A stretch of 57,470 nt of DNA from positions 1-57,470 of the IMG/VR virus record IMGVR_UViG_3300026097_001066; one strand, written 5' to 3'. The position numbers were made by a program, and so were the translations under genes. A model generated the notes under the pieces. The model made no database searches. It was not told the origin of the DNA and worked only from the letters and a program-made list of their open reading frames with translations. Origin of the DNA: a virus. Positions 1 to 57,470 of the stretch are shown piece by piece; position 1 is the first letter of the stretch, and every line of letters begins with the position of its first letter.

Positions 1-1
1 A

Positions 2-109
2 CTTGCTCTTACACAGTACAGTTTACCCATTGATCCAGATTCAGTAGACTGCTTCGATGAATTCCATGAGCGATATGGTAAGTATATTACTGCCGCCCAA
101 AAGGCGTAA
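2..109 (+). CDS. C-terminal fragment of an upstream gene (possibly MoxR-type AAA+ ATPase)
   Basis: An open frame enters from the left edge and ends at TAA 107-109, giving 35 residues that end in FHERYGKYITAAQKA. No domain can be recognised in so short a piece. In marine T4-like phages the metallopeptidase/VWA gene that follows here is often preceded by a MoxR-type AAA+ ATPase, so that is the best guess, made only from context. The 98-base gap to the next gene carries its own promoter, so the two need not share a transcript. Confidence 0.5.
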   Translation, partial: LALTQYSLPIDPDSVDCFDEFHERYGKYITAAQKA

Positions 110-149
110 CTGCAAGAGCTGGACAACTCTTAAAACTGTCCGTTCTTAC

Positions 150-178
150 TTGACTTTTCCTTTTCTTTCCTGTACTAT
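150..178 (+). promoter_or_regulatory. sigma70-like promoter with overlapping inverted repeat
   Basis: TTGACT (150-155) and TACTAT (173-178) are separated by exactly 17 bases, matching 5/6 and 4/6 positions of the sigma70 consensus. A 7-base inverted repeat, ACTATAT (174-180) and ATATAGT (183-189) with a 2-base spacer, overlaps the -10 element and looks like an operator. The next gene starts at 208 with AGAGG at 195-199 as ribosome binding site. This suggests early or middle expression by host polymerase. Confidence 0.6.
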
Positions 179-207
179 ATACATATAGTAACAAAGAGGT
201 TATACAC

Positions 208-1494
208 ATGAGCATAGATACCAAAGGGTTTCAACCTGATCCAGACATTACTCCAGAAGCTTTAGAAGCTATGCGCACTGATGTGCAGGATCGTGTGATT
301 GTAGCTCGCATAGGATTACTGTTGCGTCATCCTTTCTTTGGCAATATGGCTACACGACTTAAAGTAGAAAACTGCGACGACTGGTGTCCTACAGCCGCTA
401 CAGACGGTCGCCACTTGTACTACAACACACAATTTTTCAACGCACTGTCTAACAAAGAAATTGAGTTTGTAATTGCACACGAGATCATGCATTGTGTGTT
501 TGATCACTTAACACGCCGTGATGACCGAGATCCTCAACTGTACAACATTGCTGCAGATTATATTGTAAACAATACACTGGTCCGAGACCGCATTGGAGAC
601 ATTCCTAAACTGATTCCTTGTTTCCAGGATTTTAAGTATGAAGAGTGGACTTCAGAAGAAGTATACGACGACTTGCTGGAACAAGCGAAAGAAAAAGGCA
701 AAGAGATACTGGATGAACTAGGCGAATTGCTCGACGAGCATGTGGACTGGGAAAGTGATCCAGACGAAGGCAATGATCAAGAAGGCAAAGGTAGCTCTCG
801 TCCTAGATATACCAAAGAAGAGCTCAAAGAAATACGCGACGAAATTAAAGAAGCTACAATTAATGCAGCACAGGCCGCAGGTGCAGGTAATGTACCCGGT
901 GCAATACAGCGCATGATCAAAGAGCTAACTGAGCATAAGATGAGTTGGCGTGAACTATTACAACAGCAAATTCAAAGCACAATTAAGAATGATTTTACCT
1001 TTCAGCGTCCAAACCGCAAAGGTTGGCATACTGGAGCAATACTTCCAGGACAGAATTTTGACCAAACAATTGATGTTGCAATTGGACTTGATGTATCAGG
1101 AAGTATCAGCGACAGACAACTTAAAGACTTTTTAAGTGAAATTAAAGGAATCATGGACGAGTACAAAGACTACAATATTAAAATCTGGTGCTTTGACACA
1201 GAAGTAAGTGGTGAAGATGACTTTACTGCAGACGATGGAAGAGACCTTCTGGACTATGAAATCACCGGCGGTGGCGGCACTGACTTTATGTCTAACTGGG
1301 AATACATGAAAAAACACGGCATTGAGCCTAAGAAGTTTATCATGTTTACAGATGGCTATCCGTGGAATTCTTGGGGTGACGAGGATTACTGCGATACAGT
1401 GTTTATTATACACAGTCACCATGACAAAAATCTACATGCACCGTTTGGTGTGACAGCACACTATGAAGAAGATCGTGCAAGACAAGAAGCTTAA
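208..1494 (+). CDS. Metallopeptidase-like / VWA-like domain protein
   Basis: 428 residues with two parts. The N-terminal half carries a zinc-peptidase HExxH motif (HEIMH, 91-95) in the DUF2201-type putative metallopeptidase domain. The middle (about 165-250) is acidic and charged, probably a linker. The C-terminal third is a VWA-like domain with a MIDAS motif: DVSGS at 295-299, a GGGGTDF stretch with the Thr near 358, and FTDG with Asp near 382. In bacteria such proteins pair with MoxR ATPases as chaperone-like systems; the phage role is unknown. The start is supported by AGAGG 9 bases upstream and by the promoter at 150-178. The family is common in marine T4-like phages. Confidence 0.88.
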   Translation: MSIDTKGFQPDPDITPEALEAMRTDVQDRVIVARIGLLLRHPFFGNMATRLKVENCDDWCPTAATDGRHLYYNTQFFNALSNKEIEFVIAHEIMHCVFDHLTRRDDRDPQLYNIAADYIVNNTLVRDRIGDIPKLIPCFQDFKYEEWTSEEVYDDLLEQAKEKGKEILDELGELLDEHVDWESDPDEGNDQEGKGSSRPRYTKEELKEIRDEIKEATINAAQAAGAGNVPGAIQRMIKELTEHKMSWRELLQQQIQSTIKNDFTFQRPNRKGWHTGAILPGQNFDQTIDVAIGLDVSGSISDRQLKDFLSEIKGIMDEYKDYNIKIWCFDTEVSGEDDFTADDGRDLLDYEITGGGGTDFMSNWEYMKKHGIEPKKFIMFTDGYPWNSWGDEDYCDTVFIIHSHHDKNLHAPFGVTAHYEEDRARQEA

Positions 1495-1753
1495 TCCTTT
1501 AAACTTCTTTGAAATAAGACAACTTGAAGTGCCTGCTCCGCACTTTGAGTATCTTATTATTCCTATGAGATATAATCTCCAATCAAGCATAGAAAAGTGG
1601 ATTGCAGATAATCTCAAAGGCAGATTTTATGTAGGTAAATGTGTAGATATAAACAGCGAAGATAAAATAGACACCATGATAAAAATAGGTTTTGAAGAAC
1701 CTAAAGAACTGTCCTATTTCACTTTAGCCTGTCCACTTTTAAAATACAAGTAA
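1463..1753 (+). CDS. Small phage protein of unknown function
   Basis: 96 residues, starting inside the end of the VWA gene (32-base overlap) in another frame. The composition looks like real protein, with a closing segment FTLACPLLKYK, and there is no coding alternative in this gap. No catalytic motif or membrane segment is visible. The start is uncertain: ATG at 1463 has no clear ribosome binding site, while GTG at 1475 in the same frame would give a slightly shorter protein. It is probably co-transcribed and translationally coupled with the VWA gene. Confidence 0.65.
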   Translation: MKKIVQDKKLNPLNFFEIRQLEVPAPHFEYLIIPMRYNLQSSIEKWIADNLKGRFYVGKCVDINSEDKIDTMIKIGFEEPKELSYFTLACPLLKYK

Positions 1754-1786
1754 ATAAAATGCGCACATTATATTGAGGAGGCCCCA

Positions 1787-2023
1787 ATGAGCGAACAAGA
1801 AAATAAAACAGAAGAAACAGTAGCTTCAACTGATGCTACACAAGAAGCACCTGCGGCGGAACTAACCGTACAAGATTTAAATGCTATCAAACAAATTATC
1901 GATGTTGCTAGTCAGCGTGGTGCATTTAAGCCCAACGAAATGACTGTGGTAGGCACTACATATACAAAACTAGAAACATTTCTTAACGCTGTTGCTGAAC
2001 AGGGTCAAGCACAAGGAGAATAA
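1787..2023 (+). CDS. Small acidic phage protein of unknown function
   Basis: 78 residues. The first 25 are acidic and rich in Glu, Thr and Ala and look disordered; the rest (about 26-72) is predicted helical, with VQDLNAIKQIIDVAS and a hydrophobic helix near the C-terminus. A strong ribosome binding site, GAGGAGG (about 1775-1781), precedes the ATG, suggesting high expression. Two bases separate it from the next gene. This pairing of a small acidic helical protein with a basic 205-residue protein looks like a conserved phage gene pair. The function is not recognised. Confidence 0.75.
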   Translation: MSEQENKTEETVASTDATQEAPAAELTVQDLNAIKQIIDVASQRGAFKPNEMTVVGTTYTKLETFLNAVAEQGQAQGE

Positions 2024-2025
2024 AC

Positions 2026-2643
2026 ATGGCTATAAAACATGTAGGACGATTGAAGTCTAATCAAAGAAGAGTGGTTGTAGCATATAGAACTGTTCCGGGT
2101 GATCCATTAAGTGCAGTGGTAGTTCCTACAGAAATTCTTGCTTCAGAAGAGCATGATGCGTTAATGCGCTGTGTTGAAGGTGCAGCAGGACAGGAAGCCT
2201 ATGAATTTGCTGAAGCTATGGCTAGATTCACACTGCCAGACGGCAGAAATATGTTGGCAGGATTTCATACAACTGGCAAAATGGTAAAAGTTGCTACTTC
2301 TGAAGTTGAGATGATTCCTGATACTAAAACCAAAGTTAGTTTGGACGAACTTAATCGTATTATTGCAGAACAAAAAGGTGTTTCTCTTGAAGATCTTGCT
2401 CTTGCAGAAGGTAGTACTAAACCAAGCAATAGCACAGAAAAAACTGAACCTAATCTAGAAGTCATTGATGATATTGTACAGCCAAGCGTTCAAGAAACTC
2501 CTGATGTTCTTTCTGATGAAGATCTTGCAGCGAAATACAGATCGGATGCTGATAGACTATTTAAAGAAGCTAAAAAACTTAGAGAACAAGCAGAAGAGCT
2601 TGCTCCTTCAAAGAAAAAGACTTCTAATAAAGAAAGTGTCTAA
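2026..2643 (+). CDS. Conserved-type phage protein of unknown function
   Basis: 205 residues. The first 100 or so form a compact-looking beta-rich region starting MAIKHVGRLKSNQRRVVVAYRTVP. Residues about 125-205 are charged, low in hydrophobics and probably a disordered linker plus a helical Lys/Glu-rich tail. It lies 2 bases after the previous gene, with AAGGAG just ahead of the ATG. The end overlaps the GTG start of the next gene by 8 bases, which suggests translational coupling. The style fits conserved marine T4-like phage proteins of unknown role. No enzyme motif is seen. Confidence 0.75.
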   Translation: MAIKHVGRLKSNQRRVVVAYRTVPGDPLSAVVVPTEILASEEHDALMRCVEGAAGQEAYEFAEAMARFTLPDGRNMLAGFHTTGKMVKVATSEVEMIPDTKTKVSLDELNRIIAEQKGVSLEDLALAEGSTKPSNSTEKTEPNLEVIDDIVQPSVQETPDVLSDEDLAAKYRSDADRLFKEAKKLREQAEELAPSKKKTSNKESV

Positions 2644-2947
2644 AAAAAGACTTCCCCAAGATGTAATTGATCAATGGCCTGAAATTTTCAATGATGTTAA
2701 TGTAGAGGTAATACCTTTATATTATTTAGACTCAGTGAGAGTTACTTTTCAAAATGGAAAAGTGTGGGATATTGATACCAGCAAAGCGTTATCCGAAGGA
2801 GCAGATGAGGATCTCGAATCTGCTCTCGACGATATTTTTAACGAGTATGAAGAAGAAATTGTCAATGTTGACTTTCGACTTGATATTGAGAAAGTTAAAA
2901 AAGATATACAAAAAAGAACCAATCGATTTCTTAAAAAAAGAAAATAG
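2636..2947 (+). CDS. Small phage protein of unknown function, GTG start
   Basis: 103 residues when read from GTG at 2636, which overlaps the previous stop by 8 bases. The frame stays open upstream to 2465, but that part is the shifted reading of the previous gene and its low-complexity Leu/Lys content looks non-coding, so the ATG at 2465 is rejected. The protein starts VSKKRLPQDVIDQWP, continues with a beta-rich segment (VRVTFQNGKVWDI) and ends in an acidic then basic helical tail (KRTNRFLKKRK). It resembles a small conserved-type protein of T4-like marine phages. No function can be assigned. Confidence 0.7.
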   Translation: MSKKRLPQDVIDQWPEIFNDVNVEVIPLYYLDSVRVTFQNGKVWDIDTSKALSEGADEDLESALDDIFNEYEEEIVNVDFRLDIEKVKKDIQKRTNRFLKKRK

Positions 2948-2963
2948 TCTTATTGTCTAAAAA

Positions 2964-2971
2964 GATAAATA
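2964..2971 (+). promoter_or_regulatory. T4-type late promoter box (GATAAATA)
   Basis: GATAAATA followed by C matches the NATAAATA late-promoter box of T4-like phages. It ends 29 bases before the ATG of the fibre gene at 3001, and an AGGAG ribosome binding site lies at 2990-2994. This is the usual layout for a late virion gene. Confidence 0.7.
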
Positions 2972-3000
2972 CATTATACTAATGTTTCCAGGAGCATATA

Positions 3001-4437
3001 ATGGCATTAAGACTAAGACGCGGTACAGATGCAGAACGATTGACCATCACGCCTGAGGCAGGCGAACCACTATATACCACAGATACAAAACAACTTTATG
3101 TAGGCGACGGTACTACATCTGGCGGTATTCTTGTGGGTCCTATTACAGCAATTGCAGATATTGTCGAAGATGTTACTCCACAGTTAGGCGGCAATTTAGA
3201 TCTAAATGGTAATAATATCATTGGTTCTGGAAATATCAATATTACTGGAACAATTACTGCTACTGGAAACATCAATCTCGGTGACGGTGTAGAAGACAAT
3301 GTTATTGTAGGCGGAGAAATTGGATCTAATCTTACACCAACTAGCGACGCAGCATTTAACCTTGGAAGTGTAAGTAAAAGATGGGGCAATGTATATGCTC
3401 ACAGTGTAGTGGTTGACGGTCAACTTGATGCAGAAAACATTAACGCTAATTTAATAGCTGATGACAGTGTAGTAGCATTTGATTCTGCAACAGGACAATT
3501 CAAAGGATTACTAGACGGTGATTTAGTTGGTAGTGTGTTTGCAGATGACTCTACAAAAATTATTGATGGGCAAACGGGAGAAATTTTTGGTAATCTAACT
3601 GGAAATTTAACAGGTATTGTAAACGGAACATTAGATGGCGAAATGATTGGTAGTGTATTTGCGGATAATTCTACAAAAATTATTGATGGGCAAACGGGAG
3701 AAATTTTTGGTAATCTAACTGGAAGTCTTACAGGAAATGTTATCGGCGATGTTGTGGGAAGTGTGTTTGCTGATGATTCAACGCTCATTATAGATGGTAT
3801 TAATCGATCATTATCTGGATTAACAGTCAAAACAAGATTTATCGAAAGCGACTTTGAGGAATTATCGTATACTTCCACAACAGGAAATTCGTCTTTTTCT
3901 GTAACTTCGGATGATGATGCAGGACTTCTTGTGCTAAGAAAAAACTCATCTTCTGATCTAAGCGGGTCAACAGCTGCATATGGAAGAATTATTTTTGCTC
4001 GAAATGATATAAACGGATCATCTTTCCATTCGTTAATTGCTGGATCTGACACAGCTTTATCATTTGGAGTAGACGACACTGGCACATTTTCAGATTTATC
4101 AAAATTTGTTACATGGACTGGAACTAATTTTGGAATAGGAACATTAAATCCTGCTAGTGCTTTAGATGTAAACGGTAATGGTAATTTTTCAGGCAATGTA
4201 GAAGCGGCAGCTTTTAAAGGGTCAGTTGTTAGTGACGATTCGACTATAATGATCGATGCTGTTGAAAACACTATCACTGCTGGTGGTTTCATACAGTTTG
4301 GTAGTTTGACTTCGTCAGAGCGAGACGACTTGACAGCGACAAACGGTATGGTTATATATAATACCACTAATAACAAGTTTGAAGGTTATCAAAATGGAGC
4401 GTGGATCAATCTAGACGACGGCACAGCAGCTTCGTAA
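3001..4437 (+). CDS. Tail fibre / virion appendage protein with internal repeats
   Basis: 478 residues. The N-terminus (LRRGTDAERLTITPEAGEP, then LYVGDGTT) matches the attachment-type module found at the start of many phage fibre and tropism proteins. The middle (about 85-290) is repetitive: three copies of a segment like VGSVFADDSTKIIDG, joined by FGNLTGNLTG-type turns, as in beta-helical or collagen-like fibre shafts. The C-terminal third has the NGMVIYNTTNNKFEGYQNG motif often seen near the end of such fibres. A late box at 2964 supports virion expression. It stands apart from the minus-strand fibre genes at 31903-37363. Confidence 0.82.
   Translation: MALRLRRGTDAERLTITPEAGEPLYTTDTKQLYVGDGTTSGGILVGPITAIADIVEDVTPQLGGNLDLNGNNIIGSGNINITGTITATGNINLGDGVEDNVIVGGEIGSNLTPTSDAAFNLGSVSKRWGNVYAHSVVVDGQLDAENINANLIADDSVVAFDSATGQFKGLLDGDLVGSVFADDSTKIIDGQTGEIFGNLTGNLTGIVNGTLDGEMIGSVFADNSTKIIDGQTGEIFGNLTGSLTGNVIGDVVGSVFADDSTLIIDGINRSLSGLTVKTRFIESDFEELSYTSTTGNSSFSVTSDDDAGLLVLRKNSSSDLSGSTAAYGRIIFARNDINGSSFHSLIAGSDTALSFGVDDTGTFSDLSKFVTWTGTNFGIGTLNPASALDVNGNGNFSGNVEAAAFKGSVVSDDSTIMIDAVENTITAGGFIQFGSLTSSERDDLTATNGMVIYNTTNNKFEGYQNGAWINLDDGTAAS
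3550..3604 (+). repeat. 55-bp perfect direct repeat, copy 1
   Basis: The 55 bases 3550-3604 are identical to 3670-3724, exactly 120 bases (40 codons) apart and in the same frame inside the fibre gene. The perfect DNA identity, including third codon positions, points to recent duplication or ongoing recombination in the shaft. Confidence 0.9.
3670..3724 (+). repeat. 55-bp perfect direct repeat, copy 2
   Basis: Second copy of the in-frame repeat inside the fibre gene. A third, diverged protein-level copy follows at about 3760-3800 (SVFADDSTLIIDG). Confidence 0.9.
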
Positions 4438-4481
4438 TTCTATTTTTCTTCTCATAACTTTTACTTTTAATAAGTAGTAAT

Positions 4482-5282
4482 ATGGATTATAAGTTATTGA
4501 ACAACTGGGCGATAGAGCTCAACAATGTTGACCTTAAAACTCTAAGCCTTGCAGAAGCACAACAAATAGGACGAATGGTTCTAACTAATCTAGTTGTGGT
4601 AATAAAATCGCAAAACTTATCAGAACAAGATCAAATCGACTTTTGTTCGAAAATCGGATCAGTTCAGCAATCCGATAACAAACGCACCGATCATATGCGA
4701 TTAACAAACGGTATTTTAAGGGTTACCGGACAAAAAAACGAACACGGTGAAGAAGGATTATTCGGACATACATCAGCATTAGATTGGCATGCTAATCAAG
4801 CCAGCAATAAAAATCGAATGCCGTTGATTTGGCTTTATGGGGTTACTGGAACACACGGAAGTAGAACAAGTTGGATTAACAATAAGTTGTCTTACGAAGC
4901 ATTGCCGTCGGATATCAAAGACCAGATTAATGATATAAAAATCACCTTAGGGTTCGAAGCAGGTAGATACAGTCCTAGCACATTTTTTAACAATCACCAT
5001 CATGAAGATGTGCCTTTCGATTTAGTGCATACAAATGGAGCCGGATTGACTGGATTGTATTTTCCTTTTTTACAGGTATTCGGCGGCATAGATAAAGATC
5101 TATACGAAATGCTAAAGAATCATATTTTAAAAGAGGAGTTTGTTTATCATCATGATTGGGAAGATGGTGATGTTATAATAAGTGAGCAGTGGTTAAGTAT
5201 ACATAAACGATGGGAATTTGAACAGATGGATAAACGCATACTGCACAGAATTGCATTTGATTATACGAGATTATCAAAATGA
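4482..5282 (+). CDS. TauD/TfdA-like Fe(II)/2-oxoglutarate dioxygenase, variant metal site
   Basis: 266 residues with the size and layout of the TauD family. The proximal metal motif is WHAN (His103, Asn105), where the family normally has HxD, so the acidic ligand is replaced by Asn. The distal His is probably His241 in LSIHKRW, and Arg256 in LHRIAFDY fits the 2-oxoglutarate-binding Arg. If the Asn is a true ligand change, activity could be altered. It overlaps the desaturase gene by 4 bases (ATGA), the start of a coupled three-gene run. No strong ribosome binding site is seen before ATG 4482. The substrate is unknown. Confidence 0.75.
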   Translation: MDYKLLNNWAIELNNVDLKTLSLAEAQQIGRMVLTNLVVVIKSQNLSEQDQIDFCSKIGSVQQSDNKRTDHMRLTNGILRVTGQKNEHGEEGLFGHTSALDWHANQASNKNRMPLIWLYGVTGTHGSRTSWINNKLSYEALPSDIKDQINDIKITLGFEAGRYSPSTFFNNHHHEDVPFDLVHTNGAGLTGLYFPFLQVFGGIDKDLYEMLKNHILKEEFVYHHDWEDGDVIISEQWLSIHKRWEFEQMDKRILHRIAFDYTRLSK

Positions 5283-5980
5283 AAACTACTCATAAACTAT
5301 TATTAAATCATATTCTATGCCATCTAGCACTTATTCCAGGATTTATATATGGAAGTGCTTGGATGTTTATCGCAGGATTCGCATGGTATTATGTAATAAC
5401 AATATGTTCATCTAGTGCAGGATATCATAGATTCTATGCTCATAACTCATACAAAGCAAATCGATGGTTTGAATGGTTTACTAACTTTTTGAGTCTTTTT
5501 GTAGGATCAGGTCCTTATCTTACCCGTGCAGCGATTCACCGTCAGCACCATGCTTACGCAGATACAGAAAAAGATCCTAGTTGCCCTGTGCATCATGGAT
5601 TTTGGAAGATTTATTTTAACATTTGGGGCTTAGATAATAAAATAGAAAGAAAGTTTTTTAAAGGACTTATTGACAATAAGATATTGATGTTTTTCCATAA
5701 ACACTATTGGAAGTTGGTTTTCGGATTGATATTTGCTCTGCTACTGATAGATCCATTATTGTTAGTATTTGGTTATTGTCTGCCGTGTGTGTTAAGTTCG
5801 CATCTGTTTGGATTGTTCAATGCCTACTTGCACAAAGACGGCGAAGCGGCCAATAGTCATTGGCTGAACCTGTTCACAGCAGGTGAAGGCTATCATAAAA
5901 CACATCATGATGATTCTAAAAAACTAAGGTTAGGATTGATAGATCCTACATATTTTTTTATTAAAGTTATTAAGGTATGA
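5279..5980 (+). CDS. Membrane fatty-acid desaturase (acyl-CoA delta-9 type)
   Basis: 233 residues with the three histidine boxes of membrane di-iron desaturases: HRFYAH (50-55), HRQHH (87-91) and HKTHH (206-210, in the GEGYHKTHH context typical of the stearoyl-CoA/delta-9 type). Hydrophobic segments at about 10-45 and 140-185 fit membrane crossings. It would introduce a double bond into an acyl chain at the inner membrane. It is shorter than typical bacterial members (about 300 or more), mainly at the C-terminus, but all boxes are present. It is coupled by ATGA overlaps to genes on both sides. Possible roles are membrane remodelling in infection or making an acyl donor for the neighbouring acyltransferase-like protein. 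Confidence 0.88.
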   Translation: MKTTHKLLLNHILCHLALIPGFIYGSAWMFIAGFAWYYVITICSSSAGYHRFYAHNSYKANRWFEWFTNFLSLFVGSGPYLTRAAIHRQHHAYADTEKDPSCPVHHGFWKIYFNIWGLDNKIERKFFKGLIDNKILMFFHKHYWKLVFGLIFALLLIDPLLLVFGYCLPCVLSSHLFGLFNAYLHKDGEAANSHWLNLFTAGEGYHKTHHDDSKKLRLGLIDPTYFFIKVIKV

Positions 5981-6534
5981 TAAAAACATTCGAGATTGCC
6001 CCGCCTGATGTTGCAAAAGATATAAAATACATATACAATACAGTAGTGTCGCTGAATGGAAAGCGTTCAAAAAATTATTTAGAAGAAAACTTGCGAGAAC
6101 CTGTTTTAGGTGTTTCGATAAGATATGACGAAGAAGGAAGACCAGTCTCTACAGCACGAATATTGCACAGAACATGTTATGACAATTCTGTAAGAGTGTT
6201 CGATCGATATGCATTAATAGAAGGCAATTCAGGTTTGCTTCCTAAAAATTATGATGGATTATTCAAAAAACCCTCGTCAGAATTATTAGAACAACAAACT
6301 GAATTCTGTAAAGAAAAAGGATTCGGATGTATTTTTATTTCTATGGATATGCGAGCAAAACGCACATTACAAAAAGTAATAAAAGGACACAATCAATATT
6401 CAAAATATCAATGGAACTTTGATGGTCCTCACTATGTTACATATCCAAAGACGCCCGGCGGATTACAATATATAGGATATACAGGAACGGAGTTTAGAAG
6501 AAACGATGGATTATATTACTCAGAGCTGGAATAA
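5977..6534 (+). CDS. Possible GNAT-fold acyltransferase-like protein
   Basis: 185 residues, not firmly recognised. The arrangement of a strand carrying VSTARILHR, then an acidic Tyr-rich segment, then a helix (SSELLEQQTEFCKEKG) followed by FGCIFISMDMRAKRTLQKVI recalls GNAT or autoinducer-synthase-like acyltransferases, but no clear acyl-CoA-binding loop (Q/RxxGxG/A) is visible. It overlaps the desaturase stop by 4 bases (ATGA) and the next TauD-like gene by 29 bases. A desaturase next to an acyltransferase would make sense for lipid or acyl-group chemistry. That is inference. Confidence 0.5.
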   Translation: MIKTFEIAPPDVAKDIKYIYNTVVSLNGKRSKNYLEENLREPVLGVSIRYDEEGRPVSTARILHRTCYDNSVRVFDRYALIEGNSGLLPKNYDGLFKKPSSELLEQQTEFCKEKGFGCIFISMDMRAKRTLQKVIKGHNQYSKYQWNFDGPHYVTYPKTPGGLQYIGYTGTEFRRNDGLYYSELE

Positions 6535-7231
6535 AAGAGATTTAACACCACTGGTCAATAATGAAATAGATCTGGTTATTATAAAAAATGCACCAGCATC
6601 CCAACTTACTTTGTTTAGATTTTTAACAGAATATTATGATATAGCACCGCAGGATCCGATGGATAAAATCTTTTTAGATATTTCTCTAAGCGGAGTGCAT
6701 CATGAGTTATACGGAAATACCGATCTAGAATGGCACATCGATAAAGGATACACACAGAATCCTGTTAATGTGACAGGATTGTATGCTTTAGAGGCAGAAG
6801 GCGATGTCGGCAGAACAATGTATGTTGATAATAGAATAGATTGTCCTGTGAAAAACAAAAAAGTTACTGTAGACATGGATCGGTTTACCAGTGATGAAAG
6901 ATACGGTTACAGATTTCGAAGCGAAGCAGAAAGAAGATGGTTTAGAAGAAAACACCGAAATGTTTGGCATGATTTAATTCAAAAAGATAAACGCGGAGAA
7001 TATGTCTATTATTGTGAAGCATATACAGAGTTGCCAAAAATAGAAAAAGATTCAATAGAAAGTATCCTATATCATCCTGATCGTATTTACTATCACAAAT
7101 GGGAGAAGGGAGATTTTGTTGTAGCAAACAACAAAGCTACTAATCATAAGAGAGAAGCTTCCAGCATAGGATCAAGACATCTATGGAAGATAGAAGGATA
7201 TTCGAAGTCTGAGTTGACAGAGGATTGGTAA
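6506..7231 (+). CDS. TauD/TfdA-like Fe(II)/2-oxoglutarate dioxygenase
   Basis: 241 residues with an intact metal triad: His77 and Asp79 in EWHIDKG, distal His214 in TNHKREA, and Arg224 in GSRHLW as the likely 2-oxoglutarate anchor. The segment after HxD (VTGLYALEAEG) matches the family pattern. An Arg-rich insertion (SEAERRWFRRKHRN) sits in the middle. It is the last gene of the plus-strand run 4482-7231, overlaps the previous gene by 29 bases, and its end nearly touches the convergent minus-strand gene (4-base gap). It belongs to the same broad family as the protein at 4482, but that one has Asn in place of Asp. The substrate is unknown. Confidence 0.8.
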   Translation: MDYITQSWNKRDLTPLVNNEIDLVIIKNAPASQLTLFRFLTEYYDIAPQDPMDKIFLDISLSGVHHELYGNTDLEWHIDKGYTQNPVNVTGLYALEAEGDVGRTMYVDNRIDCPVKNKKVTVDMDRFTSDERYGYRFRSEAERRWFRRKHRNVWHDLIQKDKRGEYVYYCEAYTELPKIEKDSIESILYHPDRIYYHKWEKGDFVVANNKATNHKREASSIGSRHLWKIEGYSKSELTEDW

Positions 7232-7235
7232 GGCG

Positions 7236-7856
7236 CTACATTTTGCTAATTATGTAGTCTGTAATATACTCATCCAATCTACAGTTGATAACTATCCAAT
7301 AACTGTCGTTAAACGATGAATTTGCAAGGGAATGTAGTTTAGCAGTATTTACAAAATACATTTTACCCGATTCCCAGTTTAAAATTTGGTCTTCTATAAT
7401 AAAATTTACTGATGGCGGACTTATGTTTTTCAGCGGAATAATTAATCTACAACTGTCTACTTTATATTTTGTGAAATCTCTATGTGGAGGGAAAAATCCG
7501 CCTGGTTTTAATTTTAGAATATGCGTCCTAAAGATATAATCTCTAAATGGATCTAAAAGTTTTTTTAGTTCTGGGTGTTTGCTAACTGGAGTAAAACAAG
7601 TGAAGTCTTGTTCACGATAATGAACATTATTTTCTTTATTGTATTCTCTGAGACTATCTAAGTCAGGAATACCTGATACGCCTCCGTCTAAACTGGTAAT
7701 ACTAAGACCATACCTATTTACATCTTTTCTAGGATTGTATTTGACATATTCAAAGTTTAGTTCTGTCCATTGTATAAAATCATCAATATTGTCCATACCT
7801 ATGCTTAACTGACTTTGATCTCCAAAACTACTTAATGTTAGATGGTAATGATTCAT
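7236..7856 (-). CDS. Aspartyl/asparaginyl hydroxylase-like 2OG oxygenase
   Basis: 206 residues. The segment PPHRDF gives His125 and Asp127 as the proximal HxD pair; FVNTAKLHSLAN supplies distal His175; an Arg in IVINCRLDEY could bind 2-oxoglutarate. The strand CRLIIPL after HRD and the NWESGKMYFVN turn are typical of the aspartyl/asparaginyl beta-hydroxylase superfamily. Members hydroxylate protein or small-molecule side chains. It stands alone on the minus strand between plus-strand genes, facing the TauD-like gene tail to tail and sharing an AT-rich 77-base promoter gap with the gene at 7934. Confidence 0.7.
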   Translation of the reverse strand: MNHYHLTLSSFGDQSQLSIGMDNIDDFIQWTELNFEYVKYNPRKDVNRYGLSITSLDGGVSGIPDLDSLREYNKENNVHYREQDFTCFTPVSKHPELKKLLDPFRDYIFRTHILKLKPGGFFPPHRDFTKYKVDSCRLIIPLKNISPPSVNFIIEDQILNWESGKMYFVNTAKLHSLANSSFNDSYWIVINCRLDEYITDYIISKM

Positions 7857-7933
7857 TGATATATCTCGAAAAAAAATTTACTATAGTATATATTACTTAA
7901 ATATATTATATAATGTTAAAATGGATCTAAAAT
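7857..7933. promoter_or_regulatory. AT-rich divergent intergenic region
   Basis: 77 bases, nearly all A/T, between two genes read away from each other. On the plus strand TATAAT lies at 7909-7914, about 20 bases before the ATG at 7934, and CTTAAATA at 7896-7903 is a weak late-box look-alike. No good -35 element is visible. It must hold promoters for both genes unless they are read through. Confidence 0.4.
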
Positions 7934-8452
7934 ATGATGCCTTATTTTTTTTGTATAGACGATTATATACTTTCTCAATCTTGTAAAACTAACATTTATA
8001 ATTATGCAGTCAATCAAAACACAAAATTCACAGCATATCAAATGAAAGGTGGCGGATATGACGGCAATAATTATTTAAAATTTAATTTAGATTTAGAAGA
8101 AATAGTAAATTTAAACAAAAAATGCAAATTAAAGTTTTATACTATGTTAATCATGCATAAACCTTTTGCAACTGTTGTGAAACACAGAGATGGTCCATTT
8201 GGCAGAAATTGTGTTCTAAGTATTCCTATAAATCCCAAAATAAATTACCCTAGCACCAAATTTTACGACGATAATAACAATTTTGTTTCTGAGTGTAAAT
8301 TTAACAATTTGCAACCAGCTTTTCTTAATACACAGCAAACACACGGGTTAAAAAACGGCAACAACATGCGTTTGAATTTACAACTATGTTTTGAAGAATC
8401 ATTTACATGTGTAGTTGATCTTTATAAAAAAGACAAGCTGTTTAAAAATTAA
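7934..8452 (+). CDS. Putative 2OG-Fe(II) oxygenase-like protein
   Basis: 172 residues. A His-x-Asp motif (KHRDGPFGR: His84, Asp86) is followed by a beta-rich core, then QTHGLKN (His137) and NMRLNLQL (Arg146), with spacing that fits the HxD...H...R pattern of small 2OG oxygenases. It is more diverged than the TauD-like proteins, so catalytic activity is inferred from motif order only. It lies alone on the plus strand between two minus-strand genes and overlaps the next gene's stop by 4 bases in convergent orientation. Composition is rich in Asn and Lys, in line with the AT-rich DNA. Confidence 0.55.
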   Translation: MMPYFFCIDDYILSQSCKTNIYNYAVNQNTKFTAYQMKGGGYDGNNYLKFNLDLEEIVNLNKKCKLKFYTMLIMHKPFATVVKHRDGPFGRNCVLSIPINPKINYPSTKFYDDNNNFVSECKFNNLQPAFLNTQQTHGLKNGNNMRLNLQLCFEESFTCVVDLYKKDKLFKN

Positions 8453-8985
8453 ACAATAAATTTTTCAAATAACTTAATTCCTTCTTTAAAACTTAATATT
8501 TCTTCTTCTGCTTTCCACTGAGGCATAACAGAAATACAATATCTACCTAAGGCGTTTGTAGTTACATTATGTGGTATACCAACTTGAACCAGACTAGGAA
8601 ATCCTACTTTTTGAGAATGTAATATTTTAACATTTTTTTTAGGGTAAGACTTGTATTTTATACCAAGCTGAGTTTTTTGCCAAATAGGTTCAGTTGTAGA
8701 TTCATACCAGTGCATCAAACTGTCGTCACCGCCTATCACCCAATTAATCTTTAACACATCGGAAATATCACCACCGTCCTCATGTATTTTTATACTATTC
8801 CAAGGTGGTATGTAAAATGTTTCGGCAAGACGGATTGAAAGATCTAACCTATCTAAAAAATCTAACATTTCATTTGATATTTTAGATTCTTTTTTATGTA
8901 TAATATTGTCGCCTAACGATTCAGGCAGAATATTAGTATGACATATTGGTTTATTTAAATTTAAATCTACACAGAATGTATTCAC
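8449..8985 (-). CDS. Putative 2OG-Fe(II) oxygenase-like protein
   Basis: 178 residues. KIHEDGGD gives a possible HxD pair (His68, Asp70), and GIPHNVTT (His139) followed by the Arg of GRYCISV gives the distal His and the 2OG Arg. The order and spacing match small aspartyl-hydroxylase-like proteins, although overall similarity is low. It is the last gene of the minus-strand run starting at 12611, but a CTAAATA box 22 bases upstream of its start suggests its own late transcript. It is the third diverged HxD...H protein within 1.8 kb. Confidence 0.55.
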   Translation of the reverse strand: MNTFCVDLNLNKPICHTNILPESLGDNIIHKKESKISNEMLDFLDRLDLSIRLAETFYIPPWNSIKIHEDGGDISDVLKINWVIGGDDSLMHWYESTTEPIWQKTQLGIKYKSYPKKNVKILHSQKVGFPSLVQVGIPHNVTTNALGRYCISVMPQWKAEEEILSFKEGIKLFEKFIV

Positions 8986-9007
8986 TGCTAGTTCCGATTG
9001 TAAGTTT

Positions 9008-9014
9008 TATTTAG
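9008..9014 (-). promoter_or_regulatory. Possible late promoter box (CTAAATA)
   Basis: Read on the minus strand this is CTAAATA, a variant of the late box of T4-like cyanophages, placed in the 42-base gap between 9028 and 8985 and 22 bases before the ATG. It lacks the full NATAAATA form of the other boxes here, so it is less sure. Confidence 0.4.
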
Positions 9015-9027
9015 GCCAACTTCTTTT

Positions 9028-10143
9028 TTATAAATTTTTTATTTTTGGAATTTTACTGTCTGCACTGCTAACACAACTATCCGTTATACACGGTTGTGGT
9101 TTATCAAATAACTTAAAACCAGTTTCTATGTTTCCTAAAGGGTTATCATGACAGCTATAAGATCTTTTAACACTACCATCAGGCTCGCGAATAATTATAC
9201 CACTGTAGCCTGCCTGGCAATTCCATCCTTTAAATTTGTTAAAGTTGAATGCATTAAACCGTTCTGCTTGATCCATATACCATTTTTTACCGTATTTGTC
9301 GGTAAATTCTACTTGAAAGTGCCAAGGAACGCTTGCATCTTTCTCGCTCATAATTCCTGGCGATATGTCGAAATTTGGTTTTGGTCTATCGGCCCATTTT
9401 CTTTTACTTTCTGTATATGCTCTCTGCGGCATTCCGTTGTATAATTTTTTTAGGTGCTCGTCTGTATAGCCATCAACAACTCTGCTTGCTGTAGGGTCGC
9501 TTTGAGGCTTTAGTGTGACGTTTATACCTTGCTCATGAAAGAACAGTGCATTGTCCCAATCTCGTTCAAACCATTCAGGCACCATAACCATATTGATTGT
9601 GACCTGAACATCATGCTCTTGACAGAATATCAGTTTGTCTGCAAACTCTTGTTTTTTTTCCGGCGTATTGATATATTCGGTGTGCAGACTTGCAGTTATA
9701 CTAGCGCGATGAAACGGTTTTGCATACTCCACATAAGTTTCAAACCAAGACATTTTTCTGCTACAGTTTGATGTCATATGGATACTGGTGTAGTTTGTGT
9801 TAGGCACGTCGTTGGCAAGATGTTTTAGAATATCCAAATAGCCGGGATGAAAAGTAGGCTCGCCGCCACTGAGACTAAAATGAAAACTGTTGAATCCGTT
9901 GGCACGAGCTTGACGTTTTATTTCATCAACAGTGAGTAGACATAATTCAGTAGGTCTGTGATCTTTTCTGTCGCTCCGTGCATAAGGCCAGCAATAAGAG
10001 CAGGAGTAATTACAAAACCTACCAAGAAGCCAACTGACCGTGAAGATATCTCTATAAAGAAGCGTTCTTTGACCCACTTGAACGATATCTTCGAAGGGAA
10101 TTTTTGTAAAGTCATAGTTGCTCCATTTTAAATTTTCAGTCAT
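9028..10143 (-). CDS. Radical SAM protein (CX3CX2C, FeS cluster)
   Basis: About 371 residues from ATG 10143. The radical SAM cluster motif is CNYSCSYC (Cys44, 48, 51 in this numbering), followed by the SAM-binding GGEP in LSGGEPTFHPG. Later Cys residues, near the end (AGYSGI region, SYSCHDN, ITDSC), could hold a further cluster but do not form a clear SPASM pattern. These enzymes cleave S-adenosylmethionine to start radical chemistry. ATG 10143 gives an 8-base overlap with the SDR gene (ATGACTGA), matching several other junctions in the cluster; ATG 10155 is the longer alternative. The substrate is unknown. It is followed by a 2OG oxygenase-like gene. Confidence 0.88.
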   Translation of the reverse strand: MTENLKWSNYDFTKIPFEDIVQVGQRTLLYRDIFTVSWLLGRFCNYSCSYCWPYARSDRKDHRPTELCLLTVDEIKRQARANGFNSFHFSLSGGEPTFHPGYLDILKHLANDVPNTNYTSIHMTSNCSRKMSWFETYVEYAKPFHRASITASLHTEYINTPEKKQEFADKLIFCQEHDVQVTINMVMVPEWFERDWDNALFFHEQGINVTLKPQSDPTASRVVDGYTDEHLKKLYNGMPQRAYTESKRKWADRPKPNFDISPGIMSEKDASVPWHFQVEFTDKYGKKWYMDQAERFNAFNFNKFKGWNCQAGYSGIIIREPDGSVKRSYSCHDNPLGNIETGFKLFDKPQPCITDSCVSSADSKIPKIKNL

Positions 10144-10696
10144 GCCATTTCTCATCTTGCATAGGATCTATACTAATTTCGTTTATGTTAACATTAAGTG
10201 GTTGATCTATTAACCATTTAATGTAAGCGGCTGCATGTTGTAATTCTAAACATTTTCTCTCTGGATGTTTTTTTTGATTGTTAGAAAGTGTTCCGAAACT
10301 GATGTATGATACTTTAGGCGACTGCGTCCAAACTCCTAATAGCCCTAAACTGTTAGAGTAATCCCTAAGTGCTTTCTTTTCAGCATTATAACGCCATGCC
10401 GTGGCTTTCTTTACTCTGTCAGTAGTGCTTCCCACATTAATTATATGTGGCGAATGATTGTTTTTCTCGCATTCTTTCCATATTGTTTCTAACAAATTTA
10501 CCTGTTCAAATTTCCAAAGAGCTACACAATTTACTATGACATCATGTTTAAGACATAGTTTTGCAAAACTTTCTTGATCTGTTCTATTAGTTAATTCATA
10601 CCCTGTAGTTCTACTACAGAGCGTTGCCGTAGGATATATTTTATATAACTCTGCAGAAAGACCATAGTATTCATTACCAGTTATCAAAACTTTCAT
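10136..10696 (-). CDS. Short-chain dehydrogenase/reductase-like protein
   Basis: 186 residues. It has an N-terminal Rossmann segment (MKVLITGNEYYGLS, a loose TGxxxGxG), a mid-strand IINVGSTTD holding the usual Ser region, and YNAEKKAL, the YxxxK catalytic pair of the SDR superfamily. It is shorter than most SDRs (about 250), lacking part of the substrate-binding end. The likely job is NAD(P)-dependent oxidation or reduction of a hydroxyl/keto group. It overlaps the radical SAM gene upstream by 4 bases (ATGA) and the one downstream by 8 bases, so the three proteins are made together. Confidence 0.72.
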   Translation of the reverse strand: MKVLITGNEYYGLSAELYKIYPTATLCSRTTGYELTNRTDQESFAKLCLKHDVIVNCVALWKFEQVNLLETIWKECEKNNHSPHIINVGSTTDRVKKATAWRYNAEKKALRDYSNSLGLLGVWTQSPKVSYISFGTLSNNQKKHPERKCLELQHAAAYIKWLIDQPLNVNINEISIDPMQDEKWHD

Positions 10697-11871
10697 AGAT
10701 CCATTTCCTTAAAACTTTTACGCCAACTAATATTTCTCGATTGGTCTAGGTCTTCGAGGTACTGCATAAATGTTGGACCTAGAGGTTTCCAGTTGTCTTC
10801 TTCGAACATGTGAGTAACATAAAATTGTACTTTTTCTGTGTATTTGCCAAAATCATAGTTTTTAATTTTCTGTTTTATTTGATTCTTTATATTGTTGGGT
10901 AAAACCTTTGCACTCATATGACTAGGCCATTCTACAAAATTTCCAAAGATAAACTTTATAAGTGGGTAGTTGTTTTTTATATAATCGTATGTATCTGTTA
11001 AATAGAACATACTTATGTTACTACAAGTCCATTGTACACCAATATCTAAATTTGGATTTTGTTCTGCGTAACTGTGCATTAAATCTAACTTCGTTTTAAA
11101 ATCATCCCATTTTATTGGAAATCTAAAATATTCTCCTGGCTCTTTAATTGCATCTAAACTTAATCGTATTATAACATTTTTAAATTTAATTAATTGATCA
11201 AAAATTTTTTCTGTAAGTAACGTACCGTTACTAACATAAGAAAGAGTAATATCTTTTGCGCAATCGCTAGCACTTATTTCTTTTAAAAACTTATTATGCT
11301 CTTTATTAGCAAAGGGTTCTCCGCCTAAAAAATTAAAACGCTTTGTCTGATATAGATTTTCTTTTATGTTGTCCCATATAAAACTATCTTGTTCAATCCA
11401 TTTATTGTCTATATCATAAAATTCGGTGTTAGGATATTTGTTGAGCATCGATTTATCTTCGTTCCATTTAGAACTTGCGCCTGTACCACAGTGTATACAC
11501 TTCAAATTGCATATTGTGCCAACCCTAATATCAATATTAGTAGGATAATATGGAACGCTGCCATCGGGCAGCGTTTTAGCAATAAGATGTTCGTTAGGTT
11601 CATAGTGATAACGATTTTCCTCAATTCGTTTACTGCTTCCGCCTAATTCTTCTACATACTTACAGCGTTTACAATTTTCAGGGTACCTGCCTTCTAAGAA
11701 TTCTTTTCGTATACTTTTAAAATACTCATTATTCCATTCATCGGCAATTGTACTGCCTTTTAGTTTTACCTGTGCTGCTTTTACCGTAGATTGATCAGCA
11801 TAACCGCAGGTTCGAGGCCTGCCGAATGTGTTAGTGCTAAAATTTATCCAAGGCAAAATACAAGGTTTCAT
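10693..11871 (-). CDS. Twitch-domain-type radical SAM protein
   Basis: 392 residues from ATG 11871, which overlaps the upstream stop by 4 bases (ATGA); a start at 11925 would lie deep inside the previous gene. The N-terminal part carries Cys4 in CILPW, Cys22, and CKRC (67, 70), fitting an N-terminal twitch-like auxiliary FeS domain. The radical SAM motif CNLKCIHC follows at 121-128, with GGEP in NFLGGEPF. The layout (N-terminal cysteines, then the radical SAM core) is shared with the proteins at 13578, 16285, 18816 and 22301. The substrate is unknown. It is coupled to a QueC-like ATP pyrophosphatase. Confidence 0.87.
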   Translation of the reverse strand: MKPCILPWINFSTNTFGRPRTCGYADQSTVKAAQVKLKGSTIADEWNNEYFKSIRKEFLEGRYPENCKRCKYVEELGGSSKRIEENRYHYEPNEHLIAKTLPDGSVPYYPTNIDIRVGTICNLKCIHCGTGASSKWNEDKSMLNKYPNTEFYDIDNKWIEQDSFIWDNIKENLYQTKRFNFLGGEPFANKEHNKFLKEISASDCAKDITLSYVSNGTLLTEKIFDQLIKFKNVIIRLSLDAIKEPGEYFRFPIKWDDFKTKLDLMHSYAEQNPNLDIGVQWTCSNISMFYLTDTYDYIKNNYPLIKFIFGNFVEWPSHMSAKVLPNNIKNQIKQKIKNYDFGKYTEKVQFYVTHMFEEDNWKPLGPTFMQYLEDLDQSRNISWRKSFKEMDL

Positions 11872-12611
11872 ACAAGTCTTCCAAATGCGTATGCTCTTTC
11901 CATACAAAACCAGCACTGTCCACAATGTGTGTATTCTTGAAATCCGTTAACAATATTAGTTTTTGTTTTTTCTTCTGCTTTACTGTTTTCACAACTATAT
12001 GTTAATGGCAATAACTCATCCGTGACATTATTTTCTTTATACATTTTTGCAGTACTATGCCTCTTATCTCTACGAACAAACGGATGAATTGCATAAAATG
12101 GAACTTTAGTATCAGACCAGCTTCCTATTGGCTTTTTAGATAGATCGTCTCTTGCAAAATCTTTTTGTTTACACATCTCAAATACTTCAGCGTGTGTATT
12201 AAGAAAAATTCCCGAAACATGTTGTGCAATATTAGCTTGTAGTTCTATAGGTGGATTTTGTGTTAGGCCGCCGTACCACACATTTGCCTTACCTTCTGAT
12301 ATTATTTTATATGCATTGTCGTCTTGTTCTCTGATATAATCTTCAATTGTCCATGGGTTTGACAAAAATCTAATCCTGTGTTCGACTGGCTCAATGCCGG
12401 TGCGATCTTTTGTGAAAGTAATAACTTTTTTTGCATAATGACTATACCAAGGTTTAGTTTCGGTATCTAAAGTAGCACAGTAAATAGGTATGTCAAGATT
12501 TTTTTCAGCTATTTCTTTACATAACCTATAATATATTATCGAACTGTCGGCGCCGCCAGATAGTTTCATTACTATCCCGATAGTATTATTTGGTAATAAT
12601 TCAGTAAGCAC
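11868..12611 (-). CDS. QueC-like ATP pyrophosphatase (PP-loop)
   Basis: About 247 residues. The PP-loop SGGADS (18-23) marks the N-type ATP pyrophosphatase superfamily. A C-terminal Cys set (Cys206, then CGQCWFC at 230-236, followed by an Arg) matches the zinc site of QueC, which makes preQ0. The rest is diverged, so it may adenylate another carboxylate or amide. The start is unclear: GTG at 12611 is 17 bases from the strong AGGAGG (12635-12630), while ATT codons at 12623 and 12620 sit at normal spacing. A GATAAATA late box lies at 12648-12641. It is coupled to the next radical SAM gene. Confidence 0.72.
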   Translation of the reverse strand: MLTELLPNNTIGIVMKLSGGADSSIIYYRLCKEIAEKNLDIPIYCATLDTETKPWYSHYAKKVITFTKDRTGIEPVEHRIRFLSNPWTIEDYIREQDDNAYKIISEGKANVWYGGLTQNPPIELQANIAQHVSGIFLNTHAEVFEMCKQKDFARDDLSKKPIGSWSDTKVPFYAIHPFVRRDKRHSTAKMYKENNVTDELLPLTYSCENSKAEEKTKTNIVNGFQEYTHCGQCWFCMERAYAFGRLV

Positions 12612-12640
12612 TTCTGTAATAATAGTTTTCCTCCTAAAAT

Positions 12641-12648
12641 TATTTATC
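12641..12648 (-). promoter_or_regulatory. T4-type late promoter box (GATAAATA)
   Basis: Read on the minus strand as GATAAATA, 29 bases before the GTG at 12611, with a strong ribosome binding site between. It would drive the QueC-like/radical SAM/SDR/radical SAM run. Confidence 0.6.
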
Positions 12649-12661
12649 TATTATATACGCA

Positions 12662-12669
12662 CATAAATA
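12662..12669 (+). promoter_or_regulatory. T4-type late promoter box (CATAAATA), at the start codon
   Basis: CATAAATAC ends 5 bases before ATG 12675. T4 late transcripts begin about 6-7 bases after the box, so the mRNA would start at or near the AUG, giving a leaderless message. No ribosome binding site is visible. Confidence 0.55.
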
Positions 12670-12674
12670 CACTT

Positions 12675-13517
12675 ATGAGAGACAACATAAAAAGAGAATA
12701 TACCCAAGAATGGCTGCAATATGACAGACCACAGCCTATGTATAGCAGAGAAATTAATAAATTTTATGATCGTTTTTATCAAGAAAATCCGGTTCATACT
12801 CCGGATTTAGATCAACAGTTTAAAGATACTTTTATTAAATGGTTAAAAGATCATAAGTTTAGTGCATTCCTCGGATTGGATGCATTTCCGAGAAGAGATA
12901 TTATAAATGGCTGTACACAGTTTATAGACGATTTATATCAACGCTGCGGAACATTACAAACATTCGAAAACGATTACAAGTATCACTGGAGACTTAATCC
13001 GGATATTGTATACACTACACTAGACACATTAGATCCTAGCAAAGAACTATTAATTTCCATGCCATTTCCGTTCTATGGCGATGTACATCCGGACATGCAA
13101 AAAATACTAGATACTGCATACAAAAAAAATATTCCTGTACACATAGACGGAGCATGGATCAGTTGTATAAGGGACATCGAGTTTAACTTTGATCATCCTG
13201 CTATACAGACTGTAGGCATTAGTTTAAGTAAAGGCGGTATGGGAGGGAATCGTATTGGATTAAGATTTGCTCGTTCAACACCTGAAGGTTCTGTAACTAT
13301 TATGAATGATTTTAACATGAATAGTCAAGCACTTGTAAGCATGGGTATAAAATTTATGACAGAGTTTGGACCTGAATATTTTTGGACAAGTTATCAAGAA
13401 GCATATTATCAAGTTATTAAAGATTTTAACCTAGAACCTACAAAAGCAATTCATCTTGCTAGGAGAAATGATAACCCTGTTGGAGTTAGACCATTGTTAA
13501 GATTTTTACAACCTTAA
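12675..13517 (+). CDS. PLP-dependent aminotransferase-like protein (shortened)
   Basis: 280 residues with fold-type I PLP-enzyme features. HIDGAW carries Asp158, expected to bind the pyridine nitrogen, and ISLSKGGMGGNRIG carries Lys186 as the Schiff-base lysine with an Arg/Gly-rich phosphate-side loop. Aminotransferases of this class usually have 350-400 residues; here much of the C-terminal small domain is missing, so activity is uncertain, although the frame is intact. It is the only plus-strand gene inside the minus-strand cluster, with a late box at its start codon. It could supply an amino-sugar or amino-acid step to neighbouring enzymes. Confidence 0.7.
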   Translation: MRDNIKREYTQEWLQYDRPQPMYSREINKFYDRFYQENPVHTPDLDQQFKDTFIKWLKDHKFSAFLGLDAFPRRDIINGCTQFIDDLYQRCGTLQTFENDYKYHWRLNPDIVYTTLDTLDPSKELLISMPFPFYGDVHPDMQKILDTAYKKNIPVHIDGAWISCIRDIEFNFDHPAIQTVGISLSKGGMGGNRIGLRFARSTPEGSVTIMNDFNMNSQALVSMGIKFMTEFGPEYFWTSYQEAYYQVIKDFNLEPTKAIHLARRNDNPVGVRPLLRFLQP

Positions 13518-13577
13518 TTGATGACTTTATTAATCTATTTAAATACATAAAAAAATTTTGTTTTTTAATTACACACA
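13518..13577. terminator. AT-rich convergent gap, possible weak bidirectional terminator
   Basis: 60 bases between two converging genes. An A-run followed by a T-run (AAAAAAATTTTGTTTTTT, about 13550-13567) could pair as a weak A/T-only hairpin ending in a U-tract in both directions. There is no GC stem, so a true terminator is doubtful. Confidence 0.25.
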
Positions 13578-14747
13578 TTAGATGTTATCAATAGTCCATC
13601 CTAGAAAGTTCCAAGTATCAGTGCCCCGCCATTTATCAGTCATGTTAACATGATGTTTAAACATTTCTAATTGGACAACTTCTTTGTCTTGTCTTAATAA
13701 GTTAATTAATTCTTCTATATTTTGGATTTCGTTGCTGTAAAACTTGTATTTCGATATAATATTTTCAAGTTTGTCGGCCTCTTTTAATCTAAGTTCCTTA
13801 GGAGAATTTTGTAAACTATACCACATAGTCCCATTTAACCAACTAAAGCCAATTTGAAATCTTTCTACATCACCTGTATAACTTTTAAACCAATCTATAC
13901 TATCATATAAATTATCTATATTCAAATTATGCGGAACAACAATAAACTTACATGATAACCAAGGATATTTTTTTAAAATATCTACACTTTTTACAGTATC
14001 TTCCCATTTTAACGGCCATCTTAGATGTTCATAATGTTTTTTGCCTACGCCGTCAATGCTAAAATTAATATGGCAATGATCAAAATTTTGTAATTTTTTA
14101 ATTTGATTCTCAGAAAAGCTTCCATTTGTAGTAACACTTAAAATTGGTAATTCTTTTTCTGAACTAATAAGTTTATCGATTAGATTATCAAAATGCACAT
14201 TAATAAAAGGTTCACCGCCGCTTATTTCTAATTTATTAATTACATCAGCCTTATTCACAATACTATCTGTTATATTTTTGTACCAAATTTTTGTTTTATT
14301 CCATTCAAACTTTTTCTCCATAACTTTTTTTAAATCAGTATATTCTACAGTATCAATCATGTTTTTATATTGTTTTTCTACTAAGCTGCTACGACTAACA
14401 TTGCATATCCTACATGCAGTATTACACTGATTTCCAAAAGTTATCATTATATGCTCAATGTTATCAAGATTTGATTTTTTCTTATTATAATATTTTACAC
14501 GTCGCTCACGCATACTTTCAGTTTCTTGATCTTCTTGTTTCCAACATATGTTGCATCCAGGAATTTTTTCTCCGTTGTCTAAAGATTTTTTGATAGAGTC
14601 GAGCCATTTACTAGAAACATAGTCGTCTATGTTATCTATACCATGATCTCTATTACCTATATATTGGCAGCAAGGCCCTAAATTTCCTCTACTGTCAAAA
14701 TGAACTTGTTTATAAGGCTCTGTACAAAATGTCTTTGATTTAGTCAT
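13578..14747 (-). CDS. Twitch-domain-type radical SAM protein
   Basis: 389 residues. N-terminal Cys8, Cys26-Cys27 and CNIC (65, 68) form the twitch-like auxiliary cluster region. The radical SAM motif is CNTACRIC (108-115), followed by LEISGGEPF. The core strands and ICNVSRS segment match the other four twitch-type proteins here. It is the last gene of the long minus-strand run from 30862, 8 bases after the preceding gene, with AGGAAC as ribosome binding site. It faces the aminotransferase-like gene tail to tail across a 60-base AT-rich gap. The substrate is unknown. Confidence 0.87.
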   Translation of the reverse strand: MTKSKTFCTEPYKQVHFDSRGNLGPCCQYIGNRDHGIDNIDDYVSSKWLDSIKKSLDNGEKIPGCNICWKQEDQETESMRERRVKYYNKKKSNLDNIEHIMITFGNQCNTACRICNVSRSSLVEKQYKNMIDTVEYTDLKKVMEKKFEWNKTKIWYKNITDSIVNKADVINKLEISGGEPFINVHFDNLIDKLISSEKELPILSVTTNGSFSENQIKKLQNFDHCHINFSIDGVGKKHYEHLRWPLKWEDTVKSVDILKKYPWLSCKFIVVPHNLNIDNLYDSIDWFKSYTGDVERFQIGFSWLNGTMWYSLQNSPKELRLKEADKLENIISKYKFYSNEIQNIEELINLLRQDKEVVQLEMFKHHVNMTDKWRGTDTWNFLGWTIDNI

Positions 14748-14755
14748 ACATGTTC

Positions 14756-15397
14756 CTATTTAAAAAAAATTGTAGTTTTTCTTTTATCCCATCCCATATT
14801 TGTGGTAATAATTTTATATTCGTTATCGTAAGTTATAATATTTTCTGTTTTAAATTTTATTTTATTTTGCATGAATCTATTAGATAATCTTTGGACCATT
14901 CGTGCTTGAATTTTTTTATTTAGGGCTGCAAAAATTATTCCTCTGTGAATAAAAAAAGGGAAACATTTGCACTCTAAAATTAACTTAGACACCAAAAGAG
15001 TATTACAAGCGTTTCCGCCAAATGCATAAAATGATACACACATCTTATTCTTTATCTTTGAATAATTTTCTATAAAAAAATTGTATAGATCATTATCGCT
15101 TACATCTATGTGTAAATAAGTTGAAGCAGTAGAAAAATTAACTCCATTTGTCTCTTTTATTTCTAAAATTGGCACCTGTTGTTGCCATTTTTTATATAGT
15201 TTACAGAATTTATGTCTATCGGAAATTGCTGAAAAATTTTCAAATAATGTAATTTTGTCTAGTTCGTCCCAATTGTTAACGAAATTCGCACAGAGATATT
15301 CACCGTCGAATACTCCTATTATTTCTGTTGATGAAAACATTTGTGGATAACAAGGAATTAATTCACTCAAGATAGGATTTTGTTCATTAATTATCAT
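14756..15397 (-). CDS. Unknown protein in radical SAM cluster
   Basis: 213 residues from ATG 15397, which overlaps the previous stop as ATGA; a GTG at 15424 would add nine residues but has no clear ribosome binding site. It has several Cys residues (FCKLYKKW, NACNTLLVS, ECKCF) without a recognisable cluster motif, and hydrophobic strands such as MCVSFYAFGG. The family is not recognised. It lies between a 2OG oxygenase-like gene and a twitch-type radical SAM gene, within the coupled run, so a partner or substrate-handling role is possible but unproven. Confidence 0.65.
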   Translation of the reverse strand: MIINEQNPILSELIPCYPQMFSSTEIIGVFDGEYLCANFVNNWDELDKITLFENFSAISDRHKFCKLYKKWQQQVPILEIKETNGVNFSTASTYLHIDVSDNDLYNFFIENYSKIKNKMCVSFYAFGGNACNTLLVSKLILECKCFPFFIHRGIIFAALNKKIQARMVQRLSNRFMQNKIKFKTENIITYDNEYKIITTNMGWDKRKTTIFFK

Positions 15398-16284
15398 TGC
15401 ATTTTCGATTGCTCTAATCTCCACTTGTCTAGTAAATCTTCGTCTAACTCTATAATAAATGTCATAAGCAATCCCATTTTACTATTCCATTTTTTAGCAG
15501 GTTCTGTGCCTTTAGTACCTTCATTTGTTGCGTGTAATTGAACAGCATCAAAAATACACGGAGATCCGGGAACCCAATCAAATACAGATTCTGGGTTTAA
15601 TCCTTGAACTCTGCGATAGGGTGTATTTAAATATTTCTTATGAAAATCTTTATCAAATGGCTCATTATTGTGTTCGATTGGACAGCCATTTCTATCATAA
15701 AACTGCAAATAACTGTAATCAGTCACAATTTCGTATATACTCGCAATGTTTGGAGTTAGTGCACCACCATTGTACACTTTTGCCCACCCTATATCTCGCT
15801 GTTCAAAGAATATAATTTGTCCTCCGTCGACTTCATCCAAATGTGTTCCTATCCAAAGAGGAGTAATTATATTTTTCCATGTTGTATATTTTCGCTGAGG
15901 ATGACTTAAAGGTACTTCTTCGAGCATGCCATTATAACCTTTTTTACGCATAGCATCTTGATGTAAACCGTACTGTTGCGGAGTAATAAAATAGTTGCCT
16001 CCGATGGTAGGAGATTTCCCTGCGACAGAACCTAACACTGTGTCAAATTTTTCTTTATAACGCTGATAGATTATTTCCATATCAACATCTACAATAACAG
16101 TACCGTTACGATTCAATCGAGGTTTATTAAAATCAGCAGTAAAAGCATTATGCCACATCCATTCTAATTCATCTTCTGTCCATAAATTTTCAATACATTC
16201 AGCTTTACTACTATGTCTTCTTACATTTTCTATTGCAATAGGATGGTCCATCGGTAGTAAATAGAATCCCGGTTCGTCAACCAT
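15394..16284 (-). CDS. 2OG-Fe(II) oxygenase-like protein (phytanoyl/prolyl hydroxylase style)
   Basis: 296 residues. YGLHQDAM gives His108 and Asp110 as the HxD pair. PLWIGTHLDEVDGGQIIFFEQRD follows the usual double-stranded-helix pattern with its Asp-Gly-Gly turn (residue letters here span several strands). Distal His251 lies in AVQLHATN after PGSPCIFD, where family members carry the second His and the residues following it. Its start abuts the upstream radical SAM gene (no gap), with GGAGAAATAA as ribosome binding site, and its end overlaps the next gene by 4 bases. It is the only 2OG-type gene inside the long radical SAM run. Confidence 0.7.
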   Translation of the reverse strand: MVDEPGFYLLPMDHPIAIENVRRHSSKAECIENLWTEDELEWMWHNAFTADFNKPRLNRNGTVIVDVDMEIIYQRYKEKFDTVLGSVAGKSPTIGGNYFITPQQYGLHQDAMRKKGYNGMLEEVPLSHPQRKYTTWKNIITPLWIGTHLDEVDGGQIIFFEQRDIGWAKVYNGGALTPNIASIYEIVTDYSYLQFYDRNGCPIEHNNEPFDKDFHKKYLNTPYRRVQGLNPESVFDWVPGSPCIFDAVQLHATNEGTKGTEPAKKWNSKMGLLMTFIIELDEDLLDKWRLEQSKMQ

Positions 16285-17349
16285 TTATTTCTCCATATAT
16301 TTTTTTAGTAAAGGATTATGGTTACCAATATCTGTATGTAATGCCATATCCATATCTGATGTATATTTTCTAAGTTCTTCAAATTTTCCATTATACTGGA
16401 TGCTTGGTAAATATTTTTTATTAAAACTATCTGTAGTTTGTTGTATATAGGAGGAAGGCAAACTATTTACGCTAAGATATTCAGGTACTTGTAATAAACT
16501 ATTATGAAATTCTATACCTAATTCGTCAGCTAGGGCTTTAATATTTTTAACATCGTGAAAATTATATGCCTGAACTGTTGTAAACACAGAAAGTTTCAAA
16601 TTATCTGATTTACTTTTGTATTTTGACCAACTATGTATTGTTTCATAAATTACACTCCATGATTTTCCGTGTCTAATATATTCATTTACAGGGCCAATAC
16701 CATCGATACTTAATTCAACACTGAGTTTTTTCAGTTTTTTAAAATATGGTAAAAATTTTGAAGGAAAATAGGTTGCATTTGTATTACAAATAAAATGTAT
16801 ATTCTCAAGTAAATTATTTTGATTTAAAAATTTGAATAAATCCCAAACTTGTGGTGTTACAAAGGGTTCACCTCCTAAATATTTGATTCCTTTAAGTTTT
16901 GAAAGATCAATAGAAGCAAACACTTTTTCTATGTCAATAAATGGTTGATCATACGGTGAGTGGTATTTTTGTGCAAGTTTTGTTTTGCGCACAAATTTAT
17001 CCCATTTAGTGCTATATGCAGGACTACACATTCTACACATTAAATTACATTCATTAGAAACACTTATTTCGATATATTCAATTTGATCTTCTCCAGACCA
17101 ATTTTCATTCATTGTTAATCTTAAACTTTTGTGTCCGCGTTCTTCCTCAGTTTTACATTTTAAACAGCCTTCTGACCAGCCTTCTTCCATGTCTGTGATA
17201 ATTTTTTGATAGAATTCATTATTTTTATATTCGTCAAAAGGTGTATCAAAAATTTTTACATTTGGAAAATTTGCAAATCGGCAACACGGACGCCAAGAAC
17301 CTGTTACTGTTACACACATATGGTTTTTTAATGCATTACATTTAGGCAT
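16285..17349 (-). CDS. Twitch-domain-type radical SAM protein
   Basis: 354 residues. Cys4, Cys22-Cys23 and CLKC (62, 65) give the N-terminal auxiliary-cluster pattern, and CNLMCRMC (101-108) the radical SAM motif, with KYLGGEPF as the SAM-binding strand and ELSIDGIG as the next conserved strand. It follows the cobalamin-type radical SAM gene with no gap and abuts the 2OG gene downstream. It is among the shorter of the five twitch-type proteins here. No substrate can be named; the nearby 2OG oxygenase is the likeliest co-worker. Confidence 0.87.
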   Translation of the reverse strand: MPKCNALKNHMCVTVTGSWRPCCRFANFPNVKIFDTPFDEYKNNEFYQKIITDMEEGWSEGCLKCKTEEERGHKSLRLTMNENWSGEDQIEYIEISVSNECNLMCRMCSPAYSTKWDKFVRKTKLAQKYHSPYDQPFIDIEKVFASIDLSKLKGIKYLGGEPFVTPQVWDLFKFLNQNNLLENIHFICNTNATYFPSKFLPYFKKLKKLSVELSIDGIGPVNEYIRHGKSWSVIYETIHSWSKYKSKSDNLKLSVFTTVQAYNFHDVKNIKALADELGIEFHNSLLQVPEYLSVNSLPSSYIQQTTDSFNKKYLPSIQYNGKFEELRKYTSDMDMALHTDIGNHNPLLKKYMEK

Positions 17350-18810
17350 TTATTTTTGTACCTTTTTAGATTGTAAAATATCTTGTATTTTTTTCTTGAC
17401 CATCCAAGTTTGTTTTTGTCCAAAATATTTTTCTATTAAGGTGTTAACTTCTAGTAATCTTTTAAGACGAGTATCGAGTGTATTATCTTTGTATTTCCAG
17501 TCAAACTCATTGTGATAATAATCTAAATCATTAACTACCTTTTGCCATAATGGTTGTGTGTCGTCTAACATTAATATGTTTGCAAAACTAAAATGAACAA
17601 CTTTTCGGTTACCTATCCAAGTATATTTCTTTTTATGAAATTGTTTTAGAACTTTTTTAGTTATTTTGTGATCTTTTTCAGTTTCTGTAGGGTATCCGAC
17701 GAATGCAAGTACAGTATATTGGATTTCATATTTATTTAACATTTCAAAACACCACCACATGTCCTCTTGTGAGAATTTTTTACCCATATCGTATCTAATT
17801 TTTTCGCTAAAGGATTCTATTCCTATTTCTAATCCTTGACAGCCTGATAATTTCATTAGTTCAAAATCTGATGCAGGACTGTGTTTTTTATCTCTAACAA
17901 TCCACTGACTATGCCAAGATATTTTATTATTTTTGTCCTGATTTGCATTATAATCTGCTAATATATTTAAAAGTCGTCTAAAAGATTTTAAGCTTCCGTT
18001 AATTAAACTATCTGTAAAAATAAAAGTCTGCCTATTGTATTTTTTTTTAAGTGTTATAATTTCCTCTGCAATTTTCTCTCCTGACCTAAATGTATATTTT
18101 GGCCACATTTCAAAAACATTACAAAAATCACATCTTTTAACACATCCTCTACTGCCCGTAACATATACTGAATTTTTAAAACTTTGATCATCTATATAAG
18201 GGTAGTCGTTCCAATTTATATCGTCATAATTAGGAATAAGGACTGAATCTAAATTTTTTAATTGTGCCGGTCCGTTTTCATTTATACCTGGCGCATATGG
18301 ATTTCCATTTAACAGTTCTACTAAAGACTCTTCTGCATCACCAGAAATATAATAGTCTAACAACCCTAATTCCTTTACATATCTTCCTCTATATTGAGAA
18401 ACCTCTGCTCCTCCCCAAATTATTATAGTTTTTGGTAAGTGCTGTCTTATCAATAATGATAATTTAAGGGCAACTGCACTACTCATGTAAGTTAAAAGAC
18501 TTAAACCTATAAATTTAGGATTTTTTTCTTTAAAAATTTCAATCCATTTATCAAAAACATACTTATATTTTTCATATGTTTGACCAAAAGTTTGGTCTAA
18601 CTTTTTTATATCTCGTTCTTTAAAAACTAAATCTCTATCAAAAAATAAATCAATATCACCTTTTTTTTCAGCCTCTTTATATAAATCTATGTTTAAATCC
18701 ATTACTTCTGCCACGAACCCGGCGTTTTCTAGATGTGATTTTAAAACGGCTGGACCTACAGTAGGAGCTCTTGGTAAAATTTTAGGAACAATGCAAATTA
18801 TGATATCCAA
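17350..18810 (-). CDS. B12-binding-type radical SAM protein
   Basis: 486 residues. The first 190 or so look like a cobalamin-binding Rossmann domain (PRAPTVGPAVLKSHLENAG, then IIIWGGAEVS and YYISGDAEESL), without the DxHxxG His, as is common in this class. The radical SAM core starts at SRGCVKRCDFC (Cys223, 227, 230) and holds QGLEIGIESFSE and TVLAFVGYPTETE, typical of B12-type radical SAM enzymes (methylases, cyclases). It is the only member of this class in the window. The start is a TTG at 18810, 5 bases after the previous stop, with AAGGA 12 bases before it. Confidence 0.87.
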   Translation of the reverse strand: MDIIICIVPKILPRAPTVGPAVLKSHLENAGFVAEVMDLNIDLYKEAEKKGDIDLFFDRDLVFKERDIKKLDQTFGQTYEKYKYVFDKWIEIFKEKNPKFIGLSLLTYMSSAVALKLSLLIRQHLPKTIIIWGGAEVSQYRGRYVKELGLLDYYISGDAEESLVELLNGNPYAPGINENGPAQLKNLDSVLIPNYDDINWNDYPYIDDQSFKNSVYVTGSRGCVKRCDFCNVFEMWPKYTFRSGEKIAEEIITLKKKYNRQTFIFTDSLINGSLKSFRRLLNILADYNANQDKNNKISWHSQWIVRDKKHSPASDFELMKLSGCQGLEIGIESFSEKIRYDMGKKFSQEDMWWCFEMLNKYEIQYTVLAFVGYPTETEKDHKITKKVLKQFHKKKYTWIGNRKVVHFSFANILMLDDTQPLWQKVVNDLDYYHNEFDWKYKDNTLDTRLKRLLEVNTLIEKYFGQKQTWMVKKKIQDILQSKKVQK

Positions 18811-18815
18811 AGTGA

Positions 18816-20225
18816 TTATAAATCCTTAAAAATTTTTGTCATTTCTGGAAAATTTTTTAAAAAATCTGTGTTACGCTGTTTGTCACATAACTCTAAAAAT
18901 TCTTTAGTTTCAGGAAGTCTTATACTCCAATCTTCACTCTCCATAAATTGTAACATGCCTTTTAGCCTATTTATCCCGTAAGGTGCGTTTATAAATTCTT
19001 CTTTCGTAACCTTACCTTTATGCCAGCTAGGAATACCAAGATCCCAATTTTCTTCCCACCACGGATAAAATTCCTCGTATTTTTTGCGAACTTCTGCTTT
19101 AAACCATTCAGGCAACACCTTGACGTTTAGATGAGGCGGATGATATACAAAATGATAGTTAATTGCTCCTGCTCCAAACGGCCACATATTAATTTTATTA
19201 AACCCCTGTTCTAGCTTCCAGCGTATAAAGTCCGGTATGTAGTAGATATTCAGTGCCTGAACTGCACATGCAACTGTAACTTCTACATTGTTGCTAGTTT
19301 CTTTATCTAGGATGTGAAATACTTCTTCTGTTCTAGACCATTTACTAGGATATCTTATATATTCGTTTCTTTCAAAAATATCGTCAACTGAATAGTGGAA
19401 GCGAACCAATTTAAATTCTTTCCAAAGATCAAACAGATCGTCGCGCCACTCAACTCCGTTGGAGTTATAACGCAGTTCAAGATTTTTTGCATAACCCATT
19501 TTGATTGCATATTCGAGGATTTCATAATGCTCTTCAATAATTAGACTTTCGCCGCCGGCAAAGTAAATCTGTTGCATGCTAGACATTTGCTCATAAAACT
19601 GCTCCCAGAACTTAGGATTTTGTTTGTGCCAATTGTAACTACTGCCATTGTAACTTCCTTTATCCTGCCATTGCATAGTTTCTTTTAAAGATGCATTTTC
19701 AACTGCTGGAAAAATTGCTTTGTAATCTTTAATCCAACCTGAACTATCGTGCGGTGAACACATGACACAGGCAAGTTGACACTTGGTGCCAAATCGAAGA
19801 TCGATGTAAGCCAATTGCGGTGGCACACTCCCATCTTCTGCTGTGTTTTTTATTAGAGTATCAACATCGACTCGCTGGCTCCAATATTTTGTTTCCCACA
19901 TCCGTTTGCTGTTATGTCCTGCTGCTTCTTCTTTGAAACATTTAACACAACTGGGAGGTATTTCGCCATTTAACATTTGTTTGCGGACATTTTTCATGTA
20001 ACTGCTGTTCCAAGCAGTTTCAAAATCACTTACATTTAGATTGTTAGGTTTACCGTCGTCAGTTTTAAGAATACCAACCTGGCCGCCATGTTCTTTATCA
20101 TTAGTAGGACCAACTGAACTGGCATTTGCCGTGCAACACACTCGCATACTTCCATCTGGTCTGGTGCTTAGATGAACCCAGGGTAATATACAAAAGGTGT
20201 TCGAAGGGGATTTTTTATTTGACAT
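18816..20225 (-). CDS. Twitch-domain-type radical SAM protein
   Basis: 469 residues, the longest of its type here. N-terminal Cys12 in CILPWVHLS, Cys30-Cys31 and CVKC (93, 96) make the twitch-like region. The radical SAM motif is CQLACVMC (149-156). The SAM-binding strand reads FAGGES instead of GGEP. CILPW and the DGSVP...YIDLRFGT stretch are also seen in the protein at 10693, so these two are the closest pair. A TATAAATA late box ends only 4 bases before the ATG, and there is no ribosome binding site, so the message may be leaderless. It is the only gene in the long run with a full late box in front. Confidence 0.88.
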   Translation of the reverse strand: MSNKKSPSNTFCILPWVHLSTRPDGSMRVCCTANASSVGPTNDKEHGGQVGILKTDDGKPNNLNVSDFETAWNSSYMKNVRKQMLNGEIPPSCVKCFKEEAAGHNSKRMWETKYWSQRVDVDTLIKNTAEDGSVPPQLAYIDLRFGTKCQLACVMCSPHDSSGWIKDYKAIFPAVENASLKETMQWQDKGSYNGSSYNWHKQNPKFWEQFYEQMSSMQQIYFAGGESLIIEEHYEILEYAIKMGYAKNLELRYNSNGVEWRDDLFDLWKEFKLVRFHYSVDDIFERNEYIRYPSKWSRTEEVFHILDKETSNNVEVTVACAVQALNIYYIPDFIRWKLEQGFNKINMWPFGAGAINYHFVYHPPHLNVKVLPEWFKAEVRKKYEEFYPWWEENWDLGIPSWHKGKVTKEEFINAPYGINRLKGMLQFMESEDWSIRLPETKEFLELCDKQRNTDFLKNFPEMTKIFKDL

Positions 20226-20229
20226 AATG

Positions 20230-20237
20230 TATTTATA
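20230..20237 (-). promoter_or_regulatory. T4-type late promoter box (TATAAATA), at the start codon
   Basis: Read on the minus strand this is a perfect TATAAATA followed by C, ending 4 bases before ATG 20225. The transcript would start at or inside the start codon, as with the box at 12662. It sits in the largest gap (45 bases) of the long run. Confidence 0.65.
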
Positions 20238-20270
20238 ATGCTTGATTTTTAAATTTTTAGTTATTGAAAT

Positions 20271-21359
20271 TTATTCCCTAAATTTATTTTTTGAAAATTC
20301 TACATCTCCACTTTCTAACATTGTTATCTTATGCTCTATTTCCCATCGTTGTCTATTATTTACGCTACAAGTATTTGTGCATACGGGATTTCTACTGCAG
20401 GGTGTTAACTTTTCATGATCTACATTATTCCAACTTTCAGTTAAATCGTTTTTAAAAAAAGAATGTTCTAATATTTTATCTATGTGATGATAGTAAACAT
20501 TATTCCAATTTTTTCCGTATACATTATCATATCTTTTCCAATGTTCTTCAAAGTCTACTACTCTATATCGTATGTTATACATGAAACAACAAGGAAAAAT
20601 TTCTCCTGTATGCGCAACAAAATATGCTTTTTCGTCGTTTGCAGTTTTGCAATATATATTACCTTTAAACCTTTTGAGAGCGTGTACATATTCAGACCAA
20701 GATAAAGTGTGTCTCCTTTTTTCGTTTTCGAATTTTTTTGATAATTCGTGTAAATCTAAATTATCTAAACTTGTATCGTTTCTCTCTCTAAAAGAACGAA
20801 ATCCCATTGATTTTGCAAGTTGTTTTGCTTCTTCAATTTGATGTTTATTCCAAGGAAAAACTACCCATTGCCAACTAGGACTGCCGCCTGCTGATATAAA
20901 GGCGCGAGCGTTCTCCATAATTTTTTTAAAATTTGTTCCTCTTCTATAGATATGATTTGTATCTTCTAATCCGTCTACACTAAAATTTAAGGTATACTTT
21001 GTTCCTTTTAAAATCTTAGCCATATCTTGCCAGTAACTCGACGATCGTAAACTAGCATTCGTATGTATAATAATTCTAAAATTTGTGTGTTGAACTATAT
21101 AATATAACATATCAAGAAATCTAGGATGCATTAATGGATCGTCTATAGATGCACAAAATTGTATTTCTTCAACACTTTGAAATCGTTTTGCATGTAATAT
21201 TTCTACAAATTTATCAAAATCTAAAAATTTGTTTTTTGGAATTCTAGGATTTAATTTTAATTCGTTAAATGGATCAGCTCGGCTGCACCCTATACAATTT
21301 GCATTACAATTGCTACTAAGTTCAAACTGCACAGCCTTTGGTTCTTCTAAATAATGCAT
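20271..21359 (-). CDS. SPASM-type radical SAM protein
   Basis: 362 residues from ATG 21359, which has AAGGA about 12 bases upstream; the frame stays open to 21434, but that part overlaps the previous gene by 56 bases. The motif CNANCIGC is at Cys18, 22, 25. The SAM-binding strand is IQFCASIDDP rather than GGEP. The C-terminal part carries an SPASM-like Cys set: IYCKTAN, FPCCFMYN, then LTPCSRNPVCTNTC, for auxiliary clusters. It is a relative of 23458 and 24477, sharing the FSVDGLEDTNHIYRRG segment. Peptide-modifying SPASM enzymes are well known, but no precursor peptide is evident. Confidence 0.87.
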   Translation of the reverse strand: MHYLEEPKAVQFELSSNCNANCIGCSRADPFNELKLNPRIPKNKFLDFDKFVEILHAKRFQSVEEIQFCASIDDPLMHPRFLDMLYYIVQHTNFRIIIHTNASLRSSSYWQDMAKILKGTKYTLNFSVDGLEDTNHIYRRGTNFKKIMENARAFISAGGSPSWQWVVFPWNKHQIEEAKQLAKSMGFRSFRERNDTSLDNLDLHELSKKFENEKRRHTLSWSEYVHALKRFKGNIYCKTANDEKAYFVAHTGEIFPCCFMYNIRYRVVDFEEHWKRYDNVYGKNWNNVYYHHIDKILEHSFFKNDLTESWNNVDHEKLTPCSRNPVCTNTCSVNNRQRWEIEHKITMLESGDVEFSKNKFRE

Positions 21360-21378
21360 TTTTTTTAAATTTTCCTTT

Positions 21379-22323
21379 TTATTTTTCTTTGCTGATTTCA
21401 ATATCACTTCCACAAGTACATTCTGCATATTCACATATGACTGGTTTTTTTAACAACAAAAAATTTTTAGGATCTTTTTTGATATTTCCCATTACAATTT
21501 GTTGATTGCAAGCATTAGCAGGAACAATATCACCGTTGGCTTTAATTACTAGTAGATCTCTGCCAATATTACATGCCCAACCTTTAAACTTATTTCGACC
21601 TGCTTGTATTAGATCATGATTAGTTTCTTGTGTTACTGTGCCGTTATCGTAATAACAATTGATACCCAGACTTGTAATATTTTTTTTAGTACTAGGCCTA
21701 TATGCTGTTGATTTATGTGCTTGCTTCATCCATTTAATTTGAGCAGTTGTATATTGCATCCAATCACTTTTTCCAAATTCAACTTGAAGTTTTTTGACTT
21801 GTATTGGTACTACTGTATTATCTCTTAGTTTTTCATAAATAGAGACACACTTGTTCCAATTGTTTACATCCATTAGCATTTGTATATTTGTTTGGCAACT
21901 ATTTTTTATATTATTAACGACTTGAATCGTATGATTAACATCAGCCTGTTCGTGGTGATAGCTAATACTAACTTTGTCAAGATACTGCTTTGTCCGATTC
22001 CACCAATTAATGGTCCTACTTCCGTTAGTCAAAATATTAACCATACTGTTCGGATCTGTATTTTTAATAATTTCACTTAGTCGTGTAAAGTACTTCCATA
22101 CCGTAGGTTCACCACCTAGTATAGTATAAATTCTATAATCGTGATTACTTTGTTCAGTAATTCTTTTTACAATAGTTTCGCATTGGTAGATATCTGGCCA
22201 GTATAGATCGCCGCCATTACTGTCTGGTGTACAATAGCTGCATTTAAAGTTGCATACATTTGACAGTATCCAATCTACAACTAATATATTATTTCTGGTT
22301 TTAATTTTTTGTAAATTTGCCAT
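21379..22323 (-). CDS. Radical SAM protein (short, CX3CX2C)
   Basis: 314 residues. CNFKCSYC (24-31) begins the radical SAM core, followed by ILGGEPTVWK and ILTNGSRT. The C-terminal portion holds GWACNIGRD, ANACNQQ and EYAECTCG, which could bind one auxiliary cluster. The layout is closest to the protein at 9028 (GWNCQAG, then late Cys), so these two form a pair distinct from the twitch and SPASM types. It overlaps the preceding gene by 23 bases. The substrate is unknown. Confidence 0.85.
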   Translation of the reverse strand: MANLQKIKTRNNILVVDWILSNVCNFKCSYCTPDSNGGDLYWPDIYQCETIVKRITEQSNHDYRIYTILGGEPTVWKYFTRLSEIIKNTDPNSMVNILTNGSRTINWWNRTKQYLDKVSISYHHEQADVNHTIQVVNNIKNSCQTNIQMLMDVNNWNKCVSIYEKLRDNTVVPIQVKKLQVEFGKSDWMQYTTAQIKWMKQAHKSTAYRPSTKKNITSLGINCYYDNGTVTQETNHDLIQAGRNKFKGWACNIGRDLLVIKANGDIVPANACNQQIVMGNIKKDPKNFLLLKKPVICEYAECTCGSDIEISKEK

Positions 22324-23458
22324 CTGCTTTTTCGATCATGTATCGCATATAAGGATATTGTTCTAGGTATTTAACATTACATTTATAATTCCAAATATCT
22401 TCGCTGTAATGCTTTAGCATGTTGCACTCTTGTTGAGTAGGTTCTATATATTCGTATATTAACTTATCTTTAAACATTTGCCAGTTGATATTACCATTTT
22501 TTACTTCTAAAGTTTTAAAATTATTAATTAAATTTTGTCTTTCCTCTAAAGGAACATACCTATAATTCAAAAAACTAGGATGATCAACTTCGTTGTAAGA
22601 GACTCTTGATTTTGGAAATTGATTTGCCCAAGTTATAAACTCTGCCATATTTAAAAGATTTAAATGTGTTAGGCACGGAGTAAGAGATACTTTGCAAGAT
22701 GTGTTATACATTTTTATAAAATTTTTTTCAATAGTAGCCCACCGTGCTGGATATCTTTGATATTCTAATGCTCGACCAGTTCCATCTATACTGCACATTA
22801 ATTCTACTCTTTTAAATTTTTCTAATGTGTCTAACACCCTTGTTTTTGCACTTGTACAATTCGTAATAAATTCAATATCTAATTCTGTTTTTCCTCTTTC
22901 TACTAACTTGAATAAAAACTCTTCAACTTCTGGCATAATAAAAGGTTCGCCGCCTGCGAATCTTATTTTTTTAAGACTAGGTAATTCTAAAACTAGATTT
23001 AGCAATTTTTCTGTATCAGAAATAGTAGGAACACAGGTTTTATATAGATCATTATCAATTCCTTGATTATAAAGTTCAGTAGCAAGATTTGCAATTTGAT
23101 CGCTTGCGCCGCCGTAGCACATCTTACATTGTAAATTACATTTATTGCTTAATCTTAAATCTACAAATTCTAGATCAACTATGCGAGGTATTATTTGGTC
23201 ATTTAAAGTTCTGTGACGTTTACTTTGTGCATTTTTATTTTCATACTTCCAGCATGATTCACATGCTGAATTTTGTATTCCATTTTTTAAATCATTTCTA
23301 ACATCATTTAACCAACTATTTGTTTTATACCATTCGTTTAAATCTGATATAGATTGCCAATCTTTAATTTGTACATCCCTAGACTGTGTACAACAATGAC
23401 CTATCCAACCTGTGGTACTAACTGCTAAACTATTGTATACCAAAGGACAATTAATCAT
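22301..23458 (-). CDS. Twitch-domain-type radical SAM protein
   Basis: 385 residues from ATG 23458, which shares one base with the previous stop (TGATG) and has GGAG 8 bases upstream; the GTG just before it is less likely. N-terminal Cys4, Cys22-Cys23 and CESC (66, 69) are the twitch-like set, and CNLQCKMC (107-114) is the radical SAM motif, followed by IRFAGGEPF and MCSIDGTG. It is similar in layout to 16285 and 13578. The substrate is unknown; the gene is tightly packed between SPASM-type and short radical SAM genes. Confidence 0.87.
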   Translation of the reverse strand: MINCPLVYNSLAVSTTGWIGHCCTQSRDVQIKDWQSISDLNEWYKTNSWLNDVRNDLKNGIQNSACESCWKYENKNAQSKRHRTLNDQIIPRIVDLEFVDLRLSNKCNLQCKMCYGGASDQIANLATELYNQGIDNDLYKTCVPTISDTEKLLNLVLELPSLKKIRFAGGEPFIMPEVEEFLFKLVERGKTELDIEFITNCTSAKTRVLDTLEKFKRVELMCSIDGTGRALEYQRYPARWATIEKNFIKMYNTSCKVSLTPCLTHLNLLNMAEFITWANQFPKSRVSYNEVDHPSFLNYRYVPLEERQNLINNFKTLEVKNGNINWQMFKDKLIYEYIEPTQQECNMLKHYSEDIWNYKCNVKYLEQYPYMRYMIEKADGKFTKN

Positions 23459-24480
23459 CACTGCACTCCGTTGTATAGAGGTAAAGGTCTTTTAACTCCT
23501 GCACAATTATTACAAATATCAATAGATTGTGCTTGCCATGCAGGATGCAAATCCTCAACAAAATAATTTACTATATCAGATAGACTTTGTTTTAATATGT
23601 GGTTATTTTTATATTTAACATAATCAAAATTTGTTTTCTTATCTATTTGTCGGCCACTTATATAACAACAAGGCCATACATTGCCCCAGGGATCTATTTG
23701 TATCATTCCTTCTTGTGCATATGGGCATTTAAATTTTCCTTCTGGAGTATTAACTTTAGTAGACGGAGTACGAACACTATAGGCAAATACATCTTTTCTC
23801 ATATAGTTAGTCTTAAATTCTCTTTGATCAGGAGAAGTTAATTGCTGTGCTGGAAAATTTCTATAAGCCTTCATTTGTAGAGGGTTAGATCTATTTCTAT
23901 TTGTCTGAAATGCCATACAGCCTAGATCTTGTGCTAATTTGCTCATTTCGTCTAGCTGATATTTATTGTAATCAAATACTATACATTTCCATATACTGTT
24001 ACCACCGGCGGTATTAAAACTTTTAATATTTTCAATACGCTTAGTCCAATCAATCCCTCTACGATAAATGGCATGTGTTTTTTCTAGGCCGTCGATACCA
24101 AATTTTATATCGTGTTTGACAAATTTATTAAGAACTACAGCAAGATCATGCCAAAATTGTGCGTTTCTTGCACCACCGTTAGTATTTAGATTTAGATATA
24201 GATTTGTTTTTTTTGCAGCTAGCATTTCCATCATTTCAATAAAATTTGGATGCATACTAAAGTCTCCAAAATTGCCATTGAAAATTATTTCATTTATCTG
24301 ATCTATCATAGGATCATCAACTAATCGTTGCCATACTTCTAAAGACAAATGATTTTGTTGTAGTCCTTTCACTTTTTCTCCGCCAGAAACATTTCTATCA
24401 CAGGCACCACAAAATGCATTGCAGAAACTTGTGCAGTCTATTTCGATTTTAGAAATACTTTTAGGTGAATACAGATTCAT
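23458..24480 (-). CDS. SPASM-type radical SAM protein
   Basis: 340 residues. CNAFCGAC (20-27) is the radical SAM motif. In place of GGEP it has FNGNFGDF, matching the GNxGD form of 24477. The C-terminal SPASM-like part includes FKCPYAQEG, VWPCCYISGR and DICNNCAG, seven or so Cys for auxiliary clusters. KTHAIYRRGIDW matches the equivalent segment in 20271 and 24477. It overlaps the upstream gene as ATGA and the downstream gene by one base. Confidence 0.87.
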   Translation of the reverse strand: MNLYSPKSISKIEIDCTSFCNAFCGACDRNVSGGEKVKGLQQNHLSLEVWQRLVDDPMIDQINEIIFNGNFGDFSMHPNFIEMMEMLAAKKTNLYLNLNTNGGARNAQFWHDLAVVLNKFVKHDIKFGIDGLEKTHAIYRRGIDWTKRIENIKSFNTAGGNSIWKCIVFDYNKYQLDEMSKLAQDLGCMAFQTNRNRSNPLQMKAYRNFPAQQLTSPDQREFKTNYMRKDVFAYSVRTPSTKVNTPEGKFKCPYAQEGMIQIDPWGNVWPCCYISGRQIDKKTNFDYVKYKNNHILKQSLSDIVNYFVEDLHPAWQAQSIDICNNCAGVKRPLPLYNGVQ

Positions 24481-25559
24481 TTAAATTGCTCTGCGAAGGG
24501 ATCAAATTCTGATCCGCATTTTTGCGCACACACTCCTAGTTTTCCCTGTTCGATGCTGTTTAGGTTCCAACTTGAAGTAATGCTTTCGATTAACTTGCCA
24601 TTCACAACATCTTCAATTTCGTTTTCAATTACACTAATACCTTGTTTTCCGCCTGCTACATCGATATGATCCCATATTTGTTCTACTCGAGGATCACTGT
24701 GCCACCATTTATACATACGCCCAGCGGTCCAGCAACAAGGCATTAATAGTCCTTCTGCTGTGATGAAAATACTACCCTGTTTTGCTACTTTGCACTCAAC
24801 ATTGCATCTGTCTAAATATTCACTCATACTACCATATGACTTGACAATTTCTTTTTGTTTCAGTAATGCAAGATTTTGGTTTTGTTCTTGTTTGGGTTTT
24901 TGTAATTTTGCAGTTTCTTCACCTTTTCGATTTACTGCCTGATGAGCTTCTTTAGGCTTAATATCGCTTGTGACAAATCTTCCTGATTTCTTTTTAATAA
25001 ATTTTTCGAAACCCCATTCACCGGACAGTTGTTCAGCTTCTTTAACTTGGTGTTCGTTGTGCTGAAATACCAGAAAGTCCCATCTTCCTCTGCCTCCGGC
25101 ACTGGTAAATGCTTTCATTGAACGCTCTACATTATCCCAGTTTACACCTTGGCGATATATATGATTAGTATCCCGTAGGCCATCAACGCTGAAAATAACA
25201 GCACCCATCTTGCCGAAAATTTCTGCAAGTTCTCTCCACCATGTTTCATCTCTTGCTCCTGCGTTTGTGTTCATACTCAACCACATGTCGGGATTATGTT
25301 CTCTAAAATATCGAAATATTTCTAATGTATCTCGTGCTACAATAGGATCGCCCAAATTGCCGCACATGTACATTGTTTTTAATTGTGCAATAAACTCGGG
25401 TTTAAAAATACACTTGCAGTCTTCTAAACTTAATTCAGCATTTGTAATATGCGGATTATCTGCGCCACCGTTCATGTTACGATCGCACATAGGACAAGCA
25501 GCTTGACATCTTTGTGTTATTTCAAGATGCACTTCTTTTATATCTTGATATCTATACAT
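24477..25559 (-). CDS. SPASM-type radical SAM protein
   Basis: 360 residues. CQAACPMC (18-25) is the radical SAM motif; MCGNLGDP replaces the usual GGEP. The segment DTNHIYRQGVNW is shared with the other two SPASM-type proteins. A charged insertion (about 195-235, rich in Lys, Gln and Glu) separates the core from the C-terminal Cys set: RCNVECKVA, MPCCWTAGR and VCAQKCG. It is the first radical SAM gene of the long run and starts with an 8-base overlap (ATGTATAG) with a 76-residue unknown protein. The substrate is unknown. Confidence 0.88.
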   Translation of the reverse strand: MYRYQDIKEVHLEITQRCQAACPMCDRNMNGGADNPHITNAELSLEDCKCIFKPEFIAQLKTMYMCGNLGDPIVARDTLEIFRYFREHNPDMWLSMNTNAGARDETWWRELAEIFGKMGAVIFSVDGLRDTNHIYRQGVNWDNVERSMKAFTSAGGRGRWDFLVFQHNEHQVKEAEQLSGEWGFEKFIKKKSGRFVTSDIKPKEAHQAVNRKGEETAKLQKPKQEQNQNLALLKQKEIVKSYGSMSEYLDRCNVECKVAKQGSIFITAEGLLMPCCWTAGRMYKWWHSDPRVEQIWDHIDVAGGKQGISVIENEIEDVVNGKLIESITSSWNLNSIEQGKLGVCAQKCGSEFDPFAEQFK

Positions 25560-25782
25560 AATTGTCCATTACTAATTTTACATCTTTTCCGGGACCTGTC
25601 CTACTTGGCAGATCTCCATATTCTTCAATATACCATTCAATAACTGCTTTATACCAATTTTGACTGTTATGATGAGCCAGTTTATTAAATTTATAGATAT
25701 TATTATTTGTTGCCTGCATAGTACTTAGTGCTCTAGCACTTTCTGTCTGTAATTTTCTTAGATTTAAATCATCTAAATTCAT
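25552..25782 (-). CDS. Small unknown protein next to radical SAM genes
   Basis: 76 residues, coupled on both sides: its ATG overlaps the upstream stop as ATGA and its stop overlaps the first radical SAM gene by 8 bases. The N-terminal half (LDDLNLRKLQTESARALSTM) is helical and the C-terminal half holds a Trp/Tyr-rich helix (WYKAVIEWYIEEYG) and a Gly/Pro turn (SRTGPGKD). It has no Cys. It could be a partner, a recognition-domain-like protein or a modification substrate for the enzymes downstream, but nothing in the sequence proves any of these. It has no leader/core layout typical of RiPP precursors. Confidence 0.6.
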   Translation of the reverse strand: MNLDDLNLRKLQTESARALSTMQATNNNIYKFNKLAHHNSQNWYKAVIEWYIEEYGDLPSRTGPGKDVKLVMDNYV

Positions 25783-26663
25783 GGTCGTCCTATCATCATA
25801 AATCTCTTATAACCATACAGTTCTTTTTCACCTGCATATTCAAGCCTACTCATCGGAAACTTTTTCTGCATGTGATCTAAACTATGTACACATAAGTGAT
25901 GTTCCTCAACATCGAATAAGTTATTTGTTTGTATAATAAACAACGGATCAGTTTGCATCGGACGATTTATCATTTTATGATACCAGATACTACTCATATG
26001 CTCTGCACTTGAATTTATAATTAAATCAGGCATTGTTTTTTCTTTATAAACACTATCTTTATTAAAATTTTTTACTTCGTACTCAATACCGGTTCTAGTT
26101 ACCCAAGACATATTTTTTACTTCTTCAGAGTCTTGATTATTAGGAAGTTTTAATTTAGTTGCTTTTACTTTAAAGTTAGAAATACATTGATTGTTAATAA
26201 TAGTATCACTTATTTTACAAGCGGCAGGATCAGCATCAAATATACGAATTTTTTTAAAATTAATATTAGCTGCATCAAGATACAATCGTATTTGCCCAAA
26301 CCAACCTGCATGAACATGTATTGTATTAAAATTATCTTTAATTTTTAATAATTCTTGTGCTAACCATATTTTACTATTGACCTGCCCTCTACTAAATGCA
26401 TCTTGCAACTGTTTAGGATCATGACCTTCTCTAAAATATTTGTAAATTATATCTATTACATTATTATCTGCATATTTCCTAAGCTGAAAGATAAATTCAT
26501 TTATATCTAAAGTATTGTTAATTTCAATAGGAGAATTATTAGAGTAAAGTAGTCCTAAAAAGAAATCAACATATTTTTTAGCATCTATATCATTTGTAAA
26601 TTCTAAATAATCTTGTAAGCCGTGTAGCCAGCTTATAGGATTTGTATTAGTTTCTGCGTTCAT
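25779..26663 (-). CDS. Possible SAM-dependent methyltransferase-like protein
   Basis: 294 residues. The middle has a class I Rossmann-like pattern: IHVHAGWFGQIRLYL as motif I region, KIRIFDADPAAC as the acidic strand II, and PDLIINSSAEHMS as the motif IV region. The GxGxG loop is not canonical (AGWFGQ), so the call is tentative. The first 130 residues are helical. It overlaps the gene on each side (17 and 4 bases). Similar Rossmann proteins without methyltransferase activity exist, so binding of another nucleotide-like ligand cannot be excluded. Confidence 0.5.
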   Translation of the reverse strand: MNAETNTNPISWLHGLQDYLEFTNDIDAKKYVDFFLGLLYSNNSPIEINNTLDINEFIFQLRKYADNNVIDIIYKYFREGHDPKQLQDAFSRGQVNSKIWLAQELLKIKDNFNTIHVHAGWFGQIRLYLDAANINFKKIRIFDADPAACKISDTIINNQCISNFKVKATKLKLPNNQDSEEVKNMSWVTRTGIEYEVKNFNKDSVYKEKTMPDLIINSSAEHMSSIWYHKMINRPMQTDPLFIIQTNNLFDVEEHHLCVHSLDHMQKKFPMSRLEYAGEKELYGYKRFMMIGRP

Positions 26664-28275
26664 TAAACTGCTCCTCTAACCATTCAAAGTCGTTTATTTT
26701 TTTAAGTGCTTCTATGTCGCCTTTATTTGCTTCACCGTAAGCTCTGCCAGCAAGTGCTCCTGCAATAGCATACTCGCCAAACGGCCTATCTTTGCCTGCG
26801 GTGCACCATACATCTAATCTATCTTCAGTTTCTTTGTTTTTTTGTCTATCTATTACTTTACTGGATAGTTTACAACATTCTCTAAACGCACTTCTCCAAG
26901 TGTTAAAAGCATCTGTATTGAAAGCAGTAGTATTGCTAATCTGATTTATTTTTTTAAATTTTGAACTGATACTGGTTGTCATGTCAGGTTTTGTTGTATC
27001 CATCTCTGCTGTTAGCTGTCTCGGTAACAGTTTGATGGCTCCATAACCGTATTCTAAATCGTTAATAGGATTTTTACTATTACACACATGCACAACATCT
27101 AGATCCCATTTCGACACTTCATAATCAAAATTAAAATTATCGTTAATAACAGCATCGCCGTCTACTACCCAAAACATTTCAGTATCACACATTTTTGCAG
27201 CAATTTGATGTGCATGGTGTATTCCGTCAATATTGTTTAATCGTTTAGCCTCAGGATATTTTTCTTTTAACTTATTATAATTTTCATCTGCATTTGACTC
27301 ACCATAGGTTATCATTACAATATCATATTGTGTAGTTTTTGTTTGCTTTTTAGCAGGGTCTATCACTAATGGACTTTTCAGTCTAGGTGGATTTTTGTAA
27401 ATTGTTTTCAAAAATTTACTCTGGCCCGGTGTTAGCGGATCGTCAATAGGAATATCTAGTTCTTGTTTAAGCATATGTCCATAAGAAATTGCGTCTTCTA
27501 ATACTCCGGCGCCCGCATCATACTCTTGTTGCACTTCCTTCCAAAGGTTATTCAAGTATTCAAAATCTCTTACATTGACATAATCCCAGTCGGTGCACAT
27601 TGTTTTATAAAGACCTTGTCTTGCACCTAAAATTGCCCATAATCCGTGATCTACATCTGCACCAACCATGAGCCAAATCCAAAGGCGATGTTGATTTTTC
27701 CAATGTCCTTTTAGAAATTCGTCTTTGGTAGGTCGCACTCCTTCGCTGAGTGCCATCTTAACTCCTTCTCTAAACCCTGCTCGCCAGGCTTGATGTGGTG
27801 TTGCATTATTGTGCACCGTGCTAAAACAGCCGTCTTGTTGAATATATTCCATGTCCCAACAAAAGTCTACTTGAGCACGAGGATTATCAGGTTCGGCATT
27901 CTCGTGAGTTTTTATTTCTAATACATGATCTCTTGGCCAACATTTAATTCCTCCATTACCGTAAGTAAGTCCGTTAATAATATTCTTACCGCACCAGCTT
28001 ATAACTGCTTTGGATAAATCAGCCGTATCATAAAAATCTATTTCCTGATTTAAAAAATTTGGATCTATAATGTTGTCGCCATCTATGGTTATGAATCGAT
28101 CTGTTTCAGCAATCCTAGCACATGCTTTGTGAGCAGAATCGCTGCCTTCTACACCATGCACCCTTTTTGCCCAAGGAACTTTGGAACATAAATCTGCATA
28201 ATTTTTTTCTGCATTTGGTTCGTCATAGCTAAGGTATATTATATCGCAGTCAATGACTTTAAACTTCTTGGCCAT
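26647..28275 (-). CDS. Glycosyltransferase-like protein with two tandem GT-A-like halves
   Basis: 542 residues made of two similar halves. Half one (about 9-100) has DIIYLSYDEPNAEKNY, then TIDGDNIIDPNF with the DxD-like Asp65/Asp67; half two (about 320-410) has DIVMITYGESNADENY, then VVDGDAVINDNF with Asp372/Asp374. Both continue with an AVI/DVVH strand and a NGLTYG/NDLEYG segment, so this is a clear internal duplication. DxD motifs bind the metal and nucleotide-sugar in GT-A enzymes. The linker between halves is helical. It overlaps neighbours by 17 bases on both sides. The donor and acceptor are unknown. Confidence 0.72.
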   Translation of the reverse strand: MAKKFKVIDCDIIYLSYDEPNAEKNYADLCSKVPWAKRVHGVEGSDSAHKACARIAETDRFITIDGDNIIDPNFLNQEIDFYDTADLSKAVISWCGKNIINGLTYGNGGIKCWPRDHVLEIKTHENAEPDNPRAQVDFCWDMEYIQQDGCFSTVHNNATPHQAWRAGFREGVKMALSEGVRPTKDEFLKGHWKNQHRLWIWLMVGADVDHGLWAILGARQGLYKTMCTDWDYVNVRDFEYLNNLWKEVQQEYDAGAGVLEDAISYGHMLKQELDIPIDDPLTPGQSKFLKTIYKNPPRLKSPLVIDPAKKQTKTTQYDIVMITYGESNADENYNKLKEKYPEAKRLNNIDGIHHAHQIAAKMCDTEMFWVVDGDAVINDNFNFDYEVSKWDLDVVHVCNSKNPINDLEYGYGAIKLLPRQLTAEMDTTKPDMTTSISSKFKKINQISNTTAFNTDAFNTWRSAFRECCKLSSKVIDRQKNKETEDRLDVWCTAGKDRPFGEYAIAGALAGRAYGEANKGDIEALKKINDFEWLEEQFNERRN

Positions 28276-28840
28276 TTTTTATCCTTTTATATTGATATGT
28301 ATTAAATCTTCTTGTGGTGTAAATGCTCAAATCAACTAGTTTGTTTTCAAATTCTTCTGTGAAGGGCAAAGTTGAATAATTTTGTTTTACAGTTTCTGCA
28401 AAATCTACAACAAAAGTCTTATATAAAATGTTAGGGTCGTTTTTCGCAGTAATACTGAATTGTAGTTTTTTATTTAAGCTTACTGTTTGATTGGTAATAT
28501 TTTTTTTGAAATTTTTACCTATAAAAAATTTCCAACATGTATTATCAAAGTCTTGCACCAGTGTTAAATCAGGGTCTGTTAGGTTATCTGCAGGAATTTG
28601 ATAAATTAGATTGTTAATATTCGGTGTGTTTATTTCTAGATCATCTTTAACCTTAAATTCATAAGTGTTTTTTTCTAAATTATATTTGACCATATATGAA
28701 CATGTAGGTTCTTCGCCTGTTTGTAACATCATAACTTCACTGATATCAACTTCTACATAGTTATCTGTATCATAAACTTCGTTTGCAATTCGCAGTATTT
28801 CACCACTATTTAAATCAAAACACACATACATTTTATTCAT
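28259..28840 (-). CDS. Unknown phage protein
   Basis: 193 residues. The first 85 form a beta-rich region (MYVCFDLNSGEILRIANE, VEVDISEVM). The rest has alternating strands and a C-terminal basic helix (RRFNTYQYKRIK). No catalytic motif is visible. It overlaps the glycosyltransferase gene downstream by 17 bases and the GT8-like gene upstream by 8 bases (ATGAATAA), so it is made with them. A virion or glycan-binding role is possible; nothing specific supports it. Confidence 0.62.
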   Translation of the reverse strand: MNKMYVCFDLNSGEILRIANEVYDTDNYVEVDISEVMMLQTGEEPTCSYMVKYNLEKNTYEFKVKDDLEINTPNINNLIYQIPADNLTDPDLTLVQDFDNTCWKFFIGKNFKKNITNQTVSLNKKLQFSITAKNDPNILYKTFVVDFAETVKQNYSTLPFTEEFENKLVDLSIYTTRRFNTYQYKRIKNGQEV

Positions 28841-29669
28841 GCTGTAATCCTAGGAATTGTTCATATTGTAACAGAATTTTGTCTGTAACAAAAGAGTTTT
28901 CTGTATAATGAAATACAGTATTTTGCAAATGATTTCCTATTTTCAACTGTAGGTCGTCAGTGAAATACACTCCTACTTTGTTTTGCCAGGACTCGGTAGG
29001 ATTTTGCCAGTTCTGTGCGTAGGGTTTCATATGAATAAACATTGGAAATTCTGCATTTTTATTGACTATACTAGGATAACAGTCTAAAATTTTACTGGCA
29101 ATGCTCACAGAAATATCCATGCTGGGAATTTTTGGACAATACTCTTTGCAATGCTGTTCATAAAAAGGTTTCCAATCTGTTGCTATAATTTCTAGCCATT
29201 TATAAAATTCCTGCGCTGTTTTGCATTTCTTAAAGAAATGTATGCCGTTATATATACTAGGAAGTTTGTTCGCTGTAAATGCTTTGCGATAATAATCTGA
29301 AGTTACAGGTTGTTTTCTATATGTATAGGCTTTATCAAGATAGTATACATCGCGGGTTTCTAAAAAGTTCCACCAGGTATCAAGATTTTGTAGGACCAAT
29401 ATGTCAGTGTCTAAAACTATTGTGTGTTCATAGGGACTAGCATCATATATTTTCCAGCGATGCGCTGTTTGAAATCTGCTATCGTCTTTTTTATAACACG
29501 GTATATCTATAATTTGATCAAACACACGCTTGTATTTTGTTGGCACAGTATCACAAGTCACCACGCTTACTGGATAACTATTACCTGTTGCTCGAATACT
29601 CATTGCACACAGATATGCCTGTTTTAGATATTCTTCTCCGACAGCAAATAACACAAACCCTTTAGTCAT
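28833..29669 (-). CDS. GT8-like glycosyltransferase
   Basis: 278 residues. It starts with MTKGFVLFAVGEEYLKQAY, an N-terminal nucleotide-binding strand and helix, and has HTIVLDTDILVL with the DxD pair Asp87/Asp89 after the strand, as in glycosyltransferase family 8 and related GT-A enzymes. NGIHFFKK and the HMKPYAQNW segment near 220 fit the later family pattern, with a His near the C-terminal end. It begins with ATGACTAAAGG, the same 11 bases as the start of its upstream neighbour, and overlaps both adjacent genes by 8 bases. The sugar donor is unknown. Confidence 0.75.
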   Translation of the reverse strand: MTKGFVLFAVGEEYLKQAYLCAMSIRATGNSYPVSVVTCDTVPTKYKRVFDQIIDIPCYKKDDSRFQTAHRWKIYDASPYEHTIVLDTDILVLQNLDTWWNFLETRDVYYLDKAYTYRKQPVTSDYYRKAFTANKLPSIYNGIHFFKKCKTAQEFYKWLEIIATDWKPFYEQHCKEYCPKIPSMDISVSIASKILDCYPSIVNKNAEFPMFIHMKPYAQNWQNPTESWQNKVGVYFTDDLQLKIGNHLQNTVFHYTENSFVTDKILLQYEQFLGLQHE

Positions 29670-30519
29670 TTAAAATCTCATCTATACATCTGTTAAGACT
29701 GAACTTGTTCATCACATGCAGAGTTTTGTTTTTCCACTTACACGCAGTATATTCGCCTAGATGATTTTCTTTTTCTAATAAAATTAATATTTCATTGTTG
29801 TGAATTTGCCAACAGATATCTTTATCAGTGGTGTAGAATAACTTGCCCGGCATTGATCCAGCAAATTTACCTTCTTGATATCCATTCATTATGTGGATTG
29901 CAATACTGAATGCATGATCATTACGATACACACTGCGATTTATTTGAAAGATCGAATTGTAGTGTCTCCAATTTTCTTGTATGTGTTGCAGTAAATCAAA
30001 AAAGATTTTGTTCTCTGTGGTTTTTCTAAAAAACACACAAGTTGCCCAATAAAATTTTATTCCTGTGTCACTGACAAAATCAAATTCAGAATAATCTCTA
30101 AAACCTGCAAGATCGTAGGCTTGATCATAAATTAAAAAATCTTGTGTTTGTTCAAAACAAAACAAATAACTATCGTCTAACAGCACAATATCACTGTCAA
30201 GGATCAGTGTTTCGTGATACGGACTTAGATTGTAAGCTAATGTTCTTGTTTCGTTTTTAAACTCTAATTTTGTTTGCTCACAGGATCCATCGTAATAACT
30301 TTTAAATGTATGATCCGACGTTTCACATACAGTTTCTATAACATGATCAAATACCATTTCATAATCTGGATATGCAGAGGCAAGATATTCTGTGTTGTCA
30401 GTTACCACAGTTGTGGGTAAATCTAATATGGTTTTTACCTGTTTTGCTAGGAAGTATGCTTGCTTAACATAGTCAACTTGGCTGTTGTTTCTAGCAAAAA
30501 CTAGAACTCCTTTAGTCAT
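29662..30519 (-). CDS. GT8-like glycosyltransferase
   Basis: 285 residues from ATG 30519; ATG 30525 would add two residues. 30519 gives the 8-base overlap (ATGACTAA) seen at the next junction and the same ATGACTAAAGG start as 28833-29669. LILDSDIVLL carries Asp108/Asp110 as the DxD pair. The protein is a paralogue of its downstream neighbour: both begin MTKG, then a Phe-Ala strand, then a YVKQAY/YLKQAY helix. WATCVFFRK and the HNNEILILL end region are extra. The sugar donor and acceptor are unknown. Confidence 0.73.
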   Translation of the reverse strand: MTKGVLVFARNNSQVDYVKQAYFLAKQVKTILDLPTTVVTDNTEYLASAYPDYEMVFDHVIETVCETSDHTFKSYYDGSCEQTKLEFKNETRTLAYNLSPYHETLILDSDIVLLDDSYLFCFEQTQDFLIYDQAYDLAGFRDYSEFDFVSDTGIKFYWATCVFFRKTTENKIFFDLLQHIQENWRHYNSIFQINRSVYRNDHAFSIAIHIMNGYQEGKFAGSMPGKLFYTTDKDICWQIHNNEILILLEKENHLGEYTACKWKNKTLHVMNKFSLNRCIDEILND

Positions 30520-30862
30520 ATTCAACCAATTTTTCGACGTTTCTGTTTTTCTTCAGTTTATTGTATTCTGCAAGGAATTTATTGGATGCAGAAAGATATG
30601 TATCGCAGACATCATTATTAAACAAGGACAAATCTTCTATTTTGATCGGAATGTTGTTATCGTCTACTAAAACTAAAGTATTTTGCTTGTTGTTCAGCAT
30701 GGTTTGGCAAAAACAAATTAGTTCTTTTGTTGCTGTGAACTGTCCGCCTTTATAATATAAAATAAGATCCTGGTAATAAGTCTCTTGTAAAACTCTCTTT
30801 TGGTTGTTAAGAGTGACCATAAAATTAGAAAAGTCAAGTGCTTTTTTGAGTCTTTCGTCCAT
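30512..30862 (-). CDS. Small conserved-type phage protein heading the accessory operon
   Basis: 116 residues. Mostly helical, starting MDERLKKALDFSNFMVTLNNQ, with LVLVDDNNIPIKI in the middle. The style matches small proteins found beside structural genes of marine T4-like phages; function unknown. It is the first gene after the sigma70 consensus promoter at 30880-30908 and has an excellent ribosome binding site, AGAGGAGG (30874-30867). Its stop overlaps the first GT8-like gene by 8 bases, so it leads the eighteen-gene minus-strand run. Confidence 0.75.
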   Translation of the reverse strand: MDERLKKALDFSNFMVTLNNQKRVLQETYYQDLILYYKGGQFTATKELICFCQTMLNNKQNTLVLVDDNNIPIKIEDLSLFNNDVCDTYLSASNKFLAEYNKLKKNRNVEKLVEYD

Positions 30863-30879
30863 AGAGCCTCCTCTAGTTA

Positions 30880-30908
30880 ATTATATATTAAAGAAGGCCA
30901 AGTGTCAA
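30880..30908 (-). promoter_or_regulatory. Perfect-consensus sigma70 promoter for the accessory operon
   Basis: On the minus strand TTGACA (30908-30903), exactly 17 bases, then TATAAT (30885-30880): both hexamers and the spacer match the sigma70 consensus exactly. The expected start, near 30873, falls just ahead of or inside the ribosome binding site (30874-30867), so the 5' leader would be about 11 bases. It lies in the 52-base gap after the last structural gene (30915). This would let host RNA polymerase read the accessory genes without late phage factors. Confidence 0.82.
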
Positions 30909-30914
30909 GAATTT

Positions 30915-31865
30915 TTAGAGAGTTGAAGTGTTTGAATAGCTAGGACTAGGTACGCTAACATTTGATCCTGTTGCACGGAATTGTTGAATTGTGCTAGTGA
31001 TTGTTCCGTTTACATTTTCATCAACTGCTGGTCCAGGTAAAAATCCACCTTGTTGATCCCCAACATCGTCGTCTTGAAATCTTACTTCGAACTGAATTTG
31101 ACTGCTCGAGTTGGATTTAGCTCTTACAATGTAATCATTTTCTGCGTAAACACCACTACCGCTTTTTTGAAATATTTGTTGATAAGAACCTGACAAGTCA
31201 TAATTACCTATAGATGATCCTGTGCCTGTTCCGGTTGAAGTAGTGCTTGTATAATTAAATTTAATTGTTCCCATGTTAGATAACATGGTTCTCCAATCGT
31301 TGGTCTTTGCGCCGCTACCGCCTGAAATGTTTGCAGTAAATCTAATTTCGCCGCCTGCATTAAAAAAATGTCTACGATGATCTGCATTATTAAATGTTAC
31401 TGTAAAAGAATGTGTAATTGTTCCGTTCCAGGCTGTTGTTCGTTGACTAGTAATTGCTGCTTCCACTGATGCCTGATTTGGATTAACTGTTAATTTATTA
31501 CTTTCAATTGTTGTCATTAACGAAAAATAATCATTGAATCCTTTAGTGGAGTCTGTCATATTACTGGTACCAACACCGGCAGTGGATCCAGTATTACTGG
31601 CATTAGCTCCAACGATGTTGCCTACTTGTATATTGCCTAGATTTGAATTTGTATTTTCTTGGTGAGCATAGGCTTTATTCATATCAGTTCTTAGCTGATC
31701 CATTCTTGATGCTGTAATATTAGTTACATTTGCAGTTACTTGAGAGCTTGAAAGACTTTGCCCGTATCCAGATGTTCCAGAACCATTTCCTAGAATATTA
31801 TTTATTCTACTTTGTAATCCGTTGTAATCTGCAGCATTTATATCGTTACCAGAACTGACAGTCAT
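30915..31865 (-). CDS. Virion structural protein
   Basis: 316 residues, rich in Ser, Thr, Gly and Asn. The first 100 residues are helical and low in hydrophobics (SGNDINAADYNGLQSRINNILGNG), suggesting a trimerising or attachment part; the rest is beta-rich with Gly/Ser-rich turns (ANISGGSGAK, STTSTGTGTGSS). This layout matches fibre-like virion proteins near the fibre genes of marine T4-like phages. It has a TATAAATA late box at 31907-31900 and AGAGG 7 bases before the ATG. It ends 52 bases before the accessory operon. The exact place in the virion is unknown. Confidence 0.72.
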   Translation of the reverse strand: MTVSSGNDINAADYNGLQSRINNILGNGSGTSGYGQSLSSSQVTANVTNITASRMDQLRTDMNKAYAHQENTNSNLGNIQVGNIVGANASNTGSTAGVGTSNMTDSTKGFNDYFSLMTTIESNKLTVNPNQASVEAAITSQRTTAWNGTITHSFTVTFNNADHRRHFFNAGGEIRFTANISGGSGAKTNDWRTMLSNMGTIKFNYTSTTSTGTGTGSSIGNYDLSGSYQQIFQKSGSGVYAENDYIVRAKSNSSSQIQFEVRFQDDDVGDQQGGFLPGPAVDENVNGTITSTIQQFRATGSNVSVPSPSYSNTSTL

Positions 31866-31899
31866 ATTTTAACCTCTAATAATATACGCATATATTATT

Positions 31900-31907
31900 T
31901 ATTTATA
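31900..31907 (-). promoter_or_regulatory. T4-type late promoter box (TATAAATA)
   Basis: Read on the minus strand TATAAATA, 34 bases before ATG 31865, overlapping the stop of the upstream fibre gene at 31903. AGAGG at 31877-31873 follows. Confidence 0.65.
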
Positions 31908-33390
31908 CTTTTAGGAAACATTCAACTAGCTTTTCTTCTTGAGAGGAATTAGTTTCTAAGGCTATACCAACTAGGTCGCCGTTGCCCAATGCACTTGCTA
32001 TACCGTCTTGTTCAACAAATACTTTGTCGCCTTTGTTAACAGGTCCATACACTCGAACCGGAACTCTGCCTTTCAGTGCAACTGCTTGACCCTGTGCTTC
32101 GGAATTCATTAGATATGCTGGATTTTCTGAAATAACGCCTGCAACCACGTCGGATGCATTTGCTAGTTCCATTTCGTGATCTATGTGTTCACAAATTGCC
32201 ACTACTGTGCCAACAGAATATTCCTGTTCTGTTGTATATTTTTCTGCTAAATCTGCGTATCGAGCACTGGTTGCTGTTCCTCTAAACAGATTAGCAAATA
32301 TATCTCCGTTTGAATCTCTTACTGCTACTGTGTTAGCAGTTGCACTGGTTGATCCAGATCTTTCATTGCCAGAAACTTTCAGTGTAGATGATGTGGTTGC
32401 AGTTCCTGTAAAAGTAGTTGCATATACATTGTTAAACTGTCTCGTAGTTGAGCCAAGAGTAACCACTTCTGTAGTGGTTTGATCTGCTTGAAGACCTGGA
32501 ATAACACTGTTTGCTTGAATTCGCAATGGATTTTTAATATTGCCTAGCCCGTCTTTGGCTCTAAAACTAATTAATGTTCCTACTTCGTTTGCAATTACTG
32601 CTTGATTGTCATTTTCAATTTTAATTTTTAAATCGTTTGAATCACCAACTGCTATACCGGCATCTGCAAAACTTACCAAAGTTCCAAAGTTGGCATTTCC
32701 AGTTTGTACATAATTAGCTGCGCTGATGCCGCCAAGTTTGTCAGCGTTTGAAGCTGTTCCCCAAAAACGATGATCAGTACTAGTAGCACCGCCTGTGGAA
32801 TTGGTTGTATTTTTAAGTGTGACTCCTTGACGAACTACATCAAACCCTGCGATAGCATTTTCAGCATCTGAGCTATCTATTGTAAATTGCTGAGAACTGA
32901 TTATATGTATAATTTCGTCATTAACCAGAGAAACAATCACTGATCGACTATTTCCTAGAGTGTCACGCACTGTGCGAGATTGCATTTGTGTAACGCCGTC
33001 TCCTGCATCTTGCGGTCCTACTAAAATAAAGTCCGTGCCATTATATGCATATAATTGTTCATTGGCTGTGTCCCACCAAAAATCACCTTCGGTTAATCCG
33101 CTCGGAATTGTTGGACTTACTTCTGCACCGCCGGTTGTACGGAATTTGGCGCCATCATAGAATTTTAATTTTTTACTGGAGCTGTCAAACCATACTTGTC
33201 CGCTGACTGCTTTGGGAGGAGGATTTGCGCCGTTAAAATTTTCTAACAGAAATACAAAATTTTCATTTTGTATTTCACCATAACCTGCATAATTTTTACC
33301 AACCAGTTTAAGATCGGTGGTTTGATCAATTGTTCCATCTTCAACAACTGTTAATAATGTATTGTTATATCTATCAATAGTATACGCCAT
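31903..33390 (-). CDS. Tail fibre-like protein
   Basis: 495 residues. The first 128 or so share a module with the proteins at 33432 and 35333: NYAGYGEIQNENFVFLLENF, SGQVWFDSS, LKFYDGAKF and LYAYNGTDFILVGPQ. The middle is beta-rich fibre sequence. The C-terminal part (about 385-495) begins YADLAEKYTTEQEYSVG and ends in a compact region (VALKGRVPVRVYG) seen at the C-terminus of many phage fibres, where it serves in folding or binding. A GATAAATA late box (33421-33414) and AGAGGGG precede the ATG. It is the last of three tandem fibre paralogues. Confidence 0.8.
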   Translation of the reverse strand: MAYTIDRYNNTLLTVVEDGTIDQTTDLKLVGKNYAGYGEIQNENFVFLLENFNGANPPPKAVSGQVWFDSSSKKLKFYDGAKFRTTGGAEVSPTIPSGLTEGDFWWDTANEQLYAYNGTDFILVGPQDAGDGVTQMQSRTVRDTLGNSRSVIVSLVNDEIIHIISSQQFTIDSSDAENAIAGFDVVRQGVTLKNTTNSTGGATSTDHRFWGTASNADKLGGISAANYVQTGNANFGTLVSFADAGIAVGDSNDLKIKIENDNQAVIANEVGTLISFRAKDGLGNIKNPLRIQANSVIPGLQADQTTTEVVTLGSTTRQFNNVYATTFTGTATTSSTLKVSGNERSGSTSATANTVAVRDSNGDIFANLFRGTATSARYADLAEKYTTEQEYSVGTVVAICEHIDHEMELANASDVVAGVISENPAYLMNSEAQGQAVALKGRVPVRVYGPVNKGDKVFVEQDGIASALGNGDLVGIALETNSSQEEKLVECFLKV

Positions 33391-33413
33391 CTGCGAACCC
33401 CTCTAATATATTG

Positions 33414-33421
33414 TATTTATC
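33414..33421 (-). promoter_or_regulatory. T4-type late promoter box (GATAAATA)
   Basis: Read on the minus strand GATAAATA plus C, 23 bases before ATG 33390, with AGAGGGG between. Confidence 0.68.
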
Positions 33422-33431
33422 GTATGTGTTT

Positions 33432-35333
33432 TTATACAGTGCTTTGCCAAACCCAGGATCCTCCATTAGAACTGAATGTCATTAAAGACCTAGTTGGTGA
33501 TAGTACCGCGGAGCCGCTGGCAGCGCCAAAGTTGATGTCCTGAACAACTGACTCACTGGATGCATTATTATCTTTGTCAACACTGATATAACTTTTTGTC
33601 ATTGCTGATTGTACATCAATTCCAGATACTGTAGCTCCTGTGTAAGATGTACAATGTATTCTAGCAATTGATCCTGCTTTAGCAGCCGCAGGATATAATG
33701 ATTCTAATATACCCACAACATCAGTGTAAGGATTTCCTGAACTAGGATTAGATAATCCAGTAATATCTAGAGCCATTACAATTGGTTCGTTTTCTAATGC
33801 AGTATCTACATATCCTTTTGTAGGTACATAACTATCAGAATCCCCGCCTGTGTATGTAAAGTCTGATTGTCTAGTTCCTCTAGCAGGTGCAGCAACACCA
33901 TTAATTTTTTGACTGTCAACTAGAATGTCACCTTTAGCAACAATGTTAATACCTGCGCCGTTTATTCTTTCTATGGAAACTCCATCGATATAAATGTTGT
34001 CCACAGTAAGCTCTTCTAGCACACCTAGATTTGTTAAACTACTGTTAACAACAGTTGACCCTAGTGTTGTGGAATCTAACACCAATGCATCTGCAATTCT
34101 GTATGACTTTCCAGTTGATAGATCAATATTTTGGTTTGATGTCCAATTTCCTGTAGATTGCTCCCAGGTTAAATCCTTGCTACCGTCAGTTGATCTTACG
34201 ATAATACCAGCACCGTCTACAGTAGCATCATTTCCTTCTGTGCTGTCATCCAATAATCCTAATTCAATGTTTTTATCTTGCACTGTTAGAGTAGAAACAT
34301 TCAAATATGTTGCATCACCCTCTACTAGTAGATTACCGCCTACTGTTAAGTCTCCACTAAATTTTCCTGCACCAGTTACATCTAATTCTACAGATGGTGT
34401 ATTGTTCCACACTCCTAGTTTTAATTCACTGGCATCTACATACATGCTCGAGTAGAAACTGTTGCCTTGACGCACTCTAAATTGCATGTCAGATTCAGAT
34501 ATTTGCCCTTCTAAAGTACTGGTATTTCCTGAGACTTTCAATATAACATACTCTGTATCACCGACACCAACACTTAGACCCGCACTATTTTGAACTTTCA
34601 AACTTCCAGTAGTAAATCCATTTGAATCTGAAGGAATAAAGTTTGCCGCAGTTTTTTCTACGCCTGCATCGTCTACTAGTGCTCTAGAAGAATCTGCTAT
34701 TCCTCTAAAATTAAAATCAGCAGAGCTCACAGGATTAAATCCTTGTTGAATTAATTGTCTGTTTGGACTAGCAGTATCGTTAGGATCAGATGGATAACCA
34801 GGTATTGTTTGTGGAGGGAGGTAAAAAGTTGCATTTGCAAAAATTCCTTGCAGAGTTCCTCCTATGTATAACATCAATAATGTTCTATCAACACTTGTCG
34901 AGTCAATTGAAGATATTACTTCAAATCCTGTTTTTCCCTGTTCGGCATTGTATTCAGGACCTACTAGAACTAGATCAGTGCCATCGAAAAAGTAGAGTTT
35001 GTTATTTTCATTATCAATCCATAGATCACCTGCAACCATTTGAGGTTGTTGATTGCTTACAATAGGGCCGCCGGCTGCTTTAAATGTAGAACCGTCGTAG
35101 ACCTTTAATCGCTGGTCGCTGGTGTCCCACCATAGTTGTCCTGACAATGGATTACTAGGAGCACTTGTGCTAGAAAAATTTTCCAATAATTTGATATAGT
35201 TTTCATTTATAAACTCACCAAATCCTTTGTAGTTTCTTCCTACAAGCGTGATATCTGTAATCGAATTATCAATTTGGCCATCTACTAGATCTACAAGTAA
35301 GTCGCCGTTGGTTTTGTTGAGTCTATATGTCAT
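33432..35333 (-). CDS. Tail fibre-like protein
   Basis: 633 residues. The N-terminal module (about 1-130) repeats the pattern of its neighbours: LVGRNYKGFGEFINENYIKLLENF-type segment, SGQLWWDTS, LKVYDGSTF and LYFFDGTDLVLVGPE. The middle has the shaft-like stretch VTGAGKFSGDLTVGGNLLVEG and LDDSTEGNDATVDGAG, typical of beta-helical fibre regions. The C-terminal 110 residues differ from both neighbours, so receptor-binding ends may vary. It overlaps the upstream gene by one base (35333). There is no late box before it, so it is read with 35333-37363. Confidence 0.78.
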   Translation of the reverse strand: MTYRLNKTNGDLLVDLVDGQIDNSITDITLVGRNYKGFGEFINENYIKLLENFSSTSAPSNPLSGQLWWDTSDQRLKVYDGSTFKAAGGPIVSNQQPQMVAGDLWIDNENNKLYFFDGTDLVLVGPEYNAEQGKTGFEVISSIDSTSVDRTLLMLYIGGTLQGIFANATFYLPPQTIPGYPSDPNDTASPNRQLIQQGFNPVSSADFNFRGIADSSRALVDDAGVEKTAANFIPSDSNGFTTGSLKVQNSAGLSVGVGDTEYVILKVSGNTSTLEGQISESDMQFRVRQGNSFYSSMYVDASELKLGVWNNTPSVELDVTGAGKFSGDLTVGGNLLVEGDATYLNVSTLTVQDKNIELGLLDDSTEGNDATVDGAGIIVRSTDGSKDLTWEQSTGNWTSNQNIDLSTGKSYRIADALVLDSTTLGSTVVNSSLTNLGVLEELTVDNIYIDGVSIERINGAGINIVAKGDILVDSQKINGVAAPARGTRQSDFTYTGGDSDSYVPTKGYVDTALENEPIVMALDITGLSNPSSGNPYTDVVGILESLYPAAAKAGSIARIHCTSYTGATVSGIDVQSAMTKSYISVDKDNNASSESVVQDINFGAASGSAVLSPTRSLMTFSSNGGSWVWQSTV

Positions 35334-37363
35334 TATACATTCCTACCAGTGTAAATTATATAATTTACGGTCATTGTTGGGTTCATTGTATTTAAAGGAG
35401 TTCCAAGAGTTTCGCCTATACCGGTTATAACGCCTCCGCTGTCTGACAAGGCTTGGCCGTTGCCTGTTGCAGTAGGAGCATCGTAAATAATTGCTTCATC
35501 GTCATTGGGTGTACCACTGACATCTCGAATTGCATAGTACTGATCTCCGCTGTCGCCTCTAAGGTTGTGTTTGTGTTCTGGTAGATTTTCCACTAAAATA
35601 TTTTCAGTTTCGGATCCGTCTGTAGCACCAATAACATCTGCCGAAGGTGCTGTAACAACATTTGCACTTGTTCCTCCCATGTTATCTGCACCCAGCGGTG
35701 TTCTTCCTCTAAGATCAGGAACTTTAAAAACTCCGGTTGGTAGTGAAGAACGGCCGCCAAAATTGTAACCTATAATGTCAAACAATGCCTGATAGTCCGC
35801 TATTCTATATTGACCTCCGTCGCATAACAGCCATCCTGTAGGTGCAGCATTACCTCCATATGGTAAAATTACACCTGGCGGATTAGTTGGCACAGCATCC
35901 AGGAGATTTCTTCTGCTAATTTTAAATAGTCCTGTATTTCCTGAAACTCTGTTAATCAAGAGTTCGTCATCGACCTGAGAACTTAGTACTTCATCTTTGG
36001 CTGCAACTATTTGGTTACTAATTGTAGTTGTAAAAGTTTTTGTACTTCCGCCAGTTTGGCCGTCAAAAATAAAGTCGTCAGCAATTACATCTCCTGACAT
36101 TCTGAAAGTTGTAGCACTAGTAATTTTATCGGCAGATCCTGCTCTGCCTGTGATCGTACCGCTTACATTTCCTTCTAAATTTCCTTTAAAAGTAGTTGCG
36201 TTTACTTCTCGCCACTTAAAGGATGCAGTTCCCAAGCTTCTAGTATTATTTGTGTCTGGTACAATGTTTTGGGTTGTTGTTAAATTAGTAAATTTTACAT
36301 CGCCTGCAACATTTAAGTTTTTAGCAATGCCAACTCCTCCCTTGACTATCAAGCTACCGGTTCCGAATGTGTTACTTTCTGTGGTGTCGTTTAATAATAT
36401 CTTTCCGCTTGTTTGTACATTACCTGTAACATCTAGTGCTTCGTCTGGTGCTTCATTGTTAATACCTACTCGTAGACTCGAGTCGACTCGCATCACCGTC
36501 TGTGTGGTGCCCGAATTTCTTACTCGAATATCAATATTAGATCCTTCAATTTGATGTTGAATAATTCCAGCAGTTCCTTCGACGCCTATGTTAAGTTCGG
36601 CATTGACGCCGTAATTAATTCCCTGGTTGTTTTGAATATTAATAGGAAACAGTGTTGTTCCTGTTACATCTTTTCTTACAAATTGACCAGCATCTACTGT
36701 TTCCCCTGCTACTATTAAGCTTTCCGCTTTTTGTGCAGTTCCATAATATTTTGGACCGCCGTCGCCTGCTATGTCTCTCGTAGATAAATTTATTCCTGGA
36801 TTAATTGTTGTAAATCCAGGAATAGTGGTTTTTGGTGTAAATGTTTGATTTGAAATAATTGCAACTGGCTGAGCAGATACTTCAACAAGTATTGCTGTGT
36901 ATTCGCTGTTGTCTGTTCCGGTGATTGTGGTTGGCGATGCGCCTGTGGCTAGACCTGCACTAAATTGTGGGCCTACTAGAATCCAGCCCGAACCTGTAAA
37001 AAGATATAATTGCTGGTTATCTGTATCAGCCCATAAATCGCCAATTTGACTGTTTACTGCATCAGGTTCAGTTGTTGCTCTTATAATTCCACCGGCAGGA
37101 ACCCAATTAGTACCGTCATAGACTTTCAATTGTTCTGCACCTAAGGAAGTGTCATACCAAAGCTGTCCTTCTACTGGACGATCAGGTTCTGTGTTGTTTG
37201 CGAAACTTTCTAAAAGATGTAAAAAATTCTCTCCGATGGCTGTGCCGTAGGCTGTGGTATTTCTGCCAGGTATATCTAAACTAGTTTCTTGATTTAATAC
37301 ACCATCTTCAATGGTAATTGTGCCTTTATTAGCCTGGTCGGTATATGATATTTCGTATGCCAT
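35333..37363 (-). CDS. Tail fibre-like protein with tail collar domain
   Basis: 676 residues. It carries the N-terminal module shared with 31903 and 33432 (GRNTTAYGTAIGENFLHLLESF-type segment, EGQLWYDTS, LKVYDGTNW, GWILVGPQ), a beta-rich shaft, and a C-terminal phage tail collar domain (about 510-570): GVILPYGGNAAPTGWLLCDG, then FKVPDLRGRTPLG, ending in the His-rich ENLPEHKHNLRGD used for metal-stabilised trimers in T4 gp12-type fibres. It starts 5 bases after the 204-residue gene's stop, with GAGGGG as ribosome binding site. Confidence 0.85.
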   Translation of the reverse strand: MAYEISYTDQANKGTITIEDGVLNQETSLDIPGRNTTAYGTAIGENFLHLLESFANNTEPDRPVEGQLWYDTSLGAEQLKVYDGTNWVPAGGIIRATTEPDAVNSQIGDLWADTDNQQLYLFTGSGWILVGPQFSAGLATGASPTTITGTDNSEYTAILVEVSAQPVAIISNQTFTPKTTIPGFTTINPGINLSTRDIAGDGGPKYYGTAQKAESLIVAGETVDAGQFVRKDVTGTTLFPINIQNNQGINYGVNAELNIGVEGTAGIIQHQIEGSNIDIRVRNSGTTQTVMRVDSSLRVGINNEAPDEALDVTGNVQTSGKILLNDTTESNTFGTGSLIVKGGVGIAKNLNVAGDVKFTNLTTTQNIVPDTNNTRSLGTASFKWREVNATTFKGNLEGNVSGTITGRAGSADKITSATTFRMSGDVIADDFIFDGQTGGSTKTFTTTISNQIVAAKDEVLSSQVDDELLINRVSGNTGLFKISRRNLLDAVPTNPPGVILPYGGNAAPTGWLLCDGGQYRIADYQALFDIIGYNFGGRSSLPTGVFKVPDLRGRTPLGADNMGGTSANVVTAPSADVIGATDGSETENILVENLPEHKHNLRGDSGDQYYAIRDVSGTPNDDEAIIYDAPTATGNGQALSDSGGVITGIGETLGTPLNTMNPTMTVNYIIYTGRNV

Positions 37364-37367
37364 TCAA

Positions 37368-37982
37368 TTACCCCTCATTGAACCCTGTTAGACTTTGAAC
37401 ACGAACTGTGTAATCAATTTGAATTAATCTGTTTAATGACTTTTGTACAGGATGAAAAACTACATGAGTCAACAGTCGACCTGATCCGGAAGAGCTATAA
37501 GATCTAAGGCCTAGTTCGTCAAAAACATATAAACTATCTATGTCAGTTGCATTATCAAATGCATCTTGTCCTGTTGGTTCACCGTAATCTAACAGACAAG
37601 TTACTAGTATGTCTGTATAATTTGTTCCGCTTACATGTCTTGTTTCTATTTTATTTCTTACAGGGTCTACATTGTTTACACTGCGATCATCTACTACTTT
37701 GGAAAAAGTTTGATTATACAGACTTGCATTTGTACCGGTAGAGTTAGGAGTTAAGTAAGTGATAATACCAGTTGGATCAACACTGGTTCCACCGTTGCCT
37801 AAAGACATTTCATAAATCCAGCCTTGTCCGCCATTGCCTAGACTTTCTGCAAGGCTAATACTCATATTTTCATAGTGAATTGCGTTTCTTTTATCTATCA
37901 AGACTTCTCCAGAATTTGGATCCGATATTTTTATATGTCCCTGAAGTAGAACGCCGTTCATGTCTTTAAATTTGTCTGTCAT
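37368..37982 (-). CDS. Virion structural protein
   Basis: 204 residues, beta-rich, with no Cys. It starts MTDKFKDMNGVLLQGHIKIS, has LGNGGQGWIYEMSLGNGG, then an FDELGLRSYSS turn and a C-terminal strand region. It is of the type found between the large structural gene and the fibre genes in marine T4-like phages and may join fibres to the baseplate; that is inference from position. The GATAAATA late box at 38008-38001 and an AGGA ribosome binding site precede the ATG. Confidence 0.7.
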   Translation of the reverse strand: MTDKFKDMNGVLLQGHIKISDPNSGEVLIDKRNAIHYENMSISLAESLGNGGQGWIYEMSLGNGGTSVDPTGIITYLTPNSTGTNASLYNQTFSKVVDDRSVNNVDPVRNKIETRHVSGTNYTDILVTCLLDYGEPTGQDAFDNATDIDSLYVFDELGLRSYSSSGSGRLLTHVVFHPVQKSLNRLIQIDYTVRVQSLTGFNEG

Positions 37983-38000
37983 TTTGTTTTCCTGCTTGTG

Positions 38001-38008
38001 TATTTATC
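38001..38008 (-). promoter_or_regulatory. T4-type late promoter box (GATAAATA)
   Basis: Read on the minus strand GATAAATA plus C, 18 bases before ATG 37982, overlapping the stop of the giant gene at 38004. Confidence 0.68.
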
Positions 38009-41000
38009 GCGGTAAATCAACTGTTTTTGCTCTTAAAAATCTTCCAATATCTGTGTCAGCATTGCTTAAAGGTGTACCAGGATCTGTCCATAGTTTTCCT
38101 ATTTTACGAACTATAATAACTTTCTGATTAACACCTGGCGGCTCTAAAAGTGTCAGCGTATTATTTTCTACAGCGAATTCTGCTGGTAATATTACATCAC
38201 CTTCTGGAGAATCTTGTGCAATTGAAGAAATAACTTCTCCATTACTGGTATACTCAAATTGATATGCACTGATTGCATTTTTTCGTAGTCTACGACCGGC
38301 AACAAATACTTCAAATTCGTGTACTCCAGAAGGTGTAAAATCTAATTCAAATGTATTTGTTGTTTCATCGCCATCAAAAATAGTAGTTGCAGTCTCGTCT
38401 TTATACGGCATTACAGTATCTCTACTTTGATTTTGCACAGCAGTGCCTGTTAAATGTACCAAAGGTACTCCAGTACCTAATGTTCCGCGTCTTAGTTGTT
38501 TTAATTCATTGCCGTCTTTAACAAAATACTCTATTCTTTCTCCGTTAATAAACACTACACCTGGCAGTCTATTTGTAGGAGTTGGCAAGTTATCAGCATC
38601 ATTTAGTACTATAGTTCTGTCATACCAGTTTAATTCTCTGATTAGAATATTCGAAGACGAATTATCAATCCTATGATATGCAGTTCTATTTAACATATCT
38701 TTAAATTGGCGCCAGCCGAATTTGTTTTTTAATCTAACATTTGCAAAGTGTATTGTTTCTATTACATCATTTTCTTCTAAGCCGTTGACCAATTTAACAT
38801 AGCGACGATTTTCCGTGACATTATAATCAACACTTGGATTTAGTAAGTTTCCATTTTTTACCACCCACACATATTGTGTGTCCAGTGCCTTACTGCGCAA
38901 AGGAATTAACCCTGTACGAAGCTGACGAAGCTCGTAGTAATCATTTGACTGCAATGTCAATGGTGTGCGTTCTATTACATCGTAATTCTGTCTGTCAATA
39001 CCCTGAGATTTATCATTGCTGAATTGATAGACTGTTATAGTATCTCCAATGTTATAAGGATCGTCTAGGTATAATGTACCCGGTGTTGATACAAAAGCAT
39101 CGTAATCATCAGATGTTGAATCTTCAAAATAACCGAATCTATATTCGCCGTTACTAATTACAAAAACTCTTAATTTATCGCCGGTTGTTCCTATATCGTC
39201 TTTTAGAATTATTGTGCTGCCTGCTTGAGTATCCAATGATTGTTGTGGGTCAAAGGCTCCTGCTCCTTCAAAACTCCAATCTTGTAAAAATGTCAATTTT
39301 TCATCATTTAAATAAACTTCTACTTCACCTGCATTGATTGTTCCTGTTGGTATTTGATAAAGTTTTAATTGATATTCTCTTATAGATGATATTTCAAATA
39401 TTTCATTGTATCCTGCATTTAAAATTTGATCATTGACTTTTACAATAGTGTAAAAATTTCCAGGAGTACTTTCAAACAATGACCGACTTAGTTCAAATGC
39501 TGTAGTGCTACCGTCTGCTTCAAATTCATCAATTACCACTGTGCTATAATTTTGTGTTTCTCCTTCGAACAATGCAAAATTAACTTTTGCATCTTCTGCA
39601 GGTGGTTGTGCAAATCTAATAACAACATTTTCAGGAACTTCAAAAGAATCATCTGATTCTACAAGTATGCTTGGAAGTATTTCTCCATTAACTGTTGCAA
39701 TATAATTTAGATTTTCTCTCCAACGAACATTTGTCAAGAAATCATTGGTGGATCCGTCGCCTGTAAAGCTATCTATGTCTAACACACGATTGCCTGATAT
39801 TCCTATAATTAGAATATTAATTCTTGAATTGTCAGACGGGGGCGTGTCAAAAGTAACTGTTTGAGCCTCATAGTCAACGGTATAATTCGACGGTGGTTGA
39901 ATCGAATAATCTATTTTTACAAACAGTGATTCTTCAGTCAAAGGTTCTGTGCCTAAATTGTATGTTTTAGTACTTCCGTCGCCTATGTAATTTCTTAAGG
40001 TAATTAATCCGCCGCCTTGTATTGGTTGCTCGTATACTTGTATGTCAACTGTGTCTAGTACTTGACCTGGTATGACTTCCTCAGGTCCTTTGCTAGTCAT
40101 TGGCGTTACAAATCCGTCTCCGTCTATGTTTATGTGTTCTGCATTAAGTCCTGTAGCAGTAGAATAAGCTAGATTTCCACCTTGGATTATTGTATCGTAG
40201 CTGTCCGGACTTGGTAAGAAACTTCCGTCGCTGTCTATCTTTCTTACTACAAATACATCTCCCGAATTTGCAGGGATATCATAATCTCCTAGATTTATAG
40301 TCTGAATTTGTCCGTCACCAATAAAGCTAGGTAATAGGGCATTTGGATTAGTTTCGTTGCCGGTTCCAAACAAAGGATCATCAATTCTTACATTATTTTT
40401 ATAAATGTTATATGTTACGCCATTTGCCAAAGGTTGTGCAAGATCTAATGCCAGTGTGGATCCGTCTAATTCAAAAATTTCATCATCAAATGTAGTATCG
40501 TAGGTATCCCATATGCCATTATACCAATCATCAGTATCCCATCCAGATATTCCGCTGAATTCAAAACTCTTAACTTCAACGCCTCCGTAGTCAATTCCGT
40601 CCATTAATTGACCTAAATCTTTTCCATATTGTCCTGTGCTAGGATCGTAAAAAAGATTTATTCTGTCTTGAGCAGATAATAAATTGATCGATTTTCTATA
40701 ATTTACAACGATATTTGCGTTTGCCGTTGGCGGAGTAGTAAATTCTATGGTTCCGAAATATCTATCATATCCTTTACTTGTGTCTTTGACATTGTAATAT
40801 GTATATTCACTGCTTAGAGCTAGATTTCCATTGACGGTTACTTCGATGGTTGTATTTCTTAGATCCATTGGCCAAACAAGTTGATATATGTATTTGGAGC
40901 CTGAACCAACAAATGTTTCAGTTTCTGCAAGTTTAGTAACTTGAAAGGTTCCGCTGATTCTGTCAAACTTGATTGCCGTATGCATACTTCTTACTAGACC

Positions 41001-44000
41001 GTTGCCTATTATCACTGACAGTTGTGCAGGAATGCCGCTTTCGGTCTGTGTGCCTTCAATGGTTGCAGTAGGTGCACTGATATATCCGCTGCCGGTATTT
41101 GTAACAACTACACTTGTGATAGACCCGTTGTTACCTAAAATTGCCTGAGCTTCGGCACCTGAGCCGCCACCGCCTTCTAGGGCAATCACAGGTGGAAATG
41201 TGTAACCTGAACCACCGTCTGCTATTTCAATGCTTGTTACTTCGTAGGCAACATTGTCTAACCAATGTCTATTAGGGTATGTTTCTAGATCAGCATTTGT
41301 GCCTATAATATTATTATCTACTACTCTAACTGTTTGCGGAAGAATTTGTTTGAAAGTTTCATTATAAGCAGGTGCCAGATCAAAATCTGTAACCATTGAC
41401 TGAGTATTGTCTAATTTTTCATAGCTGCTCAAATATTCTCTTAGTTTTGTTTTGTATGGTTTTACTTCATTTAAGTATTCCTCATAGCTAGGTAAATTGT
41501 CATTATTAAATGTAATATCTTCTCTTAATTCACCAACATTGTGTTTTGCTTTTACAAAACTTGTTTTAAATGCCCAATCTACATATCCTTGTTCTGCAAA
41601 TACATATCTTAAACTTGCAAAGAATAGTGCATTGTATTCAATTGCTAGTTCGTCGATTAATAGATTATTCTTCAAGGCATTTAAAATAATTCGTGTTTCG
41701 ATAGTAGGCTGACTGTCAAAGAATTTGGTGTCATAACTAATACTGTCAAACCCTACTAAACTTAAACTATTGTCAAACAAAGTATCTTTAAATTGCACTG
41801 TGCCGTTTTGTCTGCCTATTGTTCTGTAATTGACTGTGTAATCGGGTGTATCTTGTTCATCAATTTTTTCTAATAACAGCCAACCGCCGGTGCCGATATT
41901 AGAAATTTTAACTATATCACCTATGTCGTCGTCTAAGCTCTGAAGTTCGTAACTTTCGTCGATCAAATAATCAATATTTGTAAACTCACTGACTCCATTA
42001 GCATACCAATCTACATAGTCCCAAAAAAGAGTTACATCGTAGGCTTGACTTTCTGTCCTCAGCCATTCTCGAGTATCGCTGTTTCGTTCATATAGTGCCC
42101 ACTTGCCTTGAATAGTTTCATCATTGATTACTAATGCAGTGAATCGTCTCACTGAAAGAACAGTGTTGCTATTATAATTAAACCCTTGGTTAATAATTGT
42201 AACACCACTGATTTTACCCAGAGAATCTATACTAGTTTGTATTACTGCATCCGATCCTTGACCAGATATTGTCACTGTTGGCGGAGTTAAATATCCTCTA
42301 CCTGCATTGTCAATAATAACACGAGTAATTTTGCCGTCTTCGATTACAGGTGTTAACACAGCCCGATCAGCTCTTGCTACACCTACAAAATCGAGATCTG
42401 CTACAGTATCCACAGTGGTATCGTATAGATTGGTAAGCGTTGACGGAGGCGGATCACTTTCCAATAACGGTGTTATATCTTTATCATCGATGATTAGATT
42501 TTCTTTTAGTACACCATTGACTCTTTCAATTACTTGTTTTAAAGCTTCAAATCTATTAACAAACCAGCTCTGTCTTGGTCTATTCAATATACCATATTTT
42601 TGTTTTGTGGATATATTAGGATCCGGAACTATTCTAAATTGTTCGTCATATCCAATCAAACTATCAAACCATTTTCTTTCAATGTCTGTGCTAGGAAAAC
42701 TTGATTCTAACCCTTCTGTGAGAATTTGATATTGATTATGAATATTATTTTCTTGATTTTCGATGGTCCAATACTGTATACTAAGTGCTACATCTTTGTT
42801 TTTAATTAAATTATCACAGTTATGTAAAACAAAACTGTTATCACTTATAAAGTTTATAAACCTATATCCTTGAGATGCAGGATCTGTTATTAATTTTGCA
42901 ACATTGTTAACAGAGATATTTCTCCACTCAACATCGGGTACGGTGGTTTTATCTTTTACCCAGAAGTAATATTTGTTTGTAAAACTTTGAGCAATACTGT
43001 CGTATACCTGTTTTTGAACATACACTGCATTACCGTATCGACTTTTTCCGCTTACTCCTTGAGTAATGCCTTCTTCGGTATCGGCTATTTCGTCCCATTG
43101 ACTAGGTAGCACATCGCTTTCAACCCACTCGTAGATATCTATGGTATTTGAATCAAACAAGGTATTCCAATTGTTGGCACTGAATATAATATTTCCTTGG
43201 TACGGATTCAAAAATTTAGCATTTGTTAGATCCCACCAAACACGGCCTACACTTTCTTCTCCCCAACTGTTAGTATTGTCCACATTAACACTGGATGTTC
43301 CCTGTGTATATGTGGCAGGATCGAGATAGGTTTTAAAACTAATTTCTTGTTCTGCAGGTCCTGCTACTTTTCCTTGTATGGGGTCAATGTAATCAAGATA
43401 CTGTAGGAGTTCATTTTCTTTGGTGTTGTATAGTATTACTCTTTTAATTTTTTCTAAATTAACAGTAAATTTAGGCTCTCTTAATGTCTCCCAAAGACTT
43501 ACATCCTCATTGCGTCTATAATCAACCAGTGAACCTTGTTTACCTGCCTGGCTAATGAATCTCGGTAACCCAACATAGACGTGATTATTTTTAATTAAAA
43601 TATTTCTACCAAAATAATCAACAGCACTGTCTGTGTATGACAAAGTTTGTGCATAAACCAGTGTGTTATTAATTCTTTCGTACACATAAATTACGCCACT
43701 GTCGTTGTCATAATTTTTGTATGTTGTAAATCCGTTATCGAATATTGTTGTATTTGTGTCAAAAGTCGTAGTTTCTGAACTATCAGCATTTTTTCCTGTA
43801 ACTATTAATGTATTATTATCAAAGTTTAGATATTGGCCAAAAATTTCAGCACTTTCATTGTTAGGACTATTAAGGATCTGTGTTTGTACAAAAGTTCCAT
43901 TAATTTGCTCGTAAATGTGAACTTGACCTTGATCTAGTTTTTTAGAGTCTTCAAATGGAAGTCCTATTGCAATAATTGTGCCATCCGAACTAATACTAAT

Positions 44001-47000
44001 CACATCACCAAATCCTACAAGGTTATCAGGAGCTTCTATGGTCTGCGATTTTAAATAATTGCCGTTATACGATCTGTAAATTAACACTTGATTAGGTGCT
44101 GAAGTTCTGTTATTATTAGAGACTACCAGTACTTCGCCATTTTCTGATACATCAAAATCTATTGCAAAAGCTAGAAGATCTTCTGTGGCAGATAACACCG
44201 TGCTAGAATCTTCTCCTAAAATTAGATCAGTGTCATTGGGTATGTATCCTACATATTCAGTGCGTTCTTCATCTGGTATCAATTGCCAGTCATTGTTATT
44301 AAAAGATCCTGGAGTAATATTTGTAGTTGCTGAATAAAGTTCTCCATTATGAAACACTACATCGTTTTCAATATAAGACACTGAGGTATTGAACTGGCCA
44401 GCAAAGTTTTTATCTCTTGCAAAGTCCCAGGTCCAGGTATTACCAAAGTTATCAACACCTTGATTAACAAAATATATTCTACCCCAAGATGTAAAGTCTT
44501 CATCATTGCCAGTTATATCTCGATCACCTGTGGCTTGTACAAAAAGTCTATATAAACTATTAAATTTAGTTAATTTAATCTTTGAGCCTAACTTAAAATT
44601 ATTCTGTTTTTCTGCAACCGAATAATCGTTGACTAAACTGAATCTGCCACTGCCTTCTGCTATATAGACCGAATAAAGCCCTTCGTTACTCAGACCGCTG
44701 GCAGTTCCTAAAACTGTTGCTGGGATATTAAATGCTCTTTGCCAGTCGTTGTTGTCTTGTCCTGGAATGCTGGCTGTTCTTGGTATACCAAGCACATCTT
44801 CTTCTCTGTATAACCAGTATTCGTTGTCAACAATGATGTCTTGGTCAGGTACAGAAATATTAGCTCCATTGCTTAATATTATTAATTTTCCAATTCCGGC
44901 ATTGTCAAATCCAAGACCAATAAACTGTGTTTGTCCCATAACCTGATCATTACGATATGCAGGATCAGGATCCCCAGGCGTTCCTAGATATTTGATTTCT
45001 GCATTGTCTCCGTATTGATTGCCTAGACTCCAGTCTCCTGTTACATCTTTTACAAATATAGTTGCATTCAGTGAATTTCTTTGATAATAGGCTACTGTAG
45101 CCTGAGCACCAGTTGTTACATCTTCAACCGTATCACCTATTCTAGGTTCGTACGGTTCTCCTGTAGCTGTGTTAAGAACTGTGAAGTCCAAATTGATATA
45201 TCCGTCCCATAGATCATAAACAGTGTGTCTACGATTAAATGTGGAATAACTTAGATTAATATCCTGTAAAACTGTACCAAATATATTTGTTGAAACTACA
45301 TTTACAAGAGTCTGGCTTCTTTGTATTTGTAGGAGATCAGTAGGTTCGAATTCAATTCCAAGGTCATCAAAATAAATTCTTGTTTGTTGTCCATCACCAA
45401 TTATTGTTGCAGTTTCTGCATTAGGATTTGTTTGCAGAGTAGTTCCAAAAAACGGATCATCCACTCTTACTCCGTTTACAATAACAAAGTACTCTACATT
45501 GTTTTCCAAAGGCTGTGATAGGTCTATATAATATCTTTGCAATAGAGGCATATAAAGATCAATCTGGTCATTGCCTTGATCCCCTGGAGTTATCACATTT
45601 AAAGTATCAGTTAACTCTTTTGGTGCTCTAACAACAAATAAATCTGATAAGAAAGGATCTGTGCTTCCGCCTTCACCGCCGCCCGGTGACTGGTACGATA
45701 GGACTTTTACATAACTATTCAAAGTGTTTTCACTGCTAATAGCAGTGGTATCAAAATCTAATATATTGTAGTAGAATCTATTTGTATCTGGTTGACCATT
45801 TGGAATAAAGTCAACATACACTAGCCCTCTGCCCTCGTCCTCAGTGGCGGAGACTACATCGTAATCAGGTGTATTAATCGCCCAAAAACCGCCATACTCA
45901 TTTGAGGTGTCTATGGTTTCTGCTGGAGCTACTCTTTCATACTCACCTACGAAATCACCTTCTGAAGTAAACAAACTATCTGCTTGTGGAAATTGACCAT
46001 TTACATCTTTAAGGTATATGGTCAGTCTTGCTCCTTCGAGGTAGGTATATTCTACTGTTCCAAACGCATTTTCTACTTCTACTCTAGATCCCACGCTTGG
46101 AACATTTGTCGAAGCATCAACAAACAAAATTGCATCAATCTTAAATCTAATTTCGTGACTGTCTGTTAAGAAAGTTTGATCGATACCTGATATTTCATTG
46201 TCAAACGGCTGTCTTTCTTGGATTACTGTTTGATCTTGATTGGCAAATGTTAACAGATTCCATTTTAATTTTATTTGATCACCAATTGCTGATCCTTCAT
46301 ACATATCTCTAGGAGCTCGTATGATTAAATGATCTGTTGTTTGATTTTCAAAAGGATAATTACCAGTTAATATAGTATTAACTTTTTGAGATTGAAATCT
46401 ATCAATGTCTAAGTTTTCAATGGATTGCGCTACTCCCGCAAAGCTTCCGAATACAATGTTAGATTCGGCTCCTTGTACATCTGTGACAGCTTGCCAAAGA
46501 ACTTCTTGATATTTTACTATATCACCTGTAAGGTAATCTGTTTGGGTTGCGTAGTTTCCTTTGAAATTAGTTTTAACATTGGATGCATCAGGGGAGCCTA
46601 CAACCAAATACTGACCGTCAGGTGACATTGCAATAGAATGACCGTACCTTTGGCTTGCATCGGCAACTCCGCTGGGCTCTAGTGTCTGCGTTAATTTCCA
46701 ATTAGAAGAATTGCTTCCTCTAAAATAAATGTACACCTTTCCGTCTTCGTGATTAGGAGCCCCGACTGCTAAAACTGTATTTGCACTGTTAGTTGCTAGT
46801 GCATAAGCATATTCTTGATCAGTGCTATCGCCTTCGTGATTTGCTACAGTTTCAAGTAGATCAAATCCTTGATTATTTTTTAATACCGTCCATTGTCTAG
46901 TGTCGTCGTCATCTACCCAAATAATATCATTGGCGTTAACGCCTTGTTGTGCAAATTGATTTGCATTTAAAAGATTACTGCTTCTTGCACTTGTAAATCT

Positions 47001-50000
47001 ACTGACTTTTCCTTTGCACTGTTCTATATCATCTATTTTTTCTGTGGTCTCAAATATAATTTTGTTCAACACCACATCTTTGACTTTATAAAAACTGCCA
47101 ATTGCTGCTGTGGTTTGAGTAATAATTGGATAGGTACTGTCCTCTACAGTAATTTCGGTGGTTATTAAATCATAGACTCCTAAAATTTCTCCTACTTCTA
47201 TGTCTCGAGGAGTAGTATCTAAAACAATTGTAAACTCGGTCTCACCGCCAATTACACTTTCTATCAACCAATCAGTGTCTGTGTGTTTATAAACATTCCA
47301 AGATACCCCTTCGTTACCTACCCAGATATAATCATTGTTTTTGCAATCAGAAAAATCGATGTCTAATATTGCATTGTAGTCAGATGCAATGTGCTGGACA
47401 TCTTCTGGATTAACATATCCACTGTTTTTAGTGTACCCGTCATTTATATACACTGTTGGAAACGGAGTGTGGTCATAGTTTTCTGTTTTTTGATAAACTT
47501 CAAAAGGTCTTATTCTATAAATTAAGTCTGTTTCTTCGCCTGTTGTTGTTTGCACTAGCTCAACAGGTTGAGGAGCCAATCTAAACTTTTCTTCATCTAA
47601 CAGAAACTCTATTTCTTCAAAGCCATCTGACACTCCATATTGTCCAGATTTAATAGCCCACTCTTCATAAAACTCTAAACTATCCTTTTCAGTATTACCC
47701 AACACATCGAAAAGTTTGGTTAAAGAATTTTTAGTTCCTTTGTCTTGTATAAATCCTTGGTAGAACTTATATTGGCTTACATCATCATTAATAATATTTG
47801 CTAGATAGTTTCTATTTTGATATCCGATCAAATGTTGTGCAAATCGTTGTTGCTCTATGTCAAAATTATCACTGTCTAGATCGTAAAAATCTGCAAATTG
47901 ATTTACTTTGTAATCAAAATTAGTTAACAGACCTGCTTCTGGTCGTTGTGGTAGTCTGTTCCATTCCTTACTGTCAAAAGATTCTTTGCCTGATATTTTT
48001 GTATCTGCGGCGTAATAAAATTCTTTGTATTTTACAAGATCTCCGATTGCATAATCTTTCCAAGATTCCCATTCAGATACAGGTGCTTCGTCAAAGATAA
48101 ATCCAGGAATGTTTAAACTTCCGTCCCAGTCTGCTGTTCTATAACCTAGTGCCCTAATGCGTTCTTGCCTATATCCCGGTTCTAAATCATAGATGATATC
48201 ACCAAATACTGTGCGATTATCTAATAGTATAACATGTTCTTTTTGTACTAAAGGAAGTTTAATCGAGTATATTCCATCTGCTGTATTTTTAGGTTTTAAG
48301 GTAAACTGGTTGGGATTTTGCCTACTTAAACTTGAAAATTCTTCAACTAATTTTTTGCCGTCAGCTTTGTATAAAGTATATCCATAGAAGCTATCAAACA
48401 CATTATCAACTGTGGAATATTCAGATATTAATTTAACTTGTTTTGCACCAGGACTTACACTTAAAACTGATCCGGCAGCCCAATTCTGTGTTGTCCAAAA
48501 CATAAATTCCTTGGCAGATTTTTTCCAATCGTTGACCGTTTCATCTTCCTCGTCAAAATAATCAAATACAAACCCCACTGTTTCGAGGTGTCTCTCATAT
48601 CCTAATAAAAAATCTACAACATCTTGAATTGTTTTGAATAAAGTGCCATATGGAATTTCTGAGACATTTTTTTCAAAAAACTTTCTTCTAAACAAAGCAG
48701 AGCGTCCGCCAATCAATGGCAGAGTCGGTAACTTGGAAAATTTTTCGATGTCAAATGCAGGAGAACTTGTATGCTGTTCTATGGTTCTATAATACGACCC
48801 TTCGTATTCCACATTTTGTCCAACTGTATAGGTTTTATTACTATCCCAGGTTACAAAAGGTTCAGATATACCGCCTACTGTAATAACCGGATCGTTGTCT
48901 AATGCAATAGCTCGATAAAATTTAAAAACAGGTTGTTCTTGATCGTAACCTCTTACAACAAACCCACCTGGTTGTTTTTCTATAATAACTCCACTGTAAT
49001 TTAAAGTATTCACCGGAGTACTAGTATTCAAGAAAATTTTATAATTCTCTTCCGGAATAAAAACATTGCCTTGATTTAATGGAGTACGACTGTCTAAAAT
49101 TAAATTAAATTTACTTTTGTCTGTAAACCCTCCAAGTTTAAATCCTATTTGATTGCGGACTTGTTTTATCTTATCTTGATAATTTTCAAAAGGTGTTGTT
49201 ATATTAGCGGCCATGTATCCGGCAATATAGTTTACAAGTCCGCTGGTGAATCTTTGTTCGGTTTCATTTTCTGTGTTTGGAAAAACTAGATCCTCTAATC
49301 TAATATGCGTACTAGTAGGTGAATAAATTAGTTCGCCTGCTATATTTCTAACTTGACGGAATCTATCAAATCCGACACCGAATAATTTACTCGGCTGAGT
49401 TAACGCCCAAGCAGTTATTAGTGCAAACGGATATTCTGAACTTCTTCTCCATGCTGTTTCTACGGGAGCTTGGTCTCCAAATTCGAAACTATTGTCAATG
49501 TTAGTAGTAATATAATTTTTAGCATAACCGGACGATGCAGGACTTAATAAATTGCCTTGATCGTCCACTGGAAGATGTCCAGTAAGTCCTGGTCGTTGAT
49601 ATTTTTTATCAACGGTAAATCTTTGATCTTGTTGTCTAATTACTCCTTTTTCTAAATCCTCCCACAATAATAAATTATTGCTGGTGTAAGGAGCAGGACC
49701 GTATTCATTTTCCCACCATGTTGGTTTAATTGTAAACCCGAGCATTTCCCAAGGATGAGTATGCGGACGATCTGTGTCGTATGCATGCTTGTACACAGCT
49801 CTCCAAAATCCAGGCAAACTATTTTCCTGCGAATCTGTCATGGAACTATAATTCCAAGTGAAAGAGTTAGATCTTTCAAAAGAATTATTTTCTGCATAAT
49901 CATCGTCAATTAGTTGAGTCCATTGAATAAAATCAGCTAGGAATGCGTTATTGATTTCTTTGGCATCAAAGCCGCCTGTTCTGTGCTCACCGTTTTTAAA

Positions 50001-53000
50001 TTCGTAAATGTCAACATAATTTACATCATACTCAATCTTAATGTTGTTGTAAATTCTACGCTCTAATTCTAATAATAATTCGTCGCGGAAATCATTGAAT
50101 GCTAGACTTATACTACCGTCGTGTCCTTGGATTACATTTGCAGTTTCAATATATGTGTCATCACTATACATTGTAGGTTCGAACTTTGGATACAATCCTA
50201 GTTTAGTAGGAGTCGGAGGAACATAACTACCATTTGTAGTTTCATATTCGTATACATCTACGATGTCTCCTACCTGCTTTGTTTTTGTTAAAACAATAAA
50301 TCCTTCATCGTTGAATGTGTAATCTTTATCATGTATCAACTGTGTTCCATTGAGATACACTTGCACAGCTTTTCTACTAGGTGTGTTGAGATTAAATACT
50401 TCGCTTAAACCAAAAAAGTTTTGACTGTCGGCATCTTCTATTTCAATTGTGGTTCTTTTTGCTGCACCTAAAGGTACCATATCTGAAAAATAAAACGGCA
50501 TTGACTGTGTTTTGTCTTTTACAATTTTTTGTAAGATTCTATCTACATGTTCTTTGATTGGACCGTCATATCCTAATTCGTCGGCTGTTTGTAAAAATAG
50601 TCTTTTAAATTTACCGTACTCTCTGCGAGCATACCTCAACGATTTTATAATATTTGCTTCTTTGTCCACTGTATGGTATAATGCTAAATTTAGAGGAGAA
50701 CTGTGTTTAATAAACTTCTTGCCGTATACACTGAGTGGACCTGCATCTCTTAAATTACTAACGCCCGGAAACGCTCCGCTAAAACTATCTAATTCTTCTA
50801 CAATGCTAGAAACATGATCATTTACTTCACCGAGAGTAAATTCTGATAGATCATTGTTCAATGGATTTTTTTCAAGATTACTGGCTATTTCATAATACCC
50901 ATTATTGTTTTTAGGTGCGGTGCTTTTTGTCTTTATAACAATTACATCACCGATGGTTAAATCGTTATTAAATACCACAGTTAAATTGTTGTTTGGCGTT
51001 GTTTGTATTACAAAGTCAGTGTTTTCAAATTTAAGTTCATTGTTAACATAAACTTTTATCCACAGGTCATCTATATTGCCACTGTTATCATAAACATCTA
51101 TATCAAACGAATTAAAAGAATTATCAAATACATATTGTCTAATAACAGGCTGACTGCTTAAATTTTCTGCCTTAATCCAAGCACTTTCTTTTTTAAAAGT
51201 ATTAATATCAGAATAAGATCTAACAAATCCTATGTTAGTCCCGCGGGTAAATAATTCATTTTCAATTTGATAGTTGAAAGTATCTTGTAACAAGTCAAAA
51301 GAAAAAGTTATATCACCAACATTTTCAATGGTTCTATAACTCAAAGGAATGCCTAACTCCGAGTCTATAGGACCTGTGCTTTGTTTATAACTAAAAATTC
51401 TAGTCCCTGTGAAAGTCGTTGCATCATAAACATCAGAGTCCTGATAACTTGATCCGTTTTCGTCAAAGACATCAAACAATGGTGGCTGATTTACACTTGT
51501 TTTTGATTGTGATGCGGCCCAATTACTTCCGTTATAATAAAGGATGGTACCGCCATAGGTGTTACCTTGTTTTACTAACACAGTTTCGTTTTCGTTAGGT
51601 TGTGTATCAGTAACATCTACTAGAGTAATTTGTCTATTATTAAACGATCCGCTTGCAAAGGTTATAAATTGTACTTCAAATATTCTATTTTTTACTAAGA
51701 TATCAGTATCAGCTGTGAAAAGAATTCTCATTCCTTCGGTAATGTTAACACCATCAATATTATAGCCTGCTGAACCTTCGATTGTAGAAAAAATATCAAC
51801 AGTAAAGTCGTCTACTAGATCAACATCATTTTTTGCAAAAGTACCAAAGTTAGCTAGTTTTAATCCAGCATTAAATTCAATGATTGGTCTTTTTGCTCGT
51901 TGACTTTGATCAACATTTATTGTTTGGTTATTTGCTCTTGCACTTTCTTCTATAACTGATCTATGAAACCATCTATTATATCTACTCCATAAATTTCCAT
52001 CTTTTGAAGCCCGGTTTACGATAAAATAATCTTTGGCTGATGGAAATCCTATAGCCTCATCAAACGGTGCCCTGTCAAAGCCTTCTGTGTCAAATTCAAT
52101 TGGCAGTGTGCTGGCAAACACGCTTGCAACATTCAATGAACTTTCGTTGATTAATTGTATGCTATCACCAACACCCTCAACATACCACTCATTGTCTTGA
52201 TAAATCGACGGCGTAACTTCACCTTGAAACTTGAGTTTCATTCCGTTAGATAAAGTAATGCCGTTGCTTGATGTATAAGTTTTTTTACCTATAATTTCTG
52301 ATTCAACATCTATAAAACTTGCTTCTTCAATGTTAGCTACTTTTATCAAGCCAGATGCATTGATGTCGTTCTCTGCTACATAATAGATATTGTCAGGAGC
52401 TTCGGATGTTAATTGAATTTCTACAACACCGTCTTCTACTGATTGCAGTGATATTCCTTCATTAAGAAGAAATTCTTCATTTAAATTTCTTTTAGTTTTA
52501 AAAGTAATAGGCAATCCGGGAGTGTCTATTTCAAACCTATACTTTACGCCTCTGTACAGTTTTAATGTAGGATTTTGTGTTAATCCATCTGGACTAAACA
52601 CATAGGCATAATTGTCGAGATTATCTGATAACTTTACTGTATATGTGCTGACAATTTCAGTGTTTTGACCTACAATGTTTATTGTTTGAGGGCCGTTTGG
52701 TAACCAGTAATATTCACGAAAGTTTACAAATTTATCCCAATTGATGTGGGGATTCCAGGCATAATATTCTTGTTCATTTAATCGACTATGATCATCGGTA
52801 TTGCCGTTAAAGTTTTTTATTTGATTAATATAATCATTGTAGTCTTTGTAAAACTCGACATTTCCTAGTTCGTCTGTGATAACAGCCGCAGGTTCTAATT
52901 GATAATTTTCTCTGCTAGAACTTACATCCTTGAGATAACTGTCATTTTGTTGATATGCTTTGGCAACTTCTCTACCAATATAAGAATTAATTTTTTCAGC

Positions 53001-53153
53001 AACACCTGGTTGCATTAATTGATCAAGAGTGCTAGATAAGAATTTACTGTTTACCTGTGTTCTAAAATATTTTGGTAGGTGTCTTTCAGAACGACGCCTT
53101 TCTTCGCCGTCTGCTGGTAAAGGAAATTCATTTTGATCGTTATCATATGCCAT
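38004..53153 (-). CDS. Giant 5049-residue virion structural protein
   Basis: One unbroken frame of 15.15 kb, 26% of the window. Visible modules: four CBM5/12-like (chitin-binding type 3) segments near 1435-1475, 1690-1735, 2198-2240 and 2918-2960 (e.g. YTVGQNVEYEGSYYRT, YAIGDLVKYKEFYYAA); FG-GAP/beta-propeller-like repeats near 2110-2195 and 2995-3190; Gly-rich GxGYxxPP repeats near 3600-3670 and 3960-4030; an IDDPLFGT/VDDPFFGT module near 2560 and 4260; and GDGST-type beta-sandwich repeats near 4390, 4462, 4547 and 4925. Its place after gp6 fits large baseplate-linked appendage proteins of marine T4-like phages. Ribosome binding site AAAGGTGA; 13 bases follow gp6. Confidence 0.85.
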   Translation of the reverse strand: MAYDNDQNEFPLPADGEERRRSERHLPKYFRTQVNSKFLSSTLDQLMQPGVAEKINSYIGREVAKAYQQNDSYLKDVSSSRENYQLEPAAVITDELGNVEFYKDYNDYINQIKNFNGNTDDHSRLNEQEYYAWNPHINWDKFVNFREYYWLPNGPQTINIVGQNTEIVSTYTVKLSDNLDNYAYVFSPDGLTQNPTLKLYRGVKYRFEIDTPGLPITFKTKRNLNEEFLLNEGISLQSVEDGVVEIQLTSEAPDNIYYVAENDINASGLIKVANIEEASFIDVESEIIGKKTYTSSNGITLSNGMKLKFQGEVTPSIYQDNEWYVEGVGDSIQLINESSLNVASVFASTLPIEFDTEGFDRAPFDEAIGFPSAKDYFIVNRASKDGNLWSRYNRWFHRSVIEESARANNQTINVDQSQRAKRPIIEFNAGLKLANFGTFAKNDVDLVDDFTVDIFSTIEGSAGYNIDGVNITEGMRILFTADTDILVKNRIFEVQFITFASGSFNNRQITLVDVTDTQPNENETVLVKQGNTYGGTILYYNGSNWAASQSKTSVNQPPLFDVFDENGSSYQDSDVYDATTFTGTRIFSYKQSTGPIDSELGIPLSYRTIENVGDITFSFDLLQDTFNYQIENELFTRGTNIGFVRSYSDINTFKKESAWIKAENLSSQPVIRQYVFDNSFNSFDIDVYDNSGNIDDLWIKVYVNNELKFENTDFVIQTTPNNNLTVVFNNDLTIGDVIVIKTKSTAPKNNNGYYEIASNLEKNPLNNDLSEFTLGEVNDHVSSIVEELDSFSGAFPGVSNLRDAGPLSVYGKKFIKHSSPLNLALYHTVDKEANIIKSLRYARREYGKFKRLFLQTADELGYDGPIKEHVDRILQKIVKDKTQSMPFYFSDMVPLGAAKRTTIEIEDADSQNFFGLSEVFNLNTPSRKAVQVYLNGTQLIHDKDYTFNDEGFIVLTKTKQVGDIVDVYEYETTNGSYVPPTPTKLGLYPKFEPTMYSDDTYIETANVIQGHDGSISLAFNDFRDELLLELERRIYNNIKIEYDVNYVDIYEFKNGEHRTGGFDAKEINNAFLADFIQWTQLIDDDYAENNSFERSNSFTWNYSSMTDSQENSLPGFWRAVYKHAYDTDRPHTHPWEMLGFTIKPTWWENEYGPAPYTSNNLLLWEDLEKGVIRQQDQRFTVDKKYQRPGLTGHLPVDDQGNLLSPASSGYAKNYITTNIDNSFEFGDQAPVETAWRRSSEYPFALITAWALTQPSKLFGVGFDRFRQVRNIAGELIYSPTSTHIRLEDLVFPNTENETEQRFTSGLVNYIAGYMAANITTPFENYQDKIKQVRNQIGFKLGGFTDKSKFNLILDSRTPLNQGNVFIPEENYKIFLNTSTPVNTLNYSGVIIEKQPGGFVVRGYDQEQPVFKFYRAIALDNDPVITVGGISEPFVTWDSNKTYTVGQNVEYEGSYYRTIEQHTSSPAFDIEKFSKLPTLPLIGGRSALFRRKFFEKNVSEIPYGTLFKTIQDVVDFLLGYERHLETVGFVFDYFDEEDETVNDWKKSAKEFMFWTTQNWAAGSVLSVSPGAKQVKLISEYSTVDNVFDSFYGYTLYKADGKKLVEEFSSLSRQNPNQFTLKPKNTADGIYSIKLPLVQKEHVILLDNRTVFGDIIYDLEPGYRQERIRALGYRTADWDGSLNIPGFIFDEAPVSEWESWKDYAIGDLVKYKEFYYAADTKISGKESFDSKEWNRLPQRPEAGLLTNFDYKVNQFADFYDLDSDNFDIEQQRFAQHLIGYQNRNYLANIINDDVSQYKFYQGFIQDKGTKNSLTKLFDVLGNTEKDSLEFYEEWAIKSGQYGVSDGFEEIEFLLDEEKFRLAPQPVELVQTTTGEETDLIYRIRPFEVYQKTENYDHTPFPTVYINDGYTKNSGYVNPEDVQHIASDYNAILDIDFSDCKNNDYIWVGNEGVSWNVYKHTDTDWLIESVIGGETEFTIVLDTTPRDIEVGEILGVYDLITTEITVEDSTYPIITQTTAAIGSFYKVKDVVLNKIIFETTEKIDDIEQCKGKVSRFTSARSSNLLNANQFAQQGVNANDIIWVDDDDTRQWTVLKNNQGFDLLETVANHEGDSTDQEYAYALATNSANTVLAVGAPNHEDGKVYIYFRGSNSSNWKLTQTLEPSGVADASQRYGHSIAMSPDGQYLVVGSPDASNVKTNFKGNYATQTDYLTGDIVKYQEVLWQAVTDVQGAESNIVFGSFAGVAQSIENLDIDRFQSQKVNTILTGNYPFENQTTDHLIIRAPRDMYEGSAIGDQIKLKWNLLTFANQDQTVIQERQPFDNEISGIDQTFLTDSHEIRFKIDAILFVDASTNVPSVGSRVEVENAFGTVEYTYLEGARLTIYLKDVNGQFPQADSLFTSEGDFVGEYERVAPAETIDTSNEYGGFWAINTPDYDVVSATEDEGRGLVYVDFIPNGQPDTNRFYYNILDFDTTAISSENTLNSYVKVLSYQSPGGGEGGSTDPFLSDLFVVRAPKELTDTLNVITPGDQGNDQIDLYMPLLQRYYIDLSQPLENNVEYFVIVNGVRVDDPFFGTTLQTNPNAETATIIGDGQQTRIYFDDLGIEFEPTDLLQIQRSQTLVNVVSTNIFGTVLQDINLSYSTFNRRHTVYDLWDGYINLDFTVLNTATGEPYEPRIGDTVEDVTTGAQATVAYYQRNSLNATIFVKDVTGDWSLGNQYGDNAEIKYLGTPGDPDPAYRNDQVMGQTQFIGLGFDNAGIGKLIILSNGANISVPDQDIIVDNEYWLYREEDVLGIPRTASIPGQDNNDWQRAFNIPATVLGTASGLSNEGLYSVYIAEGSGRFSLVNDYSVAEKQNNFKLGSKIKLTKFNSLYRLFVQATGDRDITGNDEDFTSWGRIYFVNQGVDNFGNTWTWDFARDKNFAGQFNTSVSYIENDVVFHNGELYSATTNITPGSFNNNDWQLIPDEERTEYVGYIPNDTDLILGEDSSTVLSATEDLLAFAIDFDVSENGEVLVVSNNNRTSAPNQVLIYRSYNGNYLKSQTIEAPDNLVGFGDVISISSDGTIIAIGLPFEDSKKLDQGQVHIYEQINGTFVQTQILNSPNNESAEIFGQYLNFDNNTLIVTGKNADSSETTTFDTNTTIFDNGFTTYKNYDNDSGVIYVYERINNTLVYAQTLSYTDSAVDYFGRNILIKNNHVYVGLPRFISQAGKQGSLVDYRRNEDVSLWETLREPKFTVNLEKIKRVILYNTKENELLQYLDYIDPIQGKVAGPAEQEISFKTYLDPATYTQGTSSVNVDNTNSWGEESVGRVWWDLTNAKFLNPYQGNIIFSANNWNTLFDSNTIDIYEWVESDVLPSQWDEIADTEEGITQGVSGKSRYGNAVYVQKQVYDSIAQSFTNKYYFWVKDKTTVPDVEWRNISVNNVAKLITDPASQGYRFINFISDNSFVLHNCDNLIKNKDVALSIQYWTIENQENNIHNQYQILTEGLESSFPSTDIERKWFDSLIGYDEQFRIVPDPNISTKQKYGILNRPRQSWFVNRFEALKQVIERVNGVLKENLIIDDKDITPLLESDPPPSTLTNLYDTTVDTVADLDFVGVARADRAVLTPVIEDGKITRVIIDNAGRGYLTPPTVTISGQGSDAVIQTSIDSLGKISGVTIINQGFNYNSNTVLSVRRFTALVINDETIQGKWALYERNSDTREWLRTESQAYDVTLFWDYVDWYANGVSEFTNIDYLIDESYELQSLDDDIGDIVKISNIGTGGWLLLEKIDEQDTPDYTVNYRTIGRQNGTVQFKDTLFDNSLSLVGFDSISYDTKFFDSQPTIETRIILNALKNNLLIDELAIEYNALFFASLRYVFAEQGYVDWAFKTSFVKAKHNVGELREDITFNNDNLPSYEEYLNEVKPYKTKLREYLSSYEKLDNTQSMVTDFDLAPAYNETFKQILPQTVRVVDNNIIGTNADLETYPNRHWLDNVAYEVTSIEIADGGSGYTFPPVIALEGGGGSGAEAQAILGNNGSITSVVVTNTGSGYISAPTATIEGTQTESGIPAQLSVIIGNGLVRSMHTAIKFDRISGTFQVTKLAETETFVGSGSKYIYQLVWPMDLRNTTIEVTVNGNLALSSEYTYYNVKDTSKGYDRYFGTIEFTTPPTANANIVVNYRKSINLLSAQDRINLFYDPSTGQYGKDLGQLMDGIDYGGVEVKSFEFSGISGWDTDDWYNGIWDTYDTTFDDEIFELDGSTLALDLAQPLANGVTYNIYKNNVRIDDPLFGTGNETNPNALLPSFIGDGQIQTINLGDYDIPANSGDVFVVRKIDSDGSFLPSPDSYDTIIQGGNLAYSTATGLNAEHINIDGDGFVTPMTSKGPEEVIPGQVLDTVDIQVYEQPIQGGGLITLRNYIGDGSTKTYNLGTEPLTEESLFVKIDYSIQPPSNYTVDYEAQTVTFDTPPSDNSRINILIIGISGNRVLDIDSFTGDGSTNDFLTNVRWRENLNYIATVNGEILPSILVESDDSFEVPENVVIRFAQPPAEDAKVNFALFEGETQNYSTVVIDEFEADGSTTAFELSRSLFESTPGNFYTIVKVNDQILNAGYNEIFEISSIREYQLKLYQIPTGTINAGEVEVYLNDEKLTFLQDWSFEGAGAFDPQQSLDTQAGSTIILKDDIGTTGDKLRVFVISNGEYRFGYFEDSTSDDYDAFVSTPGTLYLDDPYNIGDTITVYQFSNDKSQGIDRQNYDVIERTPLTLQSNDYYELRQLRTGLIPLRSKALDTQYVWVVKNGNLLNPSVDYNVTENRRYVKLVNGLEENDVIETIHFANVRLKNKFGWRQFKDMLNRTAYHRIDNSSSNILIRELNWYDRTIVLNDADNLPTPTNRLPGVVFINGERIEYFVKDGNELKQLRRGTLGTGVPLVHLTGTAVQNQSRDTVMPYKDETATTIFDGDETTNTFELDFTPSGVHEFEVFVAGRRLRKNAISAYQFEYTSNGEVISSIAQDSPEGDVILPAEFAVENNTLTLLEPPGVNQKVIIVRKIGKLWTDPGTPLSNADTDIGRFLRAKTVDLPR

Positions 53154-53166
53154 TAAGTGTCACCTT

Positions 53167-56100
53167 TTATGAACTTTGTATGCCTGTGTTAGATGTAGTG
53201 CTAGTAGTTACTACTACTCCAGATGCTTTAAGTCTGGTAGCTGTTACTGCATCAATTATTTCGACATCGTCTACGGTAGCTCCGCTTATAAAAATTTCAT
53301 CTGATTCAGATTTAATTTCGAACAAGCTACCAAAACTCTGTGATTCTTGTACTGGAACAATTACAAATGTAACCAGGTCTGGTGATAATTCATTCATAAC
53401 ATAACTGCTTAGTTCGCTGAAATAAAACTTGTCTCCGAAATCCCAATTTTCTAAAGCAAAAAATTCATTAACTGACGCAATAACTCGAGATTTCACATCA
53501 TTGTCATTAAGAACTAGATCAGGATTTTTTACAATCTTAAATGTTGCCTGCAAATCTGTTTCAGCCTTTGTACCAAATAATATTTTATACTTAACAGGAT
53601 GATAGATTATTTCATCGCTTAGTGATTTAATTTGATTTAATTGCGAGCCGTAACTTGTAAACAAATTATCACTGCTAGGCGGCAACGGACGATTTGCTAC
53701 AGTACCGTCTAACCATTGTCTAAATTGAATGTCATAGGCCTTTGTGAGTATATACATATCAATAAGATTACTTGCACTTGGGTCAATTCGTGAGTTGGAG
53801 TCGGCTGCGTGAATATACTGGAATTTTAAATCATCTCTGCCTAATCTAGCCCGATAATTATTAACTGTTGAAAATGTACCAGTTGTTTTATCTAGAGTTT
53901 GAAATATATCTTCTTGTGCAAAATAAAAAAGCTGTCCATCTTGTTCTTGACTGATTATAATTTGACTGTTTTTATTTTCTTTTACCTTGACATTCAAATC
54001 TGCATTACTGATATATCTAAAATCGTCAACTCCGTCTGCTGTAGTAACTTTTTCTAGAAAAATATATTTTGTTAAAGTAAGAAATTCTTCATTTACGATG
54101 TCTTCAAATAACTGCGGATTATCTACTACACCGTCATCGTCTTCGTCAAAAAAGCTGATTTGTATTTTTTTACTGTCTACATATCCCTCAGCATCTCGAT
54201 ATTCTTCTATAATTTCCCAGTCAAAATCTACAGTAAATGGAACAATATCATTCGGCTGTGTGTTTATATTTAAAATTTTAATTTTATCTTTAACAATTTT
54301 TCCTGTAAGATTATTATAAATTTTATCACTACCGTCATAGTAGAACCGTATTTCTTCATCACTTTCAAAAACATATCTCATTCCACGAAATGTAATTGTA
54401 TAAGTTTCGCCGTCCGTTTCGAATAATAGCAGCCAACTGGCATCTAGTTGCTGGTTAGTTGTATCACCTGTTTTACCAGTTGAAAACTCATCTGCTACAT
54501 TAAGATTATTCTCAGTGACTAATCTCCAGGCTTGTTGTCCTTGTGCATATCTAAGTCCAAATGTTTTGTAAGCAAATATTTGATCAATTACCTGTGTTGC
54601 TACATCATCCTCTAGAGAATTCGGTAAACTGGTGCGTATTTCAGTTAATAGTGCAGTGCTAGGTATAGCATCATTGAGTGCTACTGGCCCCGACCCATTG
54701 TCTTGTGTTACGGTTCCGGCTCCGTCTACACTTAATACTTTAACCCATTTATAAGACACTGATCCTTTTACATTTTCAGTGGTTAGCTCTCCGGTTGGTG
54801 TAAAATAATATCCTTGCGGAGGAACAAATTTTAAAAGAGTTCCAGGAACAACTAAACTTAGTATACTTCCTGTAAAACTTCCTAGTTCTGCAATAATACC
54901 GTCACGGTTTTGCAGATACCCAGTGCTTAAATTTGTGTCTGAACTAAGTTGTGTCCAAGAAACTTGTAGATCGCCTACTAATACTTTAGGAAAACTGTTA
55001 TAATAATAATTCCTAATTTTTTTATCGTTCAATATCGGCTGTATAGTGTTAACAATCACTCCTTCTACATCAGTTCTAGTATTAAATGTAAAAGTAGTTT
55101 TAGGAGTTAAAAATTCTTTATACAATACACCGTCAGTGCCAAATAAATTAGTTTTTGAATATTTTCCTGTAGCATCAATTAAATCAAAATATCTAGAAAT
55201 ACCGCTGGCAGTTCTGTTTACACTTTTTACTTTGACAATTTCTTGACTAACATTCAAAGGTGCAACCTGATAATCTTCGGCAGTTACCATTCTGTTTTGT
55301 GTGTAATAAGTCGACGGTGCATTGCGCTTAATACTTGCATTTGTTTCTGAGGTTGAACTGTTGTCTATGGTGTACTTCAGTTCAAATGTCATTGTTAGAT
55401 CTTCTACTTTACCAGTTCTAGTAATATAAGGAATAGTAATCGATATACCACTCATATCGTCAGGAGTAACAATTACTCGTTCTTTACGACTTGTTCTATA
55501 GTAAACACGAAATGTTCCTTTGGGTAGATTACCAAATGTGCCATCTGAAAAAATCAATGAAATTCTGTCTTCTGCTCGTGTCAACACTGAATATATGTTT
55601 CTAATTGATTTAGATAAACTGTTGTAGATTATATTGTTGCCTTCAACTGCATCTACTCTGGTCCACTGTTCTTCTTCATTACCGAAGCTGTCTAATTTAT
55701 ACAACCAAATATCACTGTTGTTTACATTTGTTGCATCAACAGCAATCACTTGATTGGTACTAGGATTGGTTACAGTAAACACTCCTTGATCTAGGCTGCC
55801 TTGTCTAAAATGACAAAAAAATCCTGAGTTAGAGCTTGCAGGTCCGCGGCCGTCATCTCTATATAACAAAGCAAAGTTATTGCCCGGAAATGGTGATTCT
55901 TCTTGTATAATGCTGTCTACTATATCTGTCGATGTAATTTCAAATCTAGTGCTGCGTCCGTCAACTGTTTTAGAAAAACTATATACAGGTACTTCTGAAT
56001 TATTAGAACTTAAACGGTATTGTTCTGTAGGAACTCCATTTACTGTATCTCTTTTGGCAGGTTTACCAAATGTTCCGTTTACAGGCAAGGCTGTATTTAG

Positions 56101-56577
56101 AACTTTAATAAATTGTTCGTACCAATCAGGATTGCTTGGATCGTTCCATACTATGGTTTGGTTTTCTAGATTTAAATTATTTGAATCTCTGATTTCTTCT
56201 GTGGTTCTAATACTTTCTAACTTTAAAAGCCCGTTAGCGGCTTGTACTCTCTTGGGATTGTAAGAAAGCAAACGAGCAAGCCTAAGCACACTTTCTCTGC
56301 GTTCGGCAAGTTCTAGATAATTTTCTCTTGCATTAAGATCTATACGGAAGGCAATGTTTTGACCTAGATAGGCTATAAGATCTATGAGAGCAAGATATTC
56401 AGAACTTTCAATGTAGTCGTTGAAGTCTTCTGGATAATTCTGTCTAAGATAGTTTATCATTGTTCTGCGGAGATTATCAAAGTCATAGCTTTGAAAATCC
56501 GCATTACGGAAGGTCTGATATACCCGCTTCCAATCTTCTGCTAGTAGTAGTCTGTTTTGTCTATCTGTGGATGACAT
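53167..56577 (-). CDS. gp6: Baseplate wedge protein gp6-like
   Basis: 1136 residues. The N-terminal region carries the strongly conserved signature of gp6 in T4-like marine phages: FRNADFQSYDFDNLRRTM, YPEDFNDYIESSEYLALIDLI, LGQNIAFRIDLNARENYLE, RLLSYNPKR. Gp6 dimers link neighbouring wedges into the baseplate ring. It is longer than T4 gp6 (660 residues), with extra middle and C-terminal domains. A late box (AATAAATA, 56608-56601) and AGGAAAG precede the ATG. It follows gp25, as in T4-like cyanophages. Confidence 0.9.
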   Translation of the reverse strand: MSSTDRQNRLLLAEDWKRVYQTFRNADFQSYDFDNLRRTMINYLRQNYPEDFNDYIESSEYLALIDLIAYLGQNIAFRIDLNARENYLELAERRESVLRLARLLSYNPKRVQAANGLLKLESIRTTEEIRDSNNLNLENQTIVWNDPSNPDWYEQFIKVLNTALPVNGTFGKPAKRDTVNGVPTEQYRLSSNNSEVPVYSFSKTVDGRSTRFEITSTDIVDSIIQEESPFPGNNFALLYRDDGRGPASSNSGFFCHFRQGSLDQGVFTVTNPSTNQVIAVDATNVNNSDIWLYKLDSFGNEEEQWTRVDAVEGNNIIYNSLSKSIRNIYSVLTRAEDRISLIFSDGTFGNLPKGTFRVYYRTSRKERVIVTPDDMSGISITIPYITRTGKVEDLTMTFELKYTIDNSSTSETNASIKRNAPSTYYTQNRMVTAEDYQVAPLNVSQEIVKVKSVNRTASGISRYFDLIDATGKYSKTNLFGTDGVLYKEFLTPKTTFTFNTRTDVEGVIVNTIQPILNDKKIRNYYYNSFPKVLVGDLQVSWTQLSSDTNLSTGYLQNRDGIIAELGSFTGSILSLVVPGTLLKFVPPQGYYFTPTGELTTENVKGSVSYKWVKVLSVDGAGTVTQDNGSGPVALNDAIPSTALLTEIRTSLPNSLEDDVATQVIDQIFAYKTFGLRYAQGQQAWRLVTENNLNVADEFSTGKTGDTTNQQLDASWLLLFETDGETYTITFRGMRYVFESDEEIRFYYDGSDKIYNNLTGKIVKDKIKILNINTQPNDIVPFTVDFDWEIIEEYRDAEGYVDSKKIQISFFDEDDDGVVDNPQLFEDIVNEEFLTLTKYIFLEKVTTADGVDDFRYISNADLNVKVKENKNSQIIISQEQDGQLFYFAQEDIFQTLDKTTGTFSTVNNYRARLGRDDLKFQYIHAADSNSRIDPSASNLIDMYILTKAYDIQFRQWLDGTVANRPLPPSSDNLFTSYGSQLNQIKSLSDEIIYHPVKYKILFGTKAETDLQATFKIVKNPDLVLNDNDVKSRVIASVNEFFALENWDFGDKFYFSELSSYVMNELSPDLVTFVIVPVQESQSFGSLFEIKSESDEIFISGATVDDVEIIDAVTATRLKASGVVVTTSTTSNTGIQSS

Positions 56578-56600
56578 ATACGCTTTCCTATATTACAAAG

Positions 56601-56608
56601 TATTTATT
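56601..56608 (-). promoter_or_regulatory. T4-type late promoter box (AATAAATA)
   Basis: Read on the minus strand AATAAATA plus C, 23 bases before ATG 56577, with AGGAAAG between. Just upstream is the 17-base element shared with 12650-12666. Confidence 0.62.
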
Positions 56609-56616
56609 TGATTGAA

Positions 56617-56633
56617 TTATGTGCGTATATAAT
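56617..56633 (-). repeat. 17-base element shared with 12650-12666
   Basis: Read on the minus strand this is ATTATATACGCACATAA, identical to the plus-strand sequence at 12650-12666. Both copies point toward a gene start and lie at or just upstream of a late box. A shorter match (ATATACGCA) occurs at 31882-31890 near another late promoter. Confidence 0.6.
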
Positions 56634-57079
56634 TAATTGAGGATTCCTGCATTTTCGTCAAAGGTTAATCGAAGTTGCTCGGAAATATTATACGGTAAGT
56701 AGACCAGTCTACATTCAATTTGTATGCCGCTTTCGTAACTGTCAACAGTGATCTGTTCTACTTGCACTCTAGGATCATAATTTACAATTCTTTGCACATT
56801 TAATATAATTGCTTCTCTTAAATTATCTGTAAGAGGTTCAAAAATTACATCCCAAATAATGGTGCCAAACTCGGGATCACTTAGTTTTTCTCCTTGTCTT
56901 ATATGAAAATGATTGATAAGGTCTTGTTTGATAAGAGCAATATCATATAGTACCCAGCTAGTATTATCCGGATTGACAGTGCTGATGCCCCGATATGCAC
57001 GACTTCCGGATGCAACTTCAATCTTATTGTTACCCTTAACCGTAATTTGTTTGTATAAACTTTTTTCTCTTGTGCTCAT
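56633..57079 (-). CDS. gp25: Baseplate wedge protein gp25-like
   Basis: 148 residues, close to the 132 of T4 gp25. It has the gp25/GPW lysozyme-like fold pattern: IALIKQDLINHFHIRQGE, DPEFGTIIWDVIFEPLT with the conserved Glu-Pro-Leu stretch, then INYDPRV-type (IVNYDPRVQVE) and a C-terminal strand. Gp25 is a wedge component that helps trigger sheath assembly. It sits between the hub/spike-like gene and gp6, the usual order. AGGT 10 bases upstream is the likely ribosome binding site; 12 bases separate it from the previous stop. Confidence 0.9.
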   Translation of the reverse strand: MSTREKSLYKQITVKGNNKIEVASGSRAYRGISTVNPDNTSWVLYDIALIKQDLINHFHIRQGEKLSDPEFGTIIWDVIFEPLTDNLREAIILNVQRIVNYDPRVQVEQITVDSYESGIQIECRLVYLPYNISEQLRLTFDENAGILN

Positions 57080-57091
57080 ATCAATATTTAC

Positions 57092-57470
57092 CTAGGTAGA
57101 TTTTCGGAATGTATCGGGTAAATTTAAATCTGTTAACTTAACTTCTGTTGGAACTTCGGCAGTTGTAATGTCTGTTTTTTCAAATGTAAAATTTGCAGGA
57201 TTTAAATTTTCATGCTGTGGCCACGGTTCGTGTTGTGGTAGCCTTTTGTGTAAAGATTCTGATGCTGTCACAGTTTCGCCCGATAGATCAAAAGTATCTA
57301 AAGGTTGAGCTTTTTGTGCAACAGGTCCATTCATGTCAATTCTAGTAGCTGTTTCTGTGTGGTTGCCGCCGCTGTTGATATCAATATTTCCTATTGTTGT
57401 AATTTTATTGTCGCCGCCTACATATATTTGCCAATTTTTTACACTTTCTAGATTTACATTGTTATTTGCT
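57092..57470 (-). CDS. C-terminal part of a baseplate hub/spike protein (gp5-like), partial
   Basis: The frame is open to the right edge, so the ATG at 57334 is internal, and 126 residues are visible. The part from the edge (NWQIYVGGDNKITTIGNIDI, then SGGNHTETATRIDMNGP) repeats the short-period pattern of the gp5/VgrG needle beta-helix, with GN and TATRID turns. The last 70 residues are polar and Pro-rich. Position before gp25 fits the gp5 hub/tail-lysozyme gene of T4-like marine phages. The lysozyme domain, if present, would lie outside the window. Confidence 0.65.
   Translation of the reverse strand, partial: ANNNVNLESVKNWQIYVGGDNKITTIGNIDINSGGNHTETATRIDMNGPVAQKAQPLDTFDLSGETVTASESLHKRLPQHEPWPQHENLNPANFTFEKTDITTAEVPTEVKLTDLNLPDTFRKST

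Follow-up and report, generated by a model that had tools for sequence, protein, structure and literature searches.

A hypervariable island of radical SAM genes beside the tail-fibre genes of a widespread uncultured phage group, a candidate system for virion decoration

We analysed a stretch of 57,470 nt (IMG/VR record IMGVR_UViG_3300026097_001066, positions 1-57,470; hereafter the window), in which the genes under study lie at 9028-25559. Judged from its genes, the window is DNA of an uncultured marine T4-like phage, with the following features (strand in brackets; 'Pfam' denotes Radical_SAM PF04055, curated cut-off 29.5 bits, and NF033640 is NCBIfam N_Twi_rSAM, threshold 170 bits):

208-1494 (+): conserved left boundary gene, VWA-like by eye; 44-75% identity in 8 of 10 contigs
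9028-10155 (-): R1, core radical SAM; Pfam 51.7 bits; C-terminal auxiliary-cluster cysteines C313, C335, C356, C361
10136-10696 (-): SDR-like accessory protein; weak NCBIfam SDR matches; family in 6 other contigs, 39-61%
10693-11925 (-): accessory radical SAM, N-terminal twitch; Pfam 47 bits, NF033640 310.6 bits
11868-12611 (-): QueC-like PP-loop protein, C-terminal CGQCWFC; QueC 21.2 bits (cut-off 22)
12675-13517 (+): possible short PLP aminotransferase-like protein; partial valine-pyruvate transaminase match, E 1.3e-8, ~100 aa
13578-14747 (-): accessory radical SAM, N-terminal twitch; Pfam 53.5 bits, NF033640 209.9 bits
14756-15424 (-): accessory protein, no match in family profile searches
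15394-16284 (-): possible 2OG oxygenase, from an HxD...H pattern only; relatives in 3 other islands, 27-40%
16285-17349 (-): accessory radical SAM, N-terminal twitch; Pfam 44.7 bits, NF033640 222.2 bits
17350-18810 (-): accessory B12-binding radical SAM, methyltransferase-like architecture; Radical_SAM 56.4, B12-binding 36.9 bits
18816-20225 (-): R2, core radical SAM, N-terminal twitch (C12, C30, C31, C93, C96); NF033640 422 bits
20271-21434 (-): accessory radical SAM, C-terminal SPASM-like cysteines; Pfam 48.2 bits
21379-22323 (-): accessory radical SAM, short, C-terminal cysteines; Pfam 46.3 bits
22301-23461 (-): accessory radical SAM, N-terminal twitch; Pfam 40.6 bits, NF033640 225.4 bits
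23458-24480 (-): accessory radical SAM/SPASM; Radical_SAM 32.7, SPASM 21.7 bits, both above cut-off
24477-25559 (-): R3, core radical SAM/SPASM; Pfam 37.2 bits
25552-25782 (-): sm76, conserved 76-aa protein overlapping the R3 start; missing from the initial annotation
25779-26663 (-): class I methyltransferase-like protein, from motifs read by eye only; no Pfam match
26647-28275 (-): tandem GT-A glycosyltransferase-like protein; 45-70% identity in 10 contigs; AF2 pLDDT 86
28259-28840 (-): semi-conserved protein, 28-39% in 7 contigs
28833-29669 (-): glycosyltransferase-like; Mannosyl_trans3 23.7 bits (cut-off 22)
29662-30525 (-): conserved protein of the glycosyltransferase block, presumed glycosyltransferase-like; 31-53% in 10 of 10 contigs; no family match
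30915-37982 (-): putative tail-fibre and other virion genes (30915, 31903, 33432, 35333, 37368); orthologues in most of 10 contigs
38004-53153 (-): giant 5049-aa virion or baseplate protein; ~30% identity to structural proteins of Atu_ph07 and PA5oct-type phages
53167-57079 (-): baseplate wedge gp6-like and gp25-like genes; gp6 34-37% identical to jumbo-phage baseplate wedge proteins

The initial annotation had described eleven intact frames, each with a CX3CX2C motif, and all are present, uninterrupted, on the minus strand and with one motif apiece. Profile searches with Pfam Radical_SAM scored them at 32.7-56.4 bits (E 1e-7 to 5e-15) and a genome-wide scan at 30.5-56.6 bits; because all eleven exceed the cut-off, chance is excluded, and the concern that most of them might lack the radical SAM fold can be set aside. 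Ten carry an extra set of auxiliary-cluster cysteines at the N or C terminus, the exception being 17350, a B12-binding protein (PF02310, E 3.7e-9) for which the closest models, PhpK and a RiPP C-methyltransferase, both score far below cut-off. SPASM and twitch profiles placed 23458 above the SPASM cut-off and five frames (10693, 13578, 16285, 18816 and 22301, at 210-422 bits) above that of N_Twi_rSAM, for which all frames but 20271 were scored; 9028, 17350, 21379, 23458 and 24477 reached at most 53 bits or gave no match. For 10693, translation probably begins some 19 codons after the listed TTG.

The enzymes reported as interleaved with these frames fared less evenly. The QueC match of 11868 falls just short of the cut-off, and the gene is a recurrent accessory type, with similar C-termini in many islands. 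Matches for the proposed SDR (10136) and PLP enzyme (12675) are weak or partial, and the proposed 2OG oxygenase at 15394 shows the HxD...H pattern but no family or PDB match, the genuine TauD-type 2OG oxygenases of the window being 4482 and 6506.

Baseplate genes and collinear related contigs agree on a phage origin. The gp6 and giant proteins find their best cultured matches in the jumbo phages Phosso, SCTP-2, Atu_ph07 and PA5oct, so the closest baseplate relatives are not the HTVC008M-type phages that would mark a pelagimyophage; 31903 matches a PHROG tail-fibre family, and the gp25-like assignment comes from position and orthologues. On the left, the island is bordered by the VWA-like gene, and the fragment stops before any neck gene; in pelagimyophage islands the other border is the neck gene gp14 (PMC7029224). 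A search of metagenome contigs for the same gene order recovered collinear islands in many independent contigs, which rules out a chimera or artefact.

These comparisons identify the stretch as a hypervariable island beside the tail-fibre genes in a widespread uncultured phage group, which is represented by hundreds of IMG/VR contigs but by almost nothing in the records of cultured phages. In related contigs of up to 382 kb, the number of radical SAM genes ranges from 4 to 23, most of them in one island running from the tail-fibre genes to the conserved VWA-like gene (in the 382-kb contig, all 14 lie within 30 kb), and 11 contigs agree in gene order, with the island immediately next to the fibre and giant baseplate genes. 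With content that differs among relatives, it has the marks of a T4-like marine phage host-recognition island. Thus the number judged exceptional is so relative to cultured phages (0-6 matches in the six checked), while it is ordinary within its own group. The eight radical SAM enzymes outside the core change from contig to contig, mostly at below 40% identity, and have no close counterpart in the group (best 28-40%); the supposed dedicated multi-step pathway therefore does not hold as a conserved eleven-step route to one product. Recent tandem duplication was rejected, the best paralogues within one contig having a median identity of 27.6%. Other accessory families include Asp/Arg hydroxylases, TauD, nitroreductases, Trp halogenases and a carbamoyltransferase, and the radical SAM pool alone exceeds 100 uncharacterised enzymes in just eleven contigs.

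This turnover also bears on auxiliary metabolism, in which the enzymes would boost a host cofactor or Fe-S dependent pathway (heme, PQQ, etc.), as radical SAM genes of marine viruses have been interpreted before (PMC9301287, PMC5332604). One relative (G051) does encode an A-type Fe-S carrier. We regard this explanation as highly improbable given that eight of the eleven enzymes are not conserved, that cofactor-synthesis models all scored far below cut-off, and that among 142 genomes of the bacterial class a single one has full-length N_Twi proteins above cut-off, located mainly on a phage-like contig.

What persists through the turnover is a kernel of three radical SAM enzymes, a predicted glycosyltransferase, a methyltransferase-like protein and, usually, sm76. 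R1, R2 and R3 keep one order in all long contigs together with 26647, usually accompanied by sm76, and in 80 of 80 loci the members present keep a single order and strand. For R1, the best 80 among at least 268 IMG/VR relatives are 80-88% identical, and its cysteines are invariant across 11 contigs; R2 has at least 327 relatives, and R3 is 62-82% identical to its counterpart in all ten long contigs. Similarity to R2 was the basis on which the ten comparison contigs were chosen, which biases R2 identity upward there; in loci drawn by R1 instead it is 60-87%, and in G051, drawn by sm76, R1 and R2 are 88% and 60% identical to those of the window. Mean amino acid identity of R1 and R2 is 85% at a four-fold-site identity of 37-42% (random expectation 33%), compared with 52% for gp6 and 45% for a fibre. 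No other protein compared around the island is as conserved as these two. Their synonymous sites are saturated or nearly so, even against a contig of divergent backbone (G020), and recent horizontal spread was rejected on these grounds as the source of the high identity.

The small kernel protein sm76 (466 IMG/VR loci; 69-84% identity among 46 aligned sequences) could point to a RiPP-like peptide, with sm76 as precursor or scaffold, matured by the kernel, variably tailored and released against host or competitors. Its size and extreme conservation, the overlap of its gene with the R3 start in nearly half of loci, the many accessory enzyme types known from RiPP clusters and a subtilase in some islands would all fit. 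However, AF2 predicts an ordered three-helix fold (pLDDT 90; no match in a PDB fold search) rather than an unstructured precursor, the protein is conserved over its full length where a leader and variable core would be expected, with no repeat tails, and a PqqD-type RRE was found in none of 37 contigs. Furthermore, 5 of 80 loci have R1-R3 but no sm76, which speaks against it as an obligatory substrate of all three. We consider a released peptide improbable.

AF2 and Foldseek place two GT-A domains with DxD motifs in 26647 (invariant D65 and D67), the best PDB fold match being chondroitin polymerase K4CP (2z86, E 2e-6), and the protein is thus predicted to be a tandem GT-A glycosyltransferase folding like bifunctional GT-A polymerases. 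Its Foldseek TM-scores are low, perhaps reflecting a different arrangement of the two domains. The protein at 25779 is conserved and, in some contigs, fused to the glycosyltransferase protein. One explanation would have the island remodel the surface glycan (LPS or capsule) of the infected host and so block superinfection, the glycosyltransferases building sugars that radical SAM and other enzymes alter. The kernel is of glycosyltransferase type, such a role has been published for the glycosyltransferase genes of pelagimyophage islands (PMC7029224), and the conserved ends and variable middle of lower GC (32.7% against 36-39%) recall O-antigen loci; an epimerase, RmlD and CTP_transf_3 occur among the accessory genes. 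Yet such classical sugar enzymes are few, the accessory families listed include no glycosyltransferase and are mostly of amino-acid-tailoring type, and cultured relatives have RiPP-like tails at the equivalent position, so we rate host-glycan remodelling as unlikely, if a serious contender.

Hypermodification of DNA against restriction, with QueC-like, radical SAM, glycosyltransferase and carbamoyltransferase proteins making altered bases, is a very unlikely alternative on the same gene content. QueC-like genes recur among islands, a 275-kb relative encodes GTP cyclohydrolase I and thymidylate synthase, and restriction would favour variability, but the island sits in the fibre and baseplate module, not with replication genes. 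QueE-type models matched far below cut-off, leaving the sub-threshold QueC as the sole island match to a 7-deazaguanine set (QueC/QueE/QueD and base transfer); no complete preQ0 route or base-transfer enzyme was seen in the island, most of the genome lying outside the window.

Cultured relatives support decoration of the virion and offer a view of a possible acceptor. Agrobacterium phage Atu_ph07 and Sinorhizobium phage Phosso have four radical SAM matches each, flanking a protein of ~300 aa (38% identical between the two) that ends in a shared C-terminal CHxSCHASCHxSRSRR tail and adjoins an rSAM/SPASM enzyme closest to the RiPP maturases DynA and PapB. In Atu_ph07 the tailed protein is gp170 and the rSAM/SPASM enzyme gp171; gp170 opens a cluster of virion proteins, CDS 170-215, that mass spectrometry identified (PMC6102473), and the CHxS-tailed protein is thus a probable virion protein. 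A DNA-pattern search for CHxS gave seven matches, of which four were taken as chance (no CHxS-tailed open frame, no radical SAM gene nearby); a long CHxS array occurs in one further contig and a tail of three repeats in another, in each case adjacent to radical SAM genes. Within the clade of the window, neither a CHxS tail nor a similar repeat was found, and homology of gp170 with the 30915 protein was not supported by hhalign, so it is by positional analogy that this acceptor is transferred to the window. Ser/Gly-rich tails ending in GGGGYGY occur on gp6 of three contigs, and were dropped as a candidate feature because they are not systematic. Fibres are conserved rather than diverse among contigs, and for that reason no fibre-enzyme covariation backs fibre modification.

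From the enzyme families, gene order, constraint, variability and position observed here, we infer the chemistry, acceptor and benefit of what we think the best explanation, at a probability of roughly 40%: a decoration island of variable content, acting on the receptor-binding proteins of the virion or on glycans attached to these. The kernel (26647, 25779, 25552, 24477, 18816, 9028) would build one common modification, which interchangeable accessory enzymes (radical SAM, 2OG hydroxylases, QueC-like, halogenase, nitroreductase and others) would then alter; the likeliest acceptor would be a virion protein encoded in the adjacent fibre or baseplate module, or else a glycan carried by such a protein. 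The phage would in this way vary its host-facing surface chemistry and not only fibre sequence. More tentatively, and with the odds against it, the island could be a dedicated radical SAM system for post-translational modification of these proteins or their glycans, in which swappable cassettes of radical SAM enzymes and hydroxylases diversify a universal three-enzyme core modification, so that host-facing chemistry would vary by enzyme repertoire, not fibre sequence; the RiPP-like CHxS tails on cultured jumbo-phage virion proteins would be a simpler version.

Radical SAM chemistry in phages normally comes a few genes at a time, and in this group a single island gathers up to 23 such genes. 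Should the products be located on virions, the surface would be diversified by enzyme repertoire, giving a route to host recognition and counter-defence, of which our search of open-licence papers found no description. The same search returned no description of the kernel (absence there is not proof), which is also essentially absent from cultured phage records. New in this work are a conserved core, the constraint acting on it, how widely it occurs, and cultured phages as a test system.

Marine T4-like phages with large sets of radical SAM genes have been reported earlier (PMC5332604, PMC7029224). The T4-like environmental genome TARA_ERS488813_N000010 has 12 radical SAM genes (PMC5332604), and it resembles the window in their number and in being T4-like and marine, and G051 in having an A-type Fe-S carrier; compared by description only, its genes are presented there as Fe-S-related, and the passages considered describe no kernel, island structure or acceptor (PMC5332604). 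RiPP clusters with rSAM/SPASM maturases likewise combine several SPASM/twitch enzymes, a small conserved protein and mixed tailoring enzymes, whereas the window lacks a PqqD-type RRE and a variable-core precursor and has a glycosyltransferase kernel and a phage structural context. The Atu_ph07 and Phosso clusters occupy the same place beside fibre and giant baseplate genes and contain several rSAM/SPASM proteins (in Atu_ph07, a cupin/JmjC-type protein adjoins), but with four Radical_SAM matches against eleven, none orthologous to R1-R3, and surrounding a CHxS-tailed protein that the window does not have. The host recognition cluster of pelagimyophages is also a hypervariable island, which lies among structural genes next to VrlC and the fibre genes and holds glycosyltransferases and the known radical SAM cassettes (PMC7029224); the window differs in its conserved kernel of three radical SAM enzymes, in having far more radical SAM genes, and in baseplate genes closest to Atu_ph07/Phosso/PA5oct-type jumbo phages. 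Cultured Mosig EXVC030M, a phage of Ca. P. ubique HTCC1062, shares the accessory repertoire of the island and, with Atu_ph07 (laboratory host strain C58) and Phosso, makes virion modification testable by virion mass spectrometry.

The eleven radical SAM frames that the initial annotation had reported are all present and unbroken, lie on the minus strand and exceed the Pfam Radical_SAM cut-off (11/11). Five (10693, 13578, 16285, 18816 and 22301; frames are named by start coordinate) encode full-length N-terminal-twitch proteins (NF033640, >170 bits), and 23458 scores above the cut-off for SPASM. SPASM-like cysteines are present at the C-termini of 24477 and 20271, the shorter proteins 9028 and 21379 also have cysteines in their C-terminal parts, and 17350 belongs to the B12-binding radical SAM type. 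The enzymes said to be interleaved with them are less certain: the QueC-like protein (11868) scores slightly under its cut-off, the SDR and PLP enzyme have weak matches only, and the supposed 2OG oxygenase at 15394 has no family match. Clear TauD-type 2OG oxygenases sit at 4482 and 6506 of the window.

The right half of the window carries structural genes of a phage, namely those for gp25, gp6, a giant protein of 5049 aa and the fibres, and the adjoining radical SAM-rich island has a GC content of 32.7% versus 38.9% and 36.2% in its flanks. Among cultured phages, gp6 and the giant protein have their nearest relatives in the jumbo myophages Phosso, SCTP-2, Atu_ph07 and PA5oct-type phages (30-37% identity). 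In three related contigs (G016, G035 and G040) gp6 has a long C-terminal Ser/Gly tail ending GGGGYGY (G040: GGGYGY), which neither the window nor the other contigs share. A 275-kb relative, G051, encodes a T4-type terminase, tail-sheath stabiliser, polymerase B, ribonucleotide reductase and further phage genes, as well as ten tRNAs. Its phage-encoded, permuted tmRNA is of alphaproteobacterial type (RF01849, 127.8 bits; L230:10771-11164, L numbers denoting compared stretches in their own coordinates; tag ANSNFKPEVFANFDEVAIAA), a hint that the host of G051 is an alphaproteobacterium. The same contig, alone among 37 relatives, has an A-type Fe-S carrier gene (G051:136589-136891), matching a report for a published genome with 12 radical SAM genes.

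Across eleven long contigs, some of which fall short of one or other end, we found a fixed order: gp25, gp6, the giant gene, fibres, 30915, 30512, 29662, 28833, 26647 (glycosyltransferase, GT), 25779 (methyltransferase-like), sm76 (a 76-aa protein gene), the core radical SAM enzymes R3 (24477), R2 (18816) and R1 (9028), and left boundary genes. Slots between these kernel members, from GT to R1, hold variable genes. In 80 loci drawn by R2, those of GT-sm76-R3-R2-R1 that are present always keep their order and single strand. Three radical SAM families are common to all eleven contigs, and 63 further ones are each confined to one contig (38% threshold). For the accessory radical SAM proteins, the median best paralogue (27.6%) rules out recent duplication as their source and, with a median best homologue in other contigs of 37%, shows that they are drawn from a wide pool. 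Other accessory genes encode Asp/Arg hydroxylases, TauD, desaturases, nitroreductases, FkbM methyltransferases, Trp halogenases, a carbamoyltransferase, aminotransferases, epimerases, QueC-like proteins and a subtilase.

R1 and R2 average 85% amino-acid identity (gp6, 52%; gp25, 54%; one fibre, 45%), with four-fold synonymous sites 37-42% identical versus 33% by composition, which indicates old divergence under strong purifying selection. The related contig G020 (L119-L123) has a very divergent structural backbone (gp6 33%), yet its R1 and R2 stand at 83%. Because contigs had been selected by R2 similarity, R2 was remeasured in R1-drawn loci (median 82%, range 60-87%); R1 is at 80-88% among the best 80 of at least 268 IMG/VR relatives. 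Virtually no variation is seen at the auxiliary-cluster cysteines of the three core enzymes R1, R2 and R3.

The 26647 product comprises two GT-A domains (AF2 pLDDT 86), its best Foldseek match being chondroitin polymerase (2z86, E 2e-6), followed by RmlT, SunS/ThuS and collagen galactosyltransferase; counterparts in other contigs are split, or joined to the methyltransferase-like protein. The sm76 gene overlaps the start of R3 in almost half of the 80 R2-drawn loci and is gone from five, where another protein fills its slot; in G020 the slot holds a QueC-like gene. At L030:6327-6848 and L050:6268-6813 a small kinase-like-looking protein (NQDAHLKN, LDAD) with no family match replaces it. Most sm76 copies are without cysteine, and the AF2 model is a compact three-helix protein for which no fold relatives were found in the PDB. 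A released peptide as the island's product is less likely than surface decoration or host glycan remodelling (see below), given that sm76 is predicted to be folded and that an RRE occurs in none of 37 contigs.

IMG/VR holds at least 327 relatives of R2 and 466 of sm76, and related contigs have 4-23 radical SAM genes, all 14 of a 382-kb contig lying inside 30 kb and the 16 of a 330-kb contig inside ~42 kb. Six cultured phages checked have 0-6 each. By tblastn, R1, sm76 and the glycosyltransferase have no match in 50,697 cultured phage records, and R2 and R3 have weak matches only. In Vibrio phage K566 (255 kb; L266:7989-14725), glycosyltransferase-like genes neighbour four radical SAM genes of N-twitch-like type. 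Of 142 genomes from one bacterial class, one has full-length N-twitch proteins above the cut-off, and nine of its 12 hits fall on one contig with the coordinates of a phage-like record (NZHE01000012.1) that also bears sm76 and R3, so the family may be mainly viral. Three MAG contigs labelled Gammaproteobacteria, Rickettsiales and Neisseriaceae (L138, L139, L140) bear kernel genes and appear to be of phage origin, placed in bacterial bins.

Among cultured phages, Pelagibacter phage Mosig EXVC030M has an island between its fibre genes and VrlC (L270:18479-35306) with the accessory repertoire of the window group (two Asp/Arg hydroxylases, TauD, a desaturase, two nitroreductases, three genes annotated as MoaA-like, a carbamoyltransferase and aminotransferases), and offers a practical test system. 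Atu_ph07 and Phosso have four radical SAM matches apiece at the corresponding place, amid which lies a ~300-aa protein (38% identity between the phages; gp170 in the RefSeq numbering of Atu_ph07) with the C-terminal end CHSSCHASCHNSRSRR or CHTSCHASCHSSRSRR.

Proteins with CHxS tails
L001:11119-12009, Atu_ph07 gp170: C-terminal (CHxS)n tail, end R-S/G-R-R; rSAM/SPASM gene adjoins
L269:10415-11335, Phosso: C-terminal (CHxS)n tail, end R-S/G-R-R; rSAM/SPASM gene adjoins
L354:7956-8660, 250-kb contig: long C-terminal CHxS array, end R-S/G-R-R; six radical SAM frames on its flanks
L353 near 2745, 48.7-kb contig: three-repeat C-terminal CHxS tail, end R-S/G-R-R; rSAM/SPASM gene adjoins

The rSAM/SPASM enzyme beside the ~300-aa protein aligns almost full length with the RiPP maturases DynA, PapB and DarE. 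According to Attai et al. (PMC6102473), three gene clusters, among them CDS 170-215, encode most of the Atu_ph07 virion proteins that mass spectrometry detected. Since baseplate gp181 is the same in both numberings, gp170 is the first member of this cluster and probably a virion protein. The tails suggest that, in cultured jumbo phages, such a probable virion protein undergoes a modification of RiPP type.

Given the position beside fibres, the glycosyltransferase kernel, tailoring enzymes of the protein type and the example of the CHxS phages, the best explanation, which we hold at a probability of about 0.4, is that the island enzymes would decorate virion surface proteins, or glycans carried by them. 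Extending the reading of the CHxS phages to the window would be by analogy: a search of the window's clade gave no CHxS-type tail, and profile comparison found no homology between the CHxS-tail protein and 30915. Remodelling of host glycans by the island is a strong rival, which we judge less probable.

An earlier publication already describes 12 radical SAM genes in a T4-like genome (PMC5332604), and another describes radical SAM cassettes in the host recognition cluster of pelagimyophages (PMC7029224). The island belongs to a known kind, the hypervariable host-recognition islands. In the open-licence literature searched, we found neither the conserved kernel and its constraint nor sm76 or the CHxS-tailed proteins described before.
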